Source: an uncultured Acidobacteriia bacterium (GTDB lineage Bacteria; Acidobacteriota; Terriglobia; Bryobacterales; Bryobacteraceae). Taken from it: 64,000 bases of DNA. Below the pieces are notes generated by a model, which did no database searches, had not been told where the DNA came from, and saw only the letters and a list, made by a program, of their open reading frames with translations. Of the stretch, positions 1 through 64,000 are shown one piece after another. Within the stretch, counting starts at the first letter, position 1. Every line of letters begins with the position of its first letter. The stretch is from assembly GCA_903828455.1 (NCBI GenBank), contig CAIKMJ010000077.1:1-64000 (forward strand). Direction: 5' to 3'. Position numbers and translations under genes: made by a program.

Positions 1-1
1 G

Positions 2-448
2 ATGCTCGTGTACTACAAGAAGGCCGGCATTAACGCGGTGCTGGCGCTGCTGCTCAACGCCGTTATTCTGATCGCCGCGCTGGCTTATTTCAGCGCGACC
101 CTGACGCTGCCCGGCATCGCCGGCGTCATTCTGACGATCGGTATGGCGGTGGACTCCAACGTCCTGATTTTCGAGCGCATTCGTGAAGAGCTTCGCTCCG
201 GCAAGTCGATCATCGCTGCCGTGGATGCGGGCTTCGGCAAGGCCTGGTGGACGATTGTGGATACGCACGTAACGACCATCGTTTCGTGTCTGTTCCTCTT
301 CCTCTTCGGCACCGGCCCCGTGCGCGGTTTCGCCGTTACGCTGGTGATCGGTCTGTTGGCCAACGTCTTCACGGCGGTCTTCGTATCGAAGGTGATTTTC
401 GACTGGGAACTTTCGGGCCGGCGCCAGGTTACGGCGCTGAGTATCTGA
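2..448 (+). CDS. secD: SecD, C-terminal part (cut by window start)
   Basis: This is the C-terminal end of SecD, the inner-membrane accessory subunit of the Sec translocon that, with SecF, uses the proton gradient to help pull exported proteins across the membrane. The gene enters from outside the window, so the N-terminus and the large periplasmic domain are not visible; base 2 is simply the first in-frame codon. The 148 visible residues hold the last membrane helices and the family motif GMAVDSNVLIFERIREE near residues 47-63. SecF follows after 145 bases that hold no gene, only a short hairpin near 548-563. Identification is firm. Confidence 0.95.
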   Translation: MLVYYKKAGINAVLALLLNAVILIAALAYFSATLTLPGIAGVILTIGMAVDSNVLIFERIREELRSGKSIIAAVDAGFGKAWWTIVDTHVTTIVSCLFLFLFGTGPVRGFAVTLVIGLLANVFTAVFVSKVIFDWELSGRRQVTALSI

Positions 449-593
449 CGTGGCGCGCACCGTGTCTACAGGGCGTGGCCGTCAAAGTGGATGTGTTAGT
501 TTTATAGCTCAGGAAAACGGGAACAAATTCCCCCCTTCCGGTGTCTCAACCGTTTGCACGGTTCGGCCCGGGATGGCGGGCGGACAGTGATCG

Positions 594-1841
594 ATGGAAT
601 TATTTAAAGCAACGAACTTTGATTTTCTCGGGAAGAAGTGGCCCTTCATTATTGCGTCACTGATCCTGACTGCGGCGGGCCTCGTCAGCCTGGCGGCGAA
701 AGGTGGCCCGAAATACGGGATTGAGTTCAAGGGCGGTATGCTGATGACCGTCAAGTTCCAAAGCACCCCGCCGGTCGAGCAGGTCAGGTCGGTGCTGGCT
801 TCGGCCCTGTCGTCGCCGCCCAGCGTGCAGACGTTTGAAAACGGCTCGAACGAAATTGAAATCGGCACGGAAGGGGCGGACGACGCCACCCTGTCGAAGA
901 ACCGTCAGATTGTGCTCGACACCCTGGTGAAGACCTTTGGTCAGCCAGGCAACGGCAAGCTGGATCTGAATAACGCCAGCGCGGGCCAGGTGGCCGACCG
1001 GCTGCGCGATCCGCTGCAGAAGGCGGGTGTTTCGCTCACCGATCCGCAGGTCAACGACCTTGGCTCCGCCATTGTCGGCTGGCGCGATCAGCGGGGCGGT
1101 CTGATCTCCAGCCTGGATCAGTTGAGCGCCGCTGCCGGCGTTACGCCGAAGATTTTGGAAGTGGTGAAGCAGCAGGCCTACATCGCCCCGTATACGGCGG
1201 CGCGGAACATCGAAATTGTTGGCCCCAAGGTGGGCGCCGAACTGCGGTCGCAGGCAATCAATGCGACGCTGCTGGCGCTGGCCGGGATGCTGGTCTACAT
1301 CTGGTTCCGGTTCGAGTGGATTTACGGGGTCGGCGCGGTCATCGCGGTGTTCCACGACACAATTATTACGATTGGCCTGTTTTCGCTCTTCGATAAAGAA
1401 ATCAGCCTGACGGTCATTGCCGCGCTGCTGACGCTGGTCGGTTATTCGATGAACGATACGATCGTGATCTTCGATCGTGTGCGCGAAAATCTTTCGCTGA
1501 ACCGCCGCGAAAAGCTGGAGGATGTGATTAACCGAAGCGTCAATCAGACGCTGAGCCGGACGGTCATGACCTCGGGCCTCACGTTCCTCACGGTAATCGC
1601 GTTGTTCCTGTTCGGCGGCCCGGTACTTCACGGGTTTTCATTTGCGCTTGTTGCGGGTATCATCGTTGGGACGTATTCATCGGTATTCGTAGCCAGCCCG
1701 ATCGTGCTTTTCTGGCATAATTGGGCGGATGCGAGAAGGAAAGCGGCGCCGGCGGTTGCCGCCTCTGCTCCTGTCGTGAAGGCCGCTGCATCGGCTCCGA
1801 AGCCGCAGGCGGGAAAAGGTTCAGTCCGGGCAGCCAAATAG
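594..1841 (+). CDS. secF: SecF with an extra helix-hairpin-helix-like insert
   Basis: SecF is the partner of SecD in the Sec export complex. The protein begins with one membrane helix (about residues 17-34), followed by a periplasmic part, then the diagnostic GPKVGAELR (about 209) and the five-helix block containing GYSMNDTIVIFDRVREN (about 282). At 415 residues it is roughly 100 longer than typical SecF. The excess is an insert at about residues 115-200 with two short motifs (LDLNNASAGQVADRL and LSAAAGVTPKILEVV) that resemble ComEA/GspK-type helix-hairpin-helix units, and an Ala/Lys/Pro-rich C-terminal tail of about 35 residues. The ATG at 594 gives the canonical N-terminus; the ribosome site is weak. 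Function is certain, the insert's role is unknown. Confidence 0.95.
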   Translation: MELFKATNFDFLGKKWPFIIASLILTAAGLVSLAAKGGPKYGIEFKGGMLMTVKFQSTPPVEQVRSVLASALSSPPSVQTFENGSNEIEIGTEGADDATLSKNRQIVLDTLVKTFGQPGNGKLDLNNASAGQVADRLRDPLQKAGVSLTDPQVNDLGSAIVGWRDQRGGLISSLDQLSAAAGVTPKILEVVKQQAYIAPYTAARNIEIVGPKVGAELRSQAINATLLALAGMLVYIWFRFEWIYGVGAVIAVFHDTIITIGLFSLFDKEISLTVIAALLTLVGYSMNDTIVIFDRVRENLSLNRREKLEDVINRSVNQTLSRTVMTSGLTFLTVIALFLFGGPVLHGFSFALVAGIIVGTYSSVFVASPIVLFWHNWADARRKAAPAVAASAPVVKAAASAPKPQAGKGSVRAAK

Positions 1842-1903
1842 GCGCTGCCGGGTGTAAGATTGCGAAGGCATTGGCAGGTGGTGTTGACATCACCGGCAGC
1901 GCC
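1841..1903 (+). other. 11-bp inverted repeat between secF and tonB
   Basis: GGCGCTGCCGG at 1841-1851 is perfectly complementary to 1893-1903, with a 41-base loop. It starts at the last base of the secF stop codon and has no T-run, so it is not a standard terminator. It may cap the secF message or separate it from the ton operon. A TTGACA hexamer lies in the loop at 1884-1889, but no good -10 sits at the right distance. Confidence 0.4.
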
Positions 1904-1934
1904 GGGACGTTGAGATTAGCTGGAGAGGGTACTT

Positions 1935-2687
1935 ATGTTTGAGCAAACATTCGTCGATGGCGTAGGCAAAACTAAAAAGCCGTATACGATCCTGCTTTCT
2001 TTTTGTATTCAGATCGTCTTAATCGGTGTCATCGTTATCATTCCGCTGATTTATTTTGAGGCGTTGCCGGCTGCACAGCTTTCGACTTTCCTCGTCGCGC
2101 CCCCGCCGCCGCCCCCGCCGCCGCCTCCTCCTCCCGCGCAGGCAGTGAAGGCCGTAAAGGTGGCGCCGAAGCAGTTCGACATGGGGCGTCTCGTGGCTCC
2201 CAAGTCGGTCCCCAAGGAAATCAGGATGATCGTTGAGTCGGAAGAGCCGCCGTCGGCCGCCGGCGTAATCGGCGGCATCCCCGGTGGCAGCATGGGTGGC
2301 AGCCTTGGCGGCCTCCTGGGTGGCGCCGGCAGTGCACCGCCTCCGCCCCCGCCTCCGCCTCCCGCGCCCAAGGTTGAAAAGCCGGCCGCGCCGACAGGTC
2401 CGGTTCGCATCGGTGGAAACGTGCAGCAAGCGAATCTGATTAAGCAGCCGAAGCCGGTTTACCCGCCTCTCGCGAAGGCCGCTCGCGTGCAGGGCACGGT
2501 GAAGTTCCAGGCAACCATCTCGAAGGAAGGCACGATTGAAAACCTGCAGTTGCTCAGCGGGCCTCCTCTTCTGGTTCAGGCTGCCATGGCGGCTGTGAAG
2601 GAATGGGTCTATAAGCCGACCCTCCTCAACGGTGAAGCGGTGGAAGTTATCACCACAATCGACGTGAATTTCACGCTCAGCCAGTAG
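1935..2687 (+). CDS. TonB-family energy transducer
   Basis: Predicted TonB-like protein that would transmit energy from an ExbB-ExbD proton channel to outer-membrane receptors. It has a cytoplasmic N-terminus, one membrane helix (about residues 20-43), two long polyproline stretches (about 56-70 and 136-147) flanking a Gly-rich segment, and a C-terminal TonB domain of about 95 residues with the typical PVYPPLAKAARVQGTV start and a VKEWVYKP core. A strong ribosome site (GGAGAGGG) precedes the ATG. The exbB and two exbD genes follow directly, so this is a complete energiser cassette. Which receptor it serves cannot be told from the window. Confidence 0.9.
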   Translation: MFEQTFVDGVGKTKKPYTILLSFCIQIVLIGVIVIIPLIYFEALPAAQLSTFLVAPPPPPPPPPPPPAQAVKAVKVAPKQFDMGRLVAPKSVPKEIRMIVESEEPPSAAGVIGGIPGGSMGGSLGGLLGGAGSAPPPPPPPPPAPKVEKPAAPTGPVRIGGNVQQANLIKQPKPVYPPLAKAARVQGTVKFQATISKEGTIENLQLLSGPPLLVQAAMAAVKEWVYKPTLLNGEAVEVITTIDVNFTLSQ

Positions 2688-2752
2688 TTCTGGCAGGCCG
2701 GGAACGCTTTTCGCAGAATTTTTTAAAATCAACTCGCAGGAGACTAAGAAAA

Positions 2753-3493
2753 ATGCTTTTACAGATGCAGGTATGGGCGTTCATGTTGTTGCAGGAAGCG
2801 GGCGCGCCCGGTTGGGACTTCCGTCACCTCTGGGAACAGATGGGCGGACTGGCCAAGGCCGTCGTTATCGTTATGTTCCTGATGTCGGCATGGTCGATCG
2901 GCGTTATGATCGACCGCATCATGGCTTTCAACGCCGCCCGCAAGCAGAGCCGGGCTTTTGCTCCGGCCGTTGCAGGTGCGCTGCGCGAAGGTAAGCTCGA
3001 CGAAGCGATCAAGATCGCCGACCGTTTCAAGAAGAGCCATCTGGCGAAGGTAGTTGTGGCCGGTCTGCAGGAATTCCAGGCGCACCAGAACAGTTCCGAA
3101 ATCTCGGGTGAAGAGATCGAAGCCTCCAAGCGCGCTCTCGAACGCTCCGAAGCCATCGTTCACGCCGAACTGAAGCGCGGGGTCAGCGCTCTCGCCACCA
3201 TCGGTTCCACGGCGCCGTTCGTGGGTCTGTTCGGTACCGTCGTCGGCATCATCAACGCGTTCAAGACCATGGCCGCTCAGAAGACGCCCGGTATCGGCGC
3301 CATCGCCGGCGGTATCTCCGAAGCGCTGGTGACCACCGCTATCGGTTTGTTCGTCGCCGTTCCCGCCGTCTGGATGTTCAACTACTTCACGGGCCGCGTT
3401 GATGCGTTCGACGTGGAAATGGGCAACTCCAGCTCGGAATTGCTCGATTACTTCCTGAAGCGTTCGCAGGCTAAAGCCGGCGCCCGCAAGTAG
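2753..3493 (+). CDS. exbB: ExbB/TolQ/MotA-family proton channel subunit
   Basis: Membrane proton-channel subunit that pairs with ExbD and drives the TonB-like protein upstream. The 246-residue protein has an N-terminal hydrophobic helix, a helix near residues 33-55, a cytoplasmic loop of about 100 residues, and two C-terminal helices. The conserved block GSTAPFVGLFGTVVGIINAF lies near residues 151-170, with GGISEALVTTAIGLFVAVPA about 20 residues later; both are ExbB/TolQ hallmarks. GGAG about 10 bases before the ATG supports the start. TolQ is possible by sequence, but the tonB-exbD context favours ExbB. Confidence 0.93.
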   Translation: MLLQMQVWAFMLLQEAGAPGWDFRHLWEQMGGLAKAVVIVMFLMSAWSIGVMIDRIMAFNAARKQSRAFAPAVAGALREGKLDEAIKIADRFKKSHLAKVVVAGLQEFQAHQNSSEISGEEIEASKRALERSEAIVHAELKRGVSALATIGSTAPFVGLFGTVVGIINAFKTMAAQKTPGIGAIAGGISEALVTTAIGLFVAVPAVWMFNYFTGRVDAFDVEMGNSSSELLDYFLKRSQAKAGARK

Positions 3494-3525
3494 TTCGTTC
3501 CGTCCAGCGAGTTGATTGAGTACCC

Positions 3526-3556
3526 GCGGCGCTCCGTATCTCCTACAGAGCGCCGC
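3526..3556 (+). other. Intercistronic hairpin exbB-exbD
   Basis: GCGGCGCTC (3526-3534) pairs perfectly with GAGCGCCGC (3548-3556) across a 13-base loop. No T-run follows at once, so it probably acts as an RNA stability or partial-termination element that lets ExbB be made in excess of ExbD. That role is inferred. Confidence 0.45.
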
Positions 3557-3603
3557 GCCGGGACTCTTTCGGTTGATTCAGGTGCCGATTCAGGAGCCGT
3601 CAT

Positions 3604-4053
3604 ATGCAAAAGAAAATAGCGCCCCCGCCCGTTGCCGACATCAACGTCACACCCATGGTGGACGTGATGCTCGTCGTGCTGATCATCTTCATGGTCATCA
3701 CGCCCATGCTGAATAAAGGCGCCAACGTGGATCTGGCCAAGGCGCGGAATCCCATCGTAATGTCGGATGCCGACAAGGAAGACGCCGTAGTGGTGGCGAT
3801 CACCCGCGACGGACAGGCCTACCTTAGCCCCGGCCTGCAGCGGGTCAGCCCTGACGAGCTGGCTCCCAAAGTAAAAGATCTCATTGAAAACCGGCCGTCC
3901 AAGATCGTCTATCTCCGGGCAGACGGTCGCGCGAAGTACGAGATGGTGGAAACAGTTGTCGATAACCTGCGCGCCGGCGGCGTCGATGACGTCGGTCTGC
4001 TGACCGAGCAGATTATCGAAGATAAAAAGACCGCGGCAGCACCGGCCCAGTAG
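3604..4053 (+). CDS. exbD: ExbD/TolR-family protein (first copy)
   Basis: Single-helix partner of ExbB. The short cytoplasmic N-terminus leads into INVTPMVDVMLVVLIIF (about residues 13-29), which carries the membrane-embedded aspartate (D20) used for proton transfer. The periplasmic domain of about 100 residues follows and ends in an Ala-rich tail. GGAG precedes the ATG at a normal distance. A second, different ExbD gene lies 63 bases downstream. Two ExbD paralogues behind one ExbB are common in this kind of cassette. Confidence 0.93.
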   Translation: MQKKIAPPPVADINVTPMVDVMLVVLIIFMVITPMLNKGANVDLAKARNPIVMSDADKEDAVVVAITRDGQAYLSPGLQRVSPDELAPKVKDLIENRPSKIVYLRADGRAKYEMVETVVDNLRAGGVDDVGLLTEQIIEDKKTAAAPAQ

Positions 4054-4055
4054 TG

Positions 4056-4085
4056 TCCGCCCCTGGCGCCTTTGCGCCGGGCGGA
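4056..4085 (+). other. Intercistronic hairpin between the two exbD genes
   Basis: TCCGCCC (4056-4062) pairs with GGGCGGA (4079-4085), and inside it GGCGC pairs with GCGCC around a CTTT loop, giving a compact GC-rich hairpin. It lies just upstream of the AAGGAG of the second exbD and lacks a T-run. It is the second such element in this operon and may set protein ratios. Confidence 0.45.
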
Positions 4086-4116
4086 AAGTCCAATACAGGT
4101 TTAAGGAGCTAATTCT

Positions 4117-4542
4117 ATGGCAATGGCAGTTGGCGGGTCCGGCGGCGGACCGCAGGCAAATATCAACATGACCCCCATGATCGATATTCTGCTTGTACTG
4201 CTCATCATTTTCATGGCGATTTCGCCGGTTTCTCCGCACGGACTGGACGCGCTGGCGCCGCAACCGCCACCTCCGAACCAGCAGCAGCAGAATAACGACC
4301 GCACCGTTGTGATCGTCATCGACGCCATGGGCAACGTGAAAATCAATCAGGAAGATGCCACGTGGGACCGGCTCGGCGATCGTCTGGTCGACATTTTCAA
4401 GACCCGCGCCGAAAAAGTTGTGTTCGTTAAAGGCGACAAGGATCTGGAATTCCAGAAGGTGGCCAACGCGATCGACATCGCGCATGGCGCCGGAATCGAC
4501 AAGGTCGGTCTGATGACCCCGAAAGTGGAGGAAGGCCAGTAA
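4117..4542 (+). CDS. exbD: ExbD/TolR-family protein (second copy)
   Basis: Second ExbD-type subunit, 141 residues, with a Gly-rich N-terminus followed by INMTPMIDILLVLLIIFMAI (about residues 13-32), again keeping the membrane aspartate. A Pro/Gln-rich linker (PQPPPPNQQQQNN) sits between helix and periplasmic domain, a feature the first copy lacks. AAGGAG precedes the ATG. Its TAA overlaps the ATG of the TPR lipoprotein gene by one base, which implies translational coupling. Confidence 0.93.
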   Translation: MAMAVGGSGGGPQANINMTPMIDILLVLLIIFMAISPVSPHGLDALAPQPPPPNQQQQNNDRTVVIVIDAMGNVKINQEDATWDRLGDRLVDIFKTRAEKVVFVKGDKDLEFQKVANAIDIAHGAGIDKVGLMTPKVEEGQ

Positions 4543-5381
4543 TGCGTCGCATCCAGATGGAGCAGGTCCGCTCCGCCGCTATGATTGGTCTGCTCGCCGG
4601 CGTTGTTCTGTTCGCTTCGGGCTGCAACAAGCTCAAAGCGCGCGACAATCTGAACAAGGGCGTGAACGCCTTCCGCTCCGGCCAGTACACGGCCGCTGCC
4701 GATGCGTTCAAGGAAGCCATTGAACTGGATCCGGAATTGCCGGCCGCTCGTCTCTACCTGGCCACGGCTTATATGAGCCAGTACGTGCCGGGTTCGGATA
4801 CTCCGGAAAACAAGCGCAATGCCGATTCTGCGCTGGAGCAGTTCAATCAGGTGCTGCAGGGCGATCCTAAAAATCTTCTCGCCACTCAGTCCGTCGCCAA
4901 TCTTTATTACCAGATGAAGGACCTTCCCAAGGCCACCGAATGGGAAAAGAAGGTCATCGCGATTGACCCGAAAAACAAGGAAGCCTACTACACGCTCGGT
5001 GTGATTGCCTGGACGCAGTTCGTTCCGGCTGACCGTGAAGCGCGCGCGGCACAAAGCATGTCTCCGGAAGCTCCCGGTCCGCTGAAGAGCGCAAAGGCTG
5101 CCAAGGGTAAGACAGACCCCAAGGATGAACTGAAGGCGAAGTACTGGCAGAGCCTCACCGATGGTGTCGGCTTTGAACAGAAGGCGCTGGACGTCGATCC
5201 GGAATACGAAAACGCAATGGCGTACATGAATCTGCTCATCCGCTATCGCGCCGATCTGCTCGACACGAAAGAAGAATATCAGGCAGCTGTGAAGGAAGCC
5301 GACAACTGGGTCCAGAAGAACCTTGAAACGACCAAGCTGAAGGCGAAACGCAAGGCCGAAAAGGCCGAGCAGACGCAGTAA
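4542..5381 (+). CDS. TPR-repeat lipoprotein
   Basis: Predicted lipoprotein of 279 residues with tetratricopeptide repeats. The N-terminal signal ends in the lipobox FASGC at about residues 25-29, so Cys29 should be lipid-modified. At least three TPR-like units are visible: NLNKGVNAFRSGQYTAAADA (about 36 onward), one starting near residue 100, and one near residue 205. The Lys-rich C-terminus is likely helical. The start overlaps the stop of the second exbD gene, and a terminator follows, so it closes the ton/exb operon. It may scaffold the energiser complex, but that is inference from position only. Confidence 0.8.
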   Translation: MRRIQMEQVRSAAMIGLLAGVVLFASGCNKLKARDNLNKGVNAFRSGQYTAAADAFKEAIELDPELPAARLYLATAYMSQYVPGSDTPENKRNADSALEQFNQVLQGDPKNLLATQSVANLYYQMKDLPKATEWEKKVIAIDPKNKEAYYTLGVIAWTQFVPADREARAAQSMSPEAPGPLKSAKAAKGKTDPKDELKAKYWQSLTDGVGFEQKALDVDPEYENAMAYMNLLIRYRADLLDTKEEYQAAVKEADNWVQKNLETTKLKAKRKAEKAEQTQ

Positions 5382-5409
5382 TTGGCCACGCTGAAACGAT
5401 TTACCACCC

Positions 5410-5442
5410 GGGGCGAACATCTGTTCGCCCCTTTTCTTTTTC
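5410..5442 (+). terminator. Intrinsic terminator of the ton/exb operon
   Basis: GGGGCGAACA (5410-5419) is perfectly complementary to TGTTCGCCCC (5422-5431) and is followed by TTTTCTTTTT. This is a textbook rho-independent terminator 28 bases after the TPR gene stop. Confidence 0.9.
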
Positions 5443-5472
5443 CTCCCATGTCTGCTGCTTTCCGGCGTTTTC

Positions 5473-5484
5473 TACAATAGGATT
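5473..5484 (+). promoter_or_regulatory. -10 element placing the rsh start at the transcript 5' end
   Basis: TACAAT at 5473-5478 is a near-perfect -10 hexamer and lies 6 bases before the GTG at 5485. Transcription would begin at or next to the start codon, giving a leaderless mRNA. There is no Shine-Dalgarno sequence and only a weak -35. Confidence 0.55.
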
Positions 5485-7770
5485 GTGTCTTCTTCCTCCA
5501 CCATGGACACGTTCCCGGATCCGCCGTCTCCCGGGTCTGCCGTCGGTGGCGTGTCTGAGTCCCCGGTGGCTCCTCCGCTGCCTGGCGTAGCGTCGTCCGC
5601 CGCCGAATCTGCCGAACCCGCTGAACTGCAGACTCTGCTCGCCGCCGTTCACCAGGCCCGACCGAAAGACGACCTCTCCCCGATCTCCACCGCCTACCAT
5701 TTCGCCGCCAAATATCACGAAGGCCAGCTCCGCGCTTCCGGCGAGCCGTATATGTCGCACCCCACCGCCGTGGCCGGCATCCTCGCCGCCATGCGCATGG
5801 ACGTGGTCAGCATCGAAACCGGCCTTCTGCACGATGTTGTGGAGGACACGCTCGTCACGGTTGCCGACGTGCAGAAGGCCTTCGGCGAAGATGTGGCCCG
5901 CTGTGTGGACGGCGTCACCAAACTGAGTAAGATCGATTTTCTCTCCGCCGAAGACCGTCAGGCCGAGAGCTACCGCAAGATGCTGCTCGCGATGGTCAAC
6001 GACATCCGCGTCATCATCGTCAAACTGGCCGACCGTCTCCACAACATGCGGACGCTCGATTCGCTCAGCCCCGAGCGCCAGACCAAAATCGCCAAAGAGA
6101 CGCTGGAAATTTACGCCCCCATTGCGCACCGCCTCGGCATGGGCAAGGTGCGCGGCGAACTCGAAGATCTCGCTTTCCGTTATCTCGATCCGGATGCGTG
6201 GGCCGAGATCTCCCACTCCATCGACAGCCAGCGGACAGCCAACGAAGAGTATCTCGAGCGCATGCGCCGCACAGTGGAAGAAGAACTTCGCAAGGAGGGC
6301 ATTCCCGCCCGCGTCGAATCCCGCGTCAAGCGCGCCTATTCGGTGTACCAGAAGCTGCGCAAACAGAAGATCTCGCTGGATCAGGTTTACGATCTGATGG
6401 GACTGCGGATCATCACCGATTCCGTCAAGAACTGCTACGGTGCGCTCGGCATCATCCACAACGAGTGGCGTCCCGTCCCCGGTCGCATCAAGGATTTCAT
6501 CGCGATCCCGCGCCCCAACCTGTACCAGTCGCTCCACACCTCCGTGGTGGGACCGGAGGGCCGCCACTTTGAAATTCAGATCCGCACCGATGAGATGCAC
6601 CGCATCGCGGAAGAAGGCATTGCGGCCCACTGGAAGTACAAAGAGGGCCGGCGCGGCGTACAGGACGATCAGCGCGTCGCCTGGCTCCGGCAACTCGTGG
6701 AATGGCAGCAGGAGATGCGCGATCCCGGTGAGTTCATGTCCACTCTCAAAGTGGACCTCTACCCCGAGGAAGTCTACTGCTTCACGCCCAAAGGCCGCGT
6801 CATCATCCTGCCCTCCGGTTCCAGCCCCATCGATTTTGCCTACGCGGTTCACTCGGAAGTCGGCAACACCTGCACCGGCGCCAAGATCAACGGCCGCATC
6901 GTTCCTCTGCGTTCCACGCTGCGCAATGGCGACGTCGTCGATATCCTCACCACGACCGGCCACGAGCCAAGCAAAGACTGGCTCTCCATCGTCAAGACCT
7001 CGCGCGCAAAGAACAAAATCAAGCACATCATCAACCAGAACGAGCGTGTGCGCGCCATCGAGATCGGCCAGAAGTATCTTGAGAAGGAAGCGCGCCGGCT
7101 TGGAGTCTCGCTCAGCCGCGTGAAGGCGGACGATCTGGAGGCCGTTGCCGCTGAGTACGGCCTCGGGAAGACCGAAGACCTGTACGCAGCGCTCGGATAC
7201 GGGAAATTCTCCGCCCGTCAGGTGCTGCAAAAGGCGCTGCCGGAGCAGTCGCAGCCGGAGCCGGCGCCCGTAGCACCGCCGCCTCAGCCCCGCGCCGCCG
7301 GCACCGATCTTGAAGATTCCATCAAAGTTCGCGGGGTTGACGATGTGATGGTCTACCGCGCCAAGTGCTGCAATCCCATCAAGGGCGAGGCCATCGTCGG
7401 TTACGTCACGCGCGGTAAGGGCATCGCGGTTCACTCCCGCTCGTGCACCAACGTAACGAACCTGATGTACGATTCCGAGCGGCGCATCGACGTGGAATGG
7501 GCGCGCAATACGACCGATTCCTATCCGGTCCGCATCGTCGTTCATACCGACGACCGCCCCGGCCTTCTCGCGCAGCTCACCGCTATCCTTTCGGATGAAA
7601 ACTCCAACGTGCGCAGCCTTGAAGCCCGCACCGTGATGGATGAACGCAATGACAGCGCGCTTATCGAAATGACCGTCGATGTCCGCGACAAGAAGCAACT
7701 GGAGAAACTCTGCGGCGCCATGCGGCGCGTCTCCGGCGTCCGCGACGTCGAACGCCTCGCCAACCAGTAA
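5485..7770 (+). CDS. rsh: Rsh: bifunctional (p)ppGpp synthetase/hydrolase
   Basis: RelA/SpoT homologue that makes and degrades the stringent-response alarmone (p)ppGpp. Domain order is complete. The HD hydrolase domain has H at about 92 and HDVVEDT at about 116-122, so hydrolysis should be active. The synthetase domain has the RIKDFIAIPRPNLYQSLHT loop near 334-352; its basic RIKD type matches bifunctional SpoT-like enzymes. A TGS domain lies at about 425-485, a conserved Cys-Cys block (KCCNPIKGEA) at about 627-636, and a C-terminal ACT domain from about 685. It is 761 residues, a normal length. The GTG start lies 6 bases from a -10 element; an in-frame ATG at 5503 is the alternative. It is the only Rsh in the window. 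Confidence 0.95.
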   Translation: MSSSSTMDTFPDPPSPGSAVGGVSESPVAPPLPGVASSAAESAEPAELQTLLAAVHQARPKDDLSPISTAYHFAAKYHEGQLRASGEPYMSHPTAVAGILAAMRMDVVSIETGLLHDVVEDTLVTVADVQKAFGEDVARCVDGVTKLSKIDFLSAEDRQAESYRKMLLAMVNDIRVIIVKLADRLHNMRTLDSLSPERQTKIAKETLEIYAPIAHRLGMGKVRGELEDLAFRYLDPDAWAEISHSIDSQRTANEEYLERMRRTVEEELRKEGIPARVESRVKRAYSVYQKLRKQKISLDQVYDLMGLRIITDSVKNCYGALGIIHNEWRPVPGRIKDFIAIPRPNLYQSLHTSVVGPEGRHFEIQIRTDEMHRIAEEGIAAHWKYKEGRRGVQDDQRVAWLRQLVEWQQEMRDPGEFMSTLKVDLYPEEVYCFTPKGRVIILPSGSSPIDFAYAVHSEVGNTCTGAKINGRIVPLRSTLRNGDVVDILTTTGHEPSKDWLSIVKTSRAKNKIKHIINQNERVRAIEIGQKYLEKEARRLGVSLSRVKADDLEAVAAEYGLGKTEDLYAALGYGKFSARQVLQKALPEQSQPEPAPVAPPPQPRAAGTDLEDSIKVRGVDDVMVYRAKCCNPIKGEAIVGYVTRGKGIAVHSRSCTNVTNLMYDSERRIDVEWARNTTDSYPVRIVVHTDDRPGLLAQLTAILSDENSNVRSLEARTVMDERNDSALIEMTVDVRDKKQLEKLCGAMRRVSGVRDVERLANQ

Positions 7771-7786
7771 CGCAACTGAATCAACT

Positions 7787-8155
7787 ATGACGGCACAACT
7801 CACCACCGACCCGGAACACATCGCCATCTCCAAATCGCGTGGCATCGAAATCGACTGGAAAGACGGACACCACAGCTCCTACGACATCGTCTGGCTGCGC
7901 GACTGGTGCCCGTGCGCCAACTGCACGGGTGCGCACGGCACCGAGCCGAGGCAGAAGGAATCGCTCGCCGGGAAAGCGAAGCCGGCCGACCCGTTCCCCA
8001 TGTTCAAGCCGCGCGAGCGTATGCAGAATGTGGAACCGGTCGGCAATTACGCGCTCCGCATCGTCTGGAGCGACGGCCACGCCGCGGGCATCTACTCCTG
8101 GGCTCACCTGCGGCAAATCTGTCCGTGCAATGATTGTCAAACGCGCACGGCGTAA
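7787..8155 (+). CDS. DUF971 (GBBH-like N-terminal domain) protein
   Basis: Free-standing 122-residue DUF971 protein. The fold is shared with the N-terminal zinc-binding region of gamma-butyrobetaine hydroxylase. The visible signatures are the WLRDWCPCANC segment (about 43-53), a GIYSWAHLRQICPCNDC stretch at the C-terminus, and the IDWKDGHHSSYDIVWLR core. The Cys residues could bind metal. Elsewhere such proteins are linked to Fe-S cluster maintenance and carriers, but nothing here proves that. It sits 16 bases after rsh and 3 bases before a response regulator, so it is probably co-transcribed with the regulator. Confidence 0.85.
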   Translation: MTAQLTTDPEHIAISKSRGIEIDWKDGHHSSYDIVWLRDWCPCANCTGAHGTEPRQKESLAGKAKPADPFPMFKPRERMQNVEPVGNYALRIVWSDGHAAGIYSWAHLRQICPCNDCQTRTA

Positions 8156-8158
8156 TTC

Positions 8159-8854
8159 ATGGCACGAAAAATCAGCGTCGTCGAAGACGAACCCGCGCTG
8201 GCTTCGCTCATCGAATACAACCTCTCGCAAAGCGGTTTTCAGGTGCAATTGCTGAATGGCGCCGGCGCGACGGTGCGCGAGCTCGAAGCCGCCCGGCCGG
8301 ATCTCATCGTTCTGGACGTCATGCTGCCGGGGCAGGACGGGTTTGAAGTCTGCCGCCGCATTCGCCAGTCCGAGACACTTTCCCGCACGCCGGTCATCTT
8401 TCTCACCGCGCGCGGCGATGAAATAGACCGCGTCCTCGGTCTCGAAATCGGCGGCGACGACTACATCACCAAACCCTTCAGTCCGCGCGAACTGGTCGCC
8501 CGCGTGAAGGCCCACCTGCGCCGTTCCGAGGCCGATGCCGCGCCGCAGTCCGGCGCCCTCACCTTTGGGCCGTTTCGTCTCGATAAGGCCGCGCGCCGGG
8601 TCTTTCAGAATGACCGCGAAATCGAGCTGACCTCCACCGAGTTCCGCCTGCTGGAATTCTTTCTCACTCACACCGGCACTGCGTGGTCGCGCGAACGCCT
8701 GCTGCAGGAGGTGTGGGGCGAGCAGCACTTTGTGACTCCGCGCACGGTGGATGTTCACGTCCGCCGTCTCCGCGAACAGATTGAAGAAAAGCCCGATGAA
8801 CCGGTTCGTCTGGTCACCGTCCGCGGTTTCGGCTACCGTTTCGAAACCCCGTAA
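8159..8854 (+). CDS. OmpR/PhoB-family response regulator (first of tandem pair)
   Basis: DNA-binding response regulator of 231 residues. The receiver domain carries the acidic pair E9/D10, phosphoacceptor D53 (LIVLDVMLPG), and KPF at about 104. A winged-helix Trans_reg_C domain follows (about 135-230), with recognition region RTVDVHVRRLREQIE and the C-terminal RGFGYRF hairpin. The ATG lies 3 bases after the DUF971 stop. No histidine kinase gene is adjacent. A second regulator of the same type follows 99 bases on, behind a Pho-box-like repeat, so a PhoB-like role is plausible but not proven. Confidence 0.93.
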   Translation: MARKISVVEDEPALASLIEYNLSQSGFQVQLLNGAGATVRELEAARPDLIVLDVMLPGQDGFEVCRRIRQSETLSRTPVIFLTARGDEIDRVLGLEIGGDDYITKPFSPRELVARVKAHLRRSEADAAPQSGALTFGPFRLDKAARRVFQNDREIELTSTEFRLLEFFLTHTGTAWSRERLLQEVWGEQHFVTPRTVDVHVRRLREQIEEKPDEPVRLVTVRGFGYRFETP

Positions 8855-8889
8855 TTCCGCGCTGCTCCGCCTCACGACTTCACTCAGCC

Positions 8890-8933
8890 TTCACCGTGCT
8901 GTAACCAGGCCGTAACCTGTTTTCCGCTACGCT
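8890..8933 (+). promoter_or_regulatory. Pho-box-like triple direct repeat and -10 element
   Basis: Three hexamers with exact 11-base spacing, TTCACC (8890), GTAACC (8901) and GTAACC (8912), are followed after 10 bases by a -10-like TACGCT (8928-8933). Eleven-base direct repeats overlapping the -35 position are the binding mode of PhoB/PhoP-type OmpR-family regulators. The site lies between two such regulator genes and probably controls the second one. Confidence 0.6.
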
Positions 8934-8953
8934 GAAACTGTCGGAAGCCCGAA

Positions 8954-9706
8954 ATGTCGGGGATAGGAATCGCCGTGAACAAAAGAATCGTCCTGATCGA
9001 AGACGACGCAGACCTTTACGCCCTTCTCAAGTACAACCTCGAAAAGGAAGGTTTTGCGCTCAACGGCTCGCAGACCGGCCGCGGCGCGCTCGATCTGTGC
9101 CGTCGCGTGCGGCCCGATCTCATCCTGCTCGATATCATGCTGCCGGACTCCGACGGGCTCGATATCTGCAAAGGCATCCGGAACGATTCGGAACTGGCAC
9201 AAACACCGGTCATTTTCCTGACCGCGCGCGGCTCGGAGACGGACCGCATCGTCGGCCTCGAACTCGGCGCCAACGATTACATCGTGAAGCCGTTCTTTAT
9301 CCGCGAGCTGATCGCCCGCATCCGTCTGCAGTTGCGCTCGCAGAACGTGCCGGCGCGCGTCCTGAAGGCCGGCGGCGTGGAACTGGACCGCAGCAGTTGC
9401 GTGGTGCGGCTCGATGGCGAAGTGCTGGCACTCACCGCCACCGAATTCCGGCTCCTCGAATTTCTGATGACTCGCCCGGGCGTCGTCTTCAGCCGCGAAC
9501 AGCTGCTGAATGCCGTCTGGGGTCAGGATCGCGCCATCACGGACCGCACGGTGGACGTCTACATCCTGCGGCTGCGCCAGAAGGTGGAAAAAGACGCTTC
9601 CGGACCCCGCCTGATCCACTCGATCCGCGGTTTCGGCTATTCCTTCGAACCCAAGCCTGCTGTGCCCGCCGCGGCCGCCGAGCAGAGCGTCGCACAAGCC
9701 CAATAG
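8954..9706 (+). CDS. OmpR/PhoB-family response regulator (second of tandem pair)
   Basis: DNA-binding response regulator, 250 residues from the ATG at 8954. A GTG at 8975, seven codons in and with its own AGGA, is an equally good start and begins right at the receiver core (KRIVLIEDD). Phosphoacceptor is D60 (LILLDIMLPD), with KPF in the last receiver loop. The winged-helix domain has the recognition segment RTVDVYILRLRQKVE. A short Ala-rich tail extends beyond the usual C-terminal RGFGYSF. The 11-base direct repeats at 8890-8917 mark it as a likely target of itself or of the first regulator. No cognate sensor kinase is in the window. Confidence 0.93.
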   Translation: MSGIGIAVNKRIVLIEDDADLYALLKYNLEKEGFALNGSQTGRGALDLCRRVRPDLILLDIMLPDSDGLDICKGIRNDSELAQTPVIFLTARGSETDRIVGLELGANDYIVKPFFIRELIARIRLQLRSQNVPARVLKAGGVELDRSSCVVRLDGEVLALTATEFRLLEFLMTRPGVVFSREQLLNAVWGQDRAITDRTVDVYILRLRQKVEKDASGPRLIHSIRGFGYSFEPKPAVPAAAAEQSVAQAQ

Positions 9707-9750
9707 CGGCGATTTGTTCGCCAGCGGCTCGGTGTATTTCAGTCGTATGC

Positions 9751-9763
9751 TACTCTGAGCCAC
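9751..9763 (+). promoter_or_regulatory. -10 element next to the sua5/yrdC-family start
   Basis: TACTCT (9751-9756) lies 7 bases before the GTG at 9764, and TATGCT overlaps just upstream. There is no Shine-Dalgarno sequence, so the transcript is probably leaderless or has a leader of only a few bases. Confidence 0.45.
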
Positions 9764-10411
9764 GTGGCTACCGATCTCGTGGAATTCGATCCTCTCGATC
9801 CACCGGCTGACGTTCTCGACCGCGCCGCCACCGCCATCCGCCGCGGAAAAGTGGTCGCCATCCCCACGGACGCGCTTTACATTCTTGCGGCCGATCCATT
9901 CAACATGCATGCCGTCCGCCAGGTTTACCTCGCCAAAGGCCGGCAGATTCAGCGCGCGCTGCCACTGCTGGTGCGCGATCCCATGATGGTGGAAGACCTG
10001 GCCAGCGATATCTCGGTGCGTTTCAAAATGCTCACCCGCCGCTTCTGGCCCGGGCCGCTCACCATCATCCTGCCCGCTTCCTCCGGCGTGCCGCTGCGCG
10101 CCACCGGCAACACCGGAAGGCTTGCCGTGCGCCAGTCGCGTTCGCCGCTTGTCGATGAGCTCATCACGCGGCTCAATCAGCCAATTGTGGCGACCAGCGC
10201 CAACATTTCGGGCCGCCCCACCTGCAGCAGCGGCATCGAAGTCTTCGGCATGATGGATGGCACCGTGGATCTTGTGCTGGATGGAGGCTCCTGTCAGGGC
10301 CCCGGCGCAAGCACCGTCGATATCACCGGGCCCGACTGGCAGATGATCCGCGAAGGCGCGATCACGCAGAAAGAAATCGCCGCCTGCCTCGATTCGCCCT
10401 TCGACAGTTAA
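9764..10411 (+). CDS. Sua5/YciO/YrdC-family L-threonylcarbamoyladenylate synthase
   Basis: Member of the Sua5/YrdC family, which makes threonylcarbamoyl-AMP from threonine, bicarbonate and ATP for the t6A37 modification of tRNAs reading ANN codons. The single 215-residue YrdC domain carries the conserved basic/Thr N-terminal region (GKVVAIPTDALYIL), KGRQIQRALPLLV, the FWPGPLTIILPAS block and the ATSANISGRP motif. No Sua5-type C-terminal domain is present, so it is of the short TsaC/YciO type. YciO-like paralogues are the main alternative. It converges with maoC across a shared hairpin. Confidence 0.88.
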   Translation: MATDLVEFDPLDPPADVLDRAATAIRRGKVVAIPTDALYILAADPFNMHAVRQVYLAKGRQIQRALPLLVRDPMMVEDLASDISVRFKMLTRRFWPGPLTIILPASSGVPLRATGNTGRLAVRQSRSPLVDELITRLNQPIVATSANISGRPTCSSGIEVFGMMDGTVDLVLDGGSCQGPGASTVDITGPDWQMIREGAITQKEIAACLDSPFDS

Positions 10412-10414
10412 AAT

Positions 10415-10432
10415 CCGGCGGTCAGACGCCGG
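10415..10432. terminator. Hairpin between convergent yrdC-like and maoC genes
   Basis: CCGGCG (10415-10420) pairs with CGCCGG (10427-10432) around a 6-base loop. Read on the minus strand it is followed by ATTTTAA, so it can end the maoC transcript; it may also slow plus-strand transcription. It overlaps the maoC stop codon. Confidence 0.5.
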
Positions 10433-10877
10433 TTCCGGCCGCGGGCCGGCGCTTCACAATGAGGCGGTCGGAGAATACCGCCACCGGCTCCTCGCGCTGA
10501 TTCCGCACCGTCACCGAAAACGTCACGACGCCCCGGTCCGCCCCGCGCGGCAGCAGGTCGGTGACTTTGCGGGTGACGCGAATCGTGTCGCCGGCGAACA
10601 CCGGGTTGGTGAAGCGCATCTTTTCCACCGAGTACAGCGCGATCAGCGAATCCGTCAGCAGACTCATCTGCGTGGAGAGGCCCGTGGCGATGCTGAACAC
10701 CAGCGCGCCGTGCGCCACCCGGCGGCCGAACGGAGTGTTCTTTGCGAACTCCTCATCCACGTGCAGCGGAAAGAAGTCGCCCGAAAGTCCGGCGAAGTTC
10801 ACGATGTCGGCTTCCGTCACGGTGCGGCCGCGCGACGTGAACGCGTCGCCCGTCGCGAAGTCGTCGAAATATTTCAT
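10422..10877 (-). CDS. MaoC-like dehydratase
   Basis: Hot-dog fold enoyl-CoA hydratase-like protein of 151 residues. The signature lies near residues 27-49: FAGLSGDFFPLHVDEEFAK holds the Asp and His that form the (R)-specific hydratase catalytic pair. KYFDDFATGD at the N-terminus and RVAHGALVFSIATGLS are also typical. Substrate is unknown; members hydrate enoyl-CoAs in fatty acid or polyhydroxyalkanoate metabolism. It is the last gene of a minus-strand run with htrA and coaE, 6 bases from htrA. Confidence 0.88.
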   Translation of the reverse strand: MKYFDDFATGDAFTSRGRTVTEADIVNFAGLSGDFFPLHVDEEFAKNTPFGRRVAHGALVFSIATGLSTQMSLLTDSLIALYSVEKMRFTNPVFAGDTIRVTRKVTDLLPRGADRGVVTFSVTVRNQREEPVAVFSDRLIVKRRPAAGTGV

Positions 10878-10883
10878 AGGCGG

Positions 10884-12050
10884 CTAGAGCGTCTCCGGCG
10901 CCGAACCCAGCGTTACTTTGACCTTCATGGTACGGCCGCCGCGGAAGATCGTCAGTTCCATCACCTCGCCGGGCCGCTTCAGGTTCAGCGCCTTGCGCAA
11001 AGCGTCCTGCGAACTGACCGGGGCGCCGTCGATGGCGACAATCAGGTCGCCACCCGCGCCCAGCCGGTACATGCCGACGATAACCATCCGCGTCGGGCCG
11101 TGCAACCCCGCCGCCTCGGCCGGCGAGCCGGACTCGATGCCTTCGATCAGCAGCCCGCCGTTTGTCGGCAGACTCAGTGCCTCGGCCAGATCTCCCTGCA
11201 CGAACAGTGTCTGCGAGACGCCGAGCACCGGATGCGAAATCTGCCCCGTGGCGCGGTACTCTTCCAGCTTTTCCTTGGCGCGGTTGATCGGCAGCGCGAA
11301 TCCGATGCCGATGCTGCCCGCTTCGCCCGACGCCGTCTGTGAACCGTAAATCGCCGTGTTGATGCCGATCACGTTGCCGCGCGAATCCAGCAGCGGACCG
11401 CCGCTGTTGCCCGGATTGATCGCCGCATCGGTCTGGATCAGCCCTTCCATCGTGTTGCCGTCTTCGTTCTGCAGGCTGCGCCCCAGCGAACTCACAATGC
11501 CTGTGGTGAGCGTCCCTTCGAGGCCGAAGGGGTTGCCGATGGCCAGCACCTTCTGGCCCACCACCAGCGTGTCGGAATCGCCCAGATGCACGAATGGCAG
11601 CTTGCGGTTGGCTTTGATTTTGATCAGCGCCAGATCGCTGCGCCGGTCGATGCCCAGCACAGTCGCCGGGTACTGCTTCTTGTCGGACAGCGTCACAGTG
11701 ATGTTCTTCGAGCCGGAAATCACGTGGTTGTTGGTCAGAATCTCGCCATCTTCGTTGATCAGGAAGCCCGAGCCGATACCTTTTTGCGGGTAGACCTGGA
11801 AGAAGAAATCGCGCTGGTACACGACGCTCGTGATGTTGACCGTCGCCAGGTGATTGTTCTTGTAGATATCGATATTGTTCTGCTCGTCGGCCTCATAGCC
11901 GGCACCGTGCGCGGTGACCGGGTCCGACCACAGCCGCCCGCGGCTCGAAATCGGTTCCACCAGCGAGCGCAGCTTCCAGTTGCCGTGATTCGTACCCAGC
12001 CAGAATCCGGCAACGATCGCCAGCGTCAGCCACAGCACTCTGCGCTTCAT
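10884..12050 (-). CDS. HtrA/DegP-family serine protease with one PDZ domain
   Basis: Membrane-anchored trypsin-like protease of the HtrA family, expected to work in the periplasm on misfolded proteins. An N-terminal helix (about 5-19) anchors it. The catalytic triad is intact: H109 (TNNHVIS), D139 (RRSDLALI) and S216 (GNSGGP). A single PDZ domain fills residues about 280-380, as in DegS. A loop between PDZ strands (GPTRMVIVGMYRLGAGG) is somewhat long. The start codon overlaps the coaE stop by 4 bases, so the two are translationally coupled. Confidence 0.93.
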   Translation of the reverse strand: MKRRVLWLTLAIVAGFWLGTNHGNWKLRSLVEPISSRGRLWSDPVTAHGAGYEADEQNNIDIYKNNHLATVNITSVVYQRDFFFQVYPQKGIGSGFLINEDGEILTNNHVISGSKNITVTLSDKKQYPATVLGIDRRSDLALIKIKANRKLPFVHLGDSDTLVVGQKVLAIGNPFGLEGTLTTGIVSSLGRSLQNEDGNTMEGLIQTDAAINPGNSGGPLLDSRGNVIGINTAIYGSQTASGEAGSIGIGFALPINRAKEKLEEYRATGQISHPVLGVSQTLFVQGDLAEALSLPTNGGLLIEGIESGSPAEAAGLHGPTRMVIVGMYRLGAGGDLIVAIDGAPVSSQDALRKALNLKRPGEVMELTIFRGGRTMKVKVTLGSAPETL

Positions 12051-12652
12051 GCGGTCAGCCTCCTCAGATCGCGATACACTTCTTCCGTTTGACGCACCGT
12101 TTCTTCCTTCGTGCCGCCCGTATCGATCAGATAATCGGCGTACGAGCGCTTCTGCTCCACCGGCATCTGGTTGTCGAGCCGCGCCAGCACCGCCGGCAGC
12201 GTCGCCCCCGGCCGTTCCAGCGCCCGCTCGATCTGCTTCTCGCGCGGGCAGGCCACGACTATTATTTTATCGACCTCCCGGTAGTGGCCCGATTCGATCA
12301 GAATCGCCGCCACGTAGATGACGACCGCGTCCGGCTCTTCGGCCTCAATCTCCTCCATCCGCTGCCGCGCCGCTTCGTAGACCGCCGGATGCACGGCCGC
12401 ATTCAGACGAGCCAGATCTTTCGGCGACTGGAAAACACGGGCCGCGAGAAGGCGCCGGTCGATCTCGGCCTCGGCATCGAGAATGCCCTCGCCGAACGCT
12501 TCCACCACGCCGCGGTACGCCGCCCCGCCGCGCTTCATCACCTGATGCCCCAGCTCATCGGCTTCAATGACATGGCAGCCAAGATCGGCGAACGCGCGCG
12601 CCACAAAGCTCTTGCCGCACGCCATCCCGCCGGTGAGACCCGCAATCAGCAT
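12047..12652 (-). CDS. coaE: Dephospho-CoA kinase
   Basis: CoaE phosphorylates the ribose 3' hydroxyl of dephospho-CoA, the last step of coenzyme A synthesis. The P-loop GLTGGMACGKS lies at residues 5-15, slightly altered from the usual GLTGGIGSGKS; the substrate region HQVMKRGG and the IVVACPREKQIERALERPG segment fit the family. At 201 residues the length is normal. AGGA precedes the ATG. It sits between folD upstream and htrA downstream on the same strand. Confidence 0.93.
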   Translation of the reverse strand: MLIAGLTGGMACGKSFVARAFADLGCHVIEADELGHQVMKRGGAAYRGVVEAFGEGILDAEAEIDRRLLAARVFQSPKDLARLNAAVHPAVYEAARQRMEEIEAEEPDAVVIYVAAILIESGHYREVDKIIVVACPREKQIERALERPGATLPAVLARLDNQMPVEQKRSYADYLIDTGGTKEETVRQTEEVYRDLRRLTA

Positions 12653-12669
12653 GGTTGTTCCTGTTCCCG

Positions 12670-13617
12670 TCAGGCGACGCCGGTGCGCCGTTCGGCGGCT
12701 TCGATGGTGTTGCTCATCAGCATCGCGATGGTGAGCGGCCCCACGCCGCCCGGCACCGGCGTATAGGCGGACGCCAGTCGCGCCATATCCACCGGATTGA
12801 CGTCGCCCACCAGCAGACTGCCGTTTTTATCGAACACCGCCAGCCGTTCCGGCGAGAAGATTCGTTCCGCTTCGGTCCGCGAATCGATGCGGTTGACCCC
12901 AACGTCCACCACCACGGCGCCCGGCCGGATGTGGTTCGCGTTCAGCAGCGCCGGCCGCCCGATCGCCGCCACCAGGATATCCGCCGTGCGGCAAACCGCC
13001 GCCAGATCGGGCGTCTTCGAGTGGCAGATCGTCACGGTAGCGTTTTCCTGGAGTAGCAGCAATGACATGGGCTTGCCCACGATGTCGCTGCGCCCGGCCA
13101 CCACGGCGTGCTTCCCGGCCATCGCAATGCCGTAGTGCTTCAGCATGCGAATCACGCCCGCCGGCGTGCAGGGCTTCAGTCCGGGCCGTCCCATGGTCAA
13201 CAGCCCCACGTTGAAGGGATGGAATCCGTCCACGTCCTTTTCGGGCAGCACCGCGCCCAGCACCCGCTGCGTGTCGATGTGGGCGGGCAGCGGCAGTTGC
13301 ACCAGTATGGCGTCGATCTCCTCGCGTCCGTTGAGCTCCTGCACGATGGCGAGCAGCGCTTCGGTCGTGATCTCCGCCGGACGCGTGATCTGTTCGCTGT
13401 GGATGCCGAGTTCGGCGGCCGTCAGCGTCTTGCTGCGGACATAGCTTTCCGATGCCGGATCATTGCCCACCAGCACCACGGCGAGGCCCGGAGCGCGCCC
13501 GGCGTGGCTGCGGAGCCGCTCCACGCGCGGGCGTATTTCTGATTTAATCTGGTCGCGGACGGTCTTCCCGTCCAGAATCTTCGCCTGAGAACTCGGGCCT
13601 GCGGAAATCGGAGACAC
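12670..13617 (-). CDS. folD: FolD: methylene-tetrahydrofolate dehydrogenase/cyclohydrolase
   Basis: Bifunctional cytosolic enzyme interconverting 5,10-methylene-, 5,10-methenyl- and 10-formyl-tetrahydrofolate. Visible signatures are YVRSKTLTAAELGI with the catalytic Lys, QLPLPAHID, the PCTPAGVIRML segment and the GRSDIVGKPMS cofactor motif. I chose the GTG at 13617 because a TACAGT -10 lies 7 bases upstream and the protein would then begin MSPISAGPSSQAKILDG. The open frame reaches a TTG at 13635 as an alternative. It heads the coaE-htrA-maoC run. Confidence 0.93.
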   Translation of the reverse strand: MSPISAGPSSQAKILDGKTVRDQIKSEIRPRVERLRSHAGRAPGLAVVLVGNDPASESYVRSKTLTAAELGIHSEQITRPAEITTEALLAIVQELNGREEIDAILVQLPLPAHIDTQRVLGAVLPEKDVDGFHPFNVGLLTMGRPGLKPCTPAGVIRMLKHYGIAMAGKHAVVAGRSDIVGKPMSLLLLQENATVTICHSKTPDLAAVCRTADILVAAIGRPALLNANHIRPGAVVVDVGVNRIDSRTEAERIFSPERLAVFDKNGSLLVGDVNPVDMARLASAYTPVPGGVGPLTIAMLMSNTIEAAERRTGVA

Positions 13618-13630
13618 GATTCTCACTGTA
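13618..13630 (-). promoter_or_regulatory. -10 element next to the folD start
   Basis: On the minus strand TACAGT (13630-13625) lies 7 bases before the GTG at 13617. No Shine-Dalgarno sequence is seen. This fits a leaderless folD transcript and argues for the GTG over the upstream TTG. Confidence 0.45.
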
Positions 13631-13659
13631 CACAACCGCCTCCGGCGACGCCGGGTTGG

Positions 13660-14526
13660 CTAAACGCTCAGCACGGGGCACGGCGCTTCCCGGACAATCC
13701 CGTACGAGTTTGCCCGCAAGCGTCCCGCGCCGTCGGCGATCGCGCCGCGCCCAATCACTACCAGGTCGCACCGTTTCTTCAGCGCCATGCTGCGGACCAT
13801 TCCCGAAACGCCGCCGCCCGCCAGTATCATCTCGACCTCCGTGCCGGGTTCTTCGTCAATCTTCACCTGCTGAGTCTTTGCGGCATCCACCAGCAGTTCC
13901 TGCAGTTGGTTCTCGGTCTGGTCCGGCGCGATCTCTCCTTCCGGCGCCACGTGCAGCAACTCGATGGTCGCATCGGCCTCTTTCGCCAGCGCGATGGCGA
14001 ATTCCAGCGTCTCCCGGCTTTCCGGCTTCAGGTCGAGCGCGCAAAGAATGTGGCGCGGTTTGGGATGCGCGCGGTGCGATGGCTCCACCGCATGGGCCGC
14101 TGTCCAGACCGGTACGTTCGCGTCGTGCAGCACTTTGGCCGTGACCGAACCGAGCAGCAGACGGCGGAACGTGCCGTAGCCGTGCGTCGGCATGGCAATC
14201 AGGTCGATGGAGTTCTTATCGGCGTATTCCGTAATGGTGCCTGCCGGATCGCCGGTCTCGACGGCGCACGTCACCTGCACCTTCGGCAGTTCGGCGTCGG
14301 CGAACTTCTGCAGGTCGTTCCGCAGATCGCCAGCCACGCCTTCGATATCGAACGCGTCCGGATAGACCGTGTTCATCCCCGCGTACATCGGCGGCGGGGG
14401 CTGAACCACGTGCAGTAAATCGACGCGCGAACCATATCGCTGCGCGAGGGAAAGAATGAACGGCGCTGCCGCTCTCGACCGGTCGGAAAAATCCACCGGA
14501 AACAAAATCCGTTGAAATGCGGGCAT
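13660..14526 (-). CDS. Universal stress protein with two UspA domains
   Basis: Tandem UspA protein of 288 residues. Domain 1 (about 1-150) begins FQRILFPVDFSDRSRAA and contains GYGTFRRLLLGSVTAKVLHDANVPV, the nucleotide-binding G-x(9)-G(S/T) type motif. Domain 2 (about 155-288) begins RHILCALDLKPESRETLEFA and ends with a weaker ATP-motif region (GRGAIADGAGRLRANSYG). Such proteins usually bind ATP and appear under starvation or oxidative stress; the exact role is unknown. AAGGAGG precedes the ATG. It lies 13 bases after the degenerate receiver gene. Confidence 0.92.
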   Translation of the reverse strand: MPAFQRILFPVDFSDRSRAAAPFILSLAQRYGSRVDLLHVVQPPPPMYAGMNTVYPDAFDIEGVAGDLRNDLQKFADAELPKVQVTCAVETGDPAGTITEYADKNSIDLIAMPTHGYGTFRRLLLGSVTAKVLHDANVPVWTAAHAVEPSHRAHPKPRHILCALDLKPESRETLEFAIALAKEADATIELLHVAPEGEIAPDQTENQLQELLVDAAKTQQVKIDEEPGTEVEMILAGGGVSGMVRSMALKKRCDLVVIGRGAIADGAGRLRANSYGIVREAPCPVLSV

Positions 14527-14539
14527 CAGACTGCCTCCT

Positions 14540-14938
14540 TCAGATACGATTCCACACTCGCCATGCGTGATTCAGCAAGCTGAACAGGTGCGGTGCGTTC
14601 AGATGCCGCGCATCGACGTAGCAGGCTCCCGCCGCGATGGCATCGCGCCATTCGCGGTCGCTCGGGTGCTCGTCGAATACTAACACCTGCGGCGGATGCG
14701 GCGCACGGTTGGCTCCGGAGAGCACCTCCCGCCACTGGTCCGCCCCGCAGAGCACCACGGGGACATTGGACTTCGCAAACCGCTCGGCGGCATGTTCGAA
14801 ATCCATGGTCTGCTCGAAGTTCCAATGGGAACCCCGCAGGAGGTTTCGAAGATGCTCGCCGAGCGGCGTGGAGCCGACAACGAGAGCGCACGAACTCGTT
14901 GTCGACCGTGCCGGTTGGAGGCTTGTCAGAGCCGGCAT
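14540..14938 (-). CDS. Degenerate receiver-like protein
   Basis: Small protein of 132 residues with the outline of a response-regulator receiver: alternating strands (SCALVVGST, VPVVLCGA, PPQVLVFDE) and a C-terminal helix. The phosphoacceptor Asp is absent; the strand-3 position reads VVLCGADQW. The N-terminal acidic pair is also absent, so it is unlikely to be phosphorylated in the classical way. No output domain is present. AAAGGG precedes the ATG and the Usp gene follows 13 bases later, so the pair is probably one stress-related operon. The family call is from pattern only. Confidence 0.6.
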   Translation of the reverse strand: MPALTSLQPARSTTSSCALVVGSTPLGEHLRNLLRGSHWNFEQTMDFEHAAERFAKSNVPVVLCGADQWREVLSGANRAPHPPQVLVFDEHPSDREWRDAIAAGACYVDARHLNAPHLFSLLNHAWRVWNRI

Positions 14939-15067
14939 AATGCCCTTTCTGGTGCACGCCCGGAACCGAAGCGGAATCGTTGATTTTGAAAGAGATACGT
15001 TAACGTCCGCGCCTGGCCTGCGCGAACTCGCGCAACCGCCCGCGCCTCCGCCCTCCGCCCTGGCGCA

Positions 15068-15499
15068 CTAATTTTCCGCGCGCTTCTCGGTGGGATAACC
15101 CTTGTCGATCCAGTCGGCCTTCAGGTTGTCCGGTATCACCATCGCCCGCACGCGGGTGAAACCCATCTCGTGCAATGCCGCAAACGCCGGCCGGATGTTC
15201 GGACACTTGTCCCAGGGGCAACAGCCGCAGTAAAGCACGATGTCGCGGTCCTTCGGCTGCCCCGCCACGGCCTTCTTCAGTTCGGCGATCCCTTCAGCCT
15301 TCGACCCCGGCCCGGCGTACTTCGAACCCGTAATGTGCGCCGCCCGGTACAGCACGGGGAATCCAACCTGGAGAAGCAGCGGCGACTTCACGTCTTTCGC
15401 CACCTGTTCCGGCTGGACAAGATCTGTCGCGGTCCATGGATCGGCCGCCAGCAGAAGAGCGGCGCAGGCCACCAGCACGGCAGGGAAGCGGTGTGTCAT
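15068..15499 (-). CDS. Exported rhodanese-like protein
   Basis: Rhodanese-domain protein of 143 residues with an N-terminal signal peptide (about 1-18, ending ALLLAA). The active-site loop reads YCGCCPWDKCPN (about 90-101), an unusually Cys-rich version of the CxxxxR/K sulfurtransferase loop. Such proteins move sulfane sulfur or bind anions; here it would act outside the cytoplasm. A TAGAAT -10 lies 6 bases before the ATG. It lies downstream of the efflux pump genes on the same strand but has its own promoter. Confidence 0.85.
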   Translation of the reverse strand: MTHRFPAVLVACAALLLAADPWTATDLVQPEQVAKDVKSPLLLQVGFPVLYRAAHITGSKYAGPGSKAEGIAELKKAVAGQPKDRDIVLYCGCCPWDKCPNIRPAFAALHEMGFTRVRAMVIPDNLKADWIDKGYPTEKRAEN

Positions 15500-15511
15500 A
15501 AGCCGATTCTA
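15500..15511 (-). promoter_or_regulatory. -10 element next to the rhodanese start
   Basis: On the minus strand TAGAAT (15511-15506) lies 6 bases before the ATG at 15499, with no ribosome site. This is the leaderless arrangement seen at several other heads in this window. Confidence 0.5.
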
Positions 15512-15548
15512 CGCCAATTCGGCGCCTCGCCTTCGCGTGAGGGAAAGT

Positions 15549-16943
15549 CTACGGTTGCCAGCCGCCGCCGAGCGCGCGATACAGTTCCACAATCGCCTGC
15601 ACTTCGCTCAGCCGCAGCCGCGCCAGCGTCAGTTGTCCCAGGAACAGATTGCGCTGGGCATCCAGAACCTGCAGGTAGCTGTCCAGCCCGCCGCGATACC
15701 GCAGGTTCGCCATGTTGACCGTCGCTGCCAGCGCCGCCACCAGCTTTTCCTCTTCGATCCGCTGGGCCCGCAGCTGGTCGTGATTCACCAGCGCGTCGGA
15801 AACGTCGCGCAGCGCCGTGTAAATCGTCTTCTGATAGTTGAGCAGCGCTTCTCTTTGCTGCGCTTCGGTGAGCTGAATGCCGGACCGGATCCCGGCGTGA
15901 AAGATCGGCTGCAGGGCTGCAGGCGTAATGCGTCCCTCGTGTGCCACACTGTCCAGCAAGCTGCCCAGCGCCCGGCTCTGCACGCCGAAGAAGCCGGTCA
16001 GCGTCACTTCCGGAAACAGCAGCGCCCGCGCCGCCCCGATCTCCGCATTCGCCGCAATCAGACCCTGCTCCGCCTGCCGGATATCCGGACGCCTTGCCAG
16101 CAGATCCGCGGGCAGCCCGGCCGGCAGCTCCGGCGGCAGCGGGACATCTTCCAGCTTTGCCGTCCGCGCCACTGCCTGCGGAGCCTCGCCGGCCAGCAGA
16201 CTCAGCTGATCTTCATACAGCCCGATGTTCCGCCGGATGCCGGGGACCTGACTGGTCGCCGTGTACAGCAGTTGCTCGGCCTGCGCCACGTCGAGCCCCG
16301 TCGCCGCCCCGCGCTCGCGGCGCAGTTTCGTCAGTCGCAAACCGTCCTCGGCGGCAGCCTGCGCCCGGCCGGAGAGTGTCAGTTCCAGATCCTGCTCCAG
16401 CAGCCCGAAGTAGGCATCCATCACGTCGCCGATGAGCGACACCGTCAGAGCCCGCCGGCCCTCCTGCGACGCGGCGTACTGCGCGCGTGCCGCCTCGGAA
16501 AGGCGCCGCAGCCGTCCCCAAAGATCCAGGTCCCACGAAACACCGGGGGCTACGGTCGTGTAGCTCGCGCCGCGCTGCGAGGGCGCCAGAACGCTCGCGC
16601 CATTGCCCGCGGATTGGTTCGCGGTGAAAGACGCCGTCCCGTCCACTGCCGGCAGTTGCCCGGCCCGCACGATCCCCACCTGCGCCCGCGCTTCGAGAAT
16701 ACGCTCGGCCGCGATCCGCAGGTCGAAGTTATGCTCCAGCGACTTCGACACCAGCTGCGTGAGCTGCTCGTCGCGGAAGACCTCGGACCACTTCTGATCC
16801 GCCAGCGACTCCTTCGCCGCCACGTTTGCATTGCGGAACTGATCCGGCACCGCCACCTGCGGCCGCTTGTAATTCGGCCCCACTGTGCAGCCCGCCAGCG
16901 CCAGCCCGGCCATCGCCGTTCCGATCAGCTTCACGTGTTTCAT
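15549..16943 (-). CDS. Outer-membrane efflux lipoprotein (NodT/OprM type)
   Basis: TolC-like outer-membrane channel of the RND pump encoded just upstream. From the ATG at 16943 the protein starts MKHVKLIG and has a signal ending in lipobox LALAGC, so the mature N-terminal Cys is lipidated. GCTVGPNYKRPQV right after the lipobox is the typical NodT-family start. Two OEP repeats follow, each with long helices and the WDLDLWGRLRR motif near the middle of the first. The ATG overlaps the stop of the RND gene (ATGA), showing operon coupling. The open frame extends 16 codons upstream, but those precede the signal peptide. Confidence 0.93.
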   Translation of the reverse strand: MKHVKLIGTAMAGLALAGCTVGPNYKRPQVAVPDQFRNANVAAKESLADQKWSEVFRDEQLTQLVSKSLEHNFDLRIAAERILEARAQVGIVRAGQLPAVDGTASFTANQSAGNGASVLAPSQRGASYTTVAPGVSWDLDLWGRLRRLSEAARAQYAASQEGRRALTVSLIGDVMDAYFGLLEQDLELTLSGRAQAAAEDGLRLTKLRRERGAATGLDVAQAEQLLYTATSQVPGIRRNIGLYEDQLSLLAGEAPQAVARTAKLEDVPLPPELPAGLPADLLARRPDIRQAEQGLIAANAEIGAARALLFPEVTLTGFFGVQSRALGSLLDSVAHEGRITPAALQPIFHAGIRSGIQLTEAQQREALLNYQKTIYTALRDVSDALVNHDQLRAQRIEEEKLVAALAATVNMANLRYRGGLDSYLQVLDAQRNLFLGQLTLARLRLSEVQAIVELYRALGGGWQP

Positions 16944-19900
16944 TCGGCGGACTCCGGAATCGCGTGTACCATCGCCGGCGTGCGCTTCCACTTCGCAATA
17001 AAAGATTCGATGACGACGTAGAGGATCGGCACTACCAGCACCGCCAGCAGCGTCGCCGCCAGCATGCCGCCCAGCACGGCGGTGCCCAGTGAGCGCCGCG
17101 ACGCCGCCCCGGCGCCGGTGGCGAAGTACAGCGGCACCACGCCGAGAATGAACGCGAACGATGTCATCAGAATCGGCCGCAGCCGCAGCCGCGCCGCCTC
17201 CATCGCCGCTTCCACAATCGTCTTGCCGCCTTCTTCATGGCTCACTTTGGCGAACTCCACAATCAGAATCGCGTTCTTCGCCGCAAGACCGATCAGAGTG
17301 ACGATGCCGATCTGCGTGTACACGTCGTACGCGAAGGACCGCAGATAGACCGCCAGCAGCGCGCCGAAAATTCCCAGCGGCAGCACAAACAGCACCGCGA
17401 ACGGCACCGACCAGCTTTCGTACAGCGCCGCGAGGAACAGAAACACCAGAATCGCCGCGAAGCCGTAGATGAATCCCTCATGCCCCTGTGCCAGCAGCTG
17501 CTGGTACGTGGTGCCCGTCCATTCATAGCCGTAGCCCGCGGGCATGTTCGTGCGCGCCACTTCTTCCATTGCCGCAATCGCCTGGCCCGTGCTGTAGCCC
17601 GGCGCCGGGCTGCCGAAAATCTGCACGGCGCGGAACCGGTTGTAGCGGTAAATCACTTCCGGCCCCGTCGACGGAACGATCGACGCCACCGTGCTCAGCG
17701 GCAGCATCTGCCCGCCGGTGCCGCGCACATAAAAGCGGTCGATGTCGCTCGGCGTGCTGCGGAACTGATTGTCGGCCTGCACCAGCACCTGCCAGCTGTG
17801 ACCGTAGAGGTTAAAGTCGTTGACGTACAGGCCGCCGAGGCTGGCCTGCAGCGCATTGTAGGCGTCCGCTACGGGTACGCCCAGCGTCTGCAGTTTCTCC
17901 ACATCCATCTTCACCGAATACGTTGGAACGCCGCTTCGCAAGGTGTTGACGACGTTCGTCAGTTCCTTGCGTTGATTGGCCGCCTTCACCAGTCGCGCCG
18001 CGGCTTCGGCCAGTCCGTTGACGTCGCCGCCGCTCAGGTCTTCCAGCACGAACTGGAAACCGCCCGTGATACTGAGGCCCAGAATCGGCGGCAGCCCGAA
18101 TGCAAACGCCGTGCCCTCCGGAATCGAACGGAACTGCCTGCGCGCCGAGGCAAGAATTCCCGTGACCTGTTCGGCGCTCGTGGTCCGCTCCTCCCACGGT
18201 TTCAGCGGCGCAATTGCGGTTGCCACGTTCGGTCCCGCGGTGCCGGTGGAAATATCGGATCCGCCCAGCATGAAGAAGTTCTCCACTCCCGGCAGCTTCG
18301 CCACAATTTCTTCCACCTTGTGTGCGGCTGCGTCGGTACGCGCCATCGACGCGCTGTCAGGCAGACGAAGAGCGGCGAAGAACACGCCCTGATCCTCATC
18401 CGGCAGAAAGCCCGAGGGCACCTTCTGGAACAGCCAGCCCGCCGCCAGCCAGAACACGCCAAGCCCCACCAGAGTCAGCGCCGAACGCCGCATCAGCACC
18501 GTTACCACTCCCAGGTAACGATTCGTGCCGAATTCAAAGGTGCGGTTGAAGAGTCCGAAGAACCGTCCCGCCAGACTCTTCGTCGGCTTCTCCGGTTTCA
18601 GCAGCAGCGCCGCAAGCGCCGGACTCAGCGACAGCGCATTGAAAGCAGACAGCAGCACGGAGGCCGCAATCGTCAGTGCAAACTGCCGGTAAATCAGGCC
18701 GCTGATGCCGCCGAGAAACGCCACCGGGATGAAGACCGCGGCCAGAATAAATGCAATCGCCACCACCGGTCCGGAAACTTCTTCCATCGCGCGGATGGTG
18801 GCGTTGCGCGGCGTCATGCCATCGTCGATATGCCGCTGCACCGCTTCCACCACAACGATTGCGTCGTCCACCACGATGCCGATGGCCAGCACCAGTCCGA
18901 ACATGCTCGTGATGTTGATCCCGAAGCCCAGCAGCGGGAACAGCGCGAAGGTGCCCAGCACCGCGACCGGCACCGTGAGCAGCGGAATCAGCGTCGCACG
19001 CCAGTTCTGCAGGAACACGAATACCACCAGGATCACGAGTCCCACTGCTTCGAGCAGCGTGATCAGCACGTCTTTGATCGCCGCCCGCACGAACATCGTG
19101 GCGTCGTACGGAATCACATAGTCGATGCCCGCCGGGAACGTCCGCTTCAGCTCCACCAGCATCTTCTTGATCTGATCGGCAGCCTCCACGGCATTCGCGC
19201 CCGGCGCAAGATTCAGGAACACGTTCGCCGCCGGCTTGCCCTGCATGCGGCTGAAACCGCTGTAGGTCTGCGACCCGAGTTCCACGCGCGCCACATCGCG
19301 AATCCGCAGCAGTCCGCTGTCCGGCGTTCCGCGGATCACGATATTGGCGAACTGATCGGGATCGGTCAGCCGCCCCGGCGAGGTCACCGTGTACTGGAAA
19401 TCCGTTCCCGGCGCTGACGGCGCGAGGCCGATCGAGCCCGCCGGATTCTGCTTGTTCTGCGCTGCAATCGATTCCCGGATATCGCCCGCTGTAACCCCGA
19501 AACGCGCCATCTTGTCGGGATCCACCCAGACGCGCATCGAATACACCAGAGGCAGGCCGAGCCGCGAATCTCCCACTCCCGGCACGCTGCCCAACTGCGT
19601 CACCAGATGCAGTTGCGCGTAATTGGCCAGGAAGCCGGCGTCATAACGGTCGTCCTTGGAAACCAGGCTCACGCCCATCAGGAACGCCGTCGTAACCTTC
19701 TTTACGATGATGCCCTGCTGCTGCACCTCGGCCGGCAATCTGGGCAGAGCGATGTTGACTTTGTTCTGTGTCTGCACCGCCGCGATGTCGGGATTCGTCC
19801 CCAGCTTGAACGTCACCGTGATCGTCAGCGTCCCGTTATTCGCCGACGACGACAGGAAATACAGCATCCCGTCCAGCCCGAACAGTTGCTCCTCAATCGG

Positions 19901-20089
19901 CTGCGCGACCGTCTTTTCCAGATCCTGCGCGCTGCCGCCCAGATAGTTCGCCGTGATCTGCACTACCGGCGGCACCACATCGGGATAGCTCGAAACCGGC
20001 AGCGACGGAATCGCCACCGCGCCCAGAATCACGATCACGATGGCGATCACCATCGCGAAAACCGGCCTGTCGATGAAGAAACGCGCCAT
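16940..20089 (-). CDS. RND-family multidrug efflux pump, inner-membrane subunit (HAE1 type)
   Basis: AcrB-like proton/drug antiporter of 1049 residues, a normal full length. It has the conserved N-terminus MARFFIDRPVFAMVIAI, porter subdomains with the RND duplication, the paired aspartates in TM4 (GIVVDDAIVVVE, about 405-416) and the TM10 lysine motif (GLAAKNAILIVEFAK, about 940), so proton relay residues are present. It lies between its adaptor (abutting, upstream) and its outer-membrane channel. Substrates cannot be deduced; no TetR or MarR regulator is next to the operon. Confidence 0.95.
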   Translation of the reverse strand: MARFFIDRPVFAMVIAIVIVILGAVAIPSLPVSSYPDVVPPVVQITANYLGGSAQDLEKTVAQPIEEQLFGLDGMLYFLSSSANNGTLTITVTFKLGTNPDIAAVQTQNKVNIALPRLPAEVQQQGIIVKKVTTAFLMGVSLVSKDDRYDAGFLANYAQLHLVTQLGSVPGVGDSRLGLPLVYSMRVWVDPDKMARFGVTAGDIRESIAAQNKQNPAGSIGLAPSAPGTDFQYTVTSPGRLTDPDQFANIVIRGTPDSGLLRIRDVARVELGSQTYSGFSRMQGKPAANVFLNLAPGANAVEAADQIKKMLVELKRTFPAGIDYVIPYDATMFVRAAIKDVLITLLEAVGLVILVVFVFLQNWRATLIPLLTVPVAVLGTFALFPLLGFGINITSMFGLVLAIGIVVDDAIVVVEAVQRHIDDGMTPRNATIRAMEEVSGPVVAIAFILAAVFIPVAFLGGISGLIYRQFALTIAASVLLSAFNALSLSPALAALLLKPEKPTKSLAGRFFGLFNRTFEFGTNRYLGVVTVLMRRSALTLVGLGVFWLAAGWLFQKVPSGFLPDEDQGVFFAALRLPDSASMARTDAAAHKVEEIVAKLPGVENFFMLGGSDISTGTAGPNVATAIAPLKPWEERTTSAEQVTGILASARRQFRSIPEGTAFAFGLPPILGLSITGGFQFVLEDLSGGDVNGLAEAAARLVKAANQRKELTNVVNTLRSGVPTYSVKMDVEKLQTLGVPVADAYNALQASLGGLYVNDFNLYGHSWQVLVQADNQFRSTPSDIDRFYVRGTGGQMLPLSTVASIVPSTGPEVIYRYNRFRAVQIFGSPAPGYSTGQAIAAMEEVARTNMPAGYGYEWTGTTYQQLLAQGHEGFIYGFAAILVFLFLAALYESWSVPFAVLFVLPLGIFGALLAVYLRSFAYDVYTQIGIVTLIGLAAKNAILIVEFAKVSHEEGGKTIVEAAMEAARLRLRPILMTSFAFILGVVPLYFATGAGAASRRSLGTAVLGGMLAATLLAVLVVPILYVVIESFIAKWKRTPAMVHAIPESAE

Positions 20090-21346
20090 CTACTTCTTCC
20101 CGGTCCACGGCCGCGGCGTCACCGTCGCGCCCGGTTGCACGCTCAGCAACCCTTCCACCACCACGCGGTCGCCCGGCTTCAGGCCTTCTTCCACGATCCA
20201 CAACTCACCCACGCGCTCACCGGTTTTCACCGCCCGCGCCTGAATCTTGTTGTCCGGCCCCACCGTGTAGACCGACTGTGTGTTCTGCACCTGCAGGATC
20301 GCCCGCTGCGGAACCGCCAGCGCGCCTTTCCGCAAATCTGTCTGGAAGCGAATCTTGCCGAACTGCCCGGGCAGCAGGTTGTGCTTCGGATTGGCAAACG
20401 AGGCCTGCACTTCGAGCGTGCCCGTCCGCGGATCCACCGCGTTGAGCGAGTTTTCGATGTGGCCTTTATAAGGATGGGTTGAATTATCCGCCAGCACCAG
20501 ATCGAGCGGCGGCGTCTTTCCCGGGATGAGCTTCCCGCCGCGCGTGAACGTCAGATACTGCGCCTCGCTCAGTTTGAACCGCACCCAGATCGGATCGAGC
20601 GGCTCAATCGTCGTCAGCGGCGTCGCCGAAGCCGGATTCACCAGGCCTCCGACGTTGACCGTCGTATCGCCGATCAGCCCGCCAATCGGCGCCTTGATCG
20701 TCCCGTACTCCAGATTCAGTTGCGCCGTGCGCAATGCGCCGCGCAGTGCCTCCACCTTGCCCTGCGTCGATTGAATCTGCGTTTCGGTCTGCAGACTCGT
20801 CTGATCCACCGCCACCTGCGCTGCCCGCACCGCGGCCTCGTTCGCCGCCAGCGATGCCGTCGCCGTTTCCAGATCCTGCCGCGGCGCCGCATCCTGCTCC
20901 ACCAGCGGCTTCAGCCGGTCCACATCCTGCCGGGCCTTCAGCAGATTGGCCTGCGCCACCGCCAGATTGGCCTGCGCCTGCGCCAGCGAAACCTGCTTCT
21001 TTGCGAAATCCAGATCGGCTTCGCTCTGCCGCAGATTGCCTTCCGCCGTCTGCACCGCAGCTTCCAGCGGACGCAGATCCAGTTCGTACAGCGGTTGCCC
21101 CGCCGTCACTTCCTGTCCCGGATGGAAGAGCCACTTTTCGACGTAGCCTTCCACGCGCCCGCGCACTTCCACCGCATTGCGCGCGTACGTCTGTGCCGAA
21201 TATTCCGTCAGGATCGGCACGTCCGCCGCCTTGACCTCAATGATTTCGACGACCGGCGGCGCGCCGCCCTGCGGTCCCTGCGCGAGGCAGGGGAGCGCCG
21301 AAATACCGAGCGTGGCCATTACGGCCAGAGTGCGTATTGATTTCAC
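20090..21346 (-). CDS. RND periplasmic adaptor (membrane fusion protein)
   Basis: AcrA/MexA-like adaptor of 418 residues linking the RND pump to the outer-membrane channel. It has a signal peptide (about 1-22; no lipobox Cys), a biotinyl-lipoyl-like hairpin (VRGRVEGYVEKWLFHPGQ), a long Ala/Gln-rich coiled coil (about 90-195) and beta-barrel plus membrane-proximal domains ending in PGATVTPRPW. Its stop abuts the RND start codon. The HAD hydrolase gene lies 12 bases upstream, so transcription probably begins before it. Confidence 0.93.
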   Translation of the reverse strand: MKSIRTLAVMATLGISALPCLAQGPQGGAPPVVEIIEVKAADVPILTEYSAQTYARNAVEVRGRVEGYVEKWLFHPGQEVTAGQPLYELDLRPLEAAVQTAEGNLRQSEADLDFAKKQVSLAQAQANLAVAQANLLKARQDVDRLKPLVEQDAAPRQDLETATASLAANEAAVRAAQVAVDQTSLQTETQIQSTQGKVEALRGALRTAQLNLEYGTIKAPIGGLIGDTTVNVGGLVNPASATPLTTIEPLDPIWVRFKLSEAQYLTFTRGGKLIPGKTPPLDLVLADNSTHPYKGHIENSLNAVDPRTGTLEVQASFANPKHNLLPGQFGKIRFQTDLRKGALAVPQRAILQVQNTQSVYTVGPDNKIQARAVKTGERVGELWIVEEGLKPGDRVVVEGLLSVQPGATVTPRPWTGKK

Positions 21347-21358
21347 GTGTTTAAAAGC

Positions 21359-22057
21359 CTAGAACCATTCAAGCAGATCGCTGAACTTCCTGAGCACCAC
21401 GAGGCGCCCGGTATCGTCCCGAAGTTCCTGCCGCTCCAGCGTCCACGTCCTCTCGTGCGGGACGTAGACGGCGCCGAGGCCCGCCTCCAGCGCCGGATTA
21501 ATGTCGGATTTCGGGCTGTTTCCGATCATCCACGTCCGCGCGGCATCGAAGCCCCGCACACGCGCCAGGTCCAGATAGGCCTCGCGATTCTTCTCCTTCA
21601 CCACCGCGCAGTGCGCAAAAAGCGGACGCAGCCCCGAAAGATCGATCTTCCGATTTTGCTCCTTCGTCTCGCCCTTGGTGAACATCGTCAGCTCGTGCCG
21701 CTCCGCCAGAAACGGCAGCGTCTCGGCCACCCCTTCCATCAGTTCCACTTCGCGCACCAGAATTTCGTGCGCGAACGCGGTGACCTTTGCCAGGTCGTGC
21801 TCTTCCACCGCCCGCTCGGCCAGCCGCAGATAGCACTGGCTCAGGTTGCGCCCGAAGTTGACCGCCCCGTACCCGTGAATCTGGTTGTTGACGATCTCGA
21901 TCTCGTCGAGAATTGCGCGAATCTCGTCCGGCGTGAGCGATGAATGATTGAGGTACGCGCAGAACTGCTCGAAAGCTTCTTCGAAGTAAATGTTGTTCTC
22001 CCACAGCGTATCGTCCGCGTCGAAGATCAGGTGCTGCCGTCCGGCAATCTTTCCCAT
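21359..22057 (-). CDS. HAD-superfamily hydrolase
   Basis: Haloacid-dehalogenase-type hydrolase of 232 residues, probably a small-molecule phosphatase. Motif I is LIFDADDTLW (residues 10-19; nucleophile D13, acid D15), motif II TMFTKGE, and the later motif MIGNSPKSDINPALEAG provides the metal-binding acidic residues. A helical cap follows motif I. It is the first gene of the minus-strand run that continues into the efflux pump genes, 12 bases from the adaptor; a functional link to efflux is not evident. Confidence 0.88.
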   Translation of the reverse strand: MGKIAGRQHLIFDADDTLWENNIYFEEAFEQFCAYLNHSSLTPDEIRAILDEIEIVNNQIHGYGAVNFGRNLSQCYLRLAERAVEEHDLAKVTAFAHEILVREVELMEGVAETLPFLAERHELTMFTKGETKEQNRKIDLSGLRPLFAHCAVVKEKNREAYLDLARVRGFDAARTWMIGNSPKSDINPALEAGLGAVYVPHERTWTLERQELRDDTGRLVVLRKFSDLLEWF

Positions 22058-22125
22058 CAGAGCTTATTTTCGACTACGGACTCGCGTGAAACCGGCACGT
22101 GACGCAAAACTGATAACCTGCGCGC

Positions 22126-22407
22126 ATGGAAGTGGAACTGACTCCGGACCAGCAGACGCTCGTCGAAGCAGCGGTCAGCAGCGGCCGCTACCGAAACGCT
22201 GAAGACGCGGTGCGCGACGCCCTCCGTCACTGGGAAGCGGAAGAACGGCAACGCGCACACTTGCTCGCCATGATGGATGCGGCAGACTCCGATCTCACCG
22301 CCGGTCGCTTCAGCGACTACTCCGAGTCCACTTTGTCCCAACTCGCCACCGAAATCAAACGCGAGGGGCGATCGCTGCACAAAGAACGAAGCGCTCCGCG
22401 TAACTGA
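22126..22407 (+). CDS. ParD-like type II antitoxin
   Basis: Antitoxin of the ParD/CopG ribbon-helix-helix class, 93 residues. The N-terminal strand MEVELTPDQQTLVEAAV and the SGRYRNAEDAVRDALRHWE helix pair are the ParD signature for DNA binding and dimerisation; the C-terminal part would wrap the toxin. Its TGA overlaps the ATG of the toxin reading frame, the usual coupling. The toxin frame is broken, so the antitoxin may now be free-standing. Surrounding DNA looks less GC-rich than the neighbouring housekeeping genes. Confidence 0.85.
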   Translation: MEVELTPDQQTLVEAAVSSGRYRNAEDAVRDALRHWEAEERQRAHLLAMMDAADSDLTAGRFSDYSESTLSQLATEIKREGRSLHKERSAPRN

Positions 22408-22698
22408 TGGCCTCTTTGCGGCTGACCCGGGCAGGCTCGCCGCCGCCTTGCTGAAATCTGGAGCTCGATTGCTCCGGACAGCGAAGAATCTGCAGACCGG
22501 GTCATCGATCAGCTGTTGGCCGGTTTTCGCCTGCTCAGTCGAAATCCCGGGATTGTCCGGTTCCGTGATGACCTGCGCCCCGGCGCCCGCACCTTCGTCG
22601 TTGGCCAGTACGTGATCATTTATCGCGCGTCTCACGACCGCGTGACCATCCTCAGCGTATTTCACGGCAAGCGCGATTTTGCGCGGCTGATTGAATAG
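22407..22698 (+). pseudogene. Frameshifted ParE/RelE-type toxin
   Basis: The frame from the ATG at 22407 reads MASLRLTR and then hits a TGA at 22452. Skipping one base in the GGG run at 22429-22431 restores a normal ParE sequence: QARRRLAEIW, then APDSEESADRVIDQLL, GARTFVVGQYVIIYR and the C-terminal VTILSVFHGKRDF. The total length of 292 bases is one more than a multiple of three, which matches a single inserted base and an original toxin of about 97 residues. Either the toxin is inactivated or the base is a sequencing error in a G-run. The downstream part could start at a TTG (22516), but it would lack the first helices. Confidence 0.8.
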
Positions 22699-22718
22699 GC
22701 CAGAGCAGGCTGGCGGCC

Positions 22719-23253
22719 TTAATGGCTATTTCTGCTTTTCTGCTGCCGGAATTCATGCGGCGCGATGTACACGAAACGAAGCAGTTCCGCTGTATATTCC
22801 ATCGTCTCGCTCACGTTTTCGTGGCTGACTTCCAGCGCGCGGTCAGGATGAGCCCCGTCATGGCCGTCGTCTCTTATCGCTGGCAACCATTCGTCAAAGA
22901 TTTCAGGCAGCCGGCAGGATGCGATAAGCGACTTCAATCCTTCATTCAATGGCTGAAGCTTACAGCCCCTTTCGATCAACACACCGTATTACACTCGCCG
23001 AAGCCTGAAAGGTTCTTTGTGCTTCCGCCCAATCGTCGGCGATGTAGCCCCCGGGCTTTGTGGCCGTTTGCACATAGACGGTCCTTCGGCACTCACTGAA
23101 ATTACCATCGGGAAACAGGTGGATTTGGATCAGCGGACCGCTGCCCTCTGCCTTAAAGTATTGGGCCTTCACCTCAAAAGTGGTGGCCACATCGCAGTGC
23201 GGACAAATGCCGCGCACGTTTCTTACGTTGCTCGGTCTGCCGCAGCCAAACAC
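22719..23253 (-). pseudogene. Frameshifted DUF4145-domain gene
   Basis: Two minus-strand frames together give one DUF4145-like protein. The first part (GTG at 23253) has a metal-site-like GICPHCDVATTFEV and a DDWAEAQRTFQASASVIR helix. The second part, in a frame shifted by one base, continues LIERGCKLQPLNEGLKSLI and then IRDDGHDGAHP and AELLRFVYIAP. One extra base near 22982-22986 explains the break; the total of 535 bases is one over a multiple of three. DUF4145 proteins are often found with restriction or defence genes, but function is unknown. With the broken ParE next to it, the island looks decayed. Confidence 0.65.
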
Positions 23254-23284
23254 TCAACGTTCATCGCCCGCCCTTTTGGGAGCG

Positions 23285-23340
23285 CCTTGATTCAATCCTT
23301 CGCCTCGTCGAGCGCCACGCCGTGTGGCGCAGATTCAAGG
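23285..23340. other. Nested inverted repeat after the large TonB-family gene
   Basis: GCGCCAC (23312-23318) pairs with GTGGCGC (23324-23330), and an outer arm CCTTGA (23285-23290) pairs with TCAAGG (23335-23340). It lies just downstream of the TonB-family gene on the minus strand and lacks a T-run. It may mark the transcript end or the edge of the decayed island. Confidence 0.35.
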
Positions 23341-23349
23341 TCTTTCAGC

Positions 23350-25092
23350 CTAATAACTCACCGACTTGCCCGGCGCCAGGCGGAACGGAATCTCCACCAG
23401 CACATCCACCTCCACCGGCACCCCATCCCGCAGCGCCGGTGAAAACTCCCACTTGCCCAGCGCCTCCACCGCGCTCTCGTTCAGCCGTGCATCGAGGCCC
23501 CGCACCAGTTCCACCGTCGAGACGTGGCCGTCGCGCCCGATCACGCACGCCAGCCGCACGGTCCCTTCCACCTTGTCCGCCTGCGCCGACGCAATATACT
23601 TCGGGTCCACCTTCCGGTACGCCACGGGCGGCGCCACCGGCCGCAGCCCCGCCTCCCGTGCCGTGCGGTCCGAATACCACATCAGCCAGCTGCCCGAATA
23701 GCTCGTCAGATTCGGCATCTGGATCGCCATCATGTAGACGTCGCGCCCGTTGAACCGCGGCTCCGGCGCGCTCGAAACCTTCGCGGCCGATTGCGTCGCG
23801 CTCCCCGCTGCTCGTGCTGCCAGCGGTGACGCGCCTGCCTCCGCCGCCCGGGCCGCATTCGCACTCCCGCCGTTTGCCTTCGCCGCTGCCAGCGCCTGCG
23901 CCGCCCGCAGATTTGCCGCCGACGTCGGCGCAACCATCGACTGACCGATCAGATCCGGCTTCGCCCCGCTCGCCCCGCGCACGAACAGATCCGGCACCGC
24001 CAGCCCCTTGCCGTCTCCGGCCGAGTCCGCGCCATTCCTGCGAATCTCCGGCGCGCCGGAAAATTTCGCCGGACTAGCCGCCGTCGGCAGTGCCGTCGCA
24101 TTTTCTTTCGGATGCAGCCCCACCACCGCCAGGTTCATGTCCAGCGCATTCGCGAGCAGCGCATCGGGCGCAGCGGGCGCACCATTCGCCGCAATGGCGG
24201 GTGGCGCATCCGGCGATACGCTCTGCGCTTTCGCCCCGGCGCTCCCTTTCGCCGGCGGAGCAGTGAAGGGCCGCGACGGCGCTTTCATCCGGAAATCCAG
24301 CGGCGCATCCGGCGCCGCGTTGCTCGCCATCAGCTGCGGCGCATCCGGCGCAACGGTCACCTCCGGCAGCTTCACCGGCACCTTCTTCGGCGGCGCGGTG
24401 AACGCCTTCACCAGTTTGTCGGGGCGGGGAATCGCGCTGTCCTTCAGCGCCTTCGCTTCCAGTTCCGGCGCGTCCGTTGCGATCTCCACCTTCGCCGCCT
24501 CTTTGCGGATCGCCTTCGGCTGCACGAACTGCTTCACGAGTTTGTCGGGCTTCGGGAGCGCATCGGCTGTCAGCGCCTTCGCTTCGAGCTGCGGCGCGTC
24601 CGGCGCGGACTCGATCTGCGTCTGCGGTTTCACAATGTCGGGCGGCGCCACGAACGCCTTCTGCGGCGCCCGTTGTCCCAGCTTCACAGCGATCAGATTC
24701 GCCGAATCGAGCTGCGTCACTTCCTTCAGCTCCGGCGCGGGAGTCCACACAAACTGCTCCCTCTGCGCTGTTGTTTTCGGCGAGGCCACAATCGTCTGCT
24801 TCGACTGATTCAGCGCCTTCACCGCGCTCTGCTTTGCCTTCGCCGAAGGCGGCGTCACATCCGGCAGATCCTTGTGGAACTGATACCACACGACCTTCTC
24901 CTCGTGCCCCTCGATCGCCTGCTCGTACTCGTTCGGCGCCTGTACCGGCAGCTTCACCTCCGGCGTCTGCATGAGCAGCAGGAACGCCGTCGCGTGAACG
25001 GCCGCCGAAATCGCGAAACTTCGCGCGCGCCGCTTATCGGCTCTGCGCCGCCGCGTCCCTTTCGCTTCGACAATGTAATTCGTCAGCGACAT
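23350..25092 (-). CDS. Large TonB-family protein with internal repeats
   Basis: Predicted membrane-anchored protein of 580 residues. A basic N-terminus leads to one helix (about 27-42). A long periplasmic Ala/Pro/Lys-rich region then carries four diverged units of about 45 residues, each beginning near (A/T/S)(P)DAP and often including the phrase KPDKLVK. The last 90 residues form a TonB C-terminal domain (YRKVDPKYIASAQADKVEGT ... ALGKWEFSPAL). No ExbB/ExbD is adjacent; it might use the set at 2.7-4.5 kb. It follows the Lon-like gene by 19 bases on the same strand. Role beyond TonB-like coupling is unknown. Confidence 0.8.
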   Translation of the reverse strand: MSLTNYIVEAKGTRRRRADKRRARSFAISAAVHATAFLLLMQTPEVKLPVQAPNEYEQAIEGHEEKVVWYQFHKDLPDVTPPSAKAKQSAVKALNQSKQTIVASPKTTAQREQFVWTPAPELKEVTQLDSANLIAVKLGQRAPQKAFVAPPDIVKPQTQIESAPDAPQLEAKALTADALPKPDKLVKQFVQPKAIRKEAAKVEIATDAPELEAKALKDSAIPRPDKLVKAFTAPPKKVPVKLPEVTVAPDAPQLMASNAAPDAPLDFRMKAPSRPFTAPPAKGSAGAKAQSVSPDAPPAIAANGAPAAPDALLANALDMNLAVVGLHPKENATALPTAASPAKFSGAPEIRRNGADSAGDGKGLAVPDLFVRGASGAKPDLIGQSMVAPTSAANLRAAQALAAAKANGGSANAARAAEAGASPLAARAAGSATQSAAKVSSAPEPRFNGRDVYMMAIQMPNLTSYSGSWLMWYSDRTAREAGLRPVAPPVAYRKVDPKYIASAQADKVEGTVRLACVIGRDGHVSTVELVRGLDARLNESAVEALGKWEFSPALRDGVPVEVDVLVEIPFRLAPGKSVSY

Positions 25093-25111
25093 GCTGCTCG
25101 TGCCCTGCTGC

Positions 25112-25741
25112 CTACAGGACGGCCGGCTTGTGTCCGAATCCGTTGGTCGGCGCCGCCCGCTTCATCTTCGCTATATACTGCCGCTTCGGAACATACTGTT
25201 CCATGAACTCGGCGAAACTGTGCAGCCGGTCCGCTTCCGACCGGCTCCGCTGCATCAGATTCTGAAACTCCAGGTCGTCGACGGCGCGCGCCAGCCGGAA
25301 ACTCAGCAACGGATCGTCCGCGTCCACGCCGCCGGCTTCCGTCTCGTCGCCTTCCGCTCGCCGCATCCGCGCAAACGCATCCATCGCCCGCTGCCGCAGT
25401 TCCGGCGCGACCGGCGCGGTGTCTTCATCCCCGAAATACTCCACCTCGCCCCGCAGATAAGCCTTCTCTTCGTTGAGCGAGCGGATCGCAAACCGCCGCT
25501 GTCCGCGCGTCACTACGTCGAAGCGCCCGTCCGGATAGCGCTGCACCACTTCCTCCACCAGCACCGTGCAGCCGGAATTCACGATCCCGCCGTCCTTCGC
25601 CAGCACGATGCCGAACTCGCTGCCCGCGGCCTCCGCCTCGCCCACCATCTCTCTGTAACGCTCTTCGTAAATATGCAGCGGCACCACGCTGCCGGGAAAC
25701 ACCACGAGCTGCAGAGGGAACAGCGGAAGCAGCCTGGACAT
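25112..25741 (-). CDS. Lon protease substrate-binding-domain protein
   Basis: Stand-alone LON N-terminal (PUA-like) domain protein of 209 residues, lacking ATPase and protease parts. It starts MSRLLPLFPLQLVVFPGSVVPL, the classic LON-N opening, with LHIYEERYREMV shortly after. Such proteins occur in many bacteria with unknown function. The open frame continues far upstream to 26422, but the ATG at 25741 begins the domain exactly and has a GATAAT -10 at 6 bases with a GTGACG -35 at 17-base spacing, so I place the start there. Confidence 0.88.
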   Translation of the reverse strand: MSRLLPLFPLQLVVFPGSVVPLHIYEERYREMVGEAEAAGSEFGIVLAKDGGIVNSGCTVLVEEVVQRYPDGRFDVVTRGQRRFAIRSLNEEKAYLRGEVEYFGDEDTAPVAPELRQRAMDAFARMRRAEGDETEAGGVDADDPLLSFRLARAVDDLEFQNLMQRSRSEADRLHSFAEFMEQYVPKRQYIAKMKRAAPTNGFGHKPAVL

Positions 25742-25776
25742 ATCGCCATTATCGCGTTTCCCGCCCGCTGCGTCAC
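25742..25776 (-). promoter_or_regulatory. Leaderless-type promoter of the Lon-domain gene
   Basis: Reading the minus strand: GTGACG (25776-25771) as -35, a 17-base spacer, GATAAT (25753-25748) as -10, then 6 bases to the ATG at 25741. This is the best-formed example of the -10-next-to-start arrangement in the window. Confidence 0.6.
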
Positions 25777-25819
25777 AATATCCATGACAGCCTAATATGG
25801 TAGAGAAACGGCCGACCAC

Positions 25820-26347
25820 ATGGTGATCCAGCTCAAGCGCATGCCTGCCCTTTTCCTCTGCGGCTTCATGGGCTGCGGCAAGTCCACAATCGGCCCGGCG
25901 CTCGCCGAAGAACTCGGCTGGGACTTCATCGATCTCGATTCCCGCATCGAAGCCGCCGAAAACACCACCATCGCGGAAATCTTCCGCAGCCGCGGCGAAG
26001 CCGAATTCCGCCGCATCGAAACAGAAGCGCTGCACTCCGTCATGTCTGCGGTGGCGCGCGGAGTCCCGGCTGTTGTCGCTCTCGGCGGCGGAGCCTTCGT
26101 GCAGCAGGCGAACTTCGACATGCTCGATACCCACGCCATCACCATCTGGCTCGACTGTCCGTTCGAGACCATCGAACGCCGCCTCGCCGATACCTCTTCC
26201 CGCCCTCTCGCAGCTGACCCCGCCGCCTTCCGCCGTCTCTACGACGAGCGCCGGACCGCCTACAGCCGCGCCAGCCACCGAATCGATTCCGACTGTGAAC
26301 CGGAACAGGCAGTGCAGGCCATTCTCGCCCTGCCCTGCTGGAAGTAG
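25820..26347 (+). CDS. aroK: Shikimate kinase
   Basis: Phosphorylates shikimate at O3 in the chorismate (aromatic amino acid) pathway. The P-loop FMGCGKSTIG lies near residues 15-24, shikimate-binding FIDLDSRIE follows, and a GGGAF motif (VALGGGAFV, about 90-98) and an R-rich lid (SSRPLA) are present. The length of 175 is normal. The ATG at 25820 has a TAATAT -10-like hexamer 21 bases upstream; an in-frame ATG (MPALFLCGF) seven codons later is an alternative. It is transcribed divergently from the Lon-like gene. Confidence 0.93.
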   Translation: MVIQLKRMPALFLCGFMGCGKSTIGPALAEELGWDFIDLDSRIEAAENTTIAEIFRSRGEAEFRRIETEALHSVMSAVARGVPAVVALGGGAFVQQANFDMLDTHAITIWLDCPFETIERRLADTSSRPLAADPAAFRRLYDERRTAYSRASHRIDSDCEPEQAVQAILALPCWK

Positions 26348-26394
26348 CAAAGCGTGGTGGCAGTAAAATTTCCCCGATCGGCGGAGCGAACAAC

Positions 26395-27693
26395 ATGAAA
26401 CGGAATCTGCGCAAAGACGCACGTGCCATCCTCAACGCTGCGCTTCTCGCGGCGGACCCCACGGTCGCCATCGAAGACGCGCTTCGCCTGCGCGATTTCT
26501 CCGGCTTCCGGCGCGTCTTTGTCGTCGGCGCGGGAAAGGCCAGCGGAACCATGGCCCGCGTCGTGGAACAGTACCTCGGCTCGCGCATAGCCGCCGGCTC
26601 GGTGAACATAAAGGAAGGCGAACGTCCCGACCCGCTCGCGCATGTCCGCCGCGTGCAACAGCAACCGTGCGGCCACCCCATCCCCGATGAGCGCGGCCTC
26701 GCCGGTGCCCGCCGCATCGCGGAAATCTGCGCCGACGCCGATGAGGACGATCTGGTCATCTGTCTCCTCTCCGGCGGCGCCTCCGCACTTCTGCCCGCCC
26801 CGGCCCCGCCGCTGACGCTGGCGGACAAGCAGGAAACCACCAGTCTGCTGCTCGCCTCCGGCGCGGATATTCATGAGATCAATGCCGTTCGCAAGCACCT
26901 GTCCGCCTTGAAGGGCGGTCAACTCGCCCGCCTCGCCGCGCCCGCCCGCGTCCTCAGTCTGATCCTCTCCGACGTGATTGGCGACGACCTCGACGTCATC
27001 GGCTCCGGCCCCACCGCGCCGGACCGTTCCACCTTCGCCTCCGCCCTCGCCGTGCTGCAGAAGTACGACCTTACCGGCCGCGTGCCCAAAGTCGTGCTCG
27101 AACGGCTCACGGAAGGTTCGGTCCCCGACACGCTGCCCGAAACCCCCAAGCCCGGCGATCCCATCTTCGATCGCGTCGAAAACGTCATCGTCGGCAGCAA
27201 CCAGATCTCGCTCGAAGCCGCTGCCCGCGCCGCTCGCGATCTCGGCTATCGAAGCATGATCCTTGCCAGCACCGTGCAGGGCGAAACGCGCGATGCCGGA
27301 CGTTTCCACGCCTCCATCGCACGTCAGCTTCGTGAGTATGAGCAGCCTCTGCGCCCGCCCGCCTGCATCGTGTCGGGCGGAGAAACCACCGTCACCATCC
27401 GCGGCACGGGAAAGGGCGGCCGCAATCAGGAATTCGTCCTCGCCGCCGCCATCGATATCGCCGGCCTCGAAGACACCCTCATCCTCAGCGCCGGCACCGA
27501 CGGTATCGACGGCCCCACCGATGCCGCCGGAGCCGTCGCCGATGGCTCAACTCTATCCCGTTCCGCCCGCAACGCCGCAGAATTGCTTGCGAATAACGAT
27601 TCCTACCCGTTTTTCGACGAACTCGGCGATCTCATCGGCACCGGCCCCACCGGCACCAATGTCATGGATCTCCACCTGATCCTCTGCGCCTGA
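26395..27693 (+). CDS. Glycerate kinase (MOFRL/GckA type)
   Basis: DUF4147/MOFRL-family enzyme of 432 residues, which phosphorylates glycerate to 2-phosphoglycerate (older annotations call it hydroxypyruvate reductase). The N-terminal domain holds FVVGAGKASGTMA, a GHPIPDE segment and CLLSGGASALLPAP; the DVIGDDLDVIGSGPT stretch lies mid-protein. The C-terminal MOFRL domain has IVSGGETTVTIRGTGKGGRNQEF and ILSAGTDGIDGPTDAAGA. GGAG precedes the ATG. It lies alone before the dcw promoter, so it serves glyoxylate, serine or glycerate use independently. Confidence 0.92.
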   Translation: MKRNLRKDARAILNAALLAADPTVAIEDALRLRDFSGFRRVFVVGAGKASGTMARVVEQYLGSRIAAGSVNIKEGERPDPLAHVRRVQQQPCGHPIPDERGLAGARRIAEICADADEDDLVICLLSGGASALLPAPAPPLTLADKQETTSLLLASGADIHEINAVRKHLSALKGGQLARLAAPARVLSLILSDVIGDDLDVIGSGPTAPDRSTFASALAVLQKYDLTGRVPKVVLERLTEGSVPDTLPETPKPGDPIFDRVENVIVGSNQISLEAAARAARDLGYRSMILASTVQGETRDAGRFHASIARQLREYEQPLRPPACIVSGGETTVTIRGTGKGGRNQEFVLAAAIDIAGLEDTLILSAGTDGIDGPTDAAGAVADGSTLSRSARNAAELLANNDSYPFFDELGDLIGTGPTGTNVMDLHLILCA

Positions 27694-27695
27694 AT

Positions 27696-27728
27696 CGGGC
27701 TCCAGCCCGCCCGCCAGACCGTTTTTTT
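27696..27728 (+). terminator. Likely terminator after the glycerate kinase
   Basis: CGGGCT (27696-27701) pairs with AGCCCG (27704-27709), and shortly downstream ACCGT-TTTTTT-ACGGT provides a run of seven Ts at 27722-27728. The spacing between hairpin and T-run is long, so efficiency is uncertain. The next 185 bases hold no gene and no feature that I recognise. Confidence 0.45.
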
Positions 27729-27914
27729 ACGGTAGATTTCTCCCACCCTGAGCCGCTACGGATGTCCGAGCTACCTCGATTTAGGGGACTCGGGAATTTT
27801 CCTTCGCCCTTCTTTCGCCATATTTCCCACTAATTGTGGTGTTTCGGTCTTTATGCCGTTCCTGTAGTGACCACATAACTCGAATCAATTCAGAAACTTG
27901 TCCCATAAAAGGAC

Positions 27915-27943
27915 TTGCAACCCGACCTGCGTCGTGCCACAAT
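27915..27943 (+). promoter_or_regulatory. Candidate promoter of the dcw cluster
   Basis: TTGCAA (27915-27920) and CACAAT (27938-27943) are spaced 17 bases and each match 4 of 6 sigma-70 consensus positions. A start about 7 bases on would place the MraZ boxes directly in the early transcribed region, as expected for autorepression. Confidence 0.5.
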
Positions 27944-27959
27944 CCGTAGTGTTAGCTGA

Positions 27960-27996
27960 GTGGTCGAAAGTGGACCAAAAGTGGACTTTTAAGTGG
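27960..27996 (+). promoter_or_regulatory. MraZ-box-like repeats overlapping the mraZ start
   Basis: Four GTGG units begin at 27960, 27970, 27981 and 27993, three of them preceded by A-rich runs (AAAGTGG, AAAAGTGG, TAAGTGG). MraZ is known to bind short GTG(G/T)-type direct repeats with about 10-base period upstream of its own operon. The last unit is the GTG start codon itself. Confidence 0.6.
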
Positions 27997-28487
27997 AAGA
28001 TGCCGCCCCAGTCACGACGAACCCGCCGCTCGAGCTGCCGAGAGGACGTTTCTCCAGCAGGCTCGACGACAAAGGTCGTTTGAAGCTGCCAGCCACCTTC
28101 CAGCAGTTTTTTGGCGGATTACCGGAGAAGAAGTTGTTCATCACGAGTCTCGATCGCAACATCGCGCAGATCTATCCTATCGCGGAATGGCGTAAGAACG
28201 AGGCGTTTTTCGACAACTACACCGAAGATCCCGAAGCCGCCCGCGCCATCGCCTTCATCGCCAGCGATTGCGGCGCCGAAACCGAACCCGACGGCCAGGG
28301 CCGCATCACCATCCACACCGAACTGCGCCGCGAACTGGCCATGGAAGGCACCGATCTCCACCTCGTTGCCTATAAAGGCCACATCGACGTCTACACCGAC
28401 GCCATCTACCAGAAGATCAAGTCGCAGGCCTCTGCCGAAGACATCAGCCGGAGCCTCAATCGCCTCCAGAAAGCGGGTCTGCGGTGA
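27993..28487 (+). CDS. mraZ: MraZ transcriptional regulator
   Basis: DNA-binding regulator at the head of the division and cell wall cluster, usually a ring-forming repressor of its own operon. It has two AbrB-like halves; the first carries SSRLDDKGRLKLPATF (about 21-36) and the second the matching DGQGRITIHTELR (about 99-111). The GTG at 27993 is the first start after an in-frame TAA and no later start precedes the domain; there is no clear ribosome site and the codon lies within the fourth GTGG repeat. At 164 residues it is slightly long because of an N-terminal extension of about 15. Confidence 0.92.
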   Translation: MEDAAPVTTNPPLELPRGRFSSRLDDKGRLKLPATFQQFFGGLPEKKLFITSLDRNIAQIYPIAEWRKNEAFFDNYTEDPEAARAIAFIASDCGAETEPDGQGRITIHTELRRELAMEGTDLHLVAYKGHIDVYTDAIYQKIKSQASAEDISRSLNRLQKAGLR

Positions 28488-28508
28488 CCCGGTCGGCCGT
28501 GACTTTTT

Positions 28509-29372
28509 ATGGCTCAGCATTATCCAGTCCTGCTCGCCGAATCGCTCGAGTACCTTGCGATCAGACCGGACGGCCTTTATCTGGACTGCACCGCGGGTCT
28601 CGGCGGTCACACCTCGGCGATCGCCTCGCGCCTCACTGCGGGCGGCCGTCTGATCTCCAACGATCGCGACCCGCAGTCGCTCGCCATGGCGCAGCAGAAT
28701 TCAGCGCAGTGGGCGGACCGGATCGAGTTTCGTCACGGAGCATTTTCGGAATTGAAGAAGGCCGGTCTGCAGGGCAAACTGGACGGACTTCTTGCGGATC
28801 TCGGCGTGAGTCGCTTTCAGCTCACCGATCCGCAGCGCGGATTTTCATTTTCGGCAGATGGACCGCTGGATATGCGCATGGATCAAACCCATGGCTTACC
28901 AGTGGCCGATCTGCTCAATCACCAGGCCGAGAAGGCAATTGCCGACTGGATCTACCAGCTCGGCGAAGAAAGGAGAGCGCGGAAGATAGCTGGAGCAATC
29001 GTTCGTGCACGGCCCATTCGGAGCACGCTACACCTGGCGGGTGTAGTGGAACGGGCCGTGCCACGGACGGGACCGATTCATCCTGCGACTCGCACTTTCA
29101 TGGCTCTCAGGATGCTGGTCAATCGCGAACAGGAAGAGCTCGATGCGCTGCTGGAATCGGCGCCGTCGCTCGTCAAGCCGGGCGGCCGGATCGTGATCAT
29201 CTCTTTCATGTCGCTCGAAGACCGCAAGGTCAAAGATTCTTTCCGGGAACTGGCGCGCACGGAACGCGCGTTGATCCTGACGAAAAAGCCGGTCGTTCCG
29301 TCCGAAACGGAAGTCCGCGAAAATCCCCCCAGCCGCAGCGCGAAACTCCGCGCGGCTGAAATGTTGATGTAA
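28509..29372 (+). CDS. rsmH: 16S rRNA m4C1402 methyltransferase RsmH
   Basis: S-adenosylmethionine-dependent enzyme that methylates N4 of C1402 in 16S rRNA, conserved as the second dcw gene. HYPVLLAESLEYL at the N-terminus, the SAM motif LDCTAGLGGHTSAI (about 26-39), LLADLGVSRFQL and RIVIISFMSLEDRKVK are family marks. The 287 residues are a little shorter than the usual 300-310. It starts 21 bases after mraZ. In the segment EKAIADWIYQLGEERRARKIA the typical core is kept. Confidence 0.95.
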   Translation: MAQHYPVLLAESLEYLAIRPDGLYLDCTAGLGGHTSAIASRLTAGGRLISNDRDPQSLAMAQQNSAQWADRIEFRHGAFSELKKAGLQGKLDGLLADLGVSRFQLTDPQRGFSFSADGPLDMRMDQTHGLPVADLLNHQAEKAIADWIYQLGEERRARKIAGAIVRARPIRSTLHLAGVVERAVPRTGPIHPATRTFMALRMLVNREQEELDALLESAPSLVKPGGRIVIISFMSLEDRKVKDSFRELARTERALILTKKPVVPSETEVRENPPSRSAKLRAAEMLM

Positions 29373-29436
29373 GGCGGCGGGCACGCGCCCGATGTTGCAG
29401 CAGGAAGCGGTCAGACAGAAATACAAAGGAAACACC

Positions 29437-29952
29437 ATGGCGACAAATCTGGCGACACTCTTCAGACGGACGAACGTGATGACCATGTCCGCCCCGCGGC
29501 GCAAGGCCGTCAGCGTGCAGGCCGATCCCTGGGCTCTCCGCGGCTTACCGAACGACGAAATTTACTTCTACGCCAAGAAGGTCGATAACTCGCGGATGAT
29601 CCGCCAGGCCGACCCCGCCGCCCGCGGCGAATGCTGGTCCGCCGTGGGAGCCGCCGCCGTGCTGCTCGTGCTCGGCGGAAGCATCATCGCTCCTCACGTT
29701 GGTTCCGTCCTCGCCGGCTACAAGCTCGAAGCTCTCCGCCAGGATCGCGCCGCGCTTCTCAATCAGCGCCGCGAACTGGATGTGAAGGAAGCCGGCCTGC
29801 TCGCCCCGGGCCGCCTCAACGGTCTGGCCTCGGCCCACCGGCTCGTCAGCCCCGCCGCCGATCAGGTCATTCACCTCGACGCCGTGCCCTCCGATGCCAG
29901 CTTCGCGCGCAACCATGCGCCTCTTCCTGTCGCCGCGGGAGCCACGCGTTAA
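29437..29952 (+). CDS. ftsL: FtsL-like small division protein
   Basis: Bitopic membrane protein of 171 residues in the FtsL position between rsmH and ftsI. A cytoplasmic N-terminus of about 65 residues is followed by one helix (VGAAAVLLVLGGSIIAPHV, about 70-88) and a short periplasmic coiled coil (LEALRQDRAALLNQRREL). The sequence is poorly conserved, as usual for FtsL, and the assignment rests on position and topology. AAAGGA before the ATG at 29437 supports this start; the open frame reaches a further 15 codons upstream. An Asp/Pro-rich tail ends the protein. Confidence 0.7.
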   Translation: MATNLATLFRRTNVMTMSAPRRKAVSVQADPWALRGLPNDEIYFYAKKVDNSRMIRQADPAARGECWSAVGAAAVLLVLGGSIIAPHVGSVLAGYKLEALRQDRAALLNQRRELDVKEAGLLAPGRLNGLASAHRLVSPAADQVIHLDAVPSDASFARNHAPLPVAAGATR

Positions 29953-29994
29953 TCGCTCTGAACCGGGCAGCGTAAGCCGGCGAGCGGCAGCACC

Positions 29995-30039
29995 GGTGGC
30001 CGGAAGAGCGGTGGCCAGAAGAGCGGTGGCCAGAAGAGA
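29995..30039 (+). repeat. Three 15-bp tandem units upstream of ftsI
   Basis: GGTGGCCGGAAGAGC, GGTGGCCAGAAGAGC and GGTGGCCAGAAGAGA lie end to end at 29995-30009, 30010-30024 and 30025-30039. They sit between ftsL and ftsI and are in frame with the ftsI reading frame, encoding a basic GG(R/Q)KS-type repeat, but no start codon precedes them. Confidence 0.9.
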
Positions 30040-30063
30040 AGGAGCGGAAGCGAAGGAGCAGAA

Positions 30064-32283
30064 GTGGAAGGACCCGGGTCAGTCAGTTCCCACAGTTCCG
30101 CGGTAAGGCGTCTCACGTACCTTTCCGCGGTGCTGCTGTTTTGGGGCGTTGCCATCTTCGCCAAGCTGGTCTCTCTCCAGGTCATCCAGCACGGCAAGTA
30201 CGCGGCGATCGCGCGCTCGCAGCAGGAACATCACGTCGATATCCCCGCTCCCCGCGGTTCCATCTTCGATCGCAACGGGCAGGCCCTCGCCATCAGCGTC
30301 CCGGTCGATTCCGTTTCCGTCAATCCCCAGCAGATCGCCAACATCCGCGTTGCCACGCAGGTTCTCGGCAACACGCTGAATCTCGATCAGACCGTACTTT
30401 ACGACCGCCTCACCTGGGCCCACGATCATCACAAAGGCTTCCTCTGGGTGAAGCGCCGCATCGATCCCTTCGAAACCGAGCGCCTGAAAGCCCTTCACCT
30501 CGACTGGGTGCAGTTCACCACCGAAAGCCTCCGCCACTACCCCAAGCAGCAGGTCGCCTCGCACGTTCTCGGCGGCGTCTTTCGCGATGAAGAGGGAGCC
30601 GGCGGCATTGAGCGAACCATGGAGCCCGTCCTCAAAGGGCGCAACGGTTCGGAAAACGACGTCATGGACGTCAAACGCCGCGGCTTCGAATCCCATGTCG
30701 ACAGCGCCGCCCAGGCCGGCGTCCCGCTCACTCTTACCATCGATGAGCGCATGCAGTTCGTTGCCGAGCGCGAACTCAAGGCCGGCGTCGAAGCCAAACA
30801 CGCCCGCAGCGGCAGCGCCATCGTGATGAATCCCTACACCGGCGAAATTCTGGCGCTCGCCAACTATCCCGATTACGATCCCAACCGCCCGCCCGTCGCC
30901 GGCGAAGATCCCATCGCGCGCCTCAACCTCGGCGCGCAGGTTCCCTTCGAACCCGGCTCCGTCTTCAAAGTCGTCACCCTGACCGCGGCGCTCGAAACCA
31001 CCGACCTCCGTCCGGAATCCATGATCGCCACCGGCAGCGGTACCCTCAAGCTCCCCGGCCGCATCGTGCACGAATCGCATCACGGCTACGGCACCATCTC
31101 GATGGCCGACGTGCTCGCCAAGTCCAGCAACATCGGCGCCATCCTCATCGGCACCCGCGTGGGCCGCGAAAATATGTACGACTACGCGCGCCGCTTCGGC
31201 TTCGGTCAGAAGACCGGCCTGCCGCTGCCCGCCGAATCCGGCGGCAAACTTCGCCCGCTGGAAAACAAGAAGAACCCGAAGGATCAGTGGGGCACCACGT
31301 CGCTCGCTTCCATCTCGATGGGCCAGGAGGTCAGCGTGACCTCGATTCAGCTCGCCCGCCTCGGCGCGGCTATCGCCAACGGCGGCATGCTCGTCCAGCC
31401 CCGCCTGGTGCTGAAGCGCGGCGATAAGGCCGAGCCCGCCCCCGCGCCCGTCCGCATCATCAAACCCGAAACCGCCATCACCATGCGCCAGATGATGGAA
31501 GGCGTCGTCCTCAACGGCACCGGCCGCCTGCACGCCCGCCTCGATGGCTACACGTCCGGCGGCAAGACCGGCACTGCGCAGATCTTCGAAAACGGGCACT
31601 ACACCCACAACTACAACGCCTCGTTCCTCGGCTTCGCCCCTGTCACCAACCCCGCGCTCGTCGTGCTGGTCACGATCCACCACACCTCCGGCGATGCCGG
31701 CATGGGTTCCGACGCCGCCGCGCCTGTATTCCAGAAGATCGCCCAGGAAGCGCTGCGCATGCTCGACGTGCCCAAGGACATTCCCGAGTCGCAGACCGCT
31801 GCGGCGAAGAAGCCCGCGCCTCCGCAGCCCGGCGAATTCGAAGGCGACCTGGCCATCGCCGGCCTTGGCGCGAGCAGCATCATGGAATCCGATCCGGACG
31901 TCAAAGCCATGCTCGTCGCGCAGATGAAGCCGAAGGTGGATCCCGATGAGATTCCCGCCGCGCCGCCGCTGCTGGCCTCCGCCAGGCCGCCGCTCTCCGC
32001 CGCCGCGCCGATGCCCGCCGCTGCTTCGATGCCTGCCGCAGCTTCGATGCCTGCCGCTGCACCCATGCCTGCCGCAGCTTCGATGCCTGCCGCAGCGCCC
32101 GTGCCGGCCGGCCCCGTGGTCCCCGATTTCCGCGGCAAGTCGCTGCGAGATGTGATGGCCGACGCCGCGGCCAGCGGCATCGACGTCATGGTGCAGGGCA
32201 CCGGCGTCGCCCGTGCCCAGTTGCCGCTGCCCGGCAGTCCACTTCATTCGGGGGAGCGAATCCGTATCGTATTTACGCGCTGA
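30064..32283 (+). CDS. ftsI: FtsI-like penicillin-binding protein (PBP3) with PASTA domain
   Basis: Septal peptidoglycan transpeptidase. A membrane helix lies near residues 18-38. The dimerisation domain starts with HVDIPAPRGSIFDRNG. The transpeptidase domain has SVFK (active Ser299), SSN (KSSNIGA) and KTGTAQ (Lys501), so it should be active. After about residue 570 comes a linker including six 18-base repeats (SMPAAA type), then one PASTA domain (about 684-739, VVPDFRGKSLRDV). Good ribosome site AAGGAG ends five bases before the GTG. The 739 residues exceed typical FtsI because of linker and PASTA. The frame stays open upstream to 29962, but without a start codon. Confidence 0.94.
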   Translation: MEGPGSVSSHSSAVRRLTYLSAVLLFWGVAIFAKLVSLQVIQHGKYAAIARSQQEHHVDIPAPRGSIFDRNGQALAISVPVDSVSVNPQQIANIRVATQVLGNTLNLDQTVLYDRLTWAHDHHKGFLWVKRRIDPFETERLKALHLDWVQFTTESLRHYPKQQVASHVLGGVFRDEEGAGGIERTMEPVLKGRNGSENDVMDVKRRGFESHVDSAAQAGVPLTLTIDERMQFVAERELKAGVEAKHARSGSAIVMNPYTGEILALANYPDYDPNRPPVAGEDPIARLNLGAQVPFEPGSVFKVVTLTAALETTDLRPESMIATGSGTLKLPGRIVHESHHGYGTISMADVLAKSSNIGAILIGTRVGRENMYDYARRFGFGQKTGLPLPAESGGKLRPLENKKNPKDQWGTTSLASISMGQEVSVTSIQLARLGAAIANGGMLVQPRLVLKRGDKAEPAPAPVRIIKPETAITMRQMMEGVVLNGTGRLHARLDGYTSGGKTGTAQIFENGHYTHNYNASFLGFAPVTNPALVVLVTIHHTSGDAGMGSDAAAPVFQKIAQEALRMLDVPKDIPESQTAAAKKPAPPQPGEFEGDLAIAGLGASSIMESDPDVKAMLVAQMKPKVDPDEIPAAPPLLASARPPLSAAAPMPAAASMPAAASMPAAAPMPAAASMPAAAPVPAGPVVPDFRGKSLRDVMADAAASGIDVMVQGTGVARAQLPLPGSPLHSGERIRIVFTR
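32005..32112 (+). repeat. 18-bp repeats coding a Pro/Ala linker in FtsI
   Basis: Six units of 18 bases (core GCTTCGATGCCTGCCGCA) run from 32005 to 32112 and encode six-residue repeats of the A-(S/P)-M-P-A-A kind. Units 2, 3 and 5 are nearly identical, which suggests recent slippage expansion. They form a flexible spacer between the transpeptidase and PASTA domains. Confidence 0.9.
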
Positions 32284-32290
32284 ATCTGCT

Positions 32291-33787
32291 ATGACGGTCC
32301 ACGAGCTCCTGGCGGGCGTTGCGGTTCACTCCGGTGTCCCCGCTACTCTTGCGTCCGCGCACGTTCTTGGCCTCGAATACGATTCCCGCCGCGTCGCCGG
32401 GGGCTATTTGTTCTTCGCTTTTCCAGGTTCGAAGGTCGACGGTCGCGTCTTCGCGGCTCAGGCAGTGGAGAGAGGTGCGCTCGCCGTCGTCAGCGAATCG
32501 CCCGCCCCGCCTGACTTCAGCCATCCCTGGATTCAGGTCGCCCACGGCCGCCACGCCCTCGCCCGCGCCGCCAAAACCTTCTATGGGAATCTCGACGAAA
32601 AGCTGAGTCTCACCGGCATTACCGGCACCAACGGCAAGACCACCACCAGCTATCTCATCGATTCCATCCTTCGCGCCGCCGGCAAAACCACCATGCTGGC
32701 CGGCACCATTGCCTGCCGCGTCGGCGACACCATCATCCCCACGGCAAACACCACTCCGGAATCGCTCGACCTGCACCGCATGTTCGCGCAGCTGGATTCC
32801 CTCGGCGGCACGCACGCCACCATGGAAATCTCCTCCCATGCCCTCGAACTCGGCCGCGTCTACGCTCTTCGCTTTCACACCGCCGTCTTCACCAACCTCA
32901 CGCGCGATCACCTCGACTTCCATCGCACCATGGAAGACTACTTCGCCGCCAAGCGCCTCCTCTTCACCGGCTCCGGCGGCCCCGCCCCGCAATACGCCGT
33001 GCTCAATCGCGACGACGACTGGTCGCGCCGCCTCGGCTCGCTCACCGGTCCGGAAAAAATCTGGTACGGCCTCGGGCCGGACGCCATGGTTCGGCCCCGC
33101 CACATTCAGTCCTCCATCGACGGCCTGCGCTTCGACATCTCTTTTGAAAAGGCACGCTTCGCCATCCGCTCCCGCCTCATCGGCCGCGTCAATATCTACA
33201 ACATCCTCGCCGCCTGCTGTGCCGCGATGACCTGCCAGCTGCCCGCCGAAGTCATTGAACGCGGGATCGCCGCCTGCGCCGGCATTCCCGGCCGCTTCGA
33301 ACGCGTCGATGAAGGCCAGCCCTTCGCCGTCGTCGTCGATTACAGCCACACCGACGATGCTCTCCGCAACGCCATCGCCGTCGCCCGTACCCTCGACGCC
33401 AAACGCGTCATCACGCTGTTTGGCTGCGGCGGCGACCGCGACCGCACCAAGCGCCCGCTCATGGGTCAGGCCGCCGGCGAACTCAGCGACCTCGTCATCC
33501 TCACCAGCGACAATCCGCGCTCCGAAGATCCCCTGCAGATCATGAACGACTCCATCGTCGGCCTCCGCCGCACCGATACGAAGTTCATCGTCGAACCCGA
33601 CCGCGCCGCCGCCATCCGCAAGGCCATCGACGAAGCCCGCGCCGGCGACGTCGTGCTCCTCGCCGGCAAGGGTCACGAAACCTACCAGATCTTCGCCGAC
33701 CGCACCATCCATTTCGACGACCGCGAAGTGGCCCGCGAAGCCCTCCGCGCCTACGGTTACCGGCCCAAAGAGGCAGCCGCGCGATGA
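32291..33787 (+). CDS. murE: UDP-MurNAc-tripeptide synthetase MurE
   Basis: Cytoplasmic Mur ligase adding the third stem-peptide residue. The ATP loop GITGTNGKTTTSYL lies near residues 110-123, and the LTSDNPRSEDP motif (about 400) contains the DNPR tetrad that selects meso-diaminopimelate rather than lysine, pointing to a Gram-negative type wall. The ATG at 32291 gives MTVHELLAG and a normal 498 residues; the open frame runs 26 codons further into ftsI. The stop overlaps the murF ATG by 4 bases. Confidence 0.95.
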   Translation: MTVHELLAGVAVHSGVPATLASAHVLGLEYDSRRVAGGYLFFAFPGSKVDGRVFAAQAVERGALAVVSESPAPPDFSHPWIQVAHGRHALARAAKTFYGNLDEKLSLTGITGTNGKTTTSYLIDSILRAAGKTTMLAGTIACRVGDTIIPTANTTPESLDLHRMFAQLDSLGGTHATMEISSHALELGRVYALRFHTAVFTNLTRDHLDFHRTMEDYFAAKRLLFTGSGGPAPQYAVLNRDDDWSRRLGSLTGPEKIWYGLGPDAMVRPRHIQSSIDGLRFDISFEKARFAIRSRLIGRVNIYNILAACCAAMTCQLPAEVIERGIAACAGIPGRFERVDEGQPFAVVVDYSHTDDALRNAIAVARTLDAKRVITLFGCGGDRDRTKRPLMGQAAGELSDLVILTSDNPRSEDPLQIMNDSIVGLRRTDTKFIVEPDRAAAIRKAIDEARAGDVVLLAGKGHETYQIFADRTIHFDDREVAREALRAYGYRPKEAAAR

Positions 33788-35160
33788 CCATCTCGATCCA
33801 GGCCATCTGCGATGCCATCGGTGCCGCTCCCGCCGGCGCGCCGTACGATCCCGCCCACGGAATTGACGGATGGTCCATCGACAGCCGCACCATCAACCCC
33901 GGCGACTGCTTCTTCGCCCTTCGCGGCCCCACGCACGACGGCCACGCCTTCGTACCCGCGCTCGCCGAAAATCAGGCTGCTCTCGCCATCGTCGATCATG
34001 TTGTGGAAGCCGCCGCCGTCCCGCAGTTCGTCGTTCCCGATACTCTTGTCGCCCTGCAGCAACTGGCCCGCTGGAGCCGCGCCCACTGGGGCGGCACCGT
34101 CGTCGGCGTCACAGGCAGCGCCGGCAAGACCACCACGAAGGATGCCATCGCCGCCCTGCTCAGCGTCGGCATCCGCACCGGCCGCACCATCGGCAACTAC
34201 AACAACCACTTCGGCGTGCCGCTCTCGCTGCTGCGCCTTCCGGACGACTGCCGCGCCGCCGTTATCGAAATGGGCATGAACCACGCCGGTGAAATCCGCC
34301 AGCTCTGCGACATCGCCAAACCCGACATCGGTGTCATCACCAACGTCGGCTGGGCCCACGCCGAAAACTTTCCCGACGGCATCAGCGGCATCGCGCTCGC
34401 CAAGCGTGAACTCATCGAATCGCTTCCGCCCGCCGGCACCGCCATCCTCAACGCCGACGATCCGCGTGTCCGCGAATTCCGCCACATCCACCCGGGCCGC
34501 TCCCTCCTCTTCGGCTTCGCTGCCGATGCCGACGTCCGCGCCGAAGACCTTCAGCTTTCCCCCGACGGCGCCCGCTTCGTGTGCCGCAGTCTGGCGCATG
34601 AAGCCATTGCATTCCGCTCGCCGCTCGCCGGCCGGCACGGCGTCAGCAACGTCCTCGCCGCCATCGCCGCCGCCGAGGCCATGCATATCGCGCCCGCCCG
34701 CCTCGTCGACGCCGTCCACAACCTCTCCGTCGGCAAAATGCGCGGCGAACGCTTCGAAAAGAACGGCATCACCGTTATCAACGACTGCTACAACTCCAAC
34801 CCCGAAGCCGTGCGCTCCATGATCGAGCTCCTTCGGGGCACTCCCGCCAGCCGCCGCATTGTCGTGCTGGGGGAAATGCTCGAGCTCGGCCGCGAGGCCG
34901 AACCACTGCACCGCGGCCTCGGACAATTCGCCGCAGAGCAGGGGATTCATGCCGTAATTGGCATACGCGGCGCTGCACGCTTCCTGGTCGATCAGGCCGG
35001 TGAAGCGGGACTGTCGGACAGCGCCGCGTCCTTTTTCGAGTCTCCGGAAGCGGCGGGCGACTTTTTACGCGACTATCTTCGGCCTGGCGACGCCGTCCTT
35101 TTCAAAGGTTCGCGCGGCGTGCAGGTGGAAAAAGCAATCGAACGGGCACTCGGCAACTAA
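33784..35160 (+). CDS. murF: UDP-MurNAc-tripeptide:D-Ala-D-Ala ligase MurF
   Basis: Mur ligase that adds D-Ala-D-Ala to complete the pentapeptide precursor. The ATP loop GVTGSAGKTTTKDAI lies near residues 109-123; the central domain has GNYNNHFGVPLSLLR and EMGMNHAGEI, both MurF-typical. The N-terminal substrate domain contains DGWSIDSRTINPGDCFFAL. Length 458 is normal. Start overlaps the murE stop, end lies 2 bases before mraY. The D-Ala-D-Ala ligase Ddl that feeds it is not encoded in this cluster. Confidence 0.95.
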   Translation: MTISIQAICDAIGAAPAGAPYDPAHGIDGWSIDSRTINPGDCFFALRGPTHDGHAFVPALAENQAALAIVDHVVEAAAVPQFVVPDTLVALQQLARWSRAHWGGTVVGVTGSAGKTTTKDAIAALLSVGIRTGRTIGNYNNHFGVPLSLLRLPDDCRAAVIEMGMNHAGEIRQLCDIAKPDIGVITNVGWAHAENFPDGISGIALAKRELIESLPPAGTAILNADDPRVREFRHIHPGRSLLFGFAADADVRAEDLQLSPDGARFVCRSLAHEAIAFRSPLAGRHGVSNVLAAIAAAEAMHIAPARLVDAVHNLSVGKMRGERFEKNGITVINDCYNSNPEAVRSMIELLRGTPASRRIVVLGEMLELGREAEPLHRGLGQFAAEQGIHAVIGIRGAARFLVDQAGEAGLSDSAASFFESPEAAGDFLRDYLRPGDAVLFKGSRGVQVEKAIERALGN

Positions 35161-35162
35161 TC

Positions 35163-36296
35163 ATGCTTTACTGGCTTCTCTACGAAAAACTCTTCCCCGC
35201 CATACGGCCCTTCCGCGTCTTCGGCTACGTCACCTCGCGCGCCATGTTCGCCAGTCTCACCTCGCTGTTCCTGTGCGTGCTGCTCGGCCCTTATCTCATC
35301 CGCAAGCTGCGTGAGTTTCAGATTGGCCAGCACATCCGCGAAGACGGCCCCAAATCGCATCAGAAGAAAGCCGGCACCCCCACCATGGGCGGCCTGCTCA
35401 TCGTCATCAGCATCGTCGGCCCTACGCTGCTCTGGGCCGATCTTCGCCAGCCCTACGTCTGGATCGCGCTGTTCGGCCTCGTCTCCTTCGGCATCATCGG
35501 CTTCATTGACGACTACGCCAAGGTCATGAACAAGCGCAACCTCGGCCTTACAGCCCGCCAGAAGTTCGGCCTGCAGATGCTCGTCGCCGCCGCCATCACC
35601 GCCGTCCTCGTCGTCATGCAGTATTACGGCGAATACACCACGGTCCTCAACGTTCCTTTCATCAAGACGTTTCAGCCCGATCTGCTGATCCACGCCGCCC
35701 TTGCCAGCCCGTTCACCTACGCGCTCGCCTTCCTGCCCTTCTACCTGTTTTTCGTCTTCGTTGTTGTCGGCTCCAGCAACGCGGTCAACGTCACAGACGG
35801 CCTCGACGGCCTCGCCATCGGACTCATGGTCATCGCCGCCGGCGCCCTCACCGTGCTCTGTTACACCAGCGGCAACCGCGAAATGGCCACCTACCTCCAG
35901 CTCGCCCGCAACCCGCGCACCGCGGAGCTCACCATCTTCTGCGCCTCCACCACCGGCGCCAGTCTCGGCTTCCTCTGGTGGAACGCACACCCGGCCGACA
36001 TCTTCATGGGAGACGTTGGCTCGCTCTCTCTCGGCGGAGCCATGGGCGTCGTCGCCGTTCTCATCAAGCAGGAACTGTTGCTCATTTTCATCGCCGGCAT
36101 GTTCGTCATCGAACTGATGAGCGTCATCCTCCAGGTCGGCAGCTACAAGCTGCGCCAGAAGCGTATCTTCCGCATGGCGCCCATCCACCATCACTTCGAA
36201 GCGCTTGGCTGGCCCGAATCGAAAATCATCGCGCGTTTCTGGATCGCCGGACTCGTCCTCGCCCTCTTCGCGCTCACCACCCTGAAACTCCGATGA
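35163..36296 (+). CDS. mraY: Phospho-MurNAc-pentapeptide transferase MraY
   Basis: Integral membrane enzyme that transfers phospho-MurNAc-pentapeptide to undecaprenyl phosphate, forming lipid I. About ten helices are visible. Family motifs are HQKKAGTPTMGGLLI, GFIDDYAKV with the catalytic Asp pair, NAVNVTDGLDGLAIG, and FMGDVGSLSLGG, followed by APIHHHFEALGWPE. Length 377 is normal. Its TGA overlaps the murD ATG. Confidence 0.96.
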   Translation: MLYWLLYEKLFPAIRPFRVFGYVTSRAMFASLTSLFLCVLLGPYLIRKLREFQIGQHIREDGPKSHQKKAGTPTMGGLLIVISIVGPTLLWADLRQPYVWIALFGLVSFGIIGFIDDYAKVMNKRNLGLTARQKFGLQMLVAAAITAVLVVMQYYGEYTTVLNVPFIKTFQPDLLIHAALASPFTYALAFLPFYLFFVFVVVGSSNAVNVTDGLDGLAIGLMVIAAGALTVLCYTSGNREMATYLQLARNPRTAELTIFCASTTGASLGFLWWNAHPADIFMGDVGSLSLGGAMGVVAVLIKQELLLIFIAGMFVIELMSVILQVGSYKLRQKRIFRMAPIHHHFEALGWPESKIIARFWIAGLVLALFALTTLKLR

Positions 36297-37570
36297 ACTT
36301 CTTCGAGAAAAAGATCCTCGTCGTCGGTATGGGGCGCAGCGGCCGCGCCGCACTCGAATTCCTGACCGCCCGCGACGCCATCGTCACCACCACCGACGTC
36401 ACCCCGCGCGATTCCGCCGGCTTCCGCCCGCAGACCGACGAACTCTTCGCCGAACCCTGGGACCTCATCGTCCTTTCGCCCGGCATCCCCGCCGACCTGC
36501 CCGCGCTCGTTGCCGCCCGCGCCCGCGGCGTCGACGTCATCGGCGAAGTCGAACTCGCCGCGCCGTTCCTGCAGGGCCCCGTCATCGGCATCACCGGTTC
36601 CAACGGCAAGACCACCACCACATCGCTCACCGGCCACATTCTGCAAAGCGCCGGCATCCCCGTTCAGGTCGGCGGCAACATCGGCACGCCCGTCATTGCC
36701 ATGGCGGAAGCCTCGCGGCCCGATCAGTGGAACGTTCTCGAACTCTCCAGCTTCCAGCTCGAAACCACCCGTTCTCTGCACTGCAAAGTGGCCGTCTGCC
36801 TCAACGTCACCCAGAACCATCTGGATCGCCATCACACGTTTCAGAACTACGCCGACGCCAAGGCCAACCTCTTCCGCATGCAGCAGCCCGGCTCCTTCGC
36901 CGTCCTCAATGCGGACGATCCCGTCTGCCGCTCCTTCGCCGCCCTGACTCCCGCCCGGCCCGTCTGGTTCAGCTCGAAAGACGTTCACGACGCCACCGTC
37001 TTCCTCCACGACCACACCCTCATGCCCGCCGCCGACATCCCGATCCCCGGCGCGCATAACATCGAAAACGTTCAGGCCGCCGCCGAAGCCGCCCGCGTCG
37101 CCGGAGCAGGCGTTCCGCAGATCGCCGCCGCCGTCCGCACCTTCCGCGCCGTCGAGCACCGCCTCGAATTCGTCCGCGAACTCCACGGCGTGCAGTTCTT
37201 CAACGATTCCAAAGCCACCAGCGTCGATGCCACCATCAAGGCCCTCGACTCCTTCCCCGGCAATCTCTGGGTCATCCTCGGTGGCAAGGACAAGGGCAGC
37301 GACTACACCGTCCTTCGCGACCGCCTCGCCCGCAAGGCCCATGCCGCCCTTCTCATCGGCGCCGCCGCCGAAAAAATCGCCGCGCACCTCGAAGGCTCCA
37401 CCCGGCTCATCTCCTCCGCAACTCTCGAAGCCGCCGTTGCCGAAGCCTGGCGCGCCGCACGCCCCGGCGATACGATACTCCTCGCCCCGGCCTGCGCCAG
37501 CTTCGATCAGTTCCAAAGCTACGAACACCGCGGCACCGCTTTCAAAGACCTCGTGAACGGATTATCCTAA
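36293..37570 (+). CDS. murD: UDP-MurNAc-L-Ala:D-Glu ligase MurD
   Basis: Mur ligase adding D-glutamate. An N-terminal Rossmann-like domain (KILVVGMGRSGRAALEFL) is followed by the ATP loop GITGSNGKTTTTSLTG (about 97-112), the NHLDRHHTF metal/substrate region, and the C-terminal FFNDSKATSVDATIKAL and GGKDKGSDY motifs. The ATG at 36293 overlaps the mraY stop and gives 425 residues; the open frame extends upstream inside mraY only as a read-through. The stop TAA shares its last base with the ftsW ATG. Confidence 0.95.
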   Translation: MNFFEKKILVVGMGRSGRAALEFLTARDAIVTTTDVTPRDSAGFRPQTDELFAEPWDLIVLSPGIPADLPALVAARARGVDVIGEVELAAPFLQGPVIGITGSNGKTTTTSLTGHILQSAGIPVQVGGNIGTPVIAMAEASRPDQWNVLELSSFQLETTRSLHCKVAVCLNVTQNHLDRHHTFQNYADAKANLFRMQQPGSFAVLNADDPVCRSFAALTPARPVWFSSKDVHDATVFLHDHTLMPAADIPIPGAHNIENVQAAAEAARVAGAGVPQIAAAVRTFRAVEHRLEFVRELHGVQFFNDSKATSVDATIKALDSFPGNLWVILGGKDKGSDYTVLRDRLARKAHAALLIGAAAEKIAAHLEGSTRLISSATLEAAVAEAWRAARPGDTILLAPACASFDQFQSYEHRGTAFKDLVNGLS

Positions 37571-38712
37571 TGGCCCAACGTCTCCGCACTGACTGGATTC
37601 TCTTCTCCACCGTCATCTTCATGGTGCTCTTCGGCGCCACCATGATCTACAGCGCGTCCTCCGTCGTCGCCGACATCCGCATGGGCTCCAGCTACTACTT
37701 CGCCGTCCGCCAGCTCATCTGGATCGCCGTCGCCGTGCCGCTCATGATGTATCTGAAGAAGGTGAACTACCGCCGCCTCCAGACGCCCGCCGTCGCCTTC
37801 ACTGCCATGGGCATCGTCATCATTCTGCTCGTCGCCGTATATTTCGCCGACCCTCGTCAGCATCGCTGGATTCGCTTCGGTCCCTTCGGCGGCCTCCAGC
37901 CTTCCGAATTCGCCAAGCCCGCACTCGCCCTCTTTCTGGCGTATTTCATCGCCCTCCGCGCGCGCGCCATCAACAGCCGCTATACGCTGCTCCCCGCCAT
38001 CTTCGCGCTGGCCATTGTCACCTTCGCCGTTGTGGTCGCCGACCTCGGCACGGCCATCGTCCTCGTGGGCACCGCCGGCGTTGTGTTTTTCGTTGCCGGC
38101 CTCGAAACGCGCTACATCATGCTCGCCGGCGTCGCCGGAGTGCTGCTGGCCTGCGTCGCCATTGCCGCCAAACCCTACCGGCTCGTCCGCGTCATCACCT
38201 ACAACCAGAAGGTTCGCGACTTTGTCGAAAAGCACGACAGCACCGGCTGGATTCACGCCCAGATGCGCAAATCCATCACCGCCCGCGACACCAACTACCA
38301 GCAGGAGCAGGCCAAGATCGCCGTCGGCTCCGGCGGCCCGGTCGGCGTCGGCCTCATGCAGGGCCGCCAGAAGCTCTTCTATCTTCCCGAAGCCCACACC
38401 GACACCATCTATGCCGTCGTCGGCGAAGAGTTCGGCCTCTTCGGCTCGGCCGGCGTTCTTCTCGGCTTCATCGTCATCCTCTGGCGGGGTATCCGCGCCA
38501 CCCTGTATATTCCCGATGAATTCGGCCGCTATCTCGCCCTCGGCATCACCACCATGCTGATCATTCAGGCCTTCTTCAACATGAGCGTTGTGCTCGGCAT
38601 GGTCCCCACCAAAGGAATCCCGCTGCCCATGATCAGCTTCGGCGGCAGTTCGCTCCTCGTCACGCTCGCCTCGCTCGGCATCCTGCTCAACGTTTCGGAG
38701 CACGCCGGATGA
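37570..38712 (+). CDS. ftsW: FtsW lipid II polymerase (SEDS family)
   Basis: SEDS-family glycosyltransferase that polymerises septal peptidoglycan together with FtsI. About ten helices; the SEDS signatures GPFGGLQPSEFAKPALALFL (about 108-127) and GIPLPMISFGGSSLLV near the C-terminus are present, as is the VGEEFGLFGSAGVL loop region. The 380 residues fit. The RodA paralogue is less likely given the placement between murD and murG. The stop overlaps the murG ATG by 4 bases. Confidence 0.95.
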   Translation: MAQRLRTDWILFSTVIFMVLFGATMIYSASSVVADIRMGSSYYFAVRQLIWIAVAVPLMMYLKKVNYRRLQTPAVAFTAMGIVIILLVAVYFADPRQHRWIRFGPFGGLQPSEFAKPALALFLAYFIALRARAINSRYTLLPAIFALAIVTFAVVVADLGTAIVLVGTAGVVFFVAGLETRYIMLAGVAGVLLACVAIAAKPYRLVRVITYNQKVRDFVEKHDSTGWIHAQMRKSITARDTNYQQEQAKIAVGSGGPVGVGLMQGRQKLFYLPEAHTDTIYAVVGEEFGLFGSAGVLLGFIVILWRGIRATLYIPDEFGRYLALGITTMLIIQAFFNMSVVLGMVPTKGIPLPMISFGGSSLLVTLASLGILLNVSEHAG

Positions 38713-39845
38713 CCACGGACGAACACCCGTCCGCGCCCCTCTTCGTCATGGCCGGCGGAGGTACCGGCGGCCACGTCATCCCCGCCATCGCCGTCGCCCG
38801 TGAACTCCGCGCCATGGGCTTCCCGGTCCTCTTCGTCGGCACCGAGCGCGGCGCCGAAGGCCGTCTCGTCCCCGCCGCCGGTTTCCGCCTCGAAAAAATC
38901 CGCGTCGGCGGCCTCATGAACCTCGGCCTCGCCACCAAACTCCTCAGCCTCGGGCGTCTCATCGCCGAAACCTTCGCTCAGATCGCCGCCTTCGGCCGAT
39001 GGCGCCCGGCCGCCGTCTTCAGCATGGGCGGCTACGTCGCCGGACCGCCCGTCCTCGCCGCCCTCCTCCGCCGCGTTCCGGTTGTCGTCATGGAGCCGAA
39101 CGCCACCCCCGGCCTCACCAATCGCTGGATCGCCCGCTGGGTCAAGCGCGCCCTCATCAGCTTCCCCCGCACCGCCCGTTTCTTCCCCGAAGGCCGCACC
39201 GAACTCACCGGCCTCCCCGTTCGCGACGAATTCTTCCGCCTGCCCGAACCGGAGACCTCCGCCTCGTTCACCATCCTCATCACCGGCGGCTCGCAGGGCT
39301 CCCGCACGCTCAATGAAGCCGCCCGCGCCGCGTGGCCGCTTTTCCGCGACGCCGCTCTTCCCGTCCGCCTCCTCCACCAGACCGGCTCCGCCATGTTCGA
39401 ATCCATCTCGAACGACTTCCGCGCTGCCGGTCTTTCCGGCGAAGTCCTGGCCTTCATTCCCGACATGCCCTCCGCCTTCGCCCAGGCCGACCTCGTCGTC
39501 TGCCGCTCCGGCGCCGGCGCCGTCTCCGAACTCGCCGCCGCCGCCCGCCCCTCCGTCCTCATCCCGTTCCCGTTCGCCGCCGACGACCACCAGCTCCACA
39601 ACGCCGAAGCCTTTCGCGACGCCGGCGCCGCCCTCCTCTTCACCGATCGCGAATGGACCGGCGAGCGATTCTTTGAAACCGTCCGTGCTCTCTTCGGCGA
39701 CCGCGCCCGCCTCTCCGCCATGTCCGCCGCCGCGCGAAAACTCGCTCAACCCGGGGCCGCCCGCCGCGCCGCCGAAATTCTTGTCGAATCAGCCGGTTTG
39801 ACCGCAAAAAGCATTGACACGCGTCTTACAGAGTCGAAACAATAA
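38709..39845 (+). CDS. murG: GlcNAc transferase MurG
   Basis: Peripheral membrane glycosyltransferase that adds GlcNAc to lipid I to give lipid II. Motifs are VMAGGGTGGHVIPAIAVA near the N-terminus, FSMGGYVAGPPVLAA, EPNATPGLTN (the usual EQN has become EPN), ITGGSQGSRTLNE, and the sugar-nucleotide site CRSGAGAVSELAAAARPS. Length 378 is normal. The N-terminus is about 10 residues longer than common. It is followed by murC after 9 bases. Confidence 0.95.
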   Translation: MTTDEHPSAPLFVMAGGGTGGHVIPAIAVARELRAMGFPVLFVGTERGAEGRLVPAAGFRLEKIRVGGLMNLGLATKLLSLGRLIAETFAQIAAFGRWRPAAVFSMGGYVAGPPVLAALLRRVPVVVMEPNATPGLTNRWIARWVKRALISFPRTARFFPEGRTELTGLPVRDEFFRLPEPETSASFTILITGGSQGSRTLNEAARAAWPLFRDAALPVRLLHQTGSAMFESISNDFRAAGLSGEVLAFIPDMPSAFAQADLVVCRSGAGAVSELAAAARPSVLIPFPFAADDHQLHNAEAFRDAGAALLFTDREWTGERFFETVRALFGDRARLSAMSAAARKLAQPGAARRAAEILVESAGLTAKSIDTRLTESKQ

Positions 39846-39854
39846 CTAGGTAAA

Positions 39855-41267
39855 ATGTTTTTCGCCCGACAGCATCTGCACTTCACCGGAATCGGCGGCA
39901 TCGGCATGTCCGGCATCGCCGAAGTGCTGCTGAATCTCGGCTACACCATCTCGGGCTCGGATCAGAAGCTTTCCCCCACCACCGCCCGCCTCGCCTCCCT
40001 CGGCGCCACCGTCTTTGAGGGACACCGCGCCGAAAACCTCGCCGGCGCCAAGGCCCTCGTCGTCACCTCGGCCGTCGCCGCCGGCAATCCCGAAGTTGAG
40101 GAAGCGCGCCGCCTCAAGATCCCCGTCATCCCGCGCGGTGAATTGCTGGCCGAACTGATGCGCCTGAAGTACGGCATCGCCATCGCCGGCAGCCACGGCA
40201 AAACCACCACCACCTCGATGACCGCCACCATCCTCACCCACGCCGGTCTCGACCCCACCGTCGTCGTCGGCGGCAAAGCCGCGGCCATGGGCGGCTCCAA
40301 CGCCCGCGTCGGCAAAAGCGATTTCCTCGTCGTCGAATCCGATGAAAGCGACGGCTCGTTCCTCAAGCTTTCGCCCATCCTCGCCGTCGTCACCAACATC
40401 GATCGCGAACATCTCGATCACTACGCCGACATCGACGTCATCCGCGCCGCCTTCACCGACTTCGTCAACAAGGTCCCCTTCTACGGCGCCGCCATCCTCT
40501 GCCTCGATGACGAAAACGTCCAGCAGATCCTGCCCCTCGTCCGCCGCCGCGCCATCACCTACGGCCGTAACACCCAGGCCGACTACCAGCCTCGCGAACT
40601 CGACGGCGACACCGCCTCCTCCGGCTTTCAGACCCGCTTCAGCCTGAAGTGCGGCCCTGCTTTCGACAACCAGGATCTCGGCGTCTTCACCCTGAACTTT
40701 CCCGGCGCGCACAACGTCCTCAATGCCACCGCCGCCATCGCCGTCGCCCGCGAACTCGGCGTCGCGCCCGATGTCATCCGCGAAGGCCTCGCCAAATTCG
40801 CCGGCGTCGCCCGCCGCTTCGACGTTCGCGGCACGGCCCGCGGCGTCACAGTTGTTGACGATTACGGCCACCACCCCACCGAAATCCGCGCCACGCTCGG
40901 TGCCGCCCGCGCGTGCTGCCAGTCGCGCGTTCACGTCATTTTTCAGCCGCACCGCTACACCCGCACCCAGCATCTGCTCGATGACTTCGCCCGCGCCTTC
41001 CATCAGGCGGATGACGTCGTCGTGATCGATATCTACGCCGCTTCGGAAAAGCCCATCGCAGGCGTCAGCGCCGAAGCTCTGGTCGATCGCATGCGCCAGT
41101 TCGGCCATCGCGGCGCCTCCTACGCAGCGTCGAATGAGGAAGCCATCTCGCGCGTCGCCGCGGCCGCCCGGCCTGGCGACATGATCCTCACGCTCGGCGC
41201 CGGCAGTGTCTCACAACTCGGCGCACAGATTCTGGAGGCGCTCACCCCCGCCGGATCGGTGAAGTAA
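39855..41267 (+). CDS. murC: UDP-MurNAc:L-Ala ligase MurC
   Basis: First Mur ligase, adding L-alanine to UDP-MurNAc. The N-terminal domain opens HLHFTGIGGIGMSGIAEVLL, the ATP loop is IAGSHGKTTTTSM (about 111-123), ESDESDGSFLKL is the central acidic motif, and VVDDYGHHPTEIRATL lies in the C-terminal domain. Length 470 is normal. MurB, which makes the UDP-MurNAc substrate and often follows murC, is missing here; ftsQ follows directly after 2 bases. Confidence 0.95.
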   Translation: MFFARQHLHFTGIGGIGMSGIAEVLLNLGYTISGSDQKLSPTTARLASLGATVFEGHRAENLAGAKALVVTSAVAAGNPEVEEARRLKIPVIPRGELLAELMRLKYGIAIAGSHGKTTTTSMTATILTHAGLDPTVVVGGKAAAMGGSNARVGKSDFLVVESDESDGSFLKLSPILAVVTNIDREHLDHYADIDVIRAAFTDFVNKVPFYGAAILCLDDENVQQILPLVRRRAITYGRNTQADYQPRELDGDTASSGFQTRFSLKCGPAFDNQDLGVFTLNFPGAHNVLNATAAIAVARELGVAPDVIREGLAKFAGVARRFDVRGTARGVTVVDDYGHHPTEIRATLGAARACCQSRVHVIFQPHRYTRTQHLLDDFARAFHQADDVVVIDIYAASEKPIAGVSAEALVDRMRQFGHRGASYAASNEEAISRVAAAARPGDMILTLGAGSVSQLGAQILEALTPAGSVK

Positions 41268-41269
41268 CA

Positions 41270-42079
41270 ATGCCAAAACCTCTCGAACCGCCCAAGCCCG
41301 TCTGGACCCCGCGCCGCACTCTGCGCCTCCTCGGCGGACTCGTCATCCTTGCCGGCGCGGCTCTCGGTGCGAAGGAAGTCAACAGCTTCCTCAATCACGA
41401 CCCGCGTTTCGATCTCGTCTGCGCCCCCGGACAGACCACCTGCGCCAGCCTCGAAATCCGCGGCGCCGTCTACTCCAGCCGCGTCCGCATCTATTCAATC
41501 TTCGCCCAGGACTTCGGCAACTCCGTCTTCAACATCCCCCTCGACGAACGCCGCCGCCACCTCCTCGCCATCGACTGGGTTTCCGCCGCCTCCGTCTCGC
41601 GCGTCTGGCCAAACCGCCTGGTCGTCACCGTCACCGAGCGCAAACCCGTCGCCTTCGCCAAACTGCCTGTCGAAGAATCCTCGGCCGGTTTCACCAACGG
41701 CTTCCGCATGGCCCTCATCGATGCCGACGGCGTCCTCCTCTCCATTCCGCCGCGCGTGCGCTTCCGCCTGCCGGTTCTCAGCGGCGTCAGCGAGCGGCAA
41801 TCCGACGCCGACCGCAAAGCCCGCGTCGAAGCCATGCACCACCTGCTCGACGACCTCGGTCCGCAGTCCACCCAGATCTCTGAAGTCAACGCCGCCAATC
41901 CCGTCGACATGCGCATCGTCGCCAGCCTCGACAATCAGGCCGTTGAACTCTGGATCGGCGACCAGCACTTCCGCACGCGCTATCTGAACTTCCTCAGCTA
42001 CTACTCGGAAATCCGCAAACACTCCGGCGACGCCAGCGTCTTCGACCTCCGTCTCGACGACAGGATCCTCGCCAAATGA
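41270..42079 (+). CDS. ftsQ: Cell division protein FtsQ/DivIB
   Basis: Bitopic divisome protein linking early and late division proteins. A cytoplasmic Pro-rich start is followed by one helix (about 21-36), then a POTRA domain (about 60-130: LEIRGAVYSSRVRIYSIF ... WVSAASVSRVWPNRLVVTV) and an FtsQ beta domain. ERKPVAFAKL after the POTRA is typical. Length 269 is normal. A variant feature is a Cys pair near the helix (DLVCAPGQTTCAS, about 47-59). Confidence 0.9.
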   Translation: MPKPLEPPKPVWTPRRTLRLLGGLVILAGAALGAKEVNSFLNHDPRFDLVCAPGQTTCASLEIRGAVYSSRVRIYSIFAQDFGNSVFNIPLDERRRHLLAIDWVSAASVSRVWPNRLVVTVTERKPVAFAKLPVEESSAGFTNGFRMALIDADGVLLSIPPRVRFRLPVLSGVSERQSDADRKARVEAMHHLLDDLGPQSTQISEVNAANPVDMRIVASLDNQAVELWIGDQHFRTRYLNFLSYYSEIRKHSGDASVFDLRLDDRILAK

Positions 42080-42127
42080 TCACCCTTTTCCTGCGCGCCC
42101 CGCGCACTCTTTTCCCCGGAATCTCTC

Positions 42128-43333
42128 ATGAGCAATAACTCCATCTTCGCCGCCGGCGTCGATACCGGCAGCAGCTTCACCCGCTGCATCATTGGCGTGC
42201 TCGAAGGCGAGCGCCTCCGCATCATCGGCTACGGCAGCGTGCCCTCCGAAGGCTGGTCCAAAAGCCGCATTGCCGATCAGAACGCCGTCTCCGCCTGCGT
42301 CCTTGCCGCTGTTGAAGCCGCGGAAGCCATGGCCGGCGTTCAGGTCGGCAACGTCGTTGCGGGCTTCGGAGGCTTCACCTCGCGCGGCGCCAACAACCGT
42401 GGCCGTCACGACCTCGGCCGCCCCCGCGAAATCGAACAGCGCGACATCAACCGCGCCATGGAACGCGCCCTCCGCATTCAGTTGCAGGAAGACCGCATGG
42501 TCCTCCAGATGCTCCCCCAGGATTTCGTCGTCGACGAGCAACCCGGCTTCCACGACCCCCGCGGCATGATCGGCTCCGTCATCGAAGCCAACGCCCATCT
42601 CATCACCGTCTCGGCCCAGGAACACAACAACCTCGTCGGCGCCATCAACCGCGCTCATCTTGCCGTTGACGAAACCGTCTACGAAGCCTTCGCCGCCTCC
42701 TACGCCGCCGTCCTGAATTCGGATCGCCGCGAAGGCGTTGCCGTGCTCGATATCGGCCTCCACTCCACCGAGCTGATTTGCTATTACGGCGAATCCGCCC
42801 AGATGGTCGCCACGCTGCCGCTCTGTGGCGATCACTTTTCGCGCGATCTCGCCCACGCCCTCGTTATCCCGGCCGATGCCGCCGCCGTCGTCAAACGCGA
42901 ATTCGGCTCCGCGGTCGCCGAAGGCACCCCCGAAACCAGCTTCGTCGAAATCCCCCGCGGCGACGCCGCCTCCGCCGAACTGCGCGACGCCCCGCGCGCC
43001 TTCATCAACCACGTTCTGGAATCCCGCGCCGAAGTTCTCTTTGAGATGGTGAAGGCCGAACTCGCCCGCGTCGGCATGGCCAATGCCATCACCAGCGGCA
43101 TCGTCCTGTGCGGCGCCGCCGCGCAGCTCCCCGGACTCTGCGACGTCGCCGAACGCGTCCTCCAGTGTCCCGCCCGCCTCGGTCTCGCCCAGGGCTTCAT
43201 CGACTGGCCGGAAGAACTCAACGACCCCTCGTGGACCACCGTCGCCGGCCTCGCCATGTATTCCGCCCGCCTGCGCAGCCGCGTCGATCTCGAACGCCAG
43301 TCCGTCGGCGCGCTCGGAAGAATTCTGCGCTGA
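42128..43333 (+). CDS. ftsA: Cell division protein FtsA
   Basis: Actin-like ATPase that tethers FtsZ to the membrane. Phosphate-1 motif AAGVDTGSSFTRCIIG (about 7-22), the 1C subdomain region including EQRDINRAMERA, phosphate-2 VAVLDIGLHSTELICYY (about 204-220) and adenosine motif GIVLCGAAAQLPGL are visible. The 401 residues fit. The C-terminus (LERQSVGALGRILR) could form the amphipathic membrane-targeting helix. FtsZ follows after 49 bases with its own strong ribosome site. Confidence 0.94.
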   Translation: MSNNSIFAAGVDTGSSFTRCIIGVLEGERLRIIGYGSVPSEGWSKSRIADQNAVSACVLAAVEAAEAMAGVQVGNVVAGFGGFTSRGANNRGRHDLGRPREIEQRDINRAMERALRIQLQEDRMVLQMLPQDFVVDEQPGFHDPRGMIGSVIEANAHLITVSAQEHNNLVGAINRAHLAVDETVYEAFAASYAAVLNSDRREGVAVLDIGLHSTELICYYGESAQMVATLPLCGDHFSRDLAHALVIPADAAAVVKREFGSAVAEGTPETSFVEIPRGDAASAELRDAPRAFINHVLESRAEVLFEMVKAELARVGMANAITSGIVLCGAAAQLPGLCDVAERVLQCPARLGLAQGFIDWPEELNDPSWTTVAGLAMYSARLRSRVDLERQSVGALGRILR

Positions 43334-43382
43334 TCCGCCGCCCCAATCCCTTTACGCCGAAATCTCACAAGGAGACACACAT

Positions 43383-44555
43383 ATGGATGCCCTCAAATAC
43401 GAAATGCTCGATGAAACCCGCCGCGGCGCGCGCATCAAAGTCGTGGGCGTCGGCGGCGGCGGCTCCAACGCCGTCGGCCGCATGTTTGAAGAAGGTCTCG
43501 AGGGCGTCGAATTTTACGTGATGAACACGGACGCCCAGGCCCTCTCGGCCTCCCGCGTGCCCAATAAGATTCAGATCGGCCAGCGCATCACTCACGGCCT
43601 CGGCGCGGGCTCGGATCCTCAGATCGGTCGCGAAGCCGCCCTCGAAGACACCGAACGCATCCTCGGCATTCTCGAAGGCGCCGACCTCGTCTTCGTCACC
43701 GCCGGCCTCGGCGGCGGCACCGGCGCGGGCGCGTCACCCGTCGTCGCCACCCTTGCCAAGCAACTCGACGCCCTCACCATCGCCGTCGTCACCACCCCGT
43801 TCTCGTTCGAAGGCGGTAAGCGCATGCGTCAGGCCGAACGCAGCGTCAAAGACCTCGCCTCGTCCGTCGACATCCTCACCACCATCCCCAACGACCGCCT
43901 GCTCTCCATCGCCCCCAAAGGTGCCAGCATGTCGCAGGCCTTCCGCATGGCGGATGACGTACTTCGCCAGGCCGTCGTCGGCATCAGCGAAATCATCCTG
44001 ACGCCCGGCCTCATCAATCTGGATTTTTCGGATATTAAGGCGGCCATCTCCGGCATGGGGCACGCCCTCATCGGCAACGCCGTCGCCAAAGGACCCAACG
44101 CGGCCGTCGAAGCCGCCCGTGCCGCCATCAATTCGCCGCTGCTCGAAGATACCAAGATTGCCGGCGCCCGTCAGGTTCTGCTCAACATCACCGGCTCGGC
44201 CGATATCGGCATCCACCAGGTGAATGAAGCCTGCTCCATCATCCGCGAGGCTGCCGGCAACGACGACCTGCAGGTCAACTTCGGCCTCATCGCCAGCGAA
44301 GCCATGGGAGATTCGGTGAAGGTCACCATCATCGCCACCGGCTTTGTTCAGCCCGAGCCCGTTCGCGAACCGGCCATCGAAGTCCGCTCCGCGGCCGAAT
44401 TCTTCGCCGAACGCCCTGCGGAAGTCGTCGCCGCCCCGGCCGCATCCGCGCCCGCCGCGCCGTCCGCACCGGAGCCCACGCCCGCCGCTGCCCCGGTCTT
44501 CGAAGACGAACTCGATGTCCCCGCCTACCTGCGCAAAGGCAAAATGCTCAACTAA
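43383..44555 (+). CDS. ftsZ: Cell division protein FtsZ
   Basis: Tubulin-like GTPase that forms the division ring. IKVVGVGGGGSNAVGRM near residues 19-35, the tubulin signature GGGTGAGASP (about 109-118), the NLDFSDIKA T7 loop with its catalytic acids, and a C-terminal Ala/Pro linker followed by DELDVPAYLRKG, the conserved FtsA-binding peptide, are all present. AAGGAG precedes the ATG at 43383. The open frame upstream is read-through from ftsA. Length 390. The last codons (CTC AAC TAA) are repeated twice more downstream. Confidence 0.96.
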   Translation: MDALKYEMLDETRRGARIKVVGVGGGGSNAVGRMFEEGLEGVEFYVMNTDAQALSASRVPNKIQIGQRITHGLGAGSDPQIGREAALEDTERILGILEGADLVFVTAGLGGGTGAGASPVVATLAKQLDALTIAVVTTPFSFEGGKRMRQAERSVKDLASSVDILTTIPNDRLLSIAPKGASMSQAFRMADDVLRQAVVGISEIILTPGLINLDFSDIKAAISGMGHALIGNAVAKGPNAAVEAARAAINSPLLEDTKIAGARQVLLNITGSADIGIHQVNEACSIIREAAGNDDLQVNFGLIASEAMGDSVKVTIIATGFVQPEPVREPAIEVRSAAEFFAERPAEVVAAPAASAPAAPSAPEPTPAAAPVFEDELDVPAYLRKGKMLN

Positions 44556-44589
44556 TTAAGAAGCTCAACTAAACAAGTTGCTCAACTAA
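44546..44589 (+). repeat. Tandem repeat of the ftsZ stop region
   Basis: GCTCAACTAA occurs at 44546, 44563 and 44580, an exact 17-base period. The first copy is the end of ftsZ (Leu-Asn-stop). Because 17 is not a multiple of three, the three TAA codons (44553, 44570, 44587) fall in three different reading frames. Confidence 0.9.
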
Positions 44590-44593
44590 AAAC

Positions 44594-44657
44594 GACCGTC
44601 GTCGCGCCGCCAGCCTCAGCCCGCCGGGCTTGGAGTGCTGACTGCGCGACGACGGTC
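44594..44657. terminator. Long hairpin between convergent ftsZ and luxR-type genes
   Basis: GACCGTCGTCGCGC (44594-44607) is perfectly complementary to 44644-44657, with a 36-base loop that can itself fold through AGCCC/GGGCT. No T-run follows on either strand, but the place between convergent genes suggests a two-way transcript end or mRNA 3' stabiliser. Confidence 0.55.
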
Positions 44658-44663
44658 CGGTCT

Positions 44664-45311
44664 CTACACCACCGCTGCGCTCGCCCGCGTCTCCATGCTC
44701 TGCTGCGGGATGAACTGCATCTGATCGAGGATGCCGCACCGCGCCAGCTCAAACCGGTTGCGCACTCCCAGCTTGTGGAACAGGCGGAACAGATAGATCT
44801 TCACCGTGCCTTCGGTGATATTCATCTCTCCCGCGATCTGCTTATTCCGCATCCCCTGCTTGAGCAGCGATACAATCTCGCGCTCGCGCGGCGTCAGCGA
44901 AACCTTCCGCCTCGGCTGCTGCACTTCGTTCGGCGCACCGAATCCGATCTGCAACTCCCCGCCCGCCACCTTACGCAGCGATTCGGCCAGCGCATCCGGA
45001 TGAGAATTCCGCTGCACGATCCCCCGCACGCCGAACTCCAGCGTCTTGAAGGTCAGTTCCAGCGGCAGATTATCTGCCCACAGCACCACCGGCGATTCCG
45101 GGGCCTGCGCATGCAGTTCGCTCAGATCGGCGAACGTCAGGCCTGCTGTAATATCCAGCAGCACCAGCGTTCCCCTTGCGCCGCCATCGGCCGGCGCCGT
45201 TACTTCAGGCGTTGCGGACATCCCCGCGATTTCAAATCCGCGATGGCGGAGTACATGTTCAAAACCGAGTAAAAGAACTGGTTGATCGCTGATTAAATAT
45301 ACCTTTGACAA
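44664..45311 (-). CDS. NarL/LuxR-family response regulator
   Basis: Response regulator of 215 residues with an N-terminal receiver (phosphoacceptor D53 in LVLLDITAG) and a LuxR-type helix-turn-helix (about 140-200; LTPREREIVSLLKQGMRNKQ then GTVKIYLFRLFHKLGV). The acidic pair at the N-terminus is reduced (SDQPVL), so regulation may be atypical. It starts with TTG at 45311, supported by GGAGGG five bases upstream. A 16-base element shared with the next gene's promoter region lies 24 bases before the start. No sensor kinase is adjacent. Confidence 0.9.
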   Translation of the reverse strand: MSKVYLISDQPVLLLGFEHVLRHRGFEIAGMSATPEVTAPADGGARGTLVLLDITAGLTFADLSELHAQAPESPVVLWADNLPLELTFKTLEFGVRGIVQRNSHPDALAESLRKVAGGELQIGFGAPNEVQQPRRKVSLTPREREIVSLLKQGMRNKQIAGEMNITEGTVKIYLFRLFHKLGVRNRFELARCGILDQMQFIPQQSMETRASAAVV

Positions 45312-45334
45312 AGAGAACCCTCCGGTACGGCAAA

Positions 45335-45350
45335 TTTACGTGACTCATAT
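45335..45350 (-). promoter_or_regulatory. Shared 16-base element, copy 1
   Basis: Minus-strand ATATGAGTCACGTAAA. It lies upstream of the LuxR-type gene and overlaps the stop codon of the receiver-PilZ gene. It matches 14 of 16 bases with the element at 46284-46299. Possible operator of the local regulators; inferred from the repetition only. Confidence 0.4.
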
Positions 45351-46208
45351 GGTTCGGCGCTCTGCGGCGTCGTTCAATCTTTTTCCCGCCACCGTACCGG
45401 GCTGGGGTGTACTGCCTGGATGAAATCTGCTGTCCGCCTCTGCCGGGCGTTGTGCGTTCCTGCCGGACTGTCCGTTCGCTTCGCTGCCGGCCGTAGCCTT
45501 CGCTCTGCGCGTCCTGAATTCGTATTTGTCGATTCGCATCGCCGCCTGCCCGTTCACGTGACGGACAATCCGGCCTTCCGCCACCAGCTTCAGCGGCACC
45601 GAATTTTCCAGCCGCGCCGGCCAGTCCACCGATACCTGCAGCAACTGCCCCGGCTGGAACGGCTCCGCCGTCGCAAACAACATGCCTTTGCTGCTGATGT
45701 TCAGCGTCTCGCTGATCGCCTCGCCGGAGAAGAACGGCTGCTCCAGCGCCTGATAACTCACCGCCAGCCGGCACGGGAACCGCGTATTCACCCGCCGGTC
45801 CGGCCCGCTTCCCTTCGGCGTTTCGTCCGAGTCCGTATTCAGCGCGCCCGCCACCGACCGCCGCAGCATCTCGCCGTCGATGTCTTCGTAGCAGAAAAAA
45901 TCGTGCGCGCCCTTCCGCACCGCGTTCACCGCCGTCTCACGATCCTGCGCGTGACACAGCACGATGACCGGCGTCTTCGGCGCCTGCTGATTCAGATGCC
46001 GCACCGTCGCCAGCCCCTGCCCGTCCGGCAGAAACAGATCCGAGATCAACAGATCGTACGTCCGCTCCTGCAGCAGCCGCAGCCCGTCGAACAGCGCATC
46101 CACACGGCTCCACTCCACCTTGCCCTCGAGGCTCTCCTCGATCGCGCCTTCTATCTTCGTTCCGGCAGCCTCTTCGGTTCGGATGAAGAGGATCGAATAT
46201 TCACGCAT
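45345..46208 (-). CDS. Receiver-PilZ protein
   Basis: A 287-residue protein with an N-terminal receiver (phosphoacceptor D57 in LLISDLFLPDG) and a PilZ domain (about 138-245) with RRVNTR and LNISSKGM, the two motifs that bind cyclic di-GMP. A basic, low-complexity tail of about 45 residues follows. It would couple phosphorylation to c-di-GMP, commonly in motility, adhesion or envelope control. The ATG at 46208 has GGGAG upstream; the longer open frame to 46397 runs through non-coding sequence. Neighbours are a LuxR-type regulator and a CpaE-like ATPase. Confidence 0.88.
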   Translation of the reverse strand: MREYSILFIRTEEAAGTKIEGAIEESLEGKVEWSRVDALFDGLRLLQERTYDLLISDLFLPDGQGLATVRHLNQQAPKTPVIVLCHAQDRETAVNAVRKGAHDFFCYEDIDGEMLRRSVAGALNTDSDETPKGSGPDRRVNTRFPCRLAVSYQALEQPFFSGEAISETLNISSKGMLFATAEPFQPGQLLQVSVDWPARLENSVPLKLVAEGRIVRHVNGQAAMRIDKYEFRTRRAKATAGSEANGQSGRNAQRPAEADSRFHPGSTPQPGTVAGKRLNDAAERRTI

Positions 46209-46283
46209 CTTAACTCCCAGCTTTCCTTGCGTAGCAGAAACGTGACCAAACTCCCCGGCTATATCTCCCTGCACAATCACAGG

Positions 46284-46299
46284 TTTACGTGCGTCATAT
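46284..46299 (-). promoter_or_regulatory. Shared 16-base element, copy 2
   Basis: Minus-strand ATATGACGCACGTAAA, 76 bases upstream of the receiver-PilZ start. It differs at two positions from the copy before the LuxR-type gene. Both contain CACGTAAA. Confidence 0.4.
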
Positions 46300-46393
46300 C
46301 CGAAGTTATCGTGACAAACTGTCGTCTTCGCTATAACTCCTGTGACACTCCCGCCCGTTAGACCCGCGTCGCGCTGATTCGTTGTATGTCCCA

Positions 46394-47614
46394 TCACGCA
46401 GCCTTCTTCACCGTTCCCGCCCCGTGCTGTCTGGCGATTTTGGCCGCAATTTTCAACATCGACGCGCCGAATCCCGACTTCGCCGGAAACTCGAATCTGT
46501 CCTGCGGCAGCTTCTCCAGCGTGAAGTAATCGTTCGGCAACACCCCGAATATCGACACCTCGAACATCTGCTCGATGCTCTCCACCCAGAAGTCCTGCGG
46601 CGATGTCAGGTTGCGGTTCAGAACGATACGAATCCTGTTTCGGTCAAATCCCCGGTTCCCCAGCAGTTGCAATATGGCACGCGTCTGATACAGCGCCAGC
46701 ACATCCGGCGCCGTCACCAATACCACTTCATCCAGGTACGGCAGATACGAGTAGTTCGACGGATTCAGATTCCGCCCCATATCCGCCAGCACGAAGTTAT
46801 ATTGCCGCGTCATGAAACGGAACAAGCTCTCAACTCGCCACGGTTCCGGCGCCGTCATCCTCGGATCGGTCGACGCCGCCAGGATGTCCACCCCAGGCCC
46901 CGCCGCCGTCGCCAGTTCCCGCCACGTCGTTGCCGACAGCCGCCGCACCGATTCCAGCGCCTCCGGCAGATACCGCTTCGGCTCCCTCCGCAGCATCCTG
47001 TGCGTCGCCGGCGTCTGCAGGTCCAGATCCGCCAGCAGCACCTTCGCGCCCGGTTGCACCGACTGCAGCGCCGCCGTCATATGTCCCGCAATCGTCGTCG
47101 CCCCGCAGCCGCCCTTCGCCGAAAGGAACCCGATTGCCCGCCCGCGCTCGGTCGTCTTCGTCTGCCGCGCCTCCAGCAGCGCCCCGATGCGCTCCATCGC
47201 TTCATTGATGCCCGGATCGAGCGGCGGACACAGAAACTCGCTCGCCCCCGCCCGCAGCGCCGTAATCATCTCCGTCGGGTCGGGCGTCATATGCAGCGCC
47301 ACAATCAGCGGACGGTCTTCCTCGCGCCGCACATCCGCCACCCAGTCAGCCGCCGATTTCGCCGTTCGCGACAACTCCACAAACAGCACATCCGGCCGTT
47401 CCCGTTCCACTGCGTTGGAAACTTCAAGTGAAGAGACTTCCGGCCGGCAGGCGAACACCAGCGTGCCTCCCGCCGCCTCAATCCGCCGCGCCAGTTCATT
47501 GGCGAACGGACCCTCGTCCATGACGAGACCGATCCGCCACGGCCACTCGACCGTTTTGGGAGCGCTACCCGACCCTCGCAACGGTTCGGAAATTGTCTCT
47601 TCTGGATTCGCCAT
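46394..47614 (-). CDS. CpaE/TadZ-like MinD-family ATPase with degenerate receiver
   Basis: A 406-residue protein of the CpaE/TadZ type. Residues about 25-145 form a receiver-like domain whose phosphoacceptor position is Glu80 (VLFVELS), so it is probably not phosphorylated. The MinD/ParA-type ATPase follows, with deviant Walker A SAKGGCGATT (Lys167) and LADLDLQTPATH. These proteins place Flp/Tad pilus machines at the cell pole. No other tad or cpa genes lie in the window, so the target is unknown. The upstream 870 bases hold no clear gene. Confidence 0.85.
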   Translation of the reverse strand: MANPEETISEPLRGSGSAPKTVEWPWRIGLVMDEGPFANELARRIEAAGGTLVFACRPEVSSLEVSNAVERERPDVLFVELSRTAKSAADWVADVRREEDRPLIVALHMTPDPTEMITALRAGASEFLCPPLDPGINEAMERIGALLEARQTKTTERGRAIGFLSAKGGCGATTIAGHMTAALQSVQPGAKVLLADLDLQTPATHRMLRREPKRYLPEALESVRRLSATTWRELATAAGPGVDILAASTDPRMTAPEPWRVESLFRFMTRQYNFVLADMGRNLNPSNYSYLPYLDEVVLVTAPDVLALYQTRAILQLLGNRGFDRNRIRIVLNRNLTSPQDFWVESIEQMFEVSIFGVLPNDYFTLEKLPQDRFEFPAKSGFGASMLKIAAKIARQHGAGTVKKAA

Positions 47615-48479
47615 CTGGACCGTTAGTTCTAGGTCATTAGTAGCAAATCACGGGACTCAACAGAAGACTAACCTTCGCCCGCTAACTCGTTAGTGCCGGA
47701 GATACTTCTGGCCGTTATAGGCCGACAGACAGACACGGAGTTATCAGCCACACCCCCTGATTCGTCCGCTCCCTCTCGGCAGTGCCCTTTCCCTGCACCA
47801 AAATCCCGCTTCCGTCAGTAGGGAGGGTCATCGGTGAAGTGTTACCAAAGCAAACTGCTCGTCACGGTACCGCGGGAATTCTCTCTTTACGGATTTCGTC
47901 GGCTCCCCCGCTTTGCGCGCCCGATTTCTGCGCCGCTCGCCATCCGGTTCGCCTCGTCGTACGTGATTGTGGCGCCCGACGGAATGTTTCCGTTCGCTTC
48001 ACGCGAGTCCGCAAATTTGAGACTCGGTTGGCCGGCCTTGATCGGCGGATGCTTTTTCCGCAGTCACGAATTTATTTCCGGAACGCTTCCAGCCACTTAC
48101 CCGCGCCATCGCGCCAAATCGCCGCTCCCGTTTGCTACTCCTGTGTCAGACCGCAATATTTCGATTGAGAAAGGACCGTGCCCTCATGACCGCCGCGACA
48201 CAAACACCGGCAAGCCGCGCCAACGCGAAAAAATCCACCGTTGCGGGCACCGCCGCCGCGCGATCCGGCCCCGATGCGACAAGCCACCTCCCCGGTCCTT
48301 GGGTTCGTTTTTTCAAATCCAAACCAAAGTACTGCCGCCGTCCGATCGGCTGCGACTCCGGCCCCCGCCCGGTCTCCGCAATCAGCCACCACGCCCCGCG
48401 GGTTCCCCGAATCCCCGATCCGCCTGCTCAGGATGCCGCCTGGCCGTGCTGAATCCCCGCCGAATCCGCCCGGCCTTGC
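47615..48479. other. 865-base stretch without a confident gene
   Basis: Between the CpaE-like gene (leaving leftward) and the end of thiO I find no convincing gene. A plus-strand ATG at 48186, with AAAGGA some 10 bases upstream, opens a possible 86-residue protein beginning MTAATQTPASRANAKKSTVA and ending before thiO; it has no recognisable domain. A palindrome CTAAC-TC-GTTAG lies near 47682-47693, upstream of the CpaE-like gene, and could be an operator. A long plus-strand frame here continues across thiO and is a shadow. GC content seems lower than in flanking genes. Confidence 0.4.
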
Positions 48480-49499
48480 TCAACTCACGCCCGAAGTCTC
48501 TTCCCGCTCCCCCGGCACCAGCGCCGCCACCCGCCGCGCCGTCTCCGGCGCCAGCAGGATTCCGTTTCGGTAGTGACCGTATGCCAGCCACACCTGCGTC
48601 CCCGGTACCCGTTCAATCACCGGAACGTCACCGTCAACGCCCGGCCGGAATCCGTTCCATCGCTCCACCGGTTCCTGCCCTGCCAGCGCCGGCAGCAGCC
48701 CTTCCGCCCGTCGCCGCACGTCCGCAATCGCGCCCTCGTCCAGCGCCCTGTCGAATCCCGCGTGTTCGGTCGTCGTGCCGGCAATCAGCATCCCGTTCGT
48801 CCGCTGCAGCAGATACGTTCCGTTATGCCGCAAAATCGTCCCCAGCGCGCCCGGCTTTTCGCGATACGAAACCAGATGTCCGCGTACCGGCCGCGACTCC
48901 CGCGCTCCCGGCCACAGCCGCGAACTCCACGCCCCCGCCGCCAGCAGCACACCCTTGTCCGCATAACGGCCCAGCGTCGTCCACACCCCGCGTCCCAGCG
49001 CCAGAATCTCCCGCACCGGCTCCTGCTCGCGGATCTCGACGCCCCACCGCACGCACGCCTCCCGCAGCGCAGCCGTCACCTCGCGCGGATTCACCATCGC
49101 ATCGTCCGGATAAAACCGCGCCGCCACCGCGCCCTCGCGCGAACACGCCTCCGACCGGATCCCCATCCCCGCCTGCAGCGCCGCCTTCTCCTCCAGCGCC
49201 ACCGCTTCGGCCTCCGTCAGGGCAACTTCAACCGCGCCGCACGCCCGGTAATCGATCGCAACGCCCGACGCCTCCCGCAGCTCTTCCACGAACTCCGGCC
49301 ACAGCCCGAGGCTCGCCGTCGCCATCCGCCCGTGCGGTGTATCTTCCTCCACCTCGCCGCCCGGCGCCAGCATCCCGGCCCCGGCCCAACTGGCCTCCGA
49401 ACCGGTCGCCGCCGCATCGAAGAGCGTCACGTCCACGCCCTTCTGCGCCAGTCGCCACGCGCACGCCAGTCCGATGATTCCCCCGCCGACAACGATCAC
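48480..49499 (-). CDS. thiO: Glycine oxidase ThiO
   Basis: FAD-dependent oxidase that turns glycine into iminoglycine for the thiazole half of thiamine. The N-terminal dinucleotide motif VVGGGIIGLACAWRLAQ is followed by TLFDA, GSEASWAGAGMLAPGGE, and near the end WNGFRPGVDGDVPVIE and YGHYRNGILLAP, typical of ThiO. Length 339. The GTG at 49499 starts right at the FAD motif and has TACAGT 6 bases upstream. thiG lies 0.9 kb away on the same strand, with rnpB in between. Confidence 0.9.
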   Translation of the reverse strand: MIVVGGGIIGLACAWRLAQKGVDVTLFDAAATGSEASWAGAGMLAPGGEVEEDTPHGRMATASLGLWPEFVEELREASGVAIDYRACGAVEVALTEAEAVALEEKAALQAGMGIRSEACSREGAVAARFYPDDAMVNPREVTAALREACVRWGVEIREQEPVREILALGRGVWTTLGRYADKGVLLAAGAWSSRLWPGARESRPVRGHLVSYREKPGALGTILRHNGTYLLQRTNGMLIAGTTTEHAGFDRALDEGAIADVRRRAEGLLPALAGQEPVERWNGFRPGVDGDVPVIERVPGTQVWLAYGHYRNGILLAPETARRVAALVPGEREETSGVS

Positions 49500-49511
49500 A
49501 TCTTTACTGTA
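49500..49511 (-). promoter_or_regulatory. -10 element next to the thiO start
   Basis: Minus-strand TACAGT (49511-49506) lies 6 bases before the GTG at 49499, with no ribosome site between. This predicts a leaderless thiO mRNA, separate from the rnpB transcript that ends about 140 bases upstream. Confidence 0.5.
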
Positions 49512-49653
49512 ACTGTGCCGCCCGCAAGAAAGGCCGATCGCCGCATGGCCCGCAAGCCGTCACGCCTCGGTAAATGGATCGCAAAAGGAAGGAACGCAAC
49601 AGGAGCCAGCGCCATGTCGCGAAGCCGCGGCCGCGCGCCGTCCGGTCCAGGGC

Positions 49654-49680
49654 AAAACGGCTGCCGTTTCAGGCAGCCGT
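49654..49680 (-). terminator. Terminator of the RNase P RNA gene
   Basis: On the minus strand ACGGCTGCC (49680-49672) pairs with GGCAGCCGT (49665-49657) around a 6-base loop, then TTTT. It lies 23 bases beyond the 3' end of the RNase P RNA. Confidence 0.75.
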
Positions 49681-49702
49681 CGTATGAAGTTCAATCGATT
49701 AC

Positions 49703-50081
49703 GGCAGGCGAGGACTATAAGCCGGTTTTTGTACCCTTGCGGGCGACAGCCATTCGTCTACTCCGTACATTACTGTACGGCTCTAGCGACCTACCCGGAA
49801 GTTTAACGGAGCGGGCCGCTCCTTCTCCCCTATTTGGTCTTGCTCCGCGTGGGGTTTGCCCTGCCATCCGGATTACCCCGGACGCGGTGCGCTCTTACCG
49901 CACCTTTTCACCCTTACCTGCGCCGAAGCGCCGGCGGTTCGTTTTCTGTGGTACTTTCCGTGAAAGCCCCTTTGAGGGACCCCCCCCGGCCGTTAGCCGG
50001 CACGCTGCCCTGTGGAGACCGGACTTTCCTCTCGCACCCGGTTGAAGCCGGAAGCCAGCGGCCGTCCATCCGTCGCCTGCC
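49703..50081 (-). ncRNA. rnpB: RNase P RNA (bacterial type A)
   Basis: Catalytic RNA of ribonuclease P, which cuts the 5' leader from tRNA precursors. Minus-strand signatures are GAGGAAAGTCCGG (50031-50019), the stretch with AAGGGTGAAAAGGTGCGGT and GAGCGCACC in the middle, and the 3' ACAAAAACCGGCTTATAG (49732-49715). The ends were set by the P1 helix: GGCAGGCGA at the 5' end pairs perfectly with TCGCCTGCC at the 3' end, giving about 379 nt. A terminator follows. No protein gene overlaps it. Confidence 0.95.
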
Positions 50082-50284
50082 AGAACAAGTCTCCCACACA
50101 GCGTGCCCGCAGTCACGGAACCCGCGGAAATATCTGCGCTTTGGACTCAATGGATTACGCTTCCGCCCCCGTCACAGCCGTCACCGCGCGTGGTACCTGT
50201 GGGTCGGGAGAAACAACTTGTGCGGCAATCCGACGGCAGCTTCGAACGGCCCTGTGCCATCCACGGGCCCCCGATGTTATCATC

Positions 50285-50310
50285 AAAAAACAGGGCGTTT
50301 TCCCGCCCTG
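50285..50310 (-). terminator. Terminator downstream of thiG, beyond the tRNA
   Basis: On the minus strand CAGGGCG (50310-50304) and CGCCCTG (50297-50291) pair around a 6-base loop and are followed by TTTTTT (50290-50285). Since thiG ends at 50402, its transcript would run across the antisense strand of the tRNA-Met gene before stopping here. Confidence 0.75.
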
Positions 50311-50321
50311 CACCCTTCAGT

Positions 50322-50398
50322 GGCGGGGTAGCTCAGCTGGCTAGAGCGACGGTCTCATAATCCGTAGGTCGGGAGTTCGAGTCTCCCTCCCGCCACCA
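50322..50398 (+). tRNA. tRNA-Met (anticodon CAT), probably elongator type
   Basis: A 77-base cloverleaf including encoded CCA. Acceptor GGCGGGG pairs with the CCCGCC end, D-arm GCTCAGCTGGCTAGAGC, anticodon CAT at 50356-50358, T-arm GGGAGTTCGAGTCTCCC. A fully paired first acceptor base argues against an initiator tRNA. A lysidine-modified tRNA-Ile that reads ATA has the same anticodon and cannot be fully excluded. It lies opposite to, and 3 bases from, the thiG end. Confidence 0.95.
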
Positions 50399-50401
50399 GA
50401 T

Positions 50402-51178
50402 TCACCCTCTTCCAATCACACCGCTCAGCGGACTGCTCGCGCTCGCATACAGCCGCCGGTCCATCCGCCCGGCCTCGAACGCCAGCCGCCCGGCTTCCAC
50501 GCCCAGCTTCATCGCCAGCGCCATCTTCTCCGCATCCTCGGCCGCCGCCACCGCCGTGTTCATCAGGATGCCGTCCGCGCCCATCTCCATCGCGATGGCC
50601 GCGTCCGACGCCGTGCCAACACCGGCGTCCACAATCAGCGGGACTTCCGTAATCATCTCCCGCATGATCCGCAGATTCGTCGGATTCTGGATCCCCAGCC
50701 CCGACCCGATCGGCGCCGCCAGCGGCATCACCGCCGCCGCGCCCGCATCGATCAGCCGCTTCGCATTGACCACGTCGTCGTTCGTGTACGGCAACACAAT
50801 GAAGCCTTCCTTCGCCAGCACCCGCGTGGCTTCTACAAGGCCCGCGTTGTCGGGGAACAGCGTCTTCTCGTCGCCGATCACTTCGAGCTTCACCCAGTTG
50901 GAAAGCCCGACCTCGCGGCCGAGGCGCGCCGTCCGGATCGCGTCGTCCGCCGTGTAGCAGCCCGCCGTGTTCGGCAGGATGAACATCTTCTCGCGGTCGA
51001 TGTAGTCAAGCATCGACTCTTTCGTCTTATCGGTGAGATTGACCCGCCGCACCGCGACCGTCACCACCTCGGCGCCCGACGCCGCATGGCAGCGCGCCAT
51101 CTCTTCGAAGCTGCGGTACTTGCCCGTACCGATCATGAGCCGTGACCGGAATGTCCGCCCGGCAATCGTCAATGACAT
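50402..51178 (-). CDS. thiG: Thiazole synthase ThiG
   Basis: Makes the thiazole phosphate of thiamine from deoxyxylulose phosphate, ThiS-thiocarboxylate and iminoglycine (supplied by ThiO). Motifs: [39 protein letters not shown] with the Schiff-base Lys, and [11 protein letters not shown]. The ATG at 51178 ([10 protein letters not shown]) gives 258 residues, the usual size; the open frame upstream is longer. TACACT lies 6 bases before the ATG. ThiS is not in the immediate neighbourhood. Confidence 0.94.
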
Positions 51179-51190
51179 AGTTCCAGTGTA
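51179..51190 (-). promoter_or_regulatory. -10 element next to the thiG start
   Basis: Minus-strand TACACT (51190-51185) lies 6 bases before the ATG at 51178. This matches the arrangement at thiO. I see no TPP riboswitch in the short space, which a leaderless start would in any case exclude. Confidence 0.5.
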
Positions 51191-51243
51191 CGTGCTGAAC
51201 CCGCGCATCCTGCGCTCAAACAACGTGTGCGATTCGCCCGTGC

Positions 51244-51282
51244 GCGGAAGACAAGAGCGGAAGACAAGAGCGGAAGACAAGA
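51244..51282 (+). repeat. Three 13-bp tandem units between thiG and the small membrane gene
   Basis: GCGGAAGACAAGA is repeated exactly at 51244, 51257 and 51270. It is followed by an A/G-rich tract which, on the minus strand, forms the pyrimidine tail of a terminator. Confidence 0.95.
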
Positions 51283-51314
51283 AAAGAAAGGGGGCCGCCT
51301 GTGACAGCGGCCCC
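51275..51314 (-). terminator. Terminator of the small membrane protein gene
   Basis: On the minus strand GGGGCCGC (51314-51307) pairs with GCGGCCCC (51298-51291) around 8 bases and is followed by CTTTCTTTTCTTG. A second small hairpin, GACTGAG-AAA-CTCAGTC (51357-51341), precedes it. Together they close the gene at 51448-51732. Confidence 0.7.
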
Positions 51315-51360
51315 GGGTTCGTTTGTGCGCCAAAAGTTCTGACTGAGTTTCTCAGTCGCC

Positions 51361-51408
51361 GATGTTGTCAGTCGCAGATGTTGTCAATCAGCGATGTTGT
51401 CAGTCAGC
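51361..51408 (+). repeat. 16-bp tandem repeats in the 3' region
   Basis: Three units beginning GATGTTGTCA(G/A)TC at 51361, 51377 and 51393. They lie directly beside the 16-base repeats that begin at the neighbouring stop codon, so both arrays share the period. Confidence 0.9.
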
Positions 51409-51453
51409 GTTGCTGTTAGCCAATGCTGCTTTTAACCAATGCTGCTTTTAACC
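51409..51453 (-). repeat. Tandem repeat of the small membrane gene's stop region
   Basis: On the minus strand CATTGGTTAAAAGCAG is repeated, followed by a diverged CATTGGCTAACAGCAA. The first copy contains the last codons and the TAA (51450-51448) of the small membrane protein gene. The three TAA codons are 16 bases apart and so occupy all three frames. Confidence 0.85.
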
Positions 51454-51732
51454 AATGAGGTGACGTGCATGCTCCTGCAGACTGTTGTAGATGTAGATCG
51501 ACGCCAGCACCAGGCCCGTCGCGACGGTGATCACCGTAAGCGTCTTGCCCCAGCGGTCGATCTTATCCATCCGGCCGAAGAATGCCTGCTGTTCGGTAAT
51601 CATTCTCTGTTCGCCCGCCGCGATATGAATGTTGTCATCCTCGTGCAGCGACGCGATGTTCCGGAATATCGCCAGCCCGATCACCACAACCGCCAGGCAA
51701 GCCCATGCAATCACAAAACTCGTATACGGCAT
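51448..51732 (-). CDS. Small two-helix membrane protein of unknown function
   Basis: A 94-residue protein with one helix at about 4-24 (FVIAWACLAVVVIGLAIF), a charged loop of about 40 residues containing HEDDNIHIAAGEQRMITEQQ, and a second helix at about 66-86 (LTVITVATGLVLASIYIY). I do not recognise the family. The ATG at 51732 has GGGAGG at 7 bases; a TTG two codons upstream is in frame. It stands alone between convergent and divergent neighbours, with its own double terminator. The stop codon region is part of a tandem repeat. Confidence 0.7.
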   Translation of the reverse strand: MPYTSFVIAWACLAVVVIGLAIFRNIASLHEDDNIHIAAGEQRMITEQQAFFGRMDKIDRWGKTLTVITVATGLVLASIYIYNSLQEHARHLIG

Positions 51733-51813
51733 ATCCAAACCTCCCGATCCGTACTAGTGCATCTGGCTCGCCAAAGCCTGCGCCCCCCGGCGCACATGCC
51801 ATCCTGAAGGTCT

Positions 51814-52599
51814 ATGCCCTCGCAAATCATACAGGTAGACGCATTTACGTCGCGGCCCTTCCGCGGCAACCCCGCGGCGGTCTCGATCCTCGCTGCGCCA
51901 CCTGACGAAGTCTGGATGCGCGAAGTGGCGCGGGAGATGAACCTCTCGGAAACCGCCTTCCTTTATCCCGAAGCCGGCGGCTACCGGTTGCGCTGGCTCA
52001 CGCCCGCCGTCGAGGTCGATCTCTGCGGCCACGCCACTCTCGCCGCCGCCCACGTGCTGTGGGAAGACGGCCACATCGCCCCCGATCAGCCCGCCCGCTT
52101 CCACACGCGCAGCGGCCTGCTCACCTGCACCCGCCACGGCGACTGGATCGAAATGGACTTCCCCGCCAAACTCGCCGCCCCGGCCGAGCCTCCGCCGCAG
52201 CTTACCGAAGCCCTCGGCGCCGAACTTCTCTTCGTCGGCCGAAATCAGTTCGACTACCTCGTCGAAGTCGCCTCCGAAGACGTGCTGCGTGCCCTCGCGC
52301 CCAACCATCACCTGCTGCGCCAGTTGCCGGTGCGCGGCGTCATCGTGACCGCCCGCGGCCGCGACCACGACTTCGTCTCCCGCTTCTTCGCCCCCGGCGC
52401 CGGTGTCGATGAAGACCCGGTCACCGGCTCGGCCCACACCGCTCTCGCCCCGTACTGGGGTCCGCGCCTCGGCAGGGAAGCGATGACCGGCTATCAGGCC
52501 TCGGCCCGCGGCGGCATCGTCAAAGTCCGGTTGCTCGGCGACCGCGTGATCCTCGCCGGCCAGGCCGTCACCGTCCTGCGCGGCGAGTTGCTGGCCTGA
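51814..52599 (+). CDS. PhzF-family isomerase-like protein
   Basis: Phenazine biosynthesis PhzF-like protein of 261 residues, with the two-lobed diaminopimelate-epimerase fold. IIQVDAFTSRPFRGNPAAV opens the protein, the catalytic Glu is E46 in NLSETAFLYP, and DLCGHATLAAAHVL and DPVTGSAHTALAPYW are family motifs. Most members are not in phenazine pathways, and no phz genes are here, so the substrate is unknown. It is transcribed away from the small membrane protein. Confidence 0.9.
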   Translation: MPSQIIQVDAFTSRPFRGNPAAVSILAAPPDEVWMREVAREMNLSETAFLYPEAGGYRLRWLTPAVEVDLCGHATLAAAHVLWEDGHIAPDQPARFHTRSGLLTCTRHGDWIEMDFPAKLAAPAEPPPQLTEALGAELLFVGRNQFDYLVEVASEDVLRALAPNHHLLRQLPVRGVIVTARGRDHDFVSRFFAPGAGVDEDPVTGSAHTALAPYWGPRLGREAMTGYQASARGGIVKVRLLGDRVILAGQAVTVLRGELLA

Positions 52600-52621
52600 C
52601 CGCGCTCCGCCTCGCGTGGCA

Positions 52622-52635
52622 TACACTTGAGAAAC
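52622..52635 (+). promoter_or_regulatory. -10 element next to the 47-residue ORF
   Basis: TACACT (52622-52627) lies 8 bases before the GTG at 52636. It probably drives the microprotein-symporter operon with almost no 5' leader. Confidence 0.4.
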
Positions 52636-52779
52636 GTGAAGTTCAAGCTGCCGCCCGAAACCCACGACAACGAACCGCCGCCCATCCTCGGCTCGTGGCG
52701 CAACATCTACGTCGTTGTCCTCGCCTGGCTGGCGTTCCTGATCCTGATCTTCTACGCCTTCACTCGTTACTTCGCATGA
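52636..52779 (+). CDS. 47-residue single-helix membrane microprotein
   Basis: A GTG-started ORF encoding 47 residues: a hydrophilic N-terminus (KFKLPPETHDNEPPPILGSW) and one strong helix (about 25-42) rich in Val, Leu, Ile and Phe, ending in TRYFA. It lies 13 bases before an SSS symporter gene on the same strand. Small helical partner subunits encoded just before SSS transporters are known in other bacteria, so an accessory subunit is likely. Codon use with G/C in third positions matches neighbours. The TACACT at 8 bases upstream supports expression. Confidence 0.65.
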   Translation: MKFKLPPETHDNEPPPILGSWRNIYVVVLAWLAFLILIFYAFTRYFA

Positions 52780-52792
52780 TGGCCCGACCGGC

Positions 52793-54502
52793 ATGACCAC
52801 CCTCGACTGGATTGTCCTCATCCTGACGATGACCGCCATCCCCGCCTTCGGCCTCTGGCGCGGGCGCGGCGGCTCCACCACCAGCCACTATCTGCTCGGC
52901 GGCAAGACGCTCCCCTGGTACGCCATGGGCCTTTCCATCATGGCGACGCAGGCGAGCGCCGTCACCTTCATCGCCACCACCGGCCAGTCCTACGTGGATG
53001 GCATGCGCTTCGTCCAGTTCTACTTCGGCCTGCCCGTCGCGATGGTCATCCTCGCCGCCACGGCCGTCCCCATCTTCCAGAAGGCCGGCGTCTATACCGC
53101 CTACGAGTACCTCGAGCGCCGCTTCGATGTGAAGACGCGCGCCCTCGCCAGCATCGTCTTTCTCATCCAGCGCGGCGCCGCCGTGGGCCTTTCGTTCTAC
53201 GCGCCCGCGATCGTGATGAGCGTCATCTTCGGCTGGAACGACCGCGTGACCACACTGATCATCGGCATCGTCTGCGTCCTCTACACAACCAAAGGCGGCG
53301 TGCCCGCCGTGGCGTGGACCGACGTCCTGCAGATGCTCATCATCTTCGCCGGCCTCATCCTCGCACTCTTCACCGTCGTCTCGCTCATGCCGAAGGGCGT
53401 GGGCTTTGCCGATGCCGTCTACCTCGCCGGAGCCGTCGGCAAGCTCAACGCGGTCGATACCTCGCTCGACTGGAACAACCGCTACAACCTGTGGAGCGGT
53501 CTGCTCGGCGGAGCGTTCCTTGCCCTCGGCTACTTCGGCTGCGATCAGTCCCAGGTGCAGCGCTACCTCACCGGCAAGTCCGTGGCGCAGAGCCGCCTGA
53601 GCCTGATCTTCAACGGCATGGCCAAGGTGCCGATGCAGTTCTTCATTCTCTTCGTCGGAGCCATGGTCTTCGTGTTCTACCTGTTCGCCCAGCCGCCCAT
53701 TCTGTTCCAGAAGACGGCGATGGAAGCGATCCGCACGCAGCAGGGCTATGGCACGGTGCAGAGCCGCTTCGATGCCGCCTGGCAGAAGCGCCAGGATGCG
53801 GCGCATGCGCTGAGCGCCGCCCGCGCGCGCAACGACGAATCCGCGCTCGCCGCCTCCGTCGCCGGTTACCGCGCCGCGCAGAAGGAAATGGACGCGGCCC
53901 GCGGCGCGGGCATCAAACTCTTCGAGAAGGCGCAGGGCAAGCCCGGCTACAACGATACGAATTACATCTTCCTTTCCTTCGTGACCAGGTACTTTCCGGT
54001 CGGCGTTGTCGGGCTGGTTATTGCCGTGATTCTCAATGCCGCGATGACGTCCAGCTCGGGCGAGCTCAGCTCGCTCGCCACCGTCAGCGTCATCGATATC
54101 TACCGGCGGCTCATGCGGCCCGAGCAGACCGACCGCCACTACCTTCTGATCTCACGCATCTGCACGGCCCTCTGGGGCGCGTGGGCGGTAGTGTTCGCGC
54201 AGTATGCCAGGAATCTCGGCTCGCTGGTGGAGGCGGTCAATCAGGTGGGCTCATTCTTCTATCCCGTGCTGCTGGGCGTTTTCGCGCTGGCCTTCTTCTT
54301 CCCGAAGGTGCGCGGCAATGCGGCCTTCTGGGCGATGCTCGCGGGTGAGGGCGTCGTGATCGCTTGCGCGGTCTTCACGCACGTGGCTTTCCTCTGGTAC
54401 AACGTGATCGGCTCGGTTGCGGTTGTCCTCTTCGGCGTTCTGATTGCCGCCGCCTTTCCCGAACCGTCCGGGCACACGCTGCGGAATGGAATCGTCGATT
54501 AA
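52793..54502 (+). CDS. Sodium:solute symporter (SSS family)
   Basis: Integral membrane Na+/solute symporter of 569 residues. Visible helices include those of the LeuT-like core: AMGLSIMATQASAVTFIATT (TM1 region, about 44-63), the ALGYFGCDQSQVQRYLTGK SSS signature (about 244-262), and NAAMTSSSGELSSLATVSVI (TM8 region with Na+-site Ser residues, about 415-434). A hydrophilic, helical insert of about 75 residues (about 318-395) lies between two helices. The substrate is unknown. The microprotein precedes it and the PAS/receiver gene follows after 18 bases. Confidence 0.92.
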   Translation: MTTLDWIVLILTMTAIPAFGLWRGRGGSTTSHYLLGGKTLPWYAMGLSIMATQASAVTFIATTGQSYVDGMRFVQFYFGLPVAMVILAATAVPIFQKAGVYTAYEYLERRFDVKTRALASIVFLIQRGAAVGLSFYAPAIVMSVIFGWNDRVTTLIIGIVCVLYTTKGGVPAVAWTDVLQMLIIFAGLILALFTVVSLMPKGVGFADAVYLAGAVGKLNAVDTSLDWNNRYNLWSGLLGGAFLALGYFGCDQSQVQRYLTGKSVAQSRLSLIFNGMAKVPMQFFILFVGAMVFVFYLFAQPPILFQKTAMEAIRTQQGYGTVQSRFDAAWQKRQDAAHALSAARARNDESALAASVAGYRAAQKEMDAARGAGIKLFEKAQGKPGYNDTNYIFLSFVTRYFPVGVVGLVIAVILNAAMTSSSGELSSLATVSVIDIYRRLMRPEQTDRHYLLISRICTALWGAWAVVFAQYARNLGSLVEAVNQVGSFFYPVLLGVFALAFFFPKVRGNAAFWAMLAGEGVVIACAVFTHVAFLWYNVIGSVAVVLFGVLIAAAFPEPSGHTLRNGIVD

Positions 54503-54520
54503 CCCGGAGCGCAGCTGAAA

Positions 54521-56284
54521 GTGCCTACGCTACTGCCATCGCGGAAGTTCTCCAGCGCCGTCTCGCCTCGTCCGTTGTGGGTCGGTTACTCATTTGCGCT
54601 GAGCGCCAGCGCGCTCGGGATGGTGGCGGAACTTTACTTCCAGCGCTTCACCGGCCAGCAGATTCCATTCCTGTTCGGATTTGCCGCTGTGATCGCCAGT
54701 GCCGCGTGGGCAGGCCCCGGCCCCGGTCTGGCGGCCATCCTCGTCACGCTCGTTTGGGCGTCCATCTTCGAAACCCAGCCGGGCGGCTTCGGCAGCGTCG
54801 ATCTGCTGGTCCGCTCGTTCCTGTTCACCGCCGAAGCCCTGCTGCTCTGCTACGGCAGCGCGCGCATCTGGCGCTTCACGCGCGAGGCGGCCGAAAGCGA
54901 GTCGTGGCACCGGCAGCTTGTCGAGACGGCGGGCGAAGGCATCTGGATCCGTGACGCCGCCGGCACAGTGGTCTGGGCAAATCAGCGCATGGCCGATCTG
55001 CTGGGGCTGCCGATTGACAAGCTGACAGGCCGCACCGCGGAGGACTTCTTCTTTCCCGCCGACGTCGCGGTCGAGCGCATGCGCCAGGAGGGACTGCGGC
55101 CCGGGATTCGCGGGCAGTTCGATCGCCGTCTGCGCCGCTCCGATGGTGCCGAAATCTGGGTGGTGGCCTCCTGCAACCGCACCGCGTCAGGGCCGGACGA
55201 CGCGGGCACCGTGCTGGACATGATGACGGATATCACCGAACGCCGCCGTGCCGAAGCCGAACTGCGCCGTTCCGAACAGCGCTTCCGCGATCTGTTCGAC
55301 GGCGTGCTGGAGGGCGTCTACCAAAGCCTGCCGGATGGCCGAATCGTGGCCGCCAACGCCATGCTGCTCGATATGCTCGGGCTCGGCAGCCAGGCGGAGC
55401 TGAACGCCATCCACGCGGCGGGCGGACTGTACGCCGATCCCGTCAGGCGTCAGGAACTGCTCGAACGACTGGCGAATGGAGGGCTGCTCCAGCACGTGGA
55501 ATGTGAGATCCGGCGGCCGGATGGGCGCATCATCACGGTGCTCGAAAATGCCCGTGCGGTGCGCGGCGAGGCCAATGAGGTCCTCTACTACGAAGGCACG
55601 CTCGTCGACATCACGGATCGCAAGCGGATGGAGGAGCAACTCCGCCAGGCGCAGAAGACCGAAGCCGCGGGAAGGCTCGCCGGCGGCGTGGCGCACGATT
55701 TCAGCCGCATCCTGACGGAAATCGGGGAGCACGCGCGGGTTGCGGTGAGCGCGCTGACGCCTTCGCATCCGGCGCACGAGAGTTGCGTGAAAGTGGTGGA
55801 GGCGACCGAAAGCGCGATGGCGCTGACACGGCAGTTGCTTTCGTTCAGCCGCCAGTCGGTGCCGGAAGCCGCGGCGGACGCGAACCGGCCCGTGATCAAT
55901 CCCGAAGCTCCCGGCGACCGCGGCACGATCCTGCTGGTGGAAGACGATCCGCTGGTGCGCGAACTGACCCGGGACATGCTCGAGCGCCAGGGCTATCGTG
56001 CGATCCTTGCCGCCGACGCCGGGGAAGCCGAGCGCGTCGGCGAGAAGCTGGCGCACCTCGACCTGCTCATCACCGACGCGGTGATGCGCGGGACGAGCGG
56101 TCCGGAACTGGCACGGCGCTTGCGCCAGACGAGGCCTGAGCTGCGCGTCCTGTATGTCGCCGGCTACGCGGAACCGGCGCTGCGCCACGAAGACACCGCT
56201 GTCCCGGGCACGGCGCAGATCGAGAAGCCGTTCTCGGCGGACGCGCTGGAGCGCCGGATTCGTCAGATGCTGGACAAGGCCTGA
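54521..56284 (+). CDS. Membrane PAS-HisKA-receiver protein lacking the kinase ATPase domain
   Basis: A 587-residue sensor-like protein. The N-terminus has about four helices (about 18-115, DUF4118/MASE-like), then two PAS domains (about 125-245 and 250-365), a HisKA-like helix with phosphoacceptor His392 in GGVAHDFSRIL, and then directly a receiver domain (about 465-585; D519 in LLITDAVM). The HATPase_c domain that should lie between is missing; only about 70 residues separate His392 from the receiver, and no N, G1 or G2 box is seen. It cannot phosphorylate itself in the usual way. GTG start with GGAG upstream. It may depend on another kinase. Confidence 0.85.
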   Translation: MPTLLPSRKFSSAVSPRPLWVGYSFALSASALGMVAELYFQRFTGQQIPFLFGFAAVIASAAWAGPGPGLAAILVTLVWASIFETQPGGFGSVDLLVRSFLFTAEALLLCYGSARIWRFTREAAESESWHRQLVETAGEGIWIRDAAGTVVWANQRMADLLGLPIDKLTGRTAEDFFFPADVAVERMRQEGLRPGIRGQFDRRLRRSDGAEIWVVASCNRTASGPDDAGTVLDMMTDITERRRAEAELRRSEQRFRDLFDGVLEGVYQSLPDGRIVAANAMLLDMLGLGSQAELNAIHAAGGLYADPVRRQELLERLANGGLLQHVECEIRRPDGRIITVLENARAVRGEANEVLYYEGTLVDITDRKRMEEQLRQAQKTEAAGRLAGGVAHDFSRILTEIGEHARVAVSALTPSHPAHESCVKVVEATESAMALTRQLLSFSRQSVPEAAADANRPVINPEAPGDRGTILLVEDDPLVRELTRDMLERQGYRAILAADAGEAERVGEKLAHLDLLITDAVMRGTSGPELARRLRQTRPELRVLYVAGYAEPALRHEDTAVPGTAQIEKPFSADALERRIRQMLDKA

Positions 56285-56304
56285 TTCGCCGTCGCGCGGT
56301 CATA

Positions 56305-56334
56305 ATAGAGGGCAGCGATATAGAGAGCAGCGAT
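56305..56334 (+). repeat. 15-bp duplication at a start codon
   Basis: ATAGAGGGCAGCGAT (56305-56319) is followed by ATAGAGAGCAGCGAT (56320-56334); the last two bases belong to the ATG at 56333. The duplication changes the sequence just upstream of the start. Confidence 0.9.
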
Positions 56335-57916
56335 GGGCAAATCCGAGGGCAGCGGCACAGACCGGCGACGATTCCTGCGAAGCACGGCGGCGGGAGCCTT
56401 CGGGCTCGCCGCGGGAACTCAGCCCGCCGCTGCCCGCGCCACGGTTGCGGCCGGATTGCCGTCCTCGGCGCGTGTCGCAAAAGATTCCGCCGCCGGTTTG
56501 ATGGCTGACGTTGCCGGTTCGCTGGGGATTGAATGCCTGGCGGGCGGGCCGGGCATGGAGTTCAGCGAAGAGTCGGCGGTTTCGTTCGCGCATGGTTATG
56601 CCGCGGTGCAAGGTGTGCCGATGATGGTGCTGGCCGAAGGGGAGGCCGGCATCCTGCGCGCGGCGCCCGCTCTGCGCCGCGCACTGGAAGACCGCGCGCC
56701 GGTATTGATGGTGGCGGCGATGGAATCGCAGCAAGCGCAGCTCGATCTCGACGGGCTGATGCGCAGCGTCACGAAGTGGGACGCGCGGGCGGCTACCGCC
56801 GGCGACTTCGTGCACGCGGCGGCGCGGGCTTACTCGGTTGCGATGACAGCGCCTCGCGGGCCGGTACTCATCGCAGCAACCTTCGATGCGTCGGCAGGCA
56901 CGGATGAGAAGCTGCCGGTGCCTGTGGTGCCGGCGCCGCGCATCGGCGAAGCGGCGGCCGTGACGGAAGCGGCCCGCATGCTGGTGGATGCCGAGCGGCC
57001 GTTGATTCTCGCGGGGCATCATGCGCGCGCGCAGAATGCAATCGATTTGCTGGCGGAACTTGCCGAAGCGCTGCAGGCGCCGGTGGAAAGTCGCGGCAGG
57101 CTGAACTTTCCCGGCCGCCACCGACTCGCCGGAAACGGCGGGCCGGGTTATGTGCCGGATGTGGTGCTGTGTCTCGAAGCAGACCATGCGCAAACGGGGG
57201 CCGGCATCATCCGCATCGCTTCGTCATCGCGCGGGAATGACGACGGAGCGTTCGCCATAGCGGCCGACGCGGCAGCCGCGATGCCGCATCTGATCGAAGC
57301 CGTGAAGCAGTGCGTCACCGCCGGTCGGGCCCGTGTAATGGATGCACGCGGAGTCCGGCTCGCTGCCGCGCACCGGAGCATTCGCGATCAGAATGTCGCG
57401 CTCGCCCGCGACGCGTGGGAGGCCGGTACGGTCAATGCGGCGCGCATCGCCGCGGAATTGTGGATGCTGCTCGAAGGCGAAGACTGGTCGCTGGTGTCTC
57501 CGCAAGGCTCAGTCGAAAACTGGCCGAGCCGCCTGTGGGATATGAAGACGCCGTACAACGCTCCGGTCGCAGTCGCGGCGGAGGGAAGCGGGTTATTCGT
57601 TTCGACGGGAGCGGCGATGGCGAACCGGAAGCACGGGCGCGTTTCGCTCGGCATCCATACGGAGCAGGAATTTCTCGCCGCGCCGCGCGCGCTGGAGACG
57701 GCGGCGCGATACCGCATTCCGCTCCTGACGATCGTGCAGAGCGAGGGGACGGCGACGGTTGATTGCGCGCGGATCGCGACAGGCTTCGGCGTTGCGGCCG
57801 AGGGGCCGATTGCCGAGGCGCGCGGCCTGGCGGCAGCGTTCCGCCGCGGCGTCGAACGGGCGAAGAAAGGCGAGCCGGCGCTGCTTCACGTGGTCCGCGC
57901 GAGCATGCCGTCGTGA
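56333..57916 (+). CDS. Tat-exported, ThDP-enzyme-like protein with degenerate cofactor site
   Basis: A 527-residue protein with a twin-arginine signal (DRRRFLRSTAAGAFGLAAG, residues 10-28), then the three-domain outline of acetolactate-synthase-type ThDP enzymes: PYR-like (about 55-180, with FSEESAVSFAHGYAAVQG), a central domain (about 205-350) and a PP-like domain (about 420-525). The ThDP/Mg motif GDG...N reads SLGIHTEQEFLAA with VQSEG where the Asn should be, so the magnesium ligands are missing. Export of a ThDP enzyme is unusual. It may be a binding protein derived from an enzyme. The stop overlaps the start of the phosphopantetheinyl transferase gene. Confidence 0.75.
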   Translation: MGKSEGSGTDRRRFLRSTAAGAFGLAAGTQPAAARATVAAGLPSSARVAKDSAAGLMADVAGSLGIECLAGGPGMEFSEESAVSFAHGYAAVQGVPMMVLAEGEAGILRAAPALRRALEDRAPVLMVAAMESQQAQLDLDGLMRSVTKWDARAATAGDFVHAAARAYSVAMTAPRGPVLIAATFDASAGTDEKLPVPVVPAPRIGEAAAVTEAARMLVDAERPLILAGHHARAQNAIDLLAELAEALQAPVESRGRLNFPGRHRLAGNGGPGYVPDVVLCLEADHAQTGAGIIRIASSSRGNDDGAFAIAADAAAAMPHLIEAVKQCVTAGRARVMDARGVRLAAAHRSIRDQNVALARDAWEAGTVNAARIAAELWMLLEGEDWSLVSPQGSVENWPSRLWDMKTPYNAPVAVAAEGSGLFVSTGAAMANRKHGRVSLGIHTEQEFLAAPRALETAARYRIPLLTIVQSEGTATVDCARIATGFGVAAEGPIAEARGLAAAFRRGVERAKKGEPALLHVVRASMPS

Positions 57917-58485
57917 CGACCCATCCGGTCGATATCTGGAAGGTTGCACTGAGCGACGCGATGCGGCTTGTCCTCTCCGCGGAAGAAGCGGAACGGGCTG
58001 CGCGTTTCCGTTTCCCGAAGGACCGCGAGCGATGGAGCCGGGCGCGGTCGGCGCTGCGCATGGTACTGGCGAAGTACGCGCGGGTGCAGCCGGCTGAACT
58101 GCGCTTTGCGATCGGTCCGCACGGCAAGCCGGCACTGGTGGAAGCGGCGGGCATCGAATTCAATCTGTCGCACGCGCGCGATTACGCGCTGGTGGCAGTG
58201 AGCCGCAACGTTCCCGTGGGCGTGGACATTCAGGACATTCGGCCGGGGACCGACATGGCGCTGCTGCTGCGCCGGCTTGGCGAATCGGGCGATGGCGGGA
58301 CAGCGGAACTCTACGCGCGCTGGGCACGACGCGAGGCCCGCTCCAAGGCCGCGGGCGGCGCGCTGTTCGACCCGCTTCCGCCCGACATCCGCGCGGTCGA
58401 TCTGCCTGCGCCCGAAGGCTATGCGGCAGCGGTGGCCTTGTGCGGCTTCGAGCCGTGCCCGGCGCGGTTCGAGCTGAGCGCGTGA
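57913..58485 (+). CDS. 4'-phosphopantetheinyl transferase-like protein
   Basis: Sfp/HetI-like enzyme that would transfer phosphopantetheine from CoA to a carrier protein. In 190 residues it shows EFNLSHARDYALVAV, the metal motif VPVGVDIQDI, and WARREARSKAAG, matching the WxxKEAxxKxxG signature with Arg for the first Lys. It is shorter than Sfp. The GTG at 57913 overlaps the stop of the ThDP-like gene by 4 bases (GTGA), so the two are co-translated. The carrier substrate is not in the window. The longer upstream open frame is read-through. Confidence 0.85.
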   Translation: MTTHPVDIWKVALSDAMRLVLSAEEAERAARFRFPKDRERWSRARSALRMVLAKYARVQPAELRFAIGPHGKPALVEAAGIEFNLSHARDYALVAVSRNVPVGVDIQDIRPGTDMALLLRRLGESGDGGTAELYARWARREARSKAAGGALFDPLPPDIRAVDLPAPEGYAAAVALCGFEPCPARFELSA

Positions 58486-58494
58486 AACGGTAAA

Positions 58495-58522
58495 GGCCGG
58501 ACTGCGGTGAAGCAGCCCGGCC
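58495..58522. terminator. Hairpin between convergent PPTase and phosphoesterase genes
   Basis: GGCCGG-A-CTGC (58495-58505) pairs with GCAG-C-CCGGCC (58512-58522) with one internal mismatch. No clear T-run follows, but the location between convergent stops fits a shared transcript end. Confidence 0.5.
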
Positions 58523-58547
58523 GGGATTTACAGGCAGGCGCGAAGAA

Positions 58548-59795
58548 CTAGAACGAGAAGCCGAACAGGTCGCTCATCACGTTCACGTTCGTATCGCACG
58601 CGTGGTTCAGGCACGGCAGACCGAGGCCGCCTTCAATCGACTTCAACAGCGAGAAGTGATTGTAAGGCGCCGAGCTCACCACGCCGTGGGTGCCGTAATT
58701 GGTGTCCACGATCGCGAGCACTTTGTTGACGGTCGGCGAGACGCTGTAATCGTCTTCATCCCACACCGCGACGATGGCGTTGCTGCCCTGCTTCCATGCC
58801 GGCGACTGCTTGATGGCCATGACGATGCGCTTCAGCGCGATGTCGCCGCGCTGCATCAGCGCCGGGTTGAGGCCGGCCTGCGTGCCGTTGTCATTCGGGT
58901 CGTAGTTGCAGAACGGGCCGGCGTTGCCGCGGCCGTGCTGATCGTTGCACTGGTTGGGAGCGATGAACGAGTAGGCGGGCACGGTGCCGGCGCGAAGGTC
59001 GGCAAACAGGCCGTTGGAGCCTTCGAAGTCCACGGTGTTGGTCAGATCGCTGCCCGGTTCATAACCTTCCTGAATGCTGCGGAAGTAGACGAACGGGTTG
59101 TGCTTGGCGGCGTAGAGATACACGATGCCGGCCTGCGAGAGCGGCGGAGTCAGCGCCGGGGTGATGAGGGCGAAGTTCGTGTTGTTGTTGTAGAAGCCGT
59201 CGCTGTAGTTGACCAGATCGGCGCCCTGCGGTCCGAGGCTCTCCTGGTAGCTCTTCCAGGAGCGGCCGCTTTCGGCGAGCTGATCGGCGATGGTCTTGCC
59301 GGATGTGTTCGGCGCGCCGGCGATGGACTGCGTGCCGTCGATGTTGTTCACGCCCGGGGCGCCCGAGGCTTCGTTGGTCGTGTCGATCGCCGTGGTGGCG
59401 GCGTCCGTGCCGGTGCCGAAGATGGGGCAGATGGGCGGGGAGGACGGATTATCGGTGGAACGTACGCCGGACGCCAGGTTAGTGGTGCAGTAGGCGTTGT
59501 GCCAGTCCGGATAGTTGTCGCTCTGGATACCGAAGTTGGAGCCGCCGACGATTTCGAGATAGTTGGTCAGGCTGGGATGTGCGATCGCGAAGTAGTTGGT
59601 TGCCGTGTTGGCGAGACTGGTCCACTCATTGGTGAACGGCAGGTTCGGATTGTTCTGCACCTGGCCGATGCCGTGATTCTCCATCATGATGACGAATACA
59701 TGATCGAGGTGCGGCATGCCGGCCGGGACGGGGCCTTCGGCGGCGAAGGCTGCCGTGACGCCTAAAATGCTCAGGATTGCGATCTTCAGCTTCAC
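58548..59795 (-). CDS. Secreted phosphoesterase (acid phosphatase/phospholipase C family)
   Basis: A 415-residue protein of the PF04185-type phosphoesterase family with an N-terminal signal peptide (about 1-18). Motifs include IMMENHGIGQV (about 36-46), AHPSLTNYLEIVGGSN, SYSFIAPNQCNDQHG, VAVWDEDDYS and YNHFSLLKSIEGGLGLP, which hold the metal and active-site residues of this family. Likely acts outside the cytoplasm on phosphate esters, which would fit the PhoB-like regulators elsewhere in the window, but no Pho box is evident. GTG start at 59795; ribosome site weak. Codon use resembles neighbours. Confidence 0.85.
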   Translation of the reverse strand: MKLKIAILSILGVTAAFAAEGPVPAGMPHLDHVFVIMMENHGIGQVQNNPNLPFTNEWTSLANTATNYFAIAHPSLTNYLEIVGGSNFGIQSDNYPDWHNAYCTTNLASGVRSTDNPSSPPICPIFGTGTDAATTAIDTTNEASGAPGVNNIDGTQSIAGAPNTSGKTIADQLAESGRSWKSYQESLGPQGADLVNYSDGFYNNNTNFALITPALTPPLSQAGIVYLYAAKHNPFVYFRSIQEGYEPGSDLTNTVDFEGSNGLFADLRAGTVPAYSFIAPNQCNDQHGRGNAGPFCNYDPNDNGTQAGLNPALMQRGDIALKRIVMAIKQSPAWKQGSNAIVAVWDEDDYSVSPTVNKVLAIVDTNYGTHGVVSSAPYNHFSLLKSIEGGLGLPCLNHACDTNVNVMSDLFGFSF

Positions 59796-60006
59796 TGTTT
59801 GGGGATGCTCTCTTTCGGGGAATTTTACGCGCCGCGCGGGGACTGCATGATCACGCCGGCGCGGCGACTCTCGCGAAAGATAGCAGGAGAACGGCTGCTG
59901 TTTCGTTACGAAAACACGAACACGGGATGAAATGAATCCGCGCCGGATGTGCCGCTACCGCTGTCAGTAACAGCCCGGTGAGCGCACCGTGAATTCCGCG
60001 CGACAG

Positions 60007-61329
60007 CTACTTTTCCGGCCGGTAAAAGCTGCCGCCCACCGAGCGCATCACCGCTCCCCACAGAGCCTTGCCCAGTTCCGGCAGTTCTTCCATGTGAACG
60101 GGAATTGCCTGCACGTGCAGCCCCGCCATTTCGTCCTTCGTGCCGGCGCCCCAGGTGACGCGCTCCGGCGGCGAGTTGGGATTGCGCGGATTGGCCGCGG
60201 AGTTGTCGTAGACGAACTCCATCTCGATGCGCGAATCGGCGGGCAGGCGGATGGGCTGCGCGTACTGAAACTGGTCCTGCCAGTTGAAGTCCCAGTCGCG
60301 CAGATTCAGCAGCCACTGTTTTTTTCCGCCCGGCAGGATGGCCCAGCCGCGCATCTCGCGGCACAGCAGATGGGCGTGCGGGATGATGCCGATGGCGTCA
60401 ACGGCGATGGGCGTGGTGAAGTGTTCGCGGACCACGTAATGCGCCTCGCCGGGCGGGATGTCGATGCGCTTCGATGCCACGCCGACGTCGACGACGCGGC
60501 GCACCGGCGGCCGGTCGGTGAAGTAAAGGCCGACCGTCCACTGGTCGCGCTCGGGCCGGCCGTCGGGATGATAGTGAACCTGGGCGACGAGTTTGGAGCG
60601 GGCGGCGAGCGGCACAGCGGCGCCTTCCGGCAGGCGGATCGGTGCCATGCCGGGCGACCAGCCGCCAAGCCCTTCGGTGGGCAACAGGCCGACGCTGCCG
60701 AAGCACGGATAGCGGGGTTCGTGGCGCGACTGTGCGGAATCGGTGAAGAGCAGCGCATGGTGCACGACGCGGCGGTTGGAGGGGCGGAATTCCACGGCGC
60801 GGATGAAGCGGTCGCGCGGCACATCCATGGGGACGATGAAGCATTCGTAGAGGTCGCCGCCGTCGGCCGGGACATCGAAGGATTCGGGAAGCTGGACGAC
60901 GAGATCGGGCGTGCCGAGTTGCCAGTCGTCGGGGAAGGCGGGCGCTTTGGGGAGCAGTGCGGGATTGCCCTGCGGCGCGCCGGCGGCGGCCCAGCGCCGG
61001 AGGGTCTGGATTTCGGCATCGCTCAGACGCCGTGAGCCGGCGAAGTGGTTGTAGCCCTCGACCGGCTTCCAGGGCGGCATGCGGCGGGAGGCGGTGACGT
61101 CGGCAATCAGGCGCGCGCGCTTCCTCGCGTCCTCGTAAGTGAGGAGAGGGAAGGGCGCGACTTCGCCTTCGTGGTGGCAGGTGGCGCAGCGGCGATAGAG
61201 GATCGGCGCCACGTCCTTCGTGAAGACGGGCGTCAGGACAGGCGGTGGCGTCAGGACAGGCGGCGGCGCGGAAGTCGATCCGGGAATCGCGCCGGGGATT
61301 GCGGCGGCGGCCAGCAGCAGCGCGAGCAT
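60007..61329 (-). CDS. Cytochrome c-copper type II monooxygenase-like fusion
   Basis: An exported 440-residue protein joining a small c-type haem domain (CATCH, Cys48-Cys51-His52, in VAPILYRRCATCHHEGEVAPF-type context) to a peptidylglycine-hydroxylating-monooxygenase-like fold. Copper ligands are visible: HH at 190-191, HYH at 252-254, HAH at 318-320 and a Met in GTKDEM. Such fusions are common in planctomycetes and acidobacteria, with unknown substrates. A signal peptide is followed by a Pro-rich duplicated linker (PPPVLTPPPVLTP). Not in an operon; its 3' neighbour is the phosphoesterase gene, about 210 bases away. Confidence 0.85.
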   Translation of the reverse strand: MLALLLAAAAIPGAIPGSTSAPPPVLTPPPVLTPVFTKDVAPILYRRCATCHHEGEVAPFPLLTYEDARKRARLIADVTASRRMPPWKPVEGYNHFAGSRRLSDAEIQTLRRWAAAGAPQGNPALLPKAPAFPDDWQLGTPDLVVQLPESFDVPADGGDLYECFIVPMDVPRDRFIRAVEFRPSNRRVVHHALLFTDSAQSRHEPRYPCFGSVGLLPTEGLGGWSPGMAPIRLPEGAAVPLAARSKLVAQVHYHPDGRPERDQWTVGLYFTDRPPVRRVVDVGVASKRIDIPPGEAHYVVREHFTTPIAVDAIGIIPHAHLLCREMRGWAILPGGKKQWLLNLRDWDFNWQDQFQYAQPIRLPADSRIEMEFVYDNSAANPRNPNSPPERVTWGAGTKDEMAGLHVQAIPVHMEELPELGKALWGAVMRSVGGSFYRPEK

Positions 61330-61404
61330 TCCACTTCATCGTAGACCCGCCGGGCCCGCCCGTCGATGGGGCGCCGCTGCGGGAACCAGGTTTCAAGCCC
61401 GGGT

Positions 61405-62310
61405 TCAGCGCGAAGTTCTGCGCCCGCGCCGTGCCCCGGCAACGGCGCCAACGGTCAGGCCGATTCCGGCCAGCGCGAAGGTCGCCGGCTCCGGGGTCGA
61501 ACCGTTTACGGCGGCACCGGCGCCGCTGACGGTCAGGCTGGCGCCGCCATCCAGTATCTGCGCGGCCGCGTCCAGTTGCGCGCCCTGCGTGAAGTGCACT
61601 GATCCGGGTGCGAGCGAGGCGACCGAGGTGGTGTAGATGTAGTTCGTCCCGCGCCCGTACTGGAATAGCTCCAGTTCGCCGTTGACCAGCGCCGAGCCGG
61701 CCACGCCGGCGACGCCCGTGCTGCCGAGGTCGATGGCGATCCCGGTCACCGGGCTTATCTCGTATAGCTCGTCGTTCTGCCCGCCGCGTCCCGCCGTATA
61801 GAAGAGTTCGGTGGCGGTGGCCGAAAGACTGGTGTCGTACGCTCCGTTGGCGGGCGCGATGCCGGTGGGCCCGATTTCGGTCGCCGCGCCGGTCGCCGAA
61901 TTGATCGAGTACAGGTTCGACGACTGATCGATTTCGTAAAGCCCGCTGCCGGTACCGGCAAACGCCGCCGCCGACAGGTTCCTGCGTGTGCTTCCCACGA
62001 GGCTCGCCGTGCCGGTCAGGGGATCGACGCTGAACAGGTTGTTGCCGAAGTCCTCCAGATAGTACAGCCCGTTGAGCGCGGCGATGCCGGCCGCGGCGGA
62101 CGAAATCGGCAGATTCGAGATCTGCGTGTAGGCGCCGGTGACGTCGTTCAGCACGCCGAACCGGTGGTCGTAGAAATCCACGCCCAGCAGGTTGCCGAAC
62201 AACGCCGGCGCGGATGCGGCCACGAGGGCGACGACGGCTGTGCGTACAAATATTCCGCGGGATGCACTGGACACGCCGCGGCGGTGCCATTGCCGAAAAT
62301 CTGATGTCAT
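61405..62310 (-). CDS. PEP-CTERM-anchored secreted protein
   Basis: A 301-residue exported protein with a beta-propeller-like repeat pattern: short units such as GNNLFSVDPLTGTASLV and SNLYSINSATGAATEIG. It ends with STPEPATFALAGIGLTVGAVAG followed by RRGRR, a clear PEP-CTERM sorting signal processed by an exosortase. The signal peptide is preceded by a basic N-terminus; a GTG at 62274 (MSSASRGIF) is an alternative start. The function is unknown; such proteins often join extracellular matrix. Exosortase genes are not in the window. Confidence 0.85.
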   Translation of the reverse strand: MTSDFRQWHRRGVSSASRGIFVRTAVVALVAASAPALFGNLLGVDFYDHRFGVLNDVTGAYTQISNLPISSAAAGIAALNGLYYLEDFGNNLFSVDPLTGTASLVGSTRRNLSAAAFAGTGSGLYEIDQSSNLYSINSATGAATEIGPTGIAPANGAYDTSLSATATELFYTAGRGGQNDELYEISPVTGIAIDLGSTGVAGVAGSALVNGELELFQYGRGTNYIYTTSVASLAPGSVHFTQGAQLDAAAQILDGGASLTVSGAGAAVNGSTPEPATFALAGIGLTVGAVAGARRGRRTSR

Positions 62311-62614
62311 GTGCGGAACTGATCGGCGGATACACGCCGGAACTTTAGCCCGGCGCCGCGCACCCGGTTCAGCGGTTCGAAAGAAATCGTACGCGCCGAA
62401 TCAATTACATACGGCGATTACCCGCTTGTTGCGCCGGTTTCGCGTGCTAGCTTCTGGCCAGGGAGCCACGCCGTCACCATCGTGGCAGCCGCGCGGGACT
62501 TGTTCCCGCCGGCCCGGGCGCAGCGGCGCGCCGTATGTGCCGTCGTTGTGCCGGTTCCCGAATCCCGCGTGCGCCGGGAGCGCGCCGGCATCGCTGAATC
62601 AGGAGGAAAATCGC
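62311..62614. other. 304-base divergent promoter region
   Basis: The interval lies between the divergent PEP-CTERM and 195-residue secreted protein genes. Apart from the strong AGGAGG ribosome site (62601-62606) of the plus-strand gene I see no repeat, RNA or operator that I can name; promoters for both directions must lie here. Confidence 0.5.
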
Positions 62615-63202
62615 ATGAAGCTCGTTGTTTTGAATCTGGCAGGCTTATGGCTCGCCGCGGCGCTCAGCGCCCAGACCGTTACCGTCACCGTGTCCAGCCA
62701 GGGCAATCAGGTGATCACCGAAACCACCGGATCTTCGCCCCAGGGTGCAACGCTGGCGCGCGTGGACGTCTGTTCAGACGGAGACACCGATACCAACATC
62801 AGCACCTCGCGCATCTCCGCCGCACTGACGGTGGCGGAAGGATATTCGATTTACGGCTCCGACGTGGTGGACGCCGTGCTGACCGTGCTGCAGCAGCGCG
62901 ACGTATTCACCCGCGCCCAGAAGATCGTGGCCGCCGGAGCCGGCACCGCGACGCTGATCACGGCGCTCTTCAAGACGCTCAGCCCGACCGCGATTGCCGT
63001 GCTGCAGGCGGCGCCGGCCATCGCCAGTGCCGTATTGCCGGCGGTGGTGGATGCGCGCGATCTGGCGGCGGTGAGCAAGAAGATCCTCGCCGACAACTCA
63101 ACGCTGGCGCTGGGCAAAAAGGGCAGCGGCAACGATTGCCATACGGGCCTGGTCGTTGCCATGACAAGTTCCGTGAAGATCGATCACATCGCCGTACAGT
63201 GA
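62615..63202 (+). CDS. Secreted protein of unknown function
   Basis: A 195-residue protein with a signal peptide (about 1-20, ending ALSAQ). The mature part begins with a Thr/Val-rich strand segment (TVTVTVSSQGNQVITETTG), then a long Ala/Leu/Val-rich region (about 75-150) that could form helices or membrane-active segments, and ends KIDHIAVQ. Two Cys (VDVCSD and GNDCHTG) could pair. I recognise no family. AGGAGG precedes the ATG by eight bases, so it is well translated; the open frame upstream of 62615 is read-through. Confidence 0.7.
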   Translation: MKLVVLNLAGLWLAAALSAQTVTVTVSSQGNQVITETTGSSPQGATLARVDVCSDGDTDTNISTSRISAALTVAEGYSIYGSDVVDAVLTVLQQRDVFTRAQKIVAAGAGTATLITALFKTLSPTAIAVLQAAPAIASAVLPAVVDARDLAAVSKKILADNSTLALGKKGSGNDCHTGLVVAMTSSVKIDHIAVQ

Positions 63203-63230
63203 AACCGGCGCGCGCGGCGGCGGCAGCAGG

Positions 63231-64000
63231 CTACAGGAAGTAGTCTTTCACCTTGTCGAGCAGCCCCTTTTCGTGCGGCTCGTTGTCGGGCGGCATGGTC
63301 TCGGCAAGCTGTTCGAACAGTTTGCGCTGCTCGCGGGATAGTTTGGTCGGGATCTTCACGTTGATGTGAACCACCACGTCGCCGCGTCCGCGTCCCTGCA
63401 CTTCCGGCACGCCGCGCCCCTTGAGGCGCAACTCGGCGCCATTCTGGGTGCCTTCGGGAACCGGGAGCCGGTGCGGCCCTTCGAGCGTGGGCACGGGGAT
63501 TTCGTCCCCGAGCACGGCCTGCGCCACCGTGATCGGCACGGTGCAGTGCAGGTCGTTATCGACGCGTTCAAAGACGGGGTGATCCTTGACGGTGAAGAAA
63601 ATGTAGAGGTCGCCGGTGGGTCCGCCGTTGGCGCCGGGCTGGCCTTCGCCGGCCACGCGCAGGCGGTTGCCGTCGCCGATGCCGGCCGGCACGGTGACGC
63701 GCAGCTTCTTGTTCACGCGGCGCGCGCCTTCGCCCCGGCAATCGCGGCAGGGCTGCTTGACGATCTGGCCGGCGCCGCCGCAACTGGAACACGTGCGGCG
63801 GACGGAAAGAAAGCCCTGCGAGTAAGTCTGTTCGCCGCGACCGTGGCAGGCCGGGCACGTGATGGTTCCGCTGCCCGGTTCGGCGCCCCTGCCGCCGCAG
63901 TGGCCGCAGGCTTCGAGCTTGGGAATCTGAATCTCGACCGCTTTGCCGAAGGCCGCTTCCTCGAAGGTCAGCGTCATGTCGTAGCGGAGATCGTCGCCCT
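63231..64000 (-). CDS. dnaJ: DnaJ, C-terminal part (cut by window end)
   Basis: Hsp40 co-chaperone of DnaK. The gene runs off the right edge, so the J domain and Gly/Phe linker are not visible; the frame is open to base 64000 and reads GDDLRYDMTLTFEEAAFGK at the junction. Four zinc-finger motifs are intact (CGHCGGRG, CPACHGRG, CSSCGGAG, CRDCRGEG). The two substrate-binding domains follow, with LYIFFTVKDHPVFERVDNDL and GDEIPVPTLEGP. The C-terminus ends normally at KDYFL. Confidence 0.95.
   Translation of the reverse strand, partial: GDDLRYDMTLTFEEAAFGKAVEIQIPKLEACGHCGGRGAEPGSGTITCPACHGRGEQTYSQGFLSVRRTCSSCGGAGQIVKQPCRDCRGEGARRVNKKLRVTVPAGIGDGNRLRVAGEGQPGANGGPTGDLYIFFTVKDHPVFERVDNDLHCTVPITVAQAVLGDEIPVPTLEGPHRLPVPEGTQNGAELRLKGRGVPEVQGRGRGDVVVHINVKIPTKLSREQRKLFEQLAETMPPDNEPHEKGLLDKVKDYFL

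Follow-up and report, generated by a model that had tools for sequence, protein, structure and literature searches.

Putative leaderless gene starts behind a -10 box in an uncultured member of the Bryobacteraceae

Results

Gene heads of the window

The window, that is, the whole stretch of 64,000 nucleotides analysed here from an uncultured Acidobacteriia bacterium (contig CAIKMJ010000077.1), contains eight gene heads in which the original prediction placed a TANNNT or GATAAT hexamer directly before the start codon. Every one of the eight hexamers, with its distance to the start, is found in the sequence exactly as described. Table 1 lists these heads, followed by that of a response-regulator gene and by two candidates, one of which, the head of a penicillin-binding protein gene, is no more than a candidate since a longer frame begins at 30064. 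Throughout, the gap is the number of bases between the end of the TANNNT hexamer and the start codon.

Table 1. Gene heads of the window, with hexamers, gaps and start codons.
Gene	Coordinates	Strand	Hexamer, gap and start
rsh (RelA/SpoT)	5473..5487	+	TACAAT-6-GTG, start 5485
yrdC/Sua5-like gene	9751..9766	+	TACTCT-7-GTG, start 9764
folD	13615..13630	-	TACAGT (13630-13625)-7-GTG, start 13617
rhodanese-like gene	15497..15511	-	TAGAAT (15511-15506)-6-ATG, start 15499
LON substrate-binding-domain gene	25739..25776	-	GTGACG-17-GATAAT (25753-25748)-6-ATG, start 25741
thiO-like oxidoreductase	49497..49511	-	TACAGT (49511-49506)-6-GTG, start 49499
thiG	51176..51190	-	TACACT (51190-51185)-6-ATG, start 51178
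47-residue ORF	52622..52638	+	TACACT-8-GTG, start 52636
response-regulator gene	8928..8977	+	TACGCT (8928-8933); 20 bases to called ATG 8954, 41 to GTG 8975
penicillin-binding protein gene (candidate)	30118..30132	+	TACCTT-6-GTG, start 30130
candidate head	61327..61343	-	TACGAT (61343-61338)-8-ATG, start 61329

A Pfam search agrees overall with the names of the eight genes, with exceptions: the rhodanese match lies slightly below the cut-off (21.8 vs 22.2 bits), the thiO protein is matched to the DAO-type FAD oxidoreductases, and nothing in Pfam matches the 47-residue ORF. The gene caller used for counting relies on codon statistics only, and the starts of GC-rich DNA are imperfectly called; for rsh, thiG and the Lon-domain gene it chose other starts, at 5503, 51136 and 26278. 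Because of these three displacements, the window count includes only five of the eight heads: TANNNT at gap 6-8 precedes 7 of the 55 called starts, namely those five and the candidates at 30130 and 61329.

Enrichment beyond the window

The excess over chance that had been claimed for the window was evaluated on a sample of 753 kb, about 17% of the genome, in which 623 genes were counted and compared with 40 dinucleotide shuffles. TANNNT stands at gap 6-8 in 59 of these genes, against 11.3 in the shuffles, whose maximum is 16; outside the window, the count is 53 of 571 called starts. The predicted enrichment near 6-7 bases is thus present in the part of the genome that was searched, and the claim is not refuted. 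The excess corresponds to roughly 7.5-9% of the genes of the sample, possibly an underestimate, given the imperfect start calls.

When the sample is pooled with a second member of the genus and with a genome from another family of the order, for a total of 1233 genes, gaps 6, 7 and 8 hold 46, 33 and 33 heads, against 3-15 per gap at gaps 20 to 44. Both added genomes have the excess at gap 6-8: 23/308 against 5.9 in shuffles for the genus member, and 27/302 against 4.8 for the other family. The identical script was run on plasmid MP1 of Deinococcus radiodurans (130 starts) and on Escherichia coli (131 starts). The plasmid yields 12/130 against 1.7 in shuffles, with 8 heads at gap 6; the called starts of E. 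coli yield no excess at gap 6-8, with 4/131 against 6.2, and a looser in-frame count gives 10/131 against 7.1. A search of our assembly for SSU sequences returned no 16S rRNA match; of 14 control genomes, no more than 9 were positive in the same search.

Conservation among orthologs

The strongest evidence for the pattern comes from the heads of orthologs within the genus. For five genes, rsh, folD, thiG, the rhodanese gene and yrdC, a box at gap 5-9 is retained in 77 of 83 heads, although identity between orthologs falls to 30-35% over the 25 bases upstream of it. The thiG box is retained in all 17 usable relatives, and the ThiG proteins of the genus align from the first residue encoded at the leaderless start. 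The folD box is retained in all 16 usable relatives, two others being cut by contig ends; relative to the aligned protein, the GTG of these relatives is shifted inward by 30 bases. For rsh, both TANNNT and GTG are retained in 15 of 16 usable relatives, always at gap 6-7, and in the sixteenth (L051) TAAAAT-6-GTG stands 327 bases upstream of where the start was expected. The rhodanese gene retains its box in 15/16 relatives, and yrdC in 14/18, the remaining four having TACGCT 18-19 bases ahead of a TTG.

The other three heads are less uniform. Before the Lon-domain gene, 12 of 16 usable relatives carry the motif.ATAAT at gap 5-9, and 2 of 16 carry TANNNT. The thiO results are mixed: TANNNT at gap 5-9 in 8/17 relatives, three of these before a TTG at gap 6. 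The protein of the 47-residue ORF is present in 18 of 19 genomes, our own included, and the box in none of 17 relatives, the window's own copy being excluded. As for control heads, the box occurs in 1/19 for DUF971, 1/17 for RR_8159, 2/17 for coaE, and 0/1 for maoC_10422, for which only 1 of 18 relatives was usable.

A probable promoter placed at the start codon

At the usual distance between a -10 box and the first transcribed base, a gap of 6-8 puts +1 at or next to the start codon. The genes of this pattern are, very probably, leaderless. In the proposed mechanism, a -10 box of the sigma-70 type, TANNNT with frequent A in its fourth and fifth places, ends 6-8 bases before the start codon; RNA polymerase would initiate on the first base of the ATG or GTG, or one or two bases earlier; and the resulting mRNA would open with its start codon, the ribosome accepting a 5'-terminal AUG or GUG without a Shine-Dalgarno (SD) site. 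Here we infer the RNA 5' end from the usual -10-to-+1 distance, and the behaviour of the ribosome by analogy with mycobacteria; our literature search found no start-site mapping in Acidobacteria.

The same hexamers could instead be AT-rich, unstructured stretches that help a ribosome bind a longer leader, a reading that we regard as improbable. AT-rich leaders lacking an SD site are known elsewhere (non-canonical AT-rich sites are named in PMC9581028), and two other motifs are also frequent at gap 6-8: AA...A and T...AT each reach 45/626, against 27-39 and 23-29, respectively, at the other distances tested. However, the signal is particular to this hexamer: within gap 6-8, TA...T reaches 60/626, and TA..T, TA....T, AT...T and TT...A remain at 22, 21, 18 and 13. 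Its free positions lean toward the -10 letters of a sigma-70 promoter: A occupies positions 4 and 5 in 48% and 44% of 112 hexamers, whereas hexamers at gap 24-45 give 33% and 29%, and those within genes 14% and 22%. The retention of the box amid diverged upstream DNA also argues against a mere AT-rich stretch. What speaks against the promoter reading is the lack of a companion -35 element, which was sought in several ways and not found. At spacers of 14-20, TTGNNN is not enriched (6/82 against 9.0 expected), and TTGAC is found in 0/82 heads against 0.8 expected; among all 256 tetramers, the best p is 0.006 uncorrected and none survives correction; and every upstream position of the profile stays at or below 0.08 bits.

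Still less probable, in our view, is that the boxes are true -10 elements of miscalled genes, translated from a codon further in, behind a short leader of the ordinary kind. Calling starts in GC-rich DNA is indeed imperfect, and the caller itself chose a downstream ATG for rsh and thiG, 6 and 14 codons further in. Against this, the downstream in-frame starts of the rsh relatives are scattered, few of them with an SD-like site, in contrast with the steady position of their GTG, and the alignment of the ThiG proteins already includes the first residue. The box also favours in-frame over out-of-frame codons in the pooled set: 105/1230 vs 9/599 for ATG (one-sided p 1e-10), and 37/716 vs 11/700 for GTG (one-sided p 1e-4). 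The corresponding counts are borderline for TTG (17/495 vs 15/818, p 0.05), and CTG has no in-frame enrichment in this set (15/954 vs 15/1121, p 0.4).

Chance, finally, would mean that the heads were picked for having a hexamer of little specificity. In its favour, TANNNT is a loose pattern and relatives do not back the 47-residue ORF; it may account for single heads such as this one, but as a general account, to which we give almost no credence, it is ruled out by the comparisons with shuffles, with shifted gaps and permuted motifs, with out-of-frame starts and with E. coli, the excess being found in four samples (two genus members, another family and the D. radiodurans plasmid) and the boxes being conserved in orthologs.

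The claimed lack of SD sites holds as well: boxed heads have SD-like 4-mers in 16 of 109 cases, against 320 of 818 without a box (p 2e-7). The rule for these 4-mers is lenient, with 213/623 observed and 126.6/623 in shuffles. The prediction had also credited nearby operon genes with good ribosome sites. This is correct in part: SD-like 4-mers precede 80 of the 203 genes with a same-strand gene at most 50 bases upstream, against 120 of 423 others, and TANNNT at gap 5-8 is also in excess among those 203, with 15 against 4.2.

Taken together, the gap peak that sets +1 at or beside the start codon, the preference for in-frame ATG and GTG, the poverty in SD sites and the conservation among orthologs make wide use of leaderless mRNAs, as originally proposed, the best reading of the sequence, provided that "widely" is taken as the share of genes given above, that thiO is counted as partly backed and the 47-residue ORF as unbacked.

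Leader switching

We now turn to genes whose leader state seems to differ between genomes. The thiG head is met in two natural states, at gap 6 and at gap 15-18; that of the cultured Terriglobia strain Paracidobacterium acidisoli (L298) belongs to the gap-6 kind. In a scan of named genomes, thiG has its box in 41 of 78 heads, compared with 27 for the control motif TT...A, a score that we read as largely the overlap of TTACAAT, and 19 for AT...A. One of the 41 matches, from Nitrospirota (L327; TTG 39 bases inside), is probably due to chance, and the mini-leader call of another head, L326, depends on a TTG. The response-regulator gene of the window may represent the leadered form of a gene that would be nearly leaderless in other genomes: its GTG at 8975 lines up with relatives, and its head (RR_8954), although picked as a negative control, turned out positive in 8 of 14 usable relatives, with TANNNT at gap 9 of the aligned GTG.

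The mini-leader class is seen in single genes only. Genome-wide, TANNNT at gap 18-20 occurs in 45 of the 1233 pooled heads, 13 of them with an SD-like site, and these are no richer in SD sites than the box-free heads.

It is tempting to conjecture, with slightly less than even confidence in the whole, that in Terriglobia one -10 box gives two discrete states, with few intermediates: a leaderless one, at gap 6-8, whose ATG or GTG coincides with or adjoins +1, and an SD mini-leader of about 7-13 bases, at gap 13-19. Under this conjecture, genes such as thiG, yrdC and the response-regulator gene would alternate between having a leader and lacking one, and the ribosomes of acidobacteria would accept a 5'-terminal GUG normally, as mycobacterial ones do and those of E. 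coli do poorly.

Discussion

Leaderless gene starts are already known, also in Acidobacteriota, where they were predicted in 2011 (PMC3160421), and the pattern is best read as ordinary leaderless transcription, with AUG or GUG probably at or very near +1. Less expected are the apparently conserved GUG starts, and the putative switching of thiG between a leaderless head and an SD mini-leader. For the annotation of Acidobacteriota, a large soil phylum whose members are mostly uncultured, this reading means that a real share of genes, including a stringent-response regulator and cofactor genes, should have their starts placed by a -10 box rather than by an SD site. If borne out, it would extend conserved 5'-terminal GUG starts beyond Actinobacteria, and provide orthologs of differing leader state with which the needs of the ribosome on a leaderless message become testable.

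Comparison with known systems

Zheng et al. 2011 report TA-led (leaderless) genes in all three of their Acidobacteria genomes, with a mean of 13.3% (9.7-19.4) (PMC3160421), against 7.5-9% here with a simpler start caller. As in their TA-led genes, the first T of TANNNT lies about 12 bases before the start, which is our gap 6, and the pattern is that of high-GC genomes, the middle of the hexamer being low in information (PMC3160421). The exchange of SD for TA signals among orthologs was measured there in Actinobacteria (PMC3160421); the present work differs in following conservation gene by gene in one uncultured genus. The peak at gap 6 is shared with D. radiodurans, and is of similar size in plasmid MP1 with the same script, but the published leaderless share for that species, 46.1% (PMC3160421), is far above the values that the script gives for MP1 or for our genome.

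In mycobacteria, according to Shell et al. 2015, leaderless genes start with GTG besides ATG, as here, and TTG and CTG are little used or unused (PMC4633059); the three thiO relatives with a TTG at gap 6 differ in this respect. The mycobacterial leaderless starts are documented by RNA ends, ribosome profiling and reporters (PMC4633059), and those described here are predicted from sequence.

A promoter-like box before start codons

The original prediction listed eight gene heads with a −10-like hexamer directly before the start codon, those of rsh, a yrdC-like gene, folD, a rhodanese gene, a Lon-domain gene, thiO, thiG and a 47-residue ORF. A direct check of the sequence finds all eight as written, and the observation that boxed heads recur is right. 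It also called for a count of the box TANNNT near starts against shuffled controls. We counted it as a function of the gap, the number of bases between box and start codon, in a sample of 753 kb consisting of the window and 40 other stretches of the same assembly (4.40 Mb, 80 contigs). Genes were called by our own script from codon statistics and start-codon type, with no use of Shine-Dalgarno (SD) or −10 signals. On one E. coli stretch with 42 annotated starts, 37 of the 41 comparable ones agree with the annotation; the called starts of rsh, thiG and the Lon-domain gene differ from those first proposed.

The count shows a clear enrichment: 59 of 623 genes have the box at gap 6-8 of the called start, against 11.3 in shuffles (maximum 16 in 40 shuffles) and 12.2 at other upstream places. 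When any ATG or GTG that is in frame and close to the start may be chosen, the count is 73/623 against 16.6 expected. From these two comparisons, we thus estimate the excess at 7.5-9% of genes. The window (7/55) and the rest of the sample (53/571) agree. The same script, at the same gaps, yields 23/308 in a second member of the genus (shuffle mean 5.9, maximum 16), 27/302 against 4.8 in a genome from another family of the order, and 12/130 against 1.7 in plasmid MP1 of D. radiodurans. In contrast, E. coli gives 4/131 against 6.2 for called starts, and 10/131 against 7.1 expected by the in-frame count.

Pooling the three acidobacterial genomes (1233 genes) reveals a peak of 46, 33 and 33 boxes at gaps 6, 7 and 8 and a shoulder at gap 9 (23 boxes); with textbook spacing, a gap of 6 would make the first base of the start codon the +1 position. 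In this pool the box precedes ATG in 105/1230 in-frame cases versus 9/599 out of frame, and GTG in 37/716 versus 11/700. TTG is borderline (17/495 versus 15/818), and CTG shows no enrichment (15/954 versus 15/1121). SD-like 4-mers are rarer in boxed heads, 16/109 versus 320/818 without a box, and A is favoured at the free hexamer positions 4 and 5. A −35 element was looked for upstream of boxed heads and none was found; the sole further promoter signal seen is a weak extended −10 (TGn), 10/82 against 4.0 expected.

Orthologous heads in the genus

The strongest evidence for the predicted pattern comes from the orthologous heads of relatives, taken from 19 genomes of the genus (that of the window among them) and, for rsh, from 31 relatives. 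A box was counted as kept when TANNNT lay at gap 5-9 of a start that is in frame and close to the homologous position, after exclusion of heads cut by contig ends (two each for rsh and folD, one each for thiG and the Lon-domain gene). It is kept in 15/16 usable genus relatives for rsh (15/17 with one genome of another family), 14/18 for yrdC, 16/16 usable for folD, 15/16 for the rhodanese gene and 17/17 usable for thiG. The rsh count excludes ten loci, L062-L071, all from another family; among some of these ten, those read in the right orientation, no boxed ATG or GTG head was seen. Over the 25 bases upstream of the box, these genomes are 30-35% identical.

The start codon is GTG in all boxed heads of rsh (15), yrdC (14) and folD (16). 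On the aligned protein, the GTG of folD in relatives lies 30 bases further in than that of the window, and the place of the boxed start of rsh varies among relatives: box and start thus move together.

The other heads behave differently from one another. Before the ATG of the Lon-domain gene,.ATAAT is kept in 12/16 relatives, GATAAT accounting for 9/16; TATAAT is not the kept form, and TANNNT occurs in 2/16. This site is possibly that of another sigma factor, or of a regulator. At this gene (window 25739-25776), GGAAACGC occurs just upstream of.ATAAT in some relatives. For thiO, TANNNT is found in 8/17 relatives and precedes a TTG in three of these. The 47-residue ORF has a box in 0/17 relatives, though its protein is present in 18/19 genomes, own included. 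Four control heads have a box in 1/19, 1/17, 2/17 and 0/1 relatives; the fifth, RR_8954, a response-regulator gene with its called ATG at 8954, has one in 8/14.

Two proposed leader states behind one box

For RR_8954 and yrdC, we read the boxes as one kind of element that takes two states. Among the relatives of RR_8954, those 8 of 14 have TANNNT at gap 9 of a GTG. The box of the window is 41 bases ahead of the matching GTG, which is preceded by a purine-rich stretch. The yrdC heads of four relatives (L145, L147, L148 and L151) have no GTG at gap 6-8, and the same TACGCT box lies 18-19 bases before a TTG that they appear to use as start.

Upstream of the response-regulator gene, window 8890-8933 contains the repeats CTGTAAC and CCGTAAC, 11 bases apart, and CTGTAAC or a similar motif also precedes the gene in several relatives. 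The repeats may be an operator, perhaps, as a guess, a Pho-box-like site.

The comparison was extended to named genomes by searching them with a ThiG alignment, of whose 592 matches the best 80 were kept. The closest among these 80 are Terriglobia bacterium MAGs, at 92% and 91% identity, followed by Bryobacterales and Solibacteraceae MAGs; we regard the window as DNA of an uncultured acidobacterium of Bryobacterales type. The 80 matches provide 78 usable heads, with the box at gap 5-9 in 41, at gap 13-19 in 15 and at gap 11 in one; 21 have no box within gap 4-25. SD-like sites occur in 3/41 heads at gap 5-9 versus 13/15 at gap 13-19, the arrangement that we call a mini-leader (p 2e-8, an overstatement because the heads are related). 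A quick ThiG tree with 79 rows accounts for the three head states with 10 changes; shuffles take 32 on average. Leaderless-type heads make up 19/20 of the branch that contains the window together with the named Bryobacterales and Solibacteraceae rows, the sole exception being the mini-leader of a Bryobacter MAG (L280). Of two starred branches, one groups most Acidobacteriaceae with the Korobacteraceae rows and is leaderless-type in 20/20, and the other comprises 12 rows, 11 of which have the mini-leader. No mini-leader class is visible genome-wide in the 1233 pooled genes, and the two-state reading therefore rests on few genes.

Other features of the window

Features located in the window
Feature	Position	Strand	Remark
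47-residue ORF	52636-52779		hydrophobic C-terminal half, without Pfam match
RNase P RNA, class A	49702-50078	-	
tRNA-Met	50322-50398		

The two RNA genes are flanked by the thiO-like gene and thiG. The 47-residue ORF directly precedes a sodium:solute symporter gene (52793), and its product is perhaps a small symporter subunit.

Relation to known leaderless genes

The original prediction interpreted the boxed heads as a sign of leaderless mRNAs; as a prediction from sequence, this appears right in substance, given the enrichment, the in-frame ATG and GTG, and the orthologs. The accessible part of PMC10783764 has no mention of leaderless genes in Acidobacteria, and the open-licence literature, searched at the level of listings and in part only through their top entries, showed no experimental start-site mapping in this group. 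The phenomenon is of a known kind, predicted earlier for this phylum: in the part available, Zheng et al. (2011, PMC3160421) predict leaderless genes from a TA signal in 3/3 Acidobacteria, for 9.7-19.4% of genes, and measure the replacement of SD and TA signals by one another among orthologs. According to the part of Shell et al. (2015, PMC4633059) at hand, leaderless messages of mycobacteria start at ATG and GTG, not TTG or CTG, and leaderless GTG is cited there as weak in E. coli. To this picture, the present analysis adds evidence from orthologs that the distance from box to start is under selection, conserved GTG starts, and two putative leader states behind one box.
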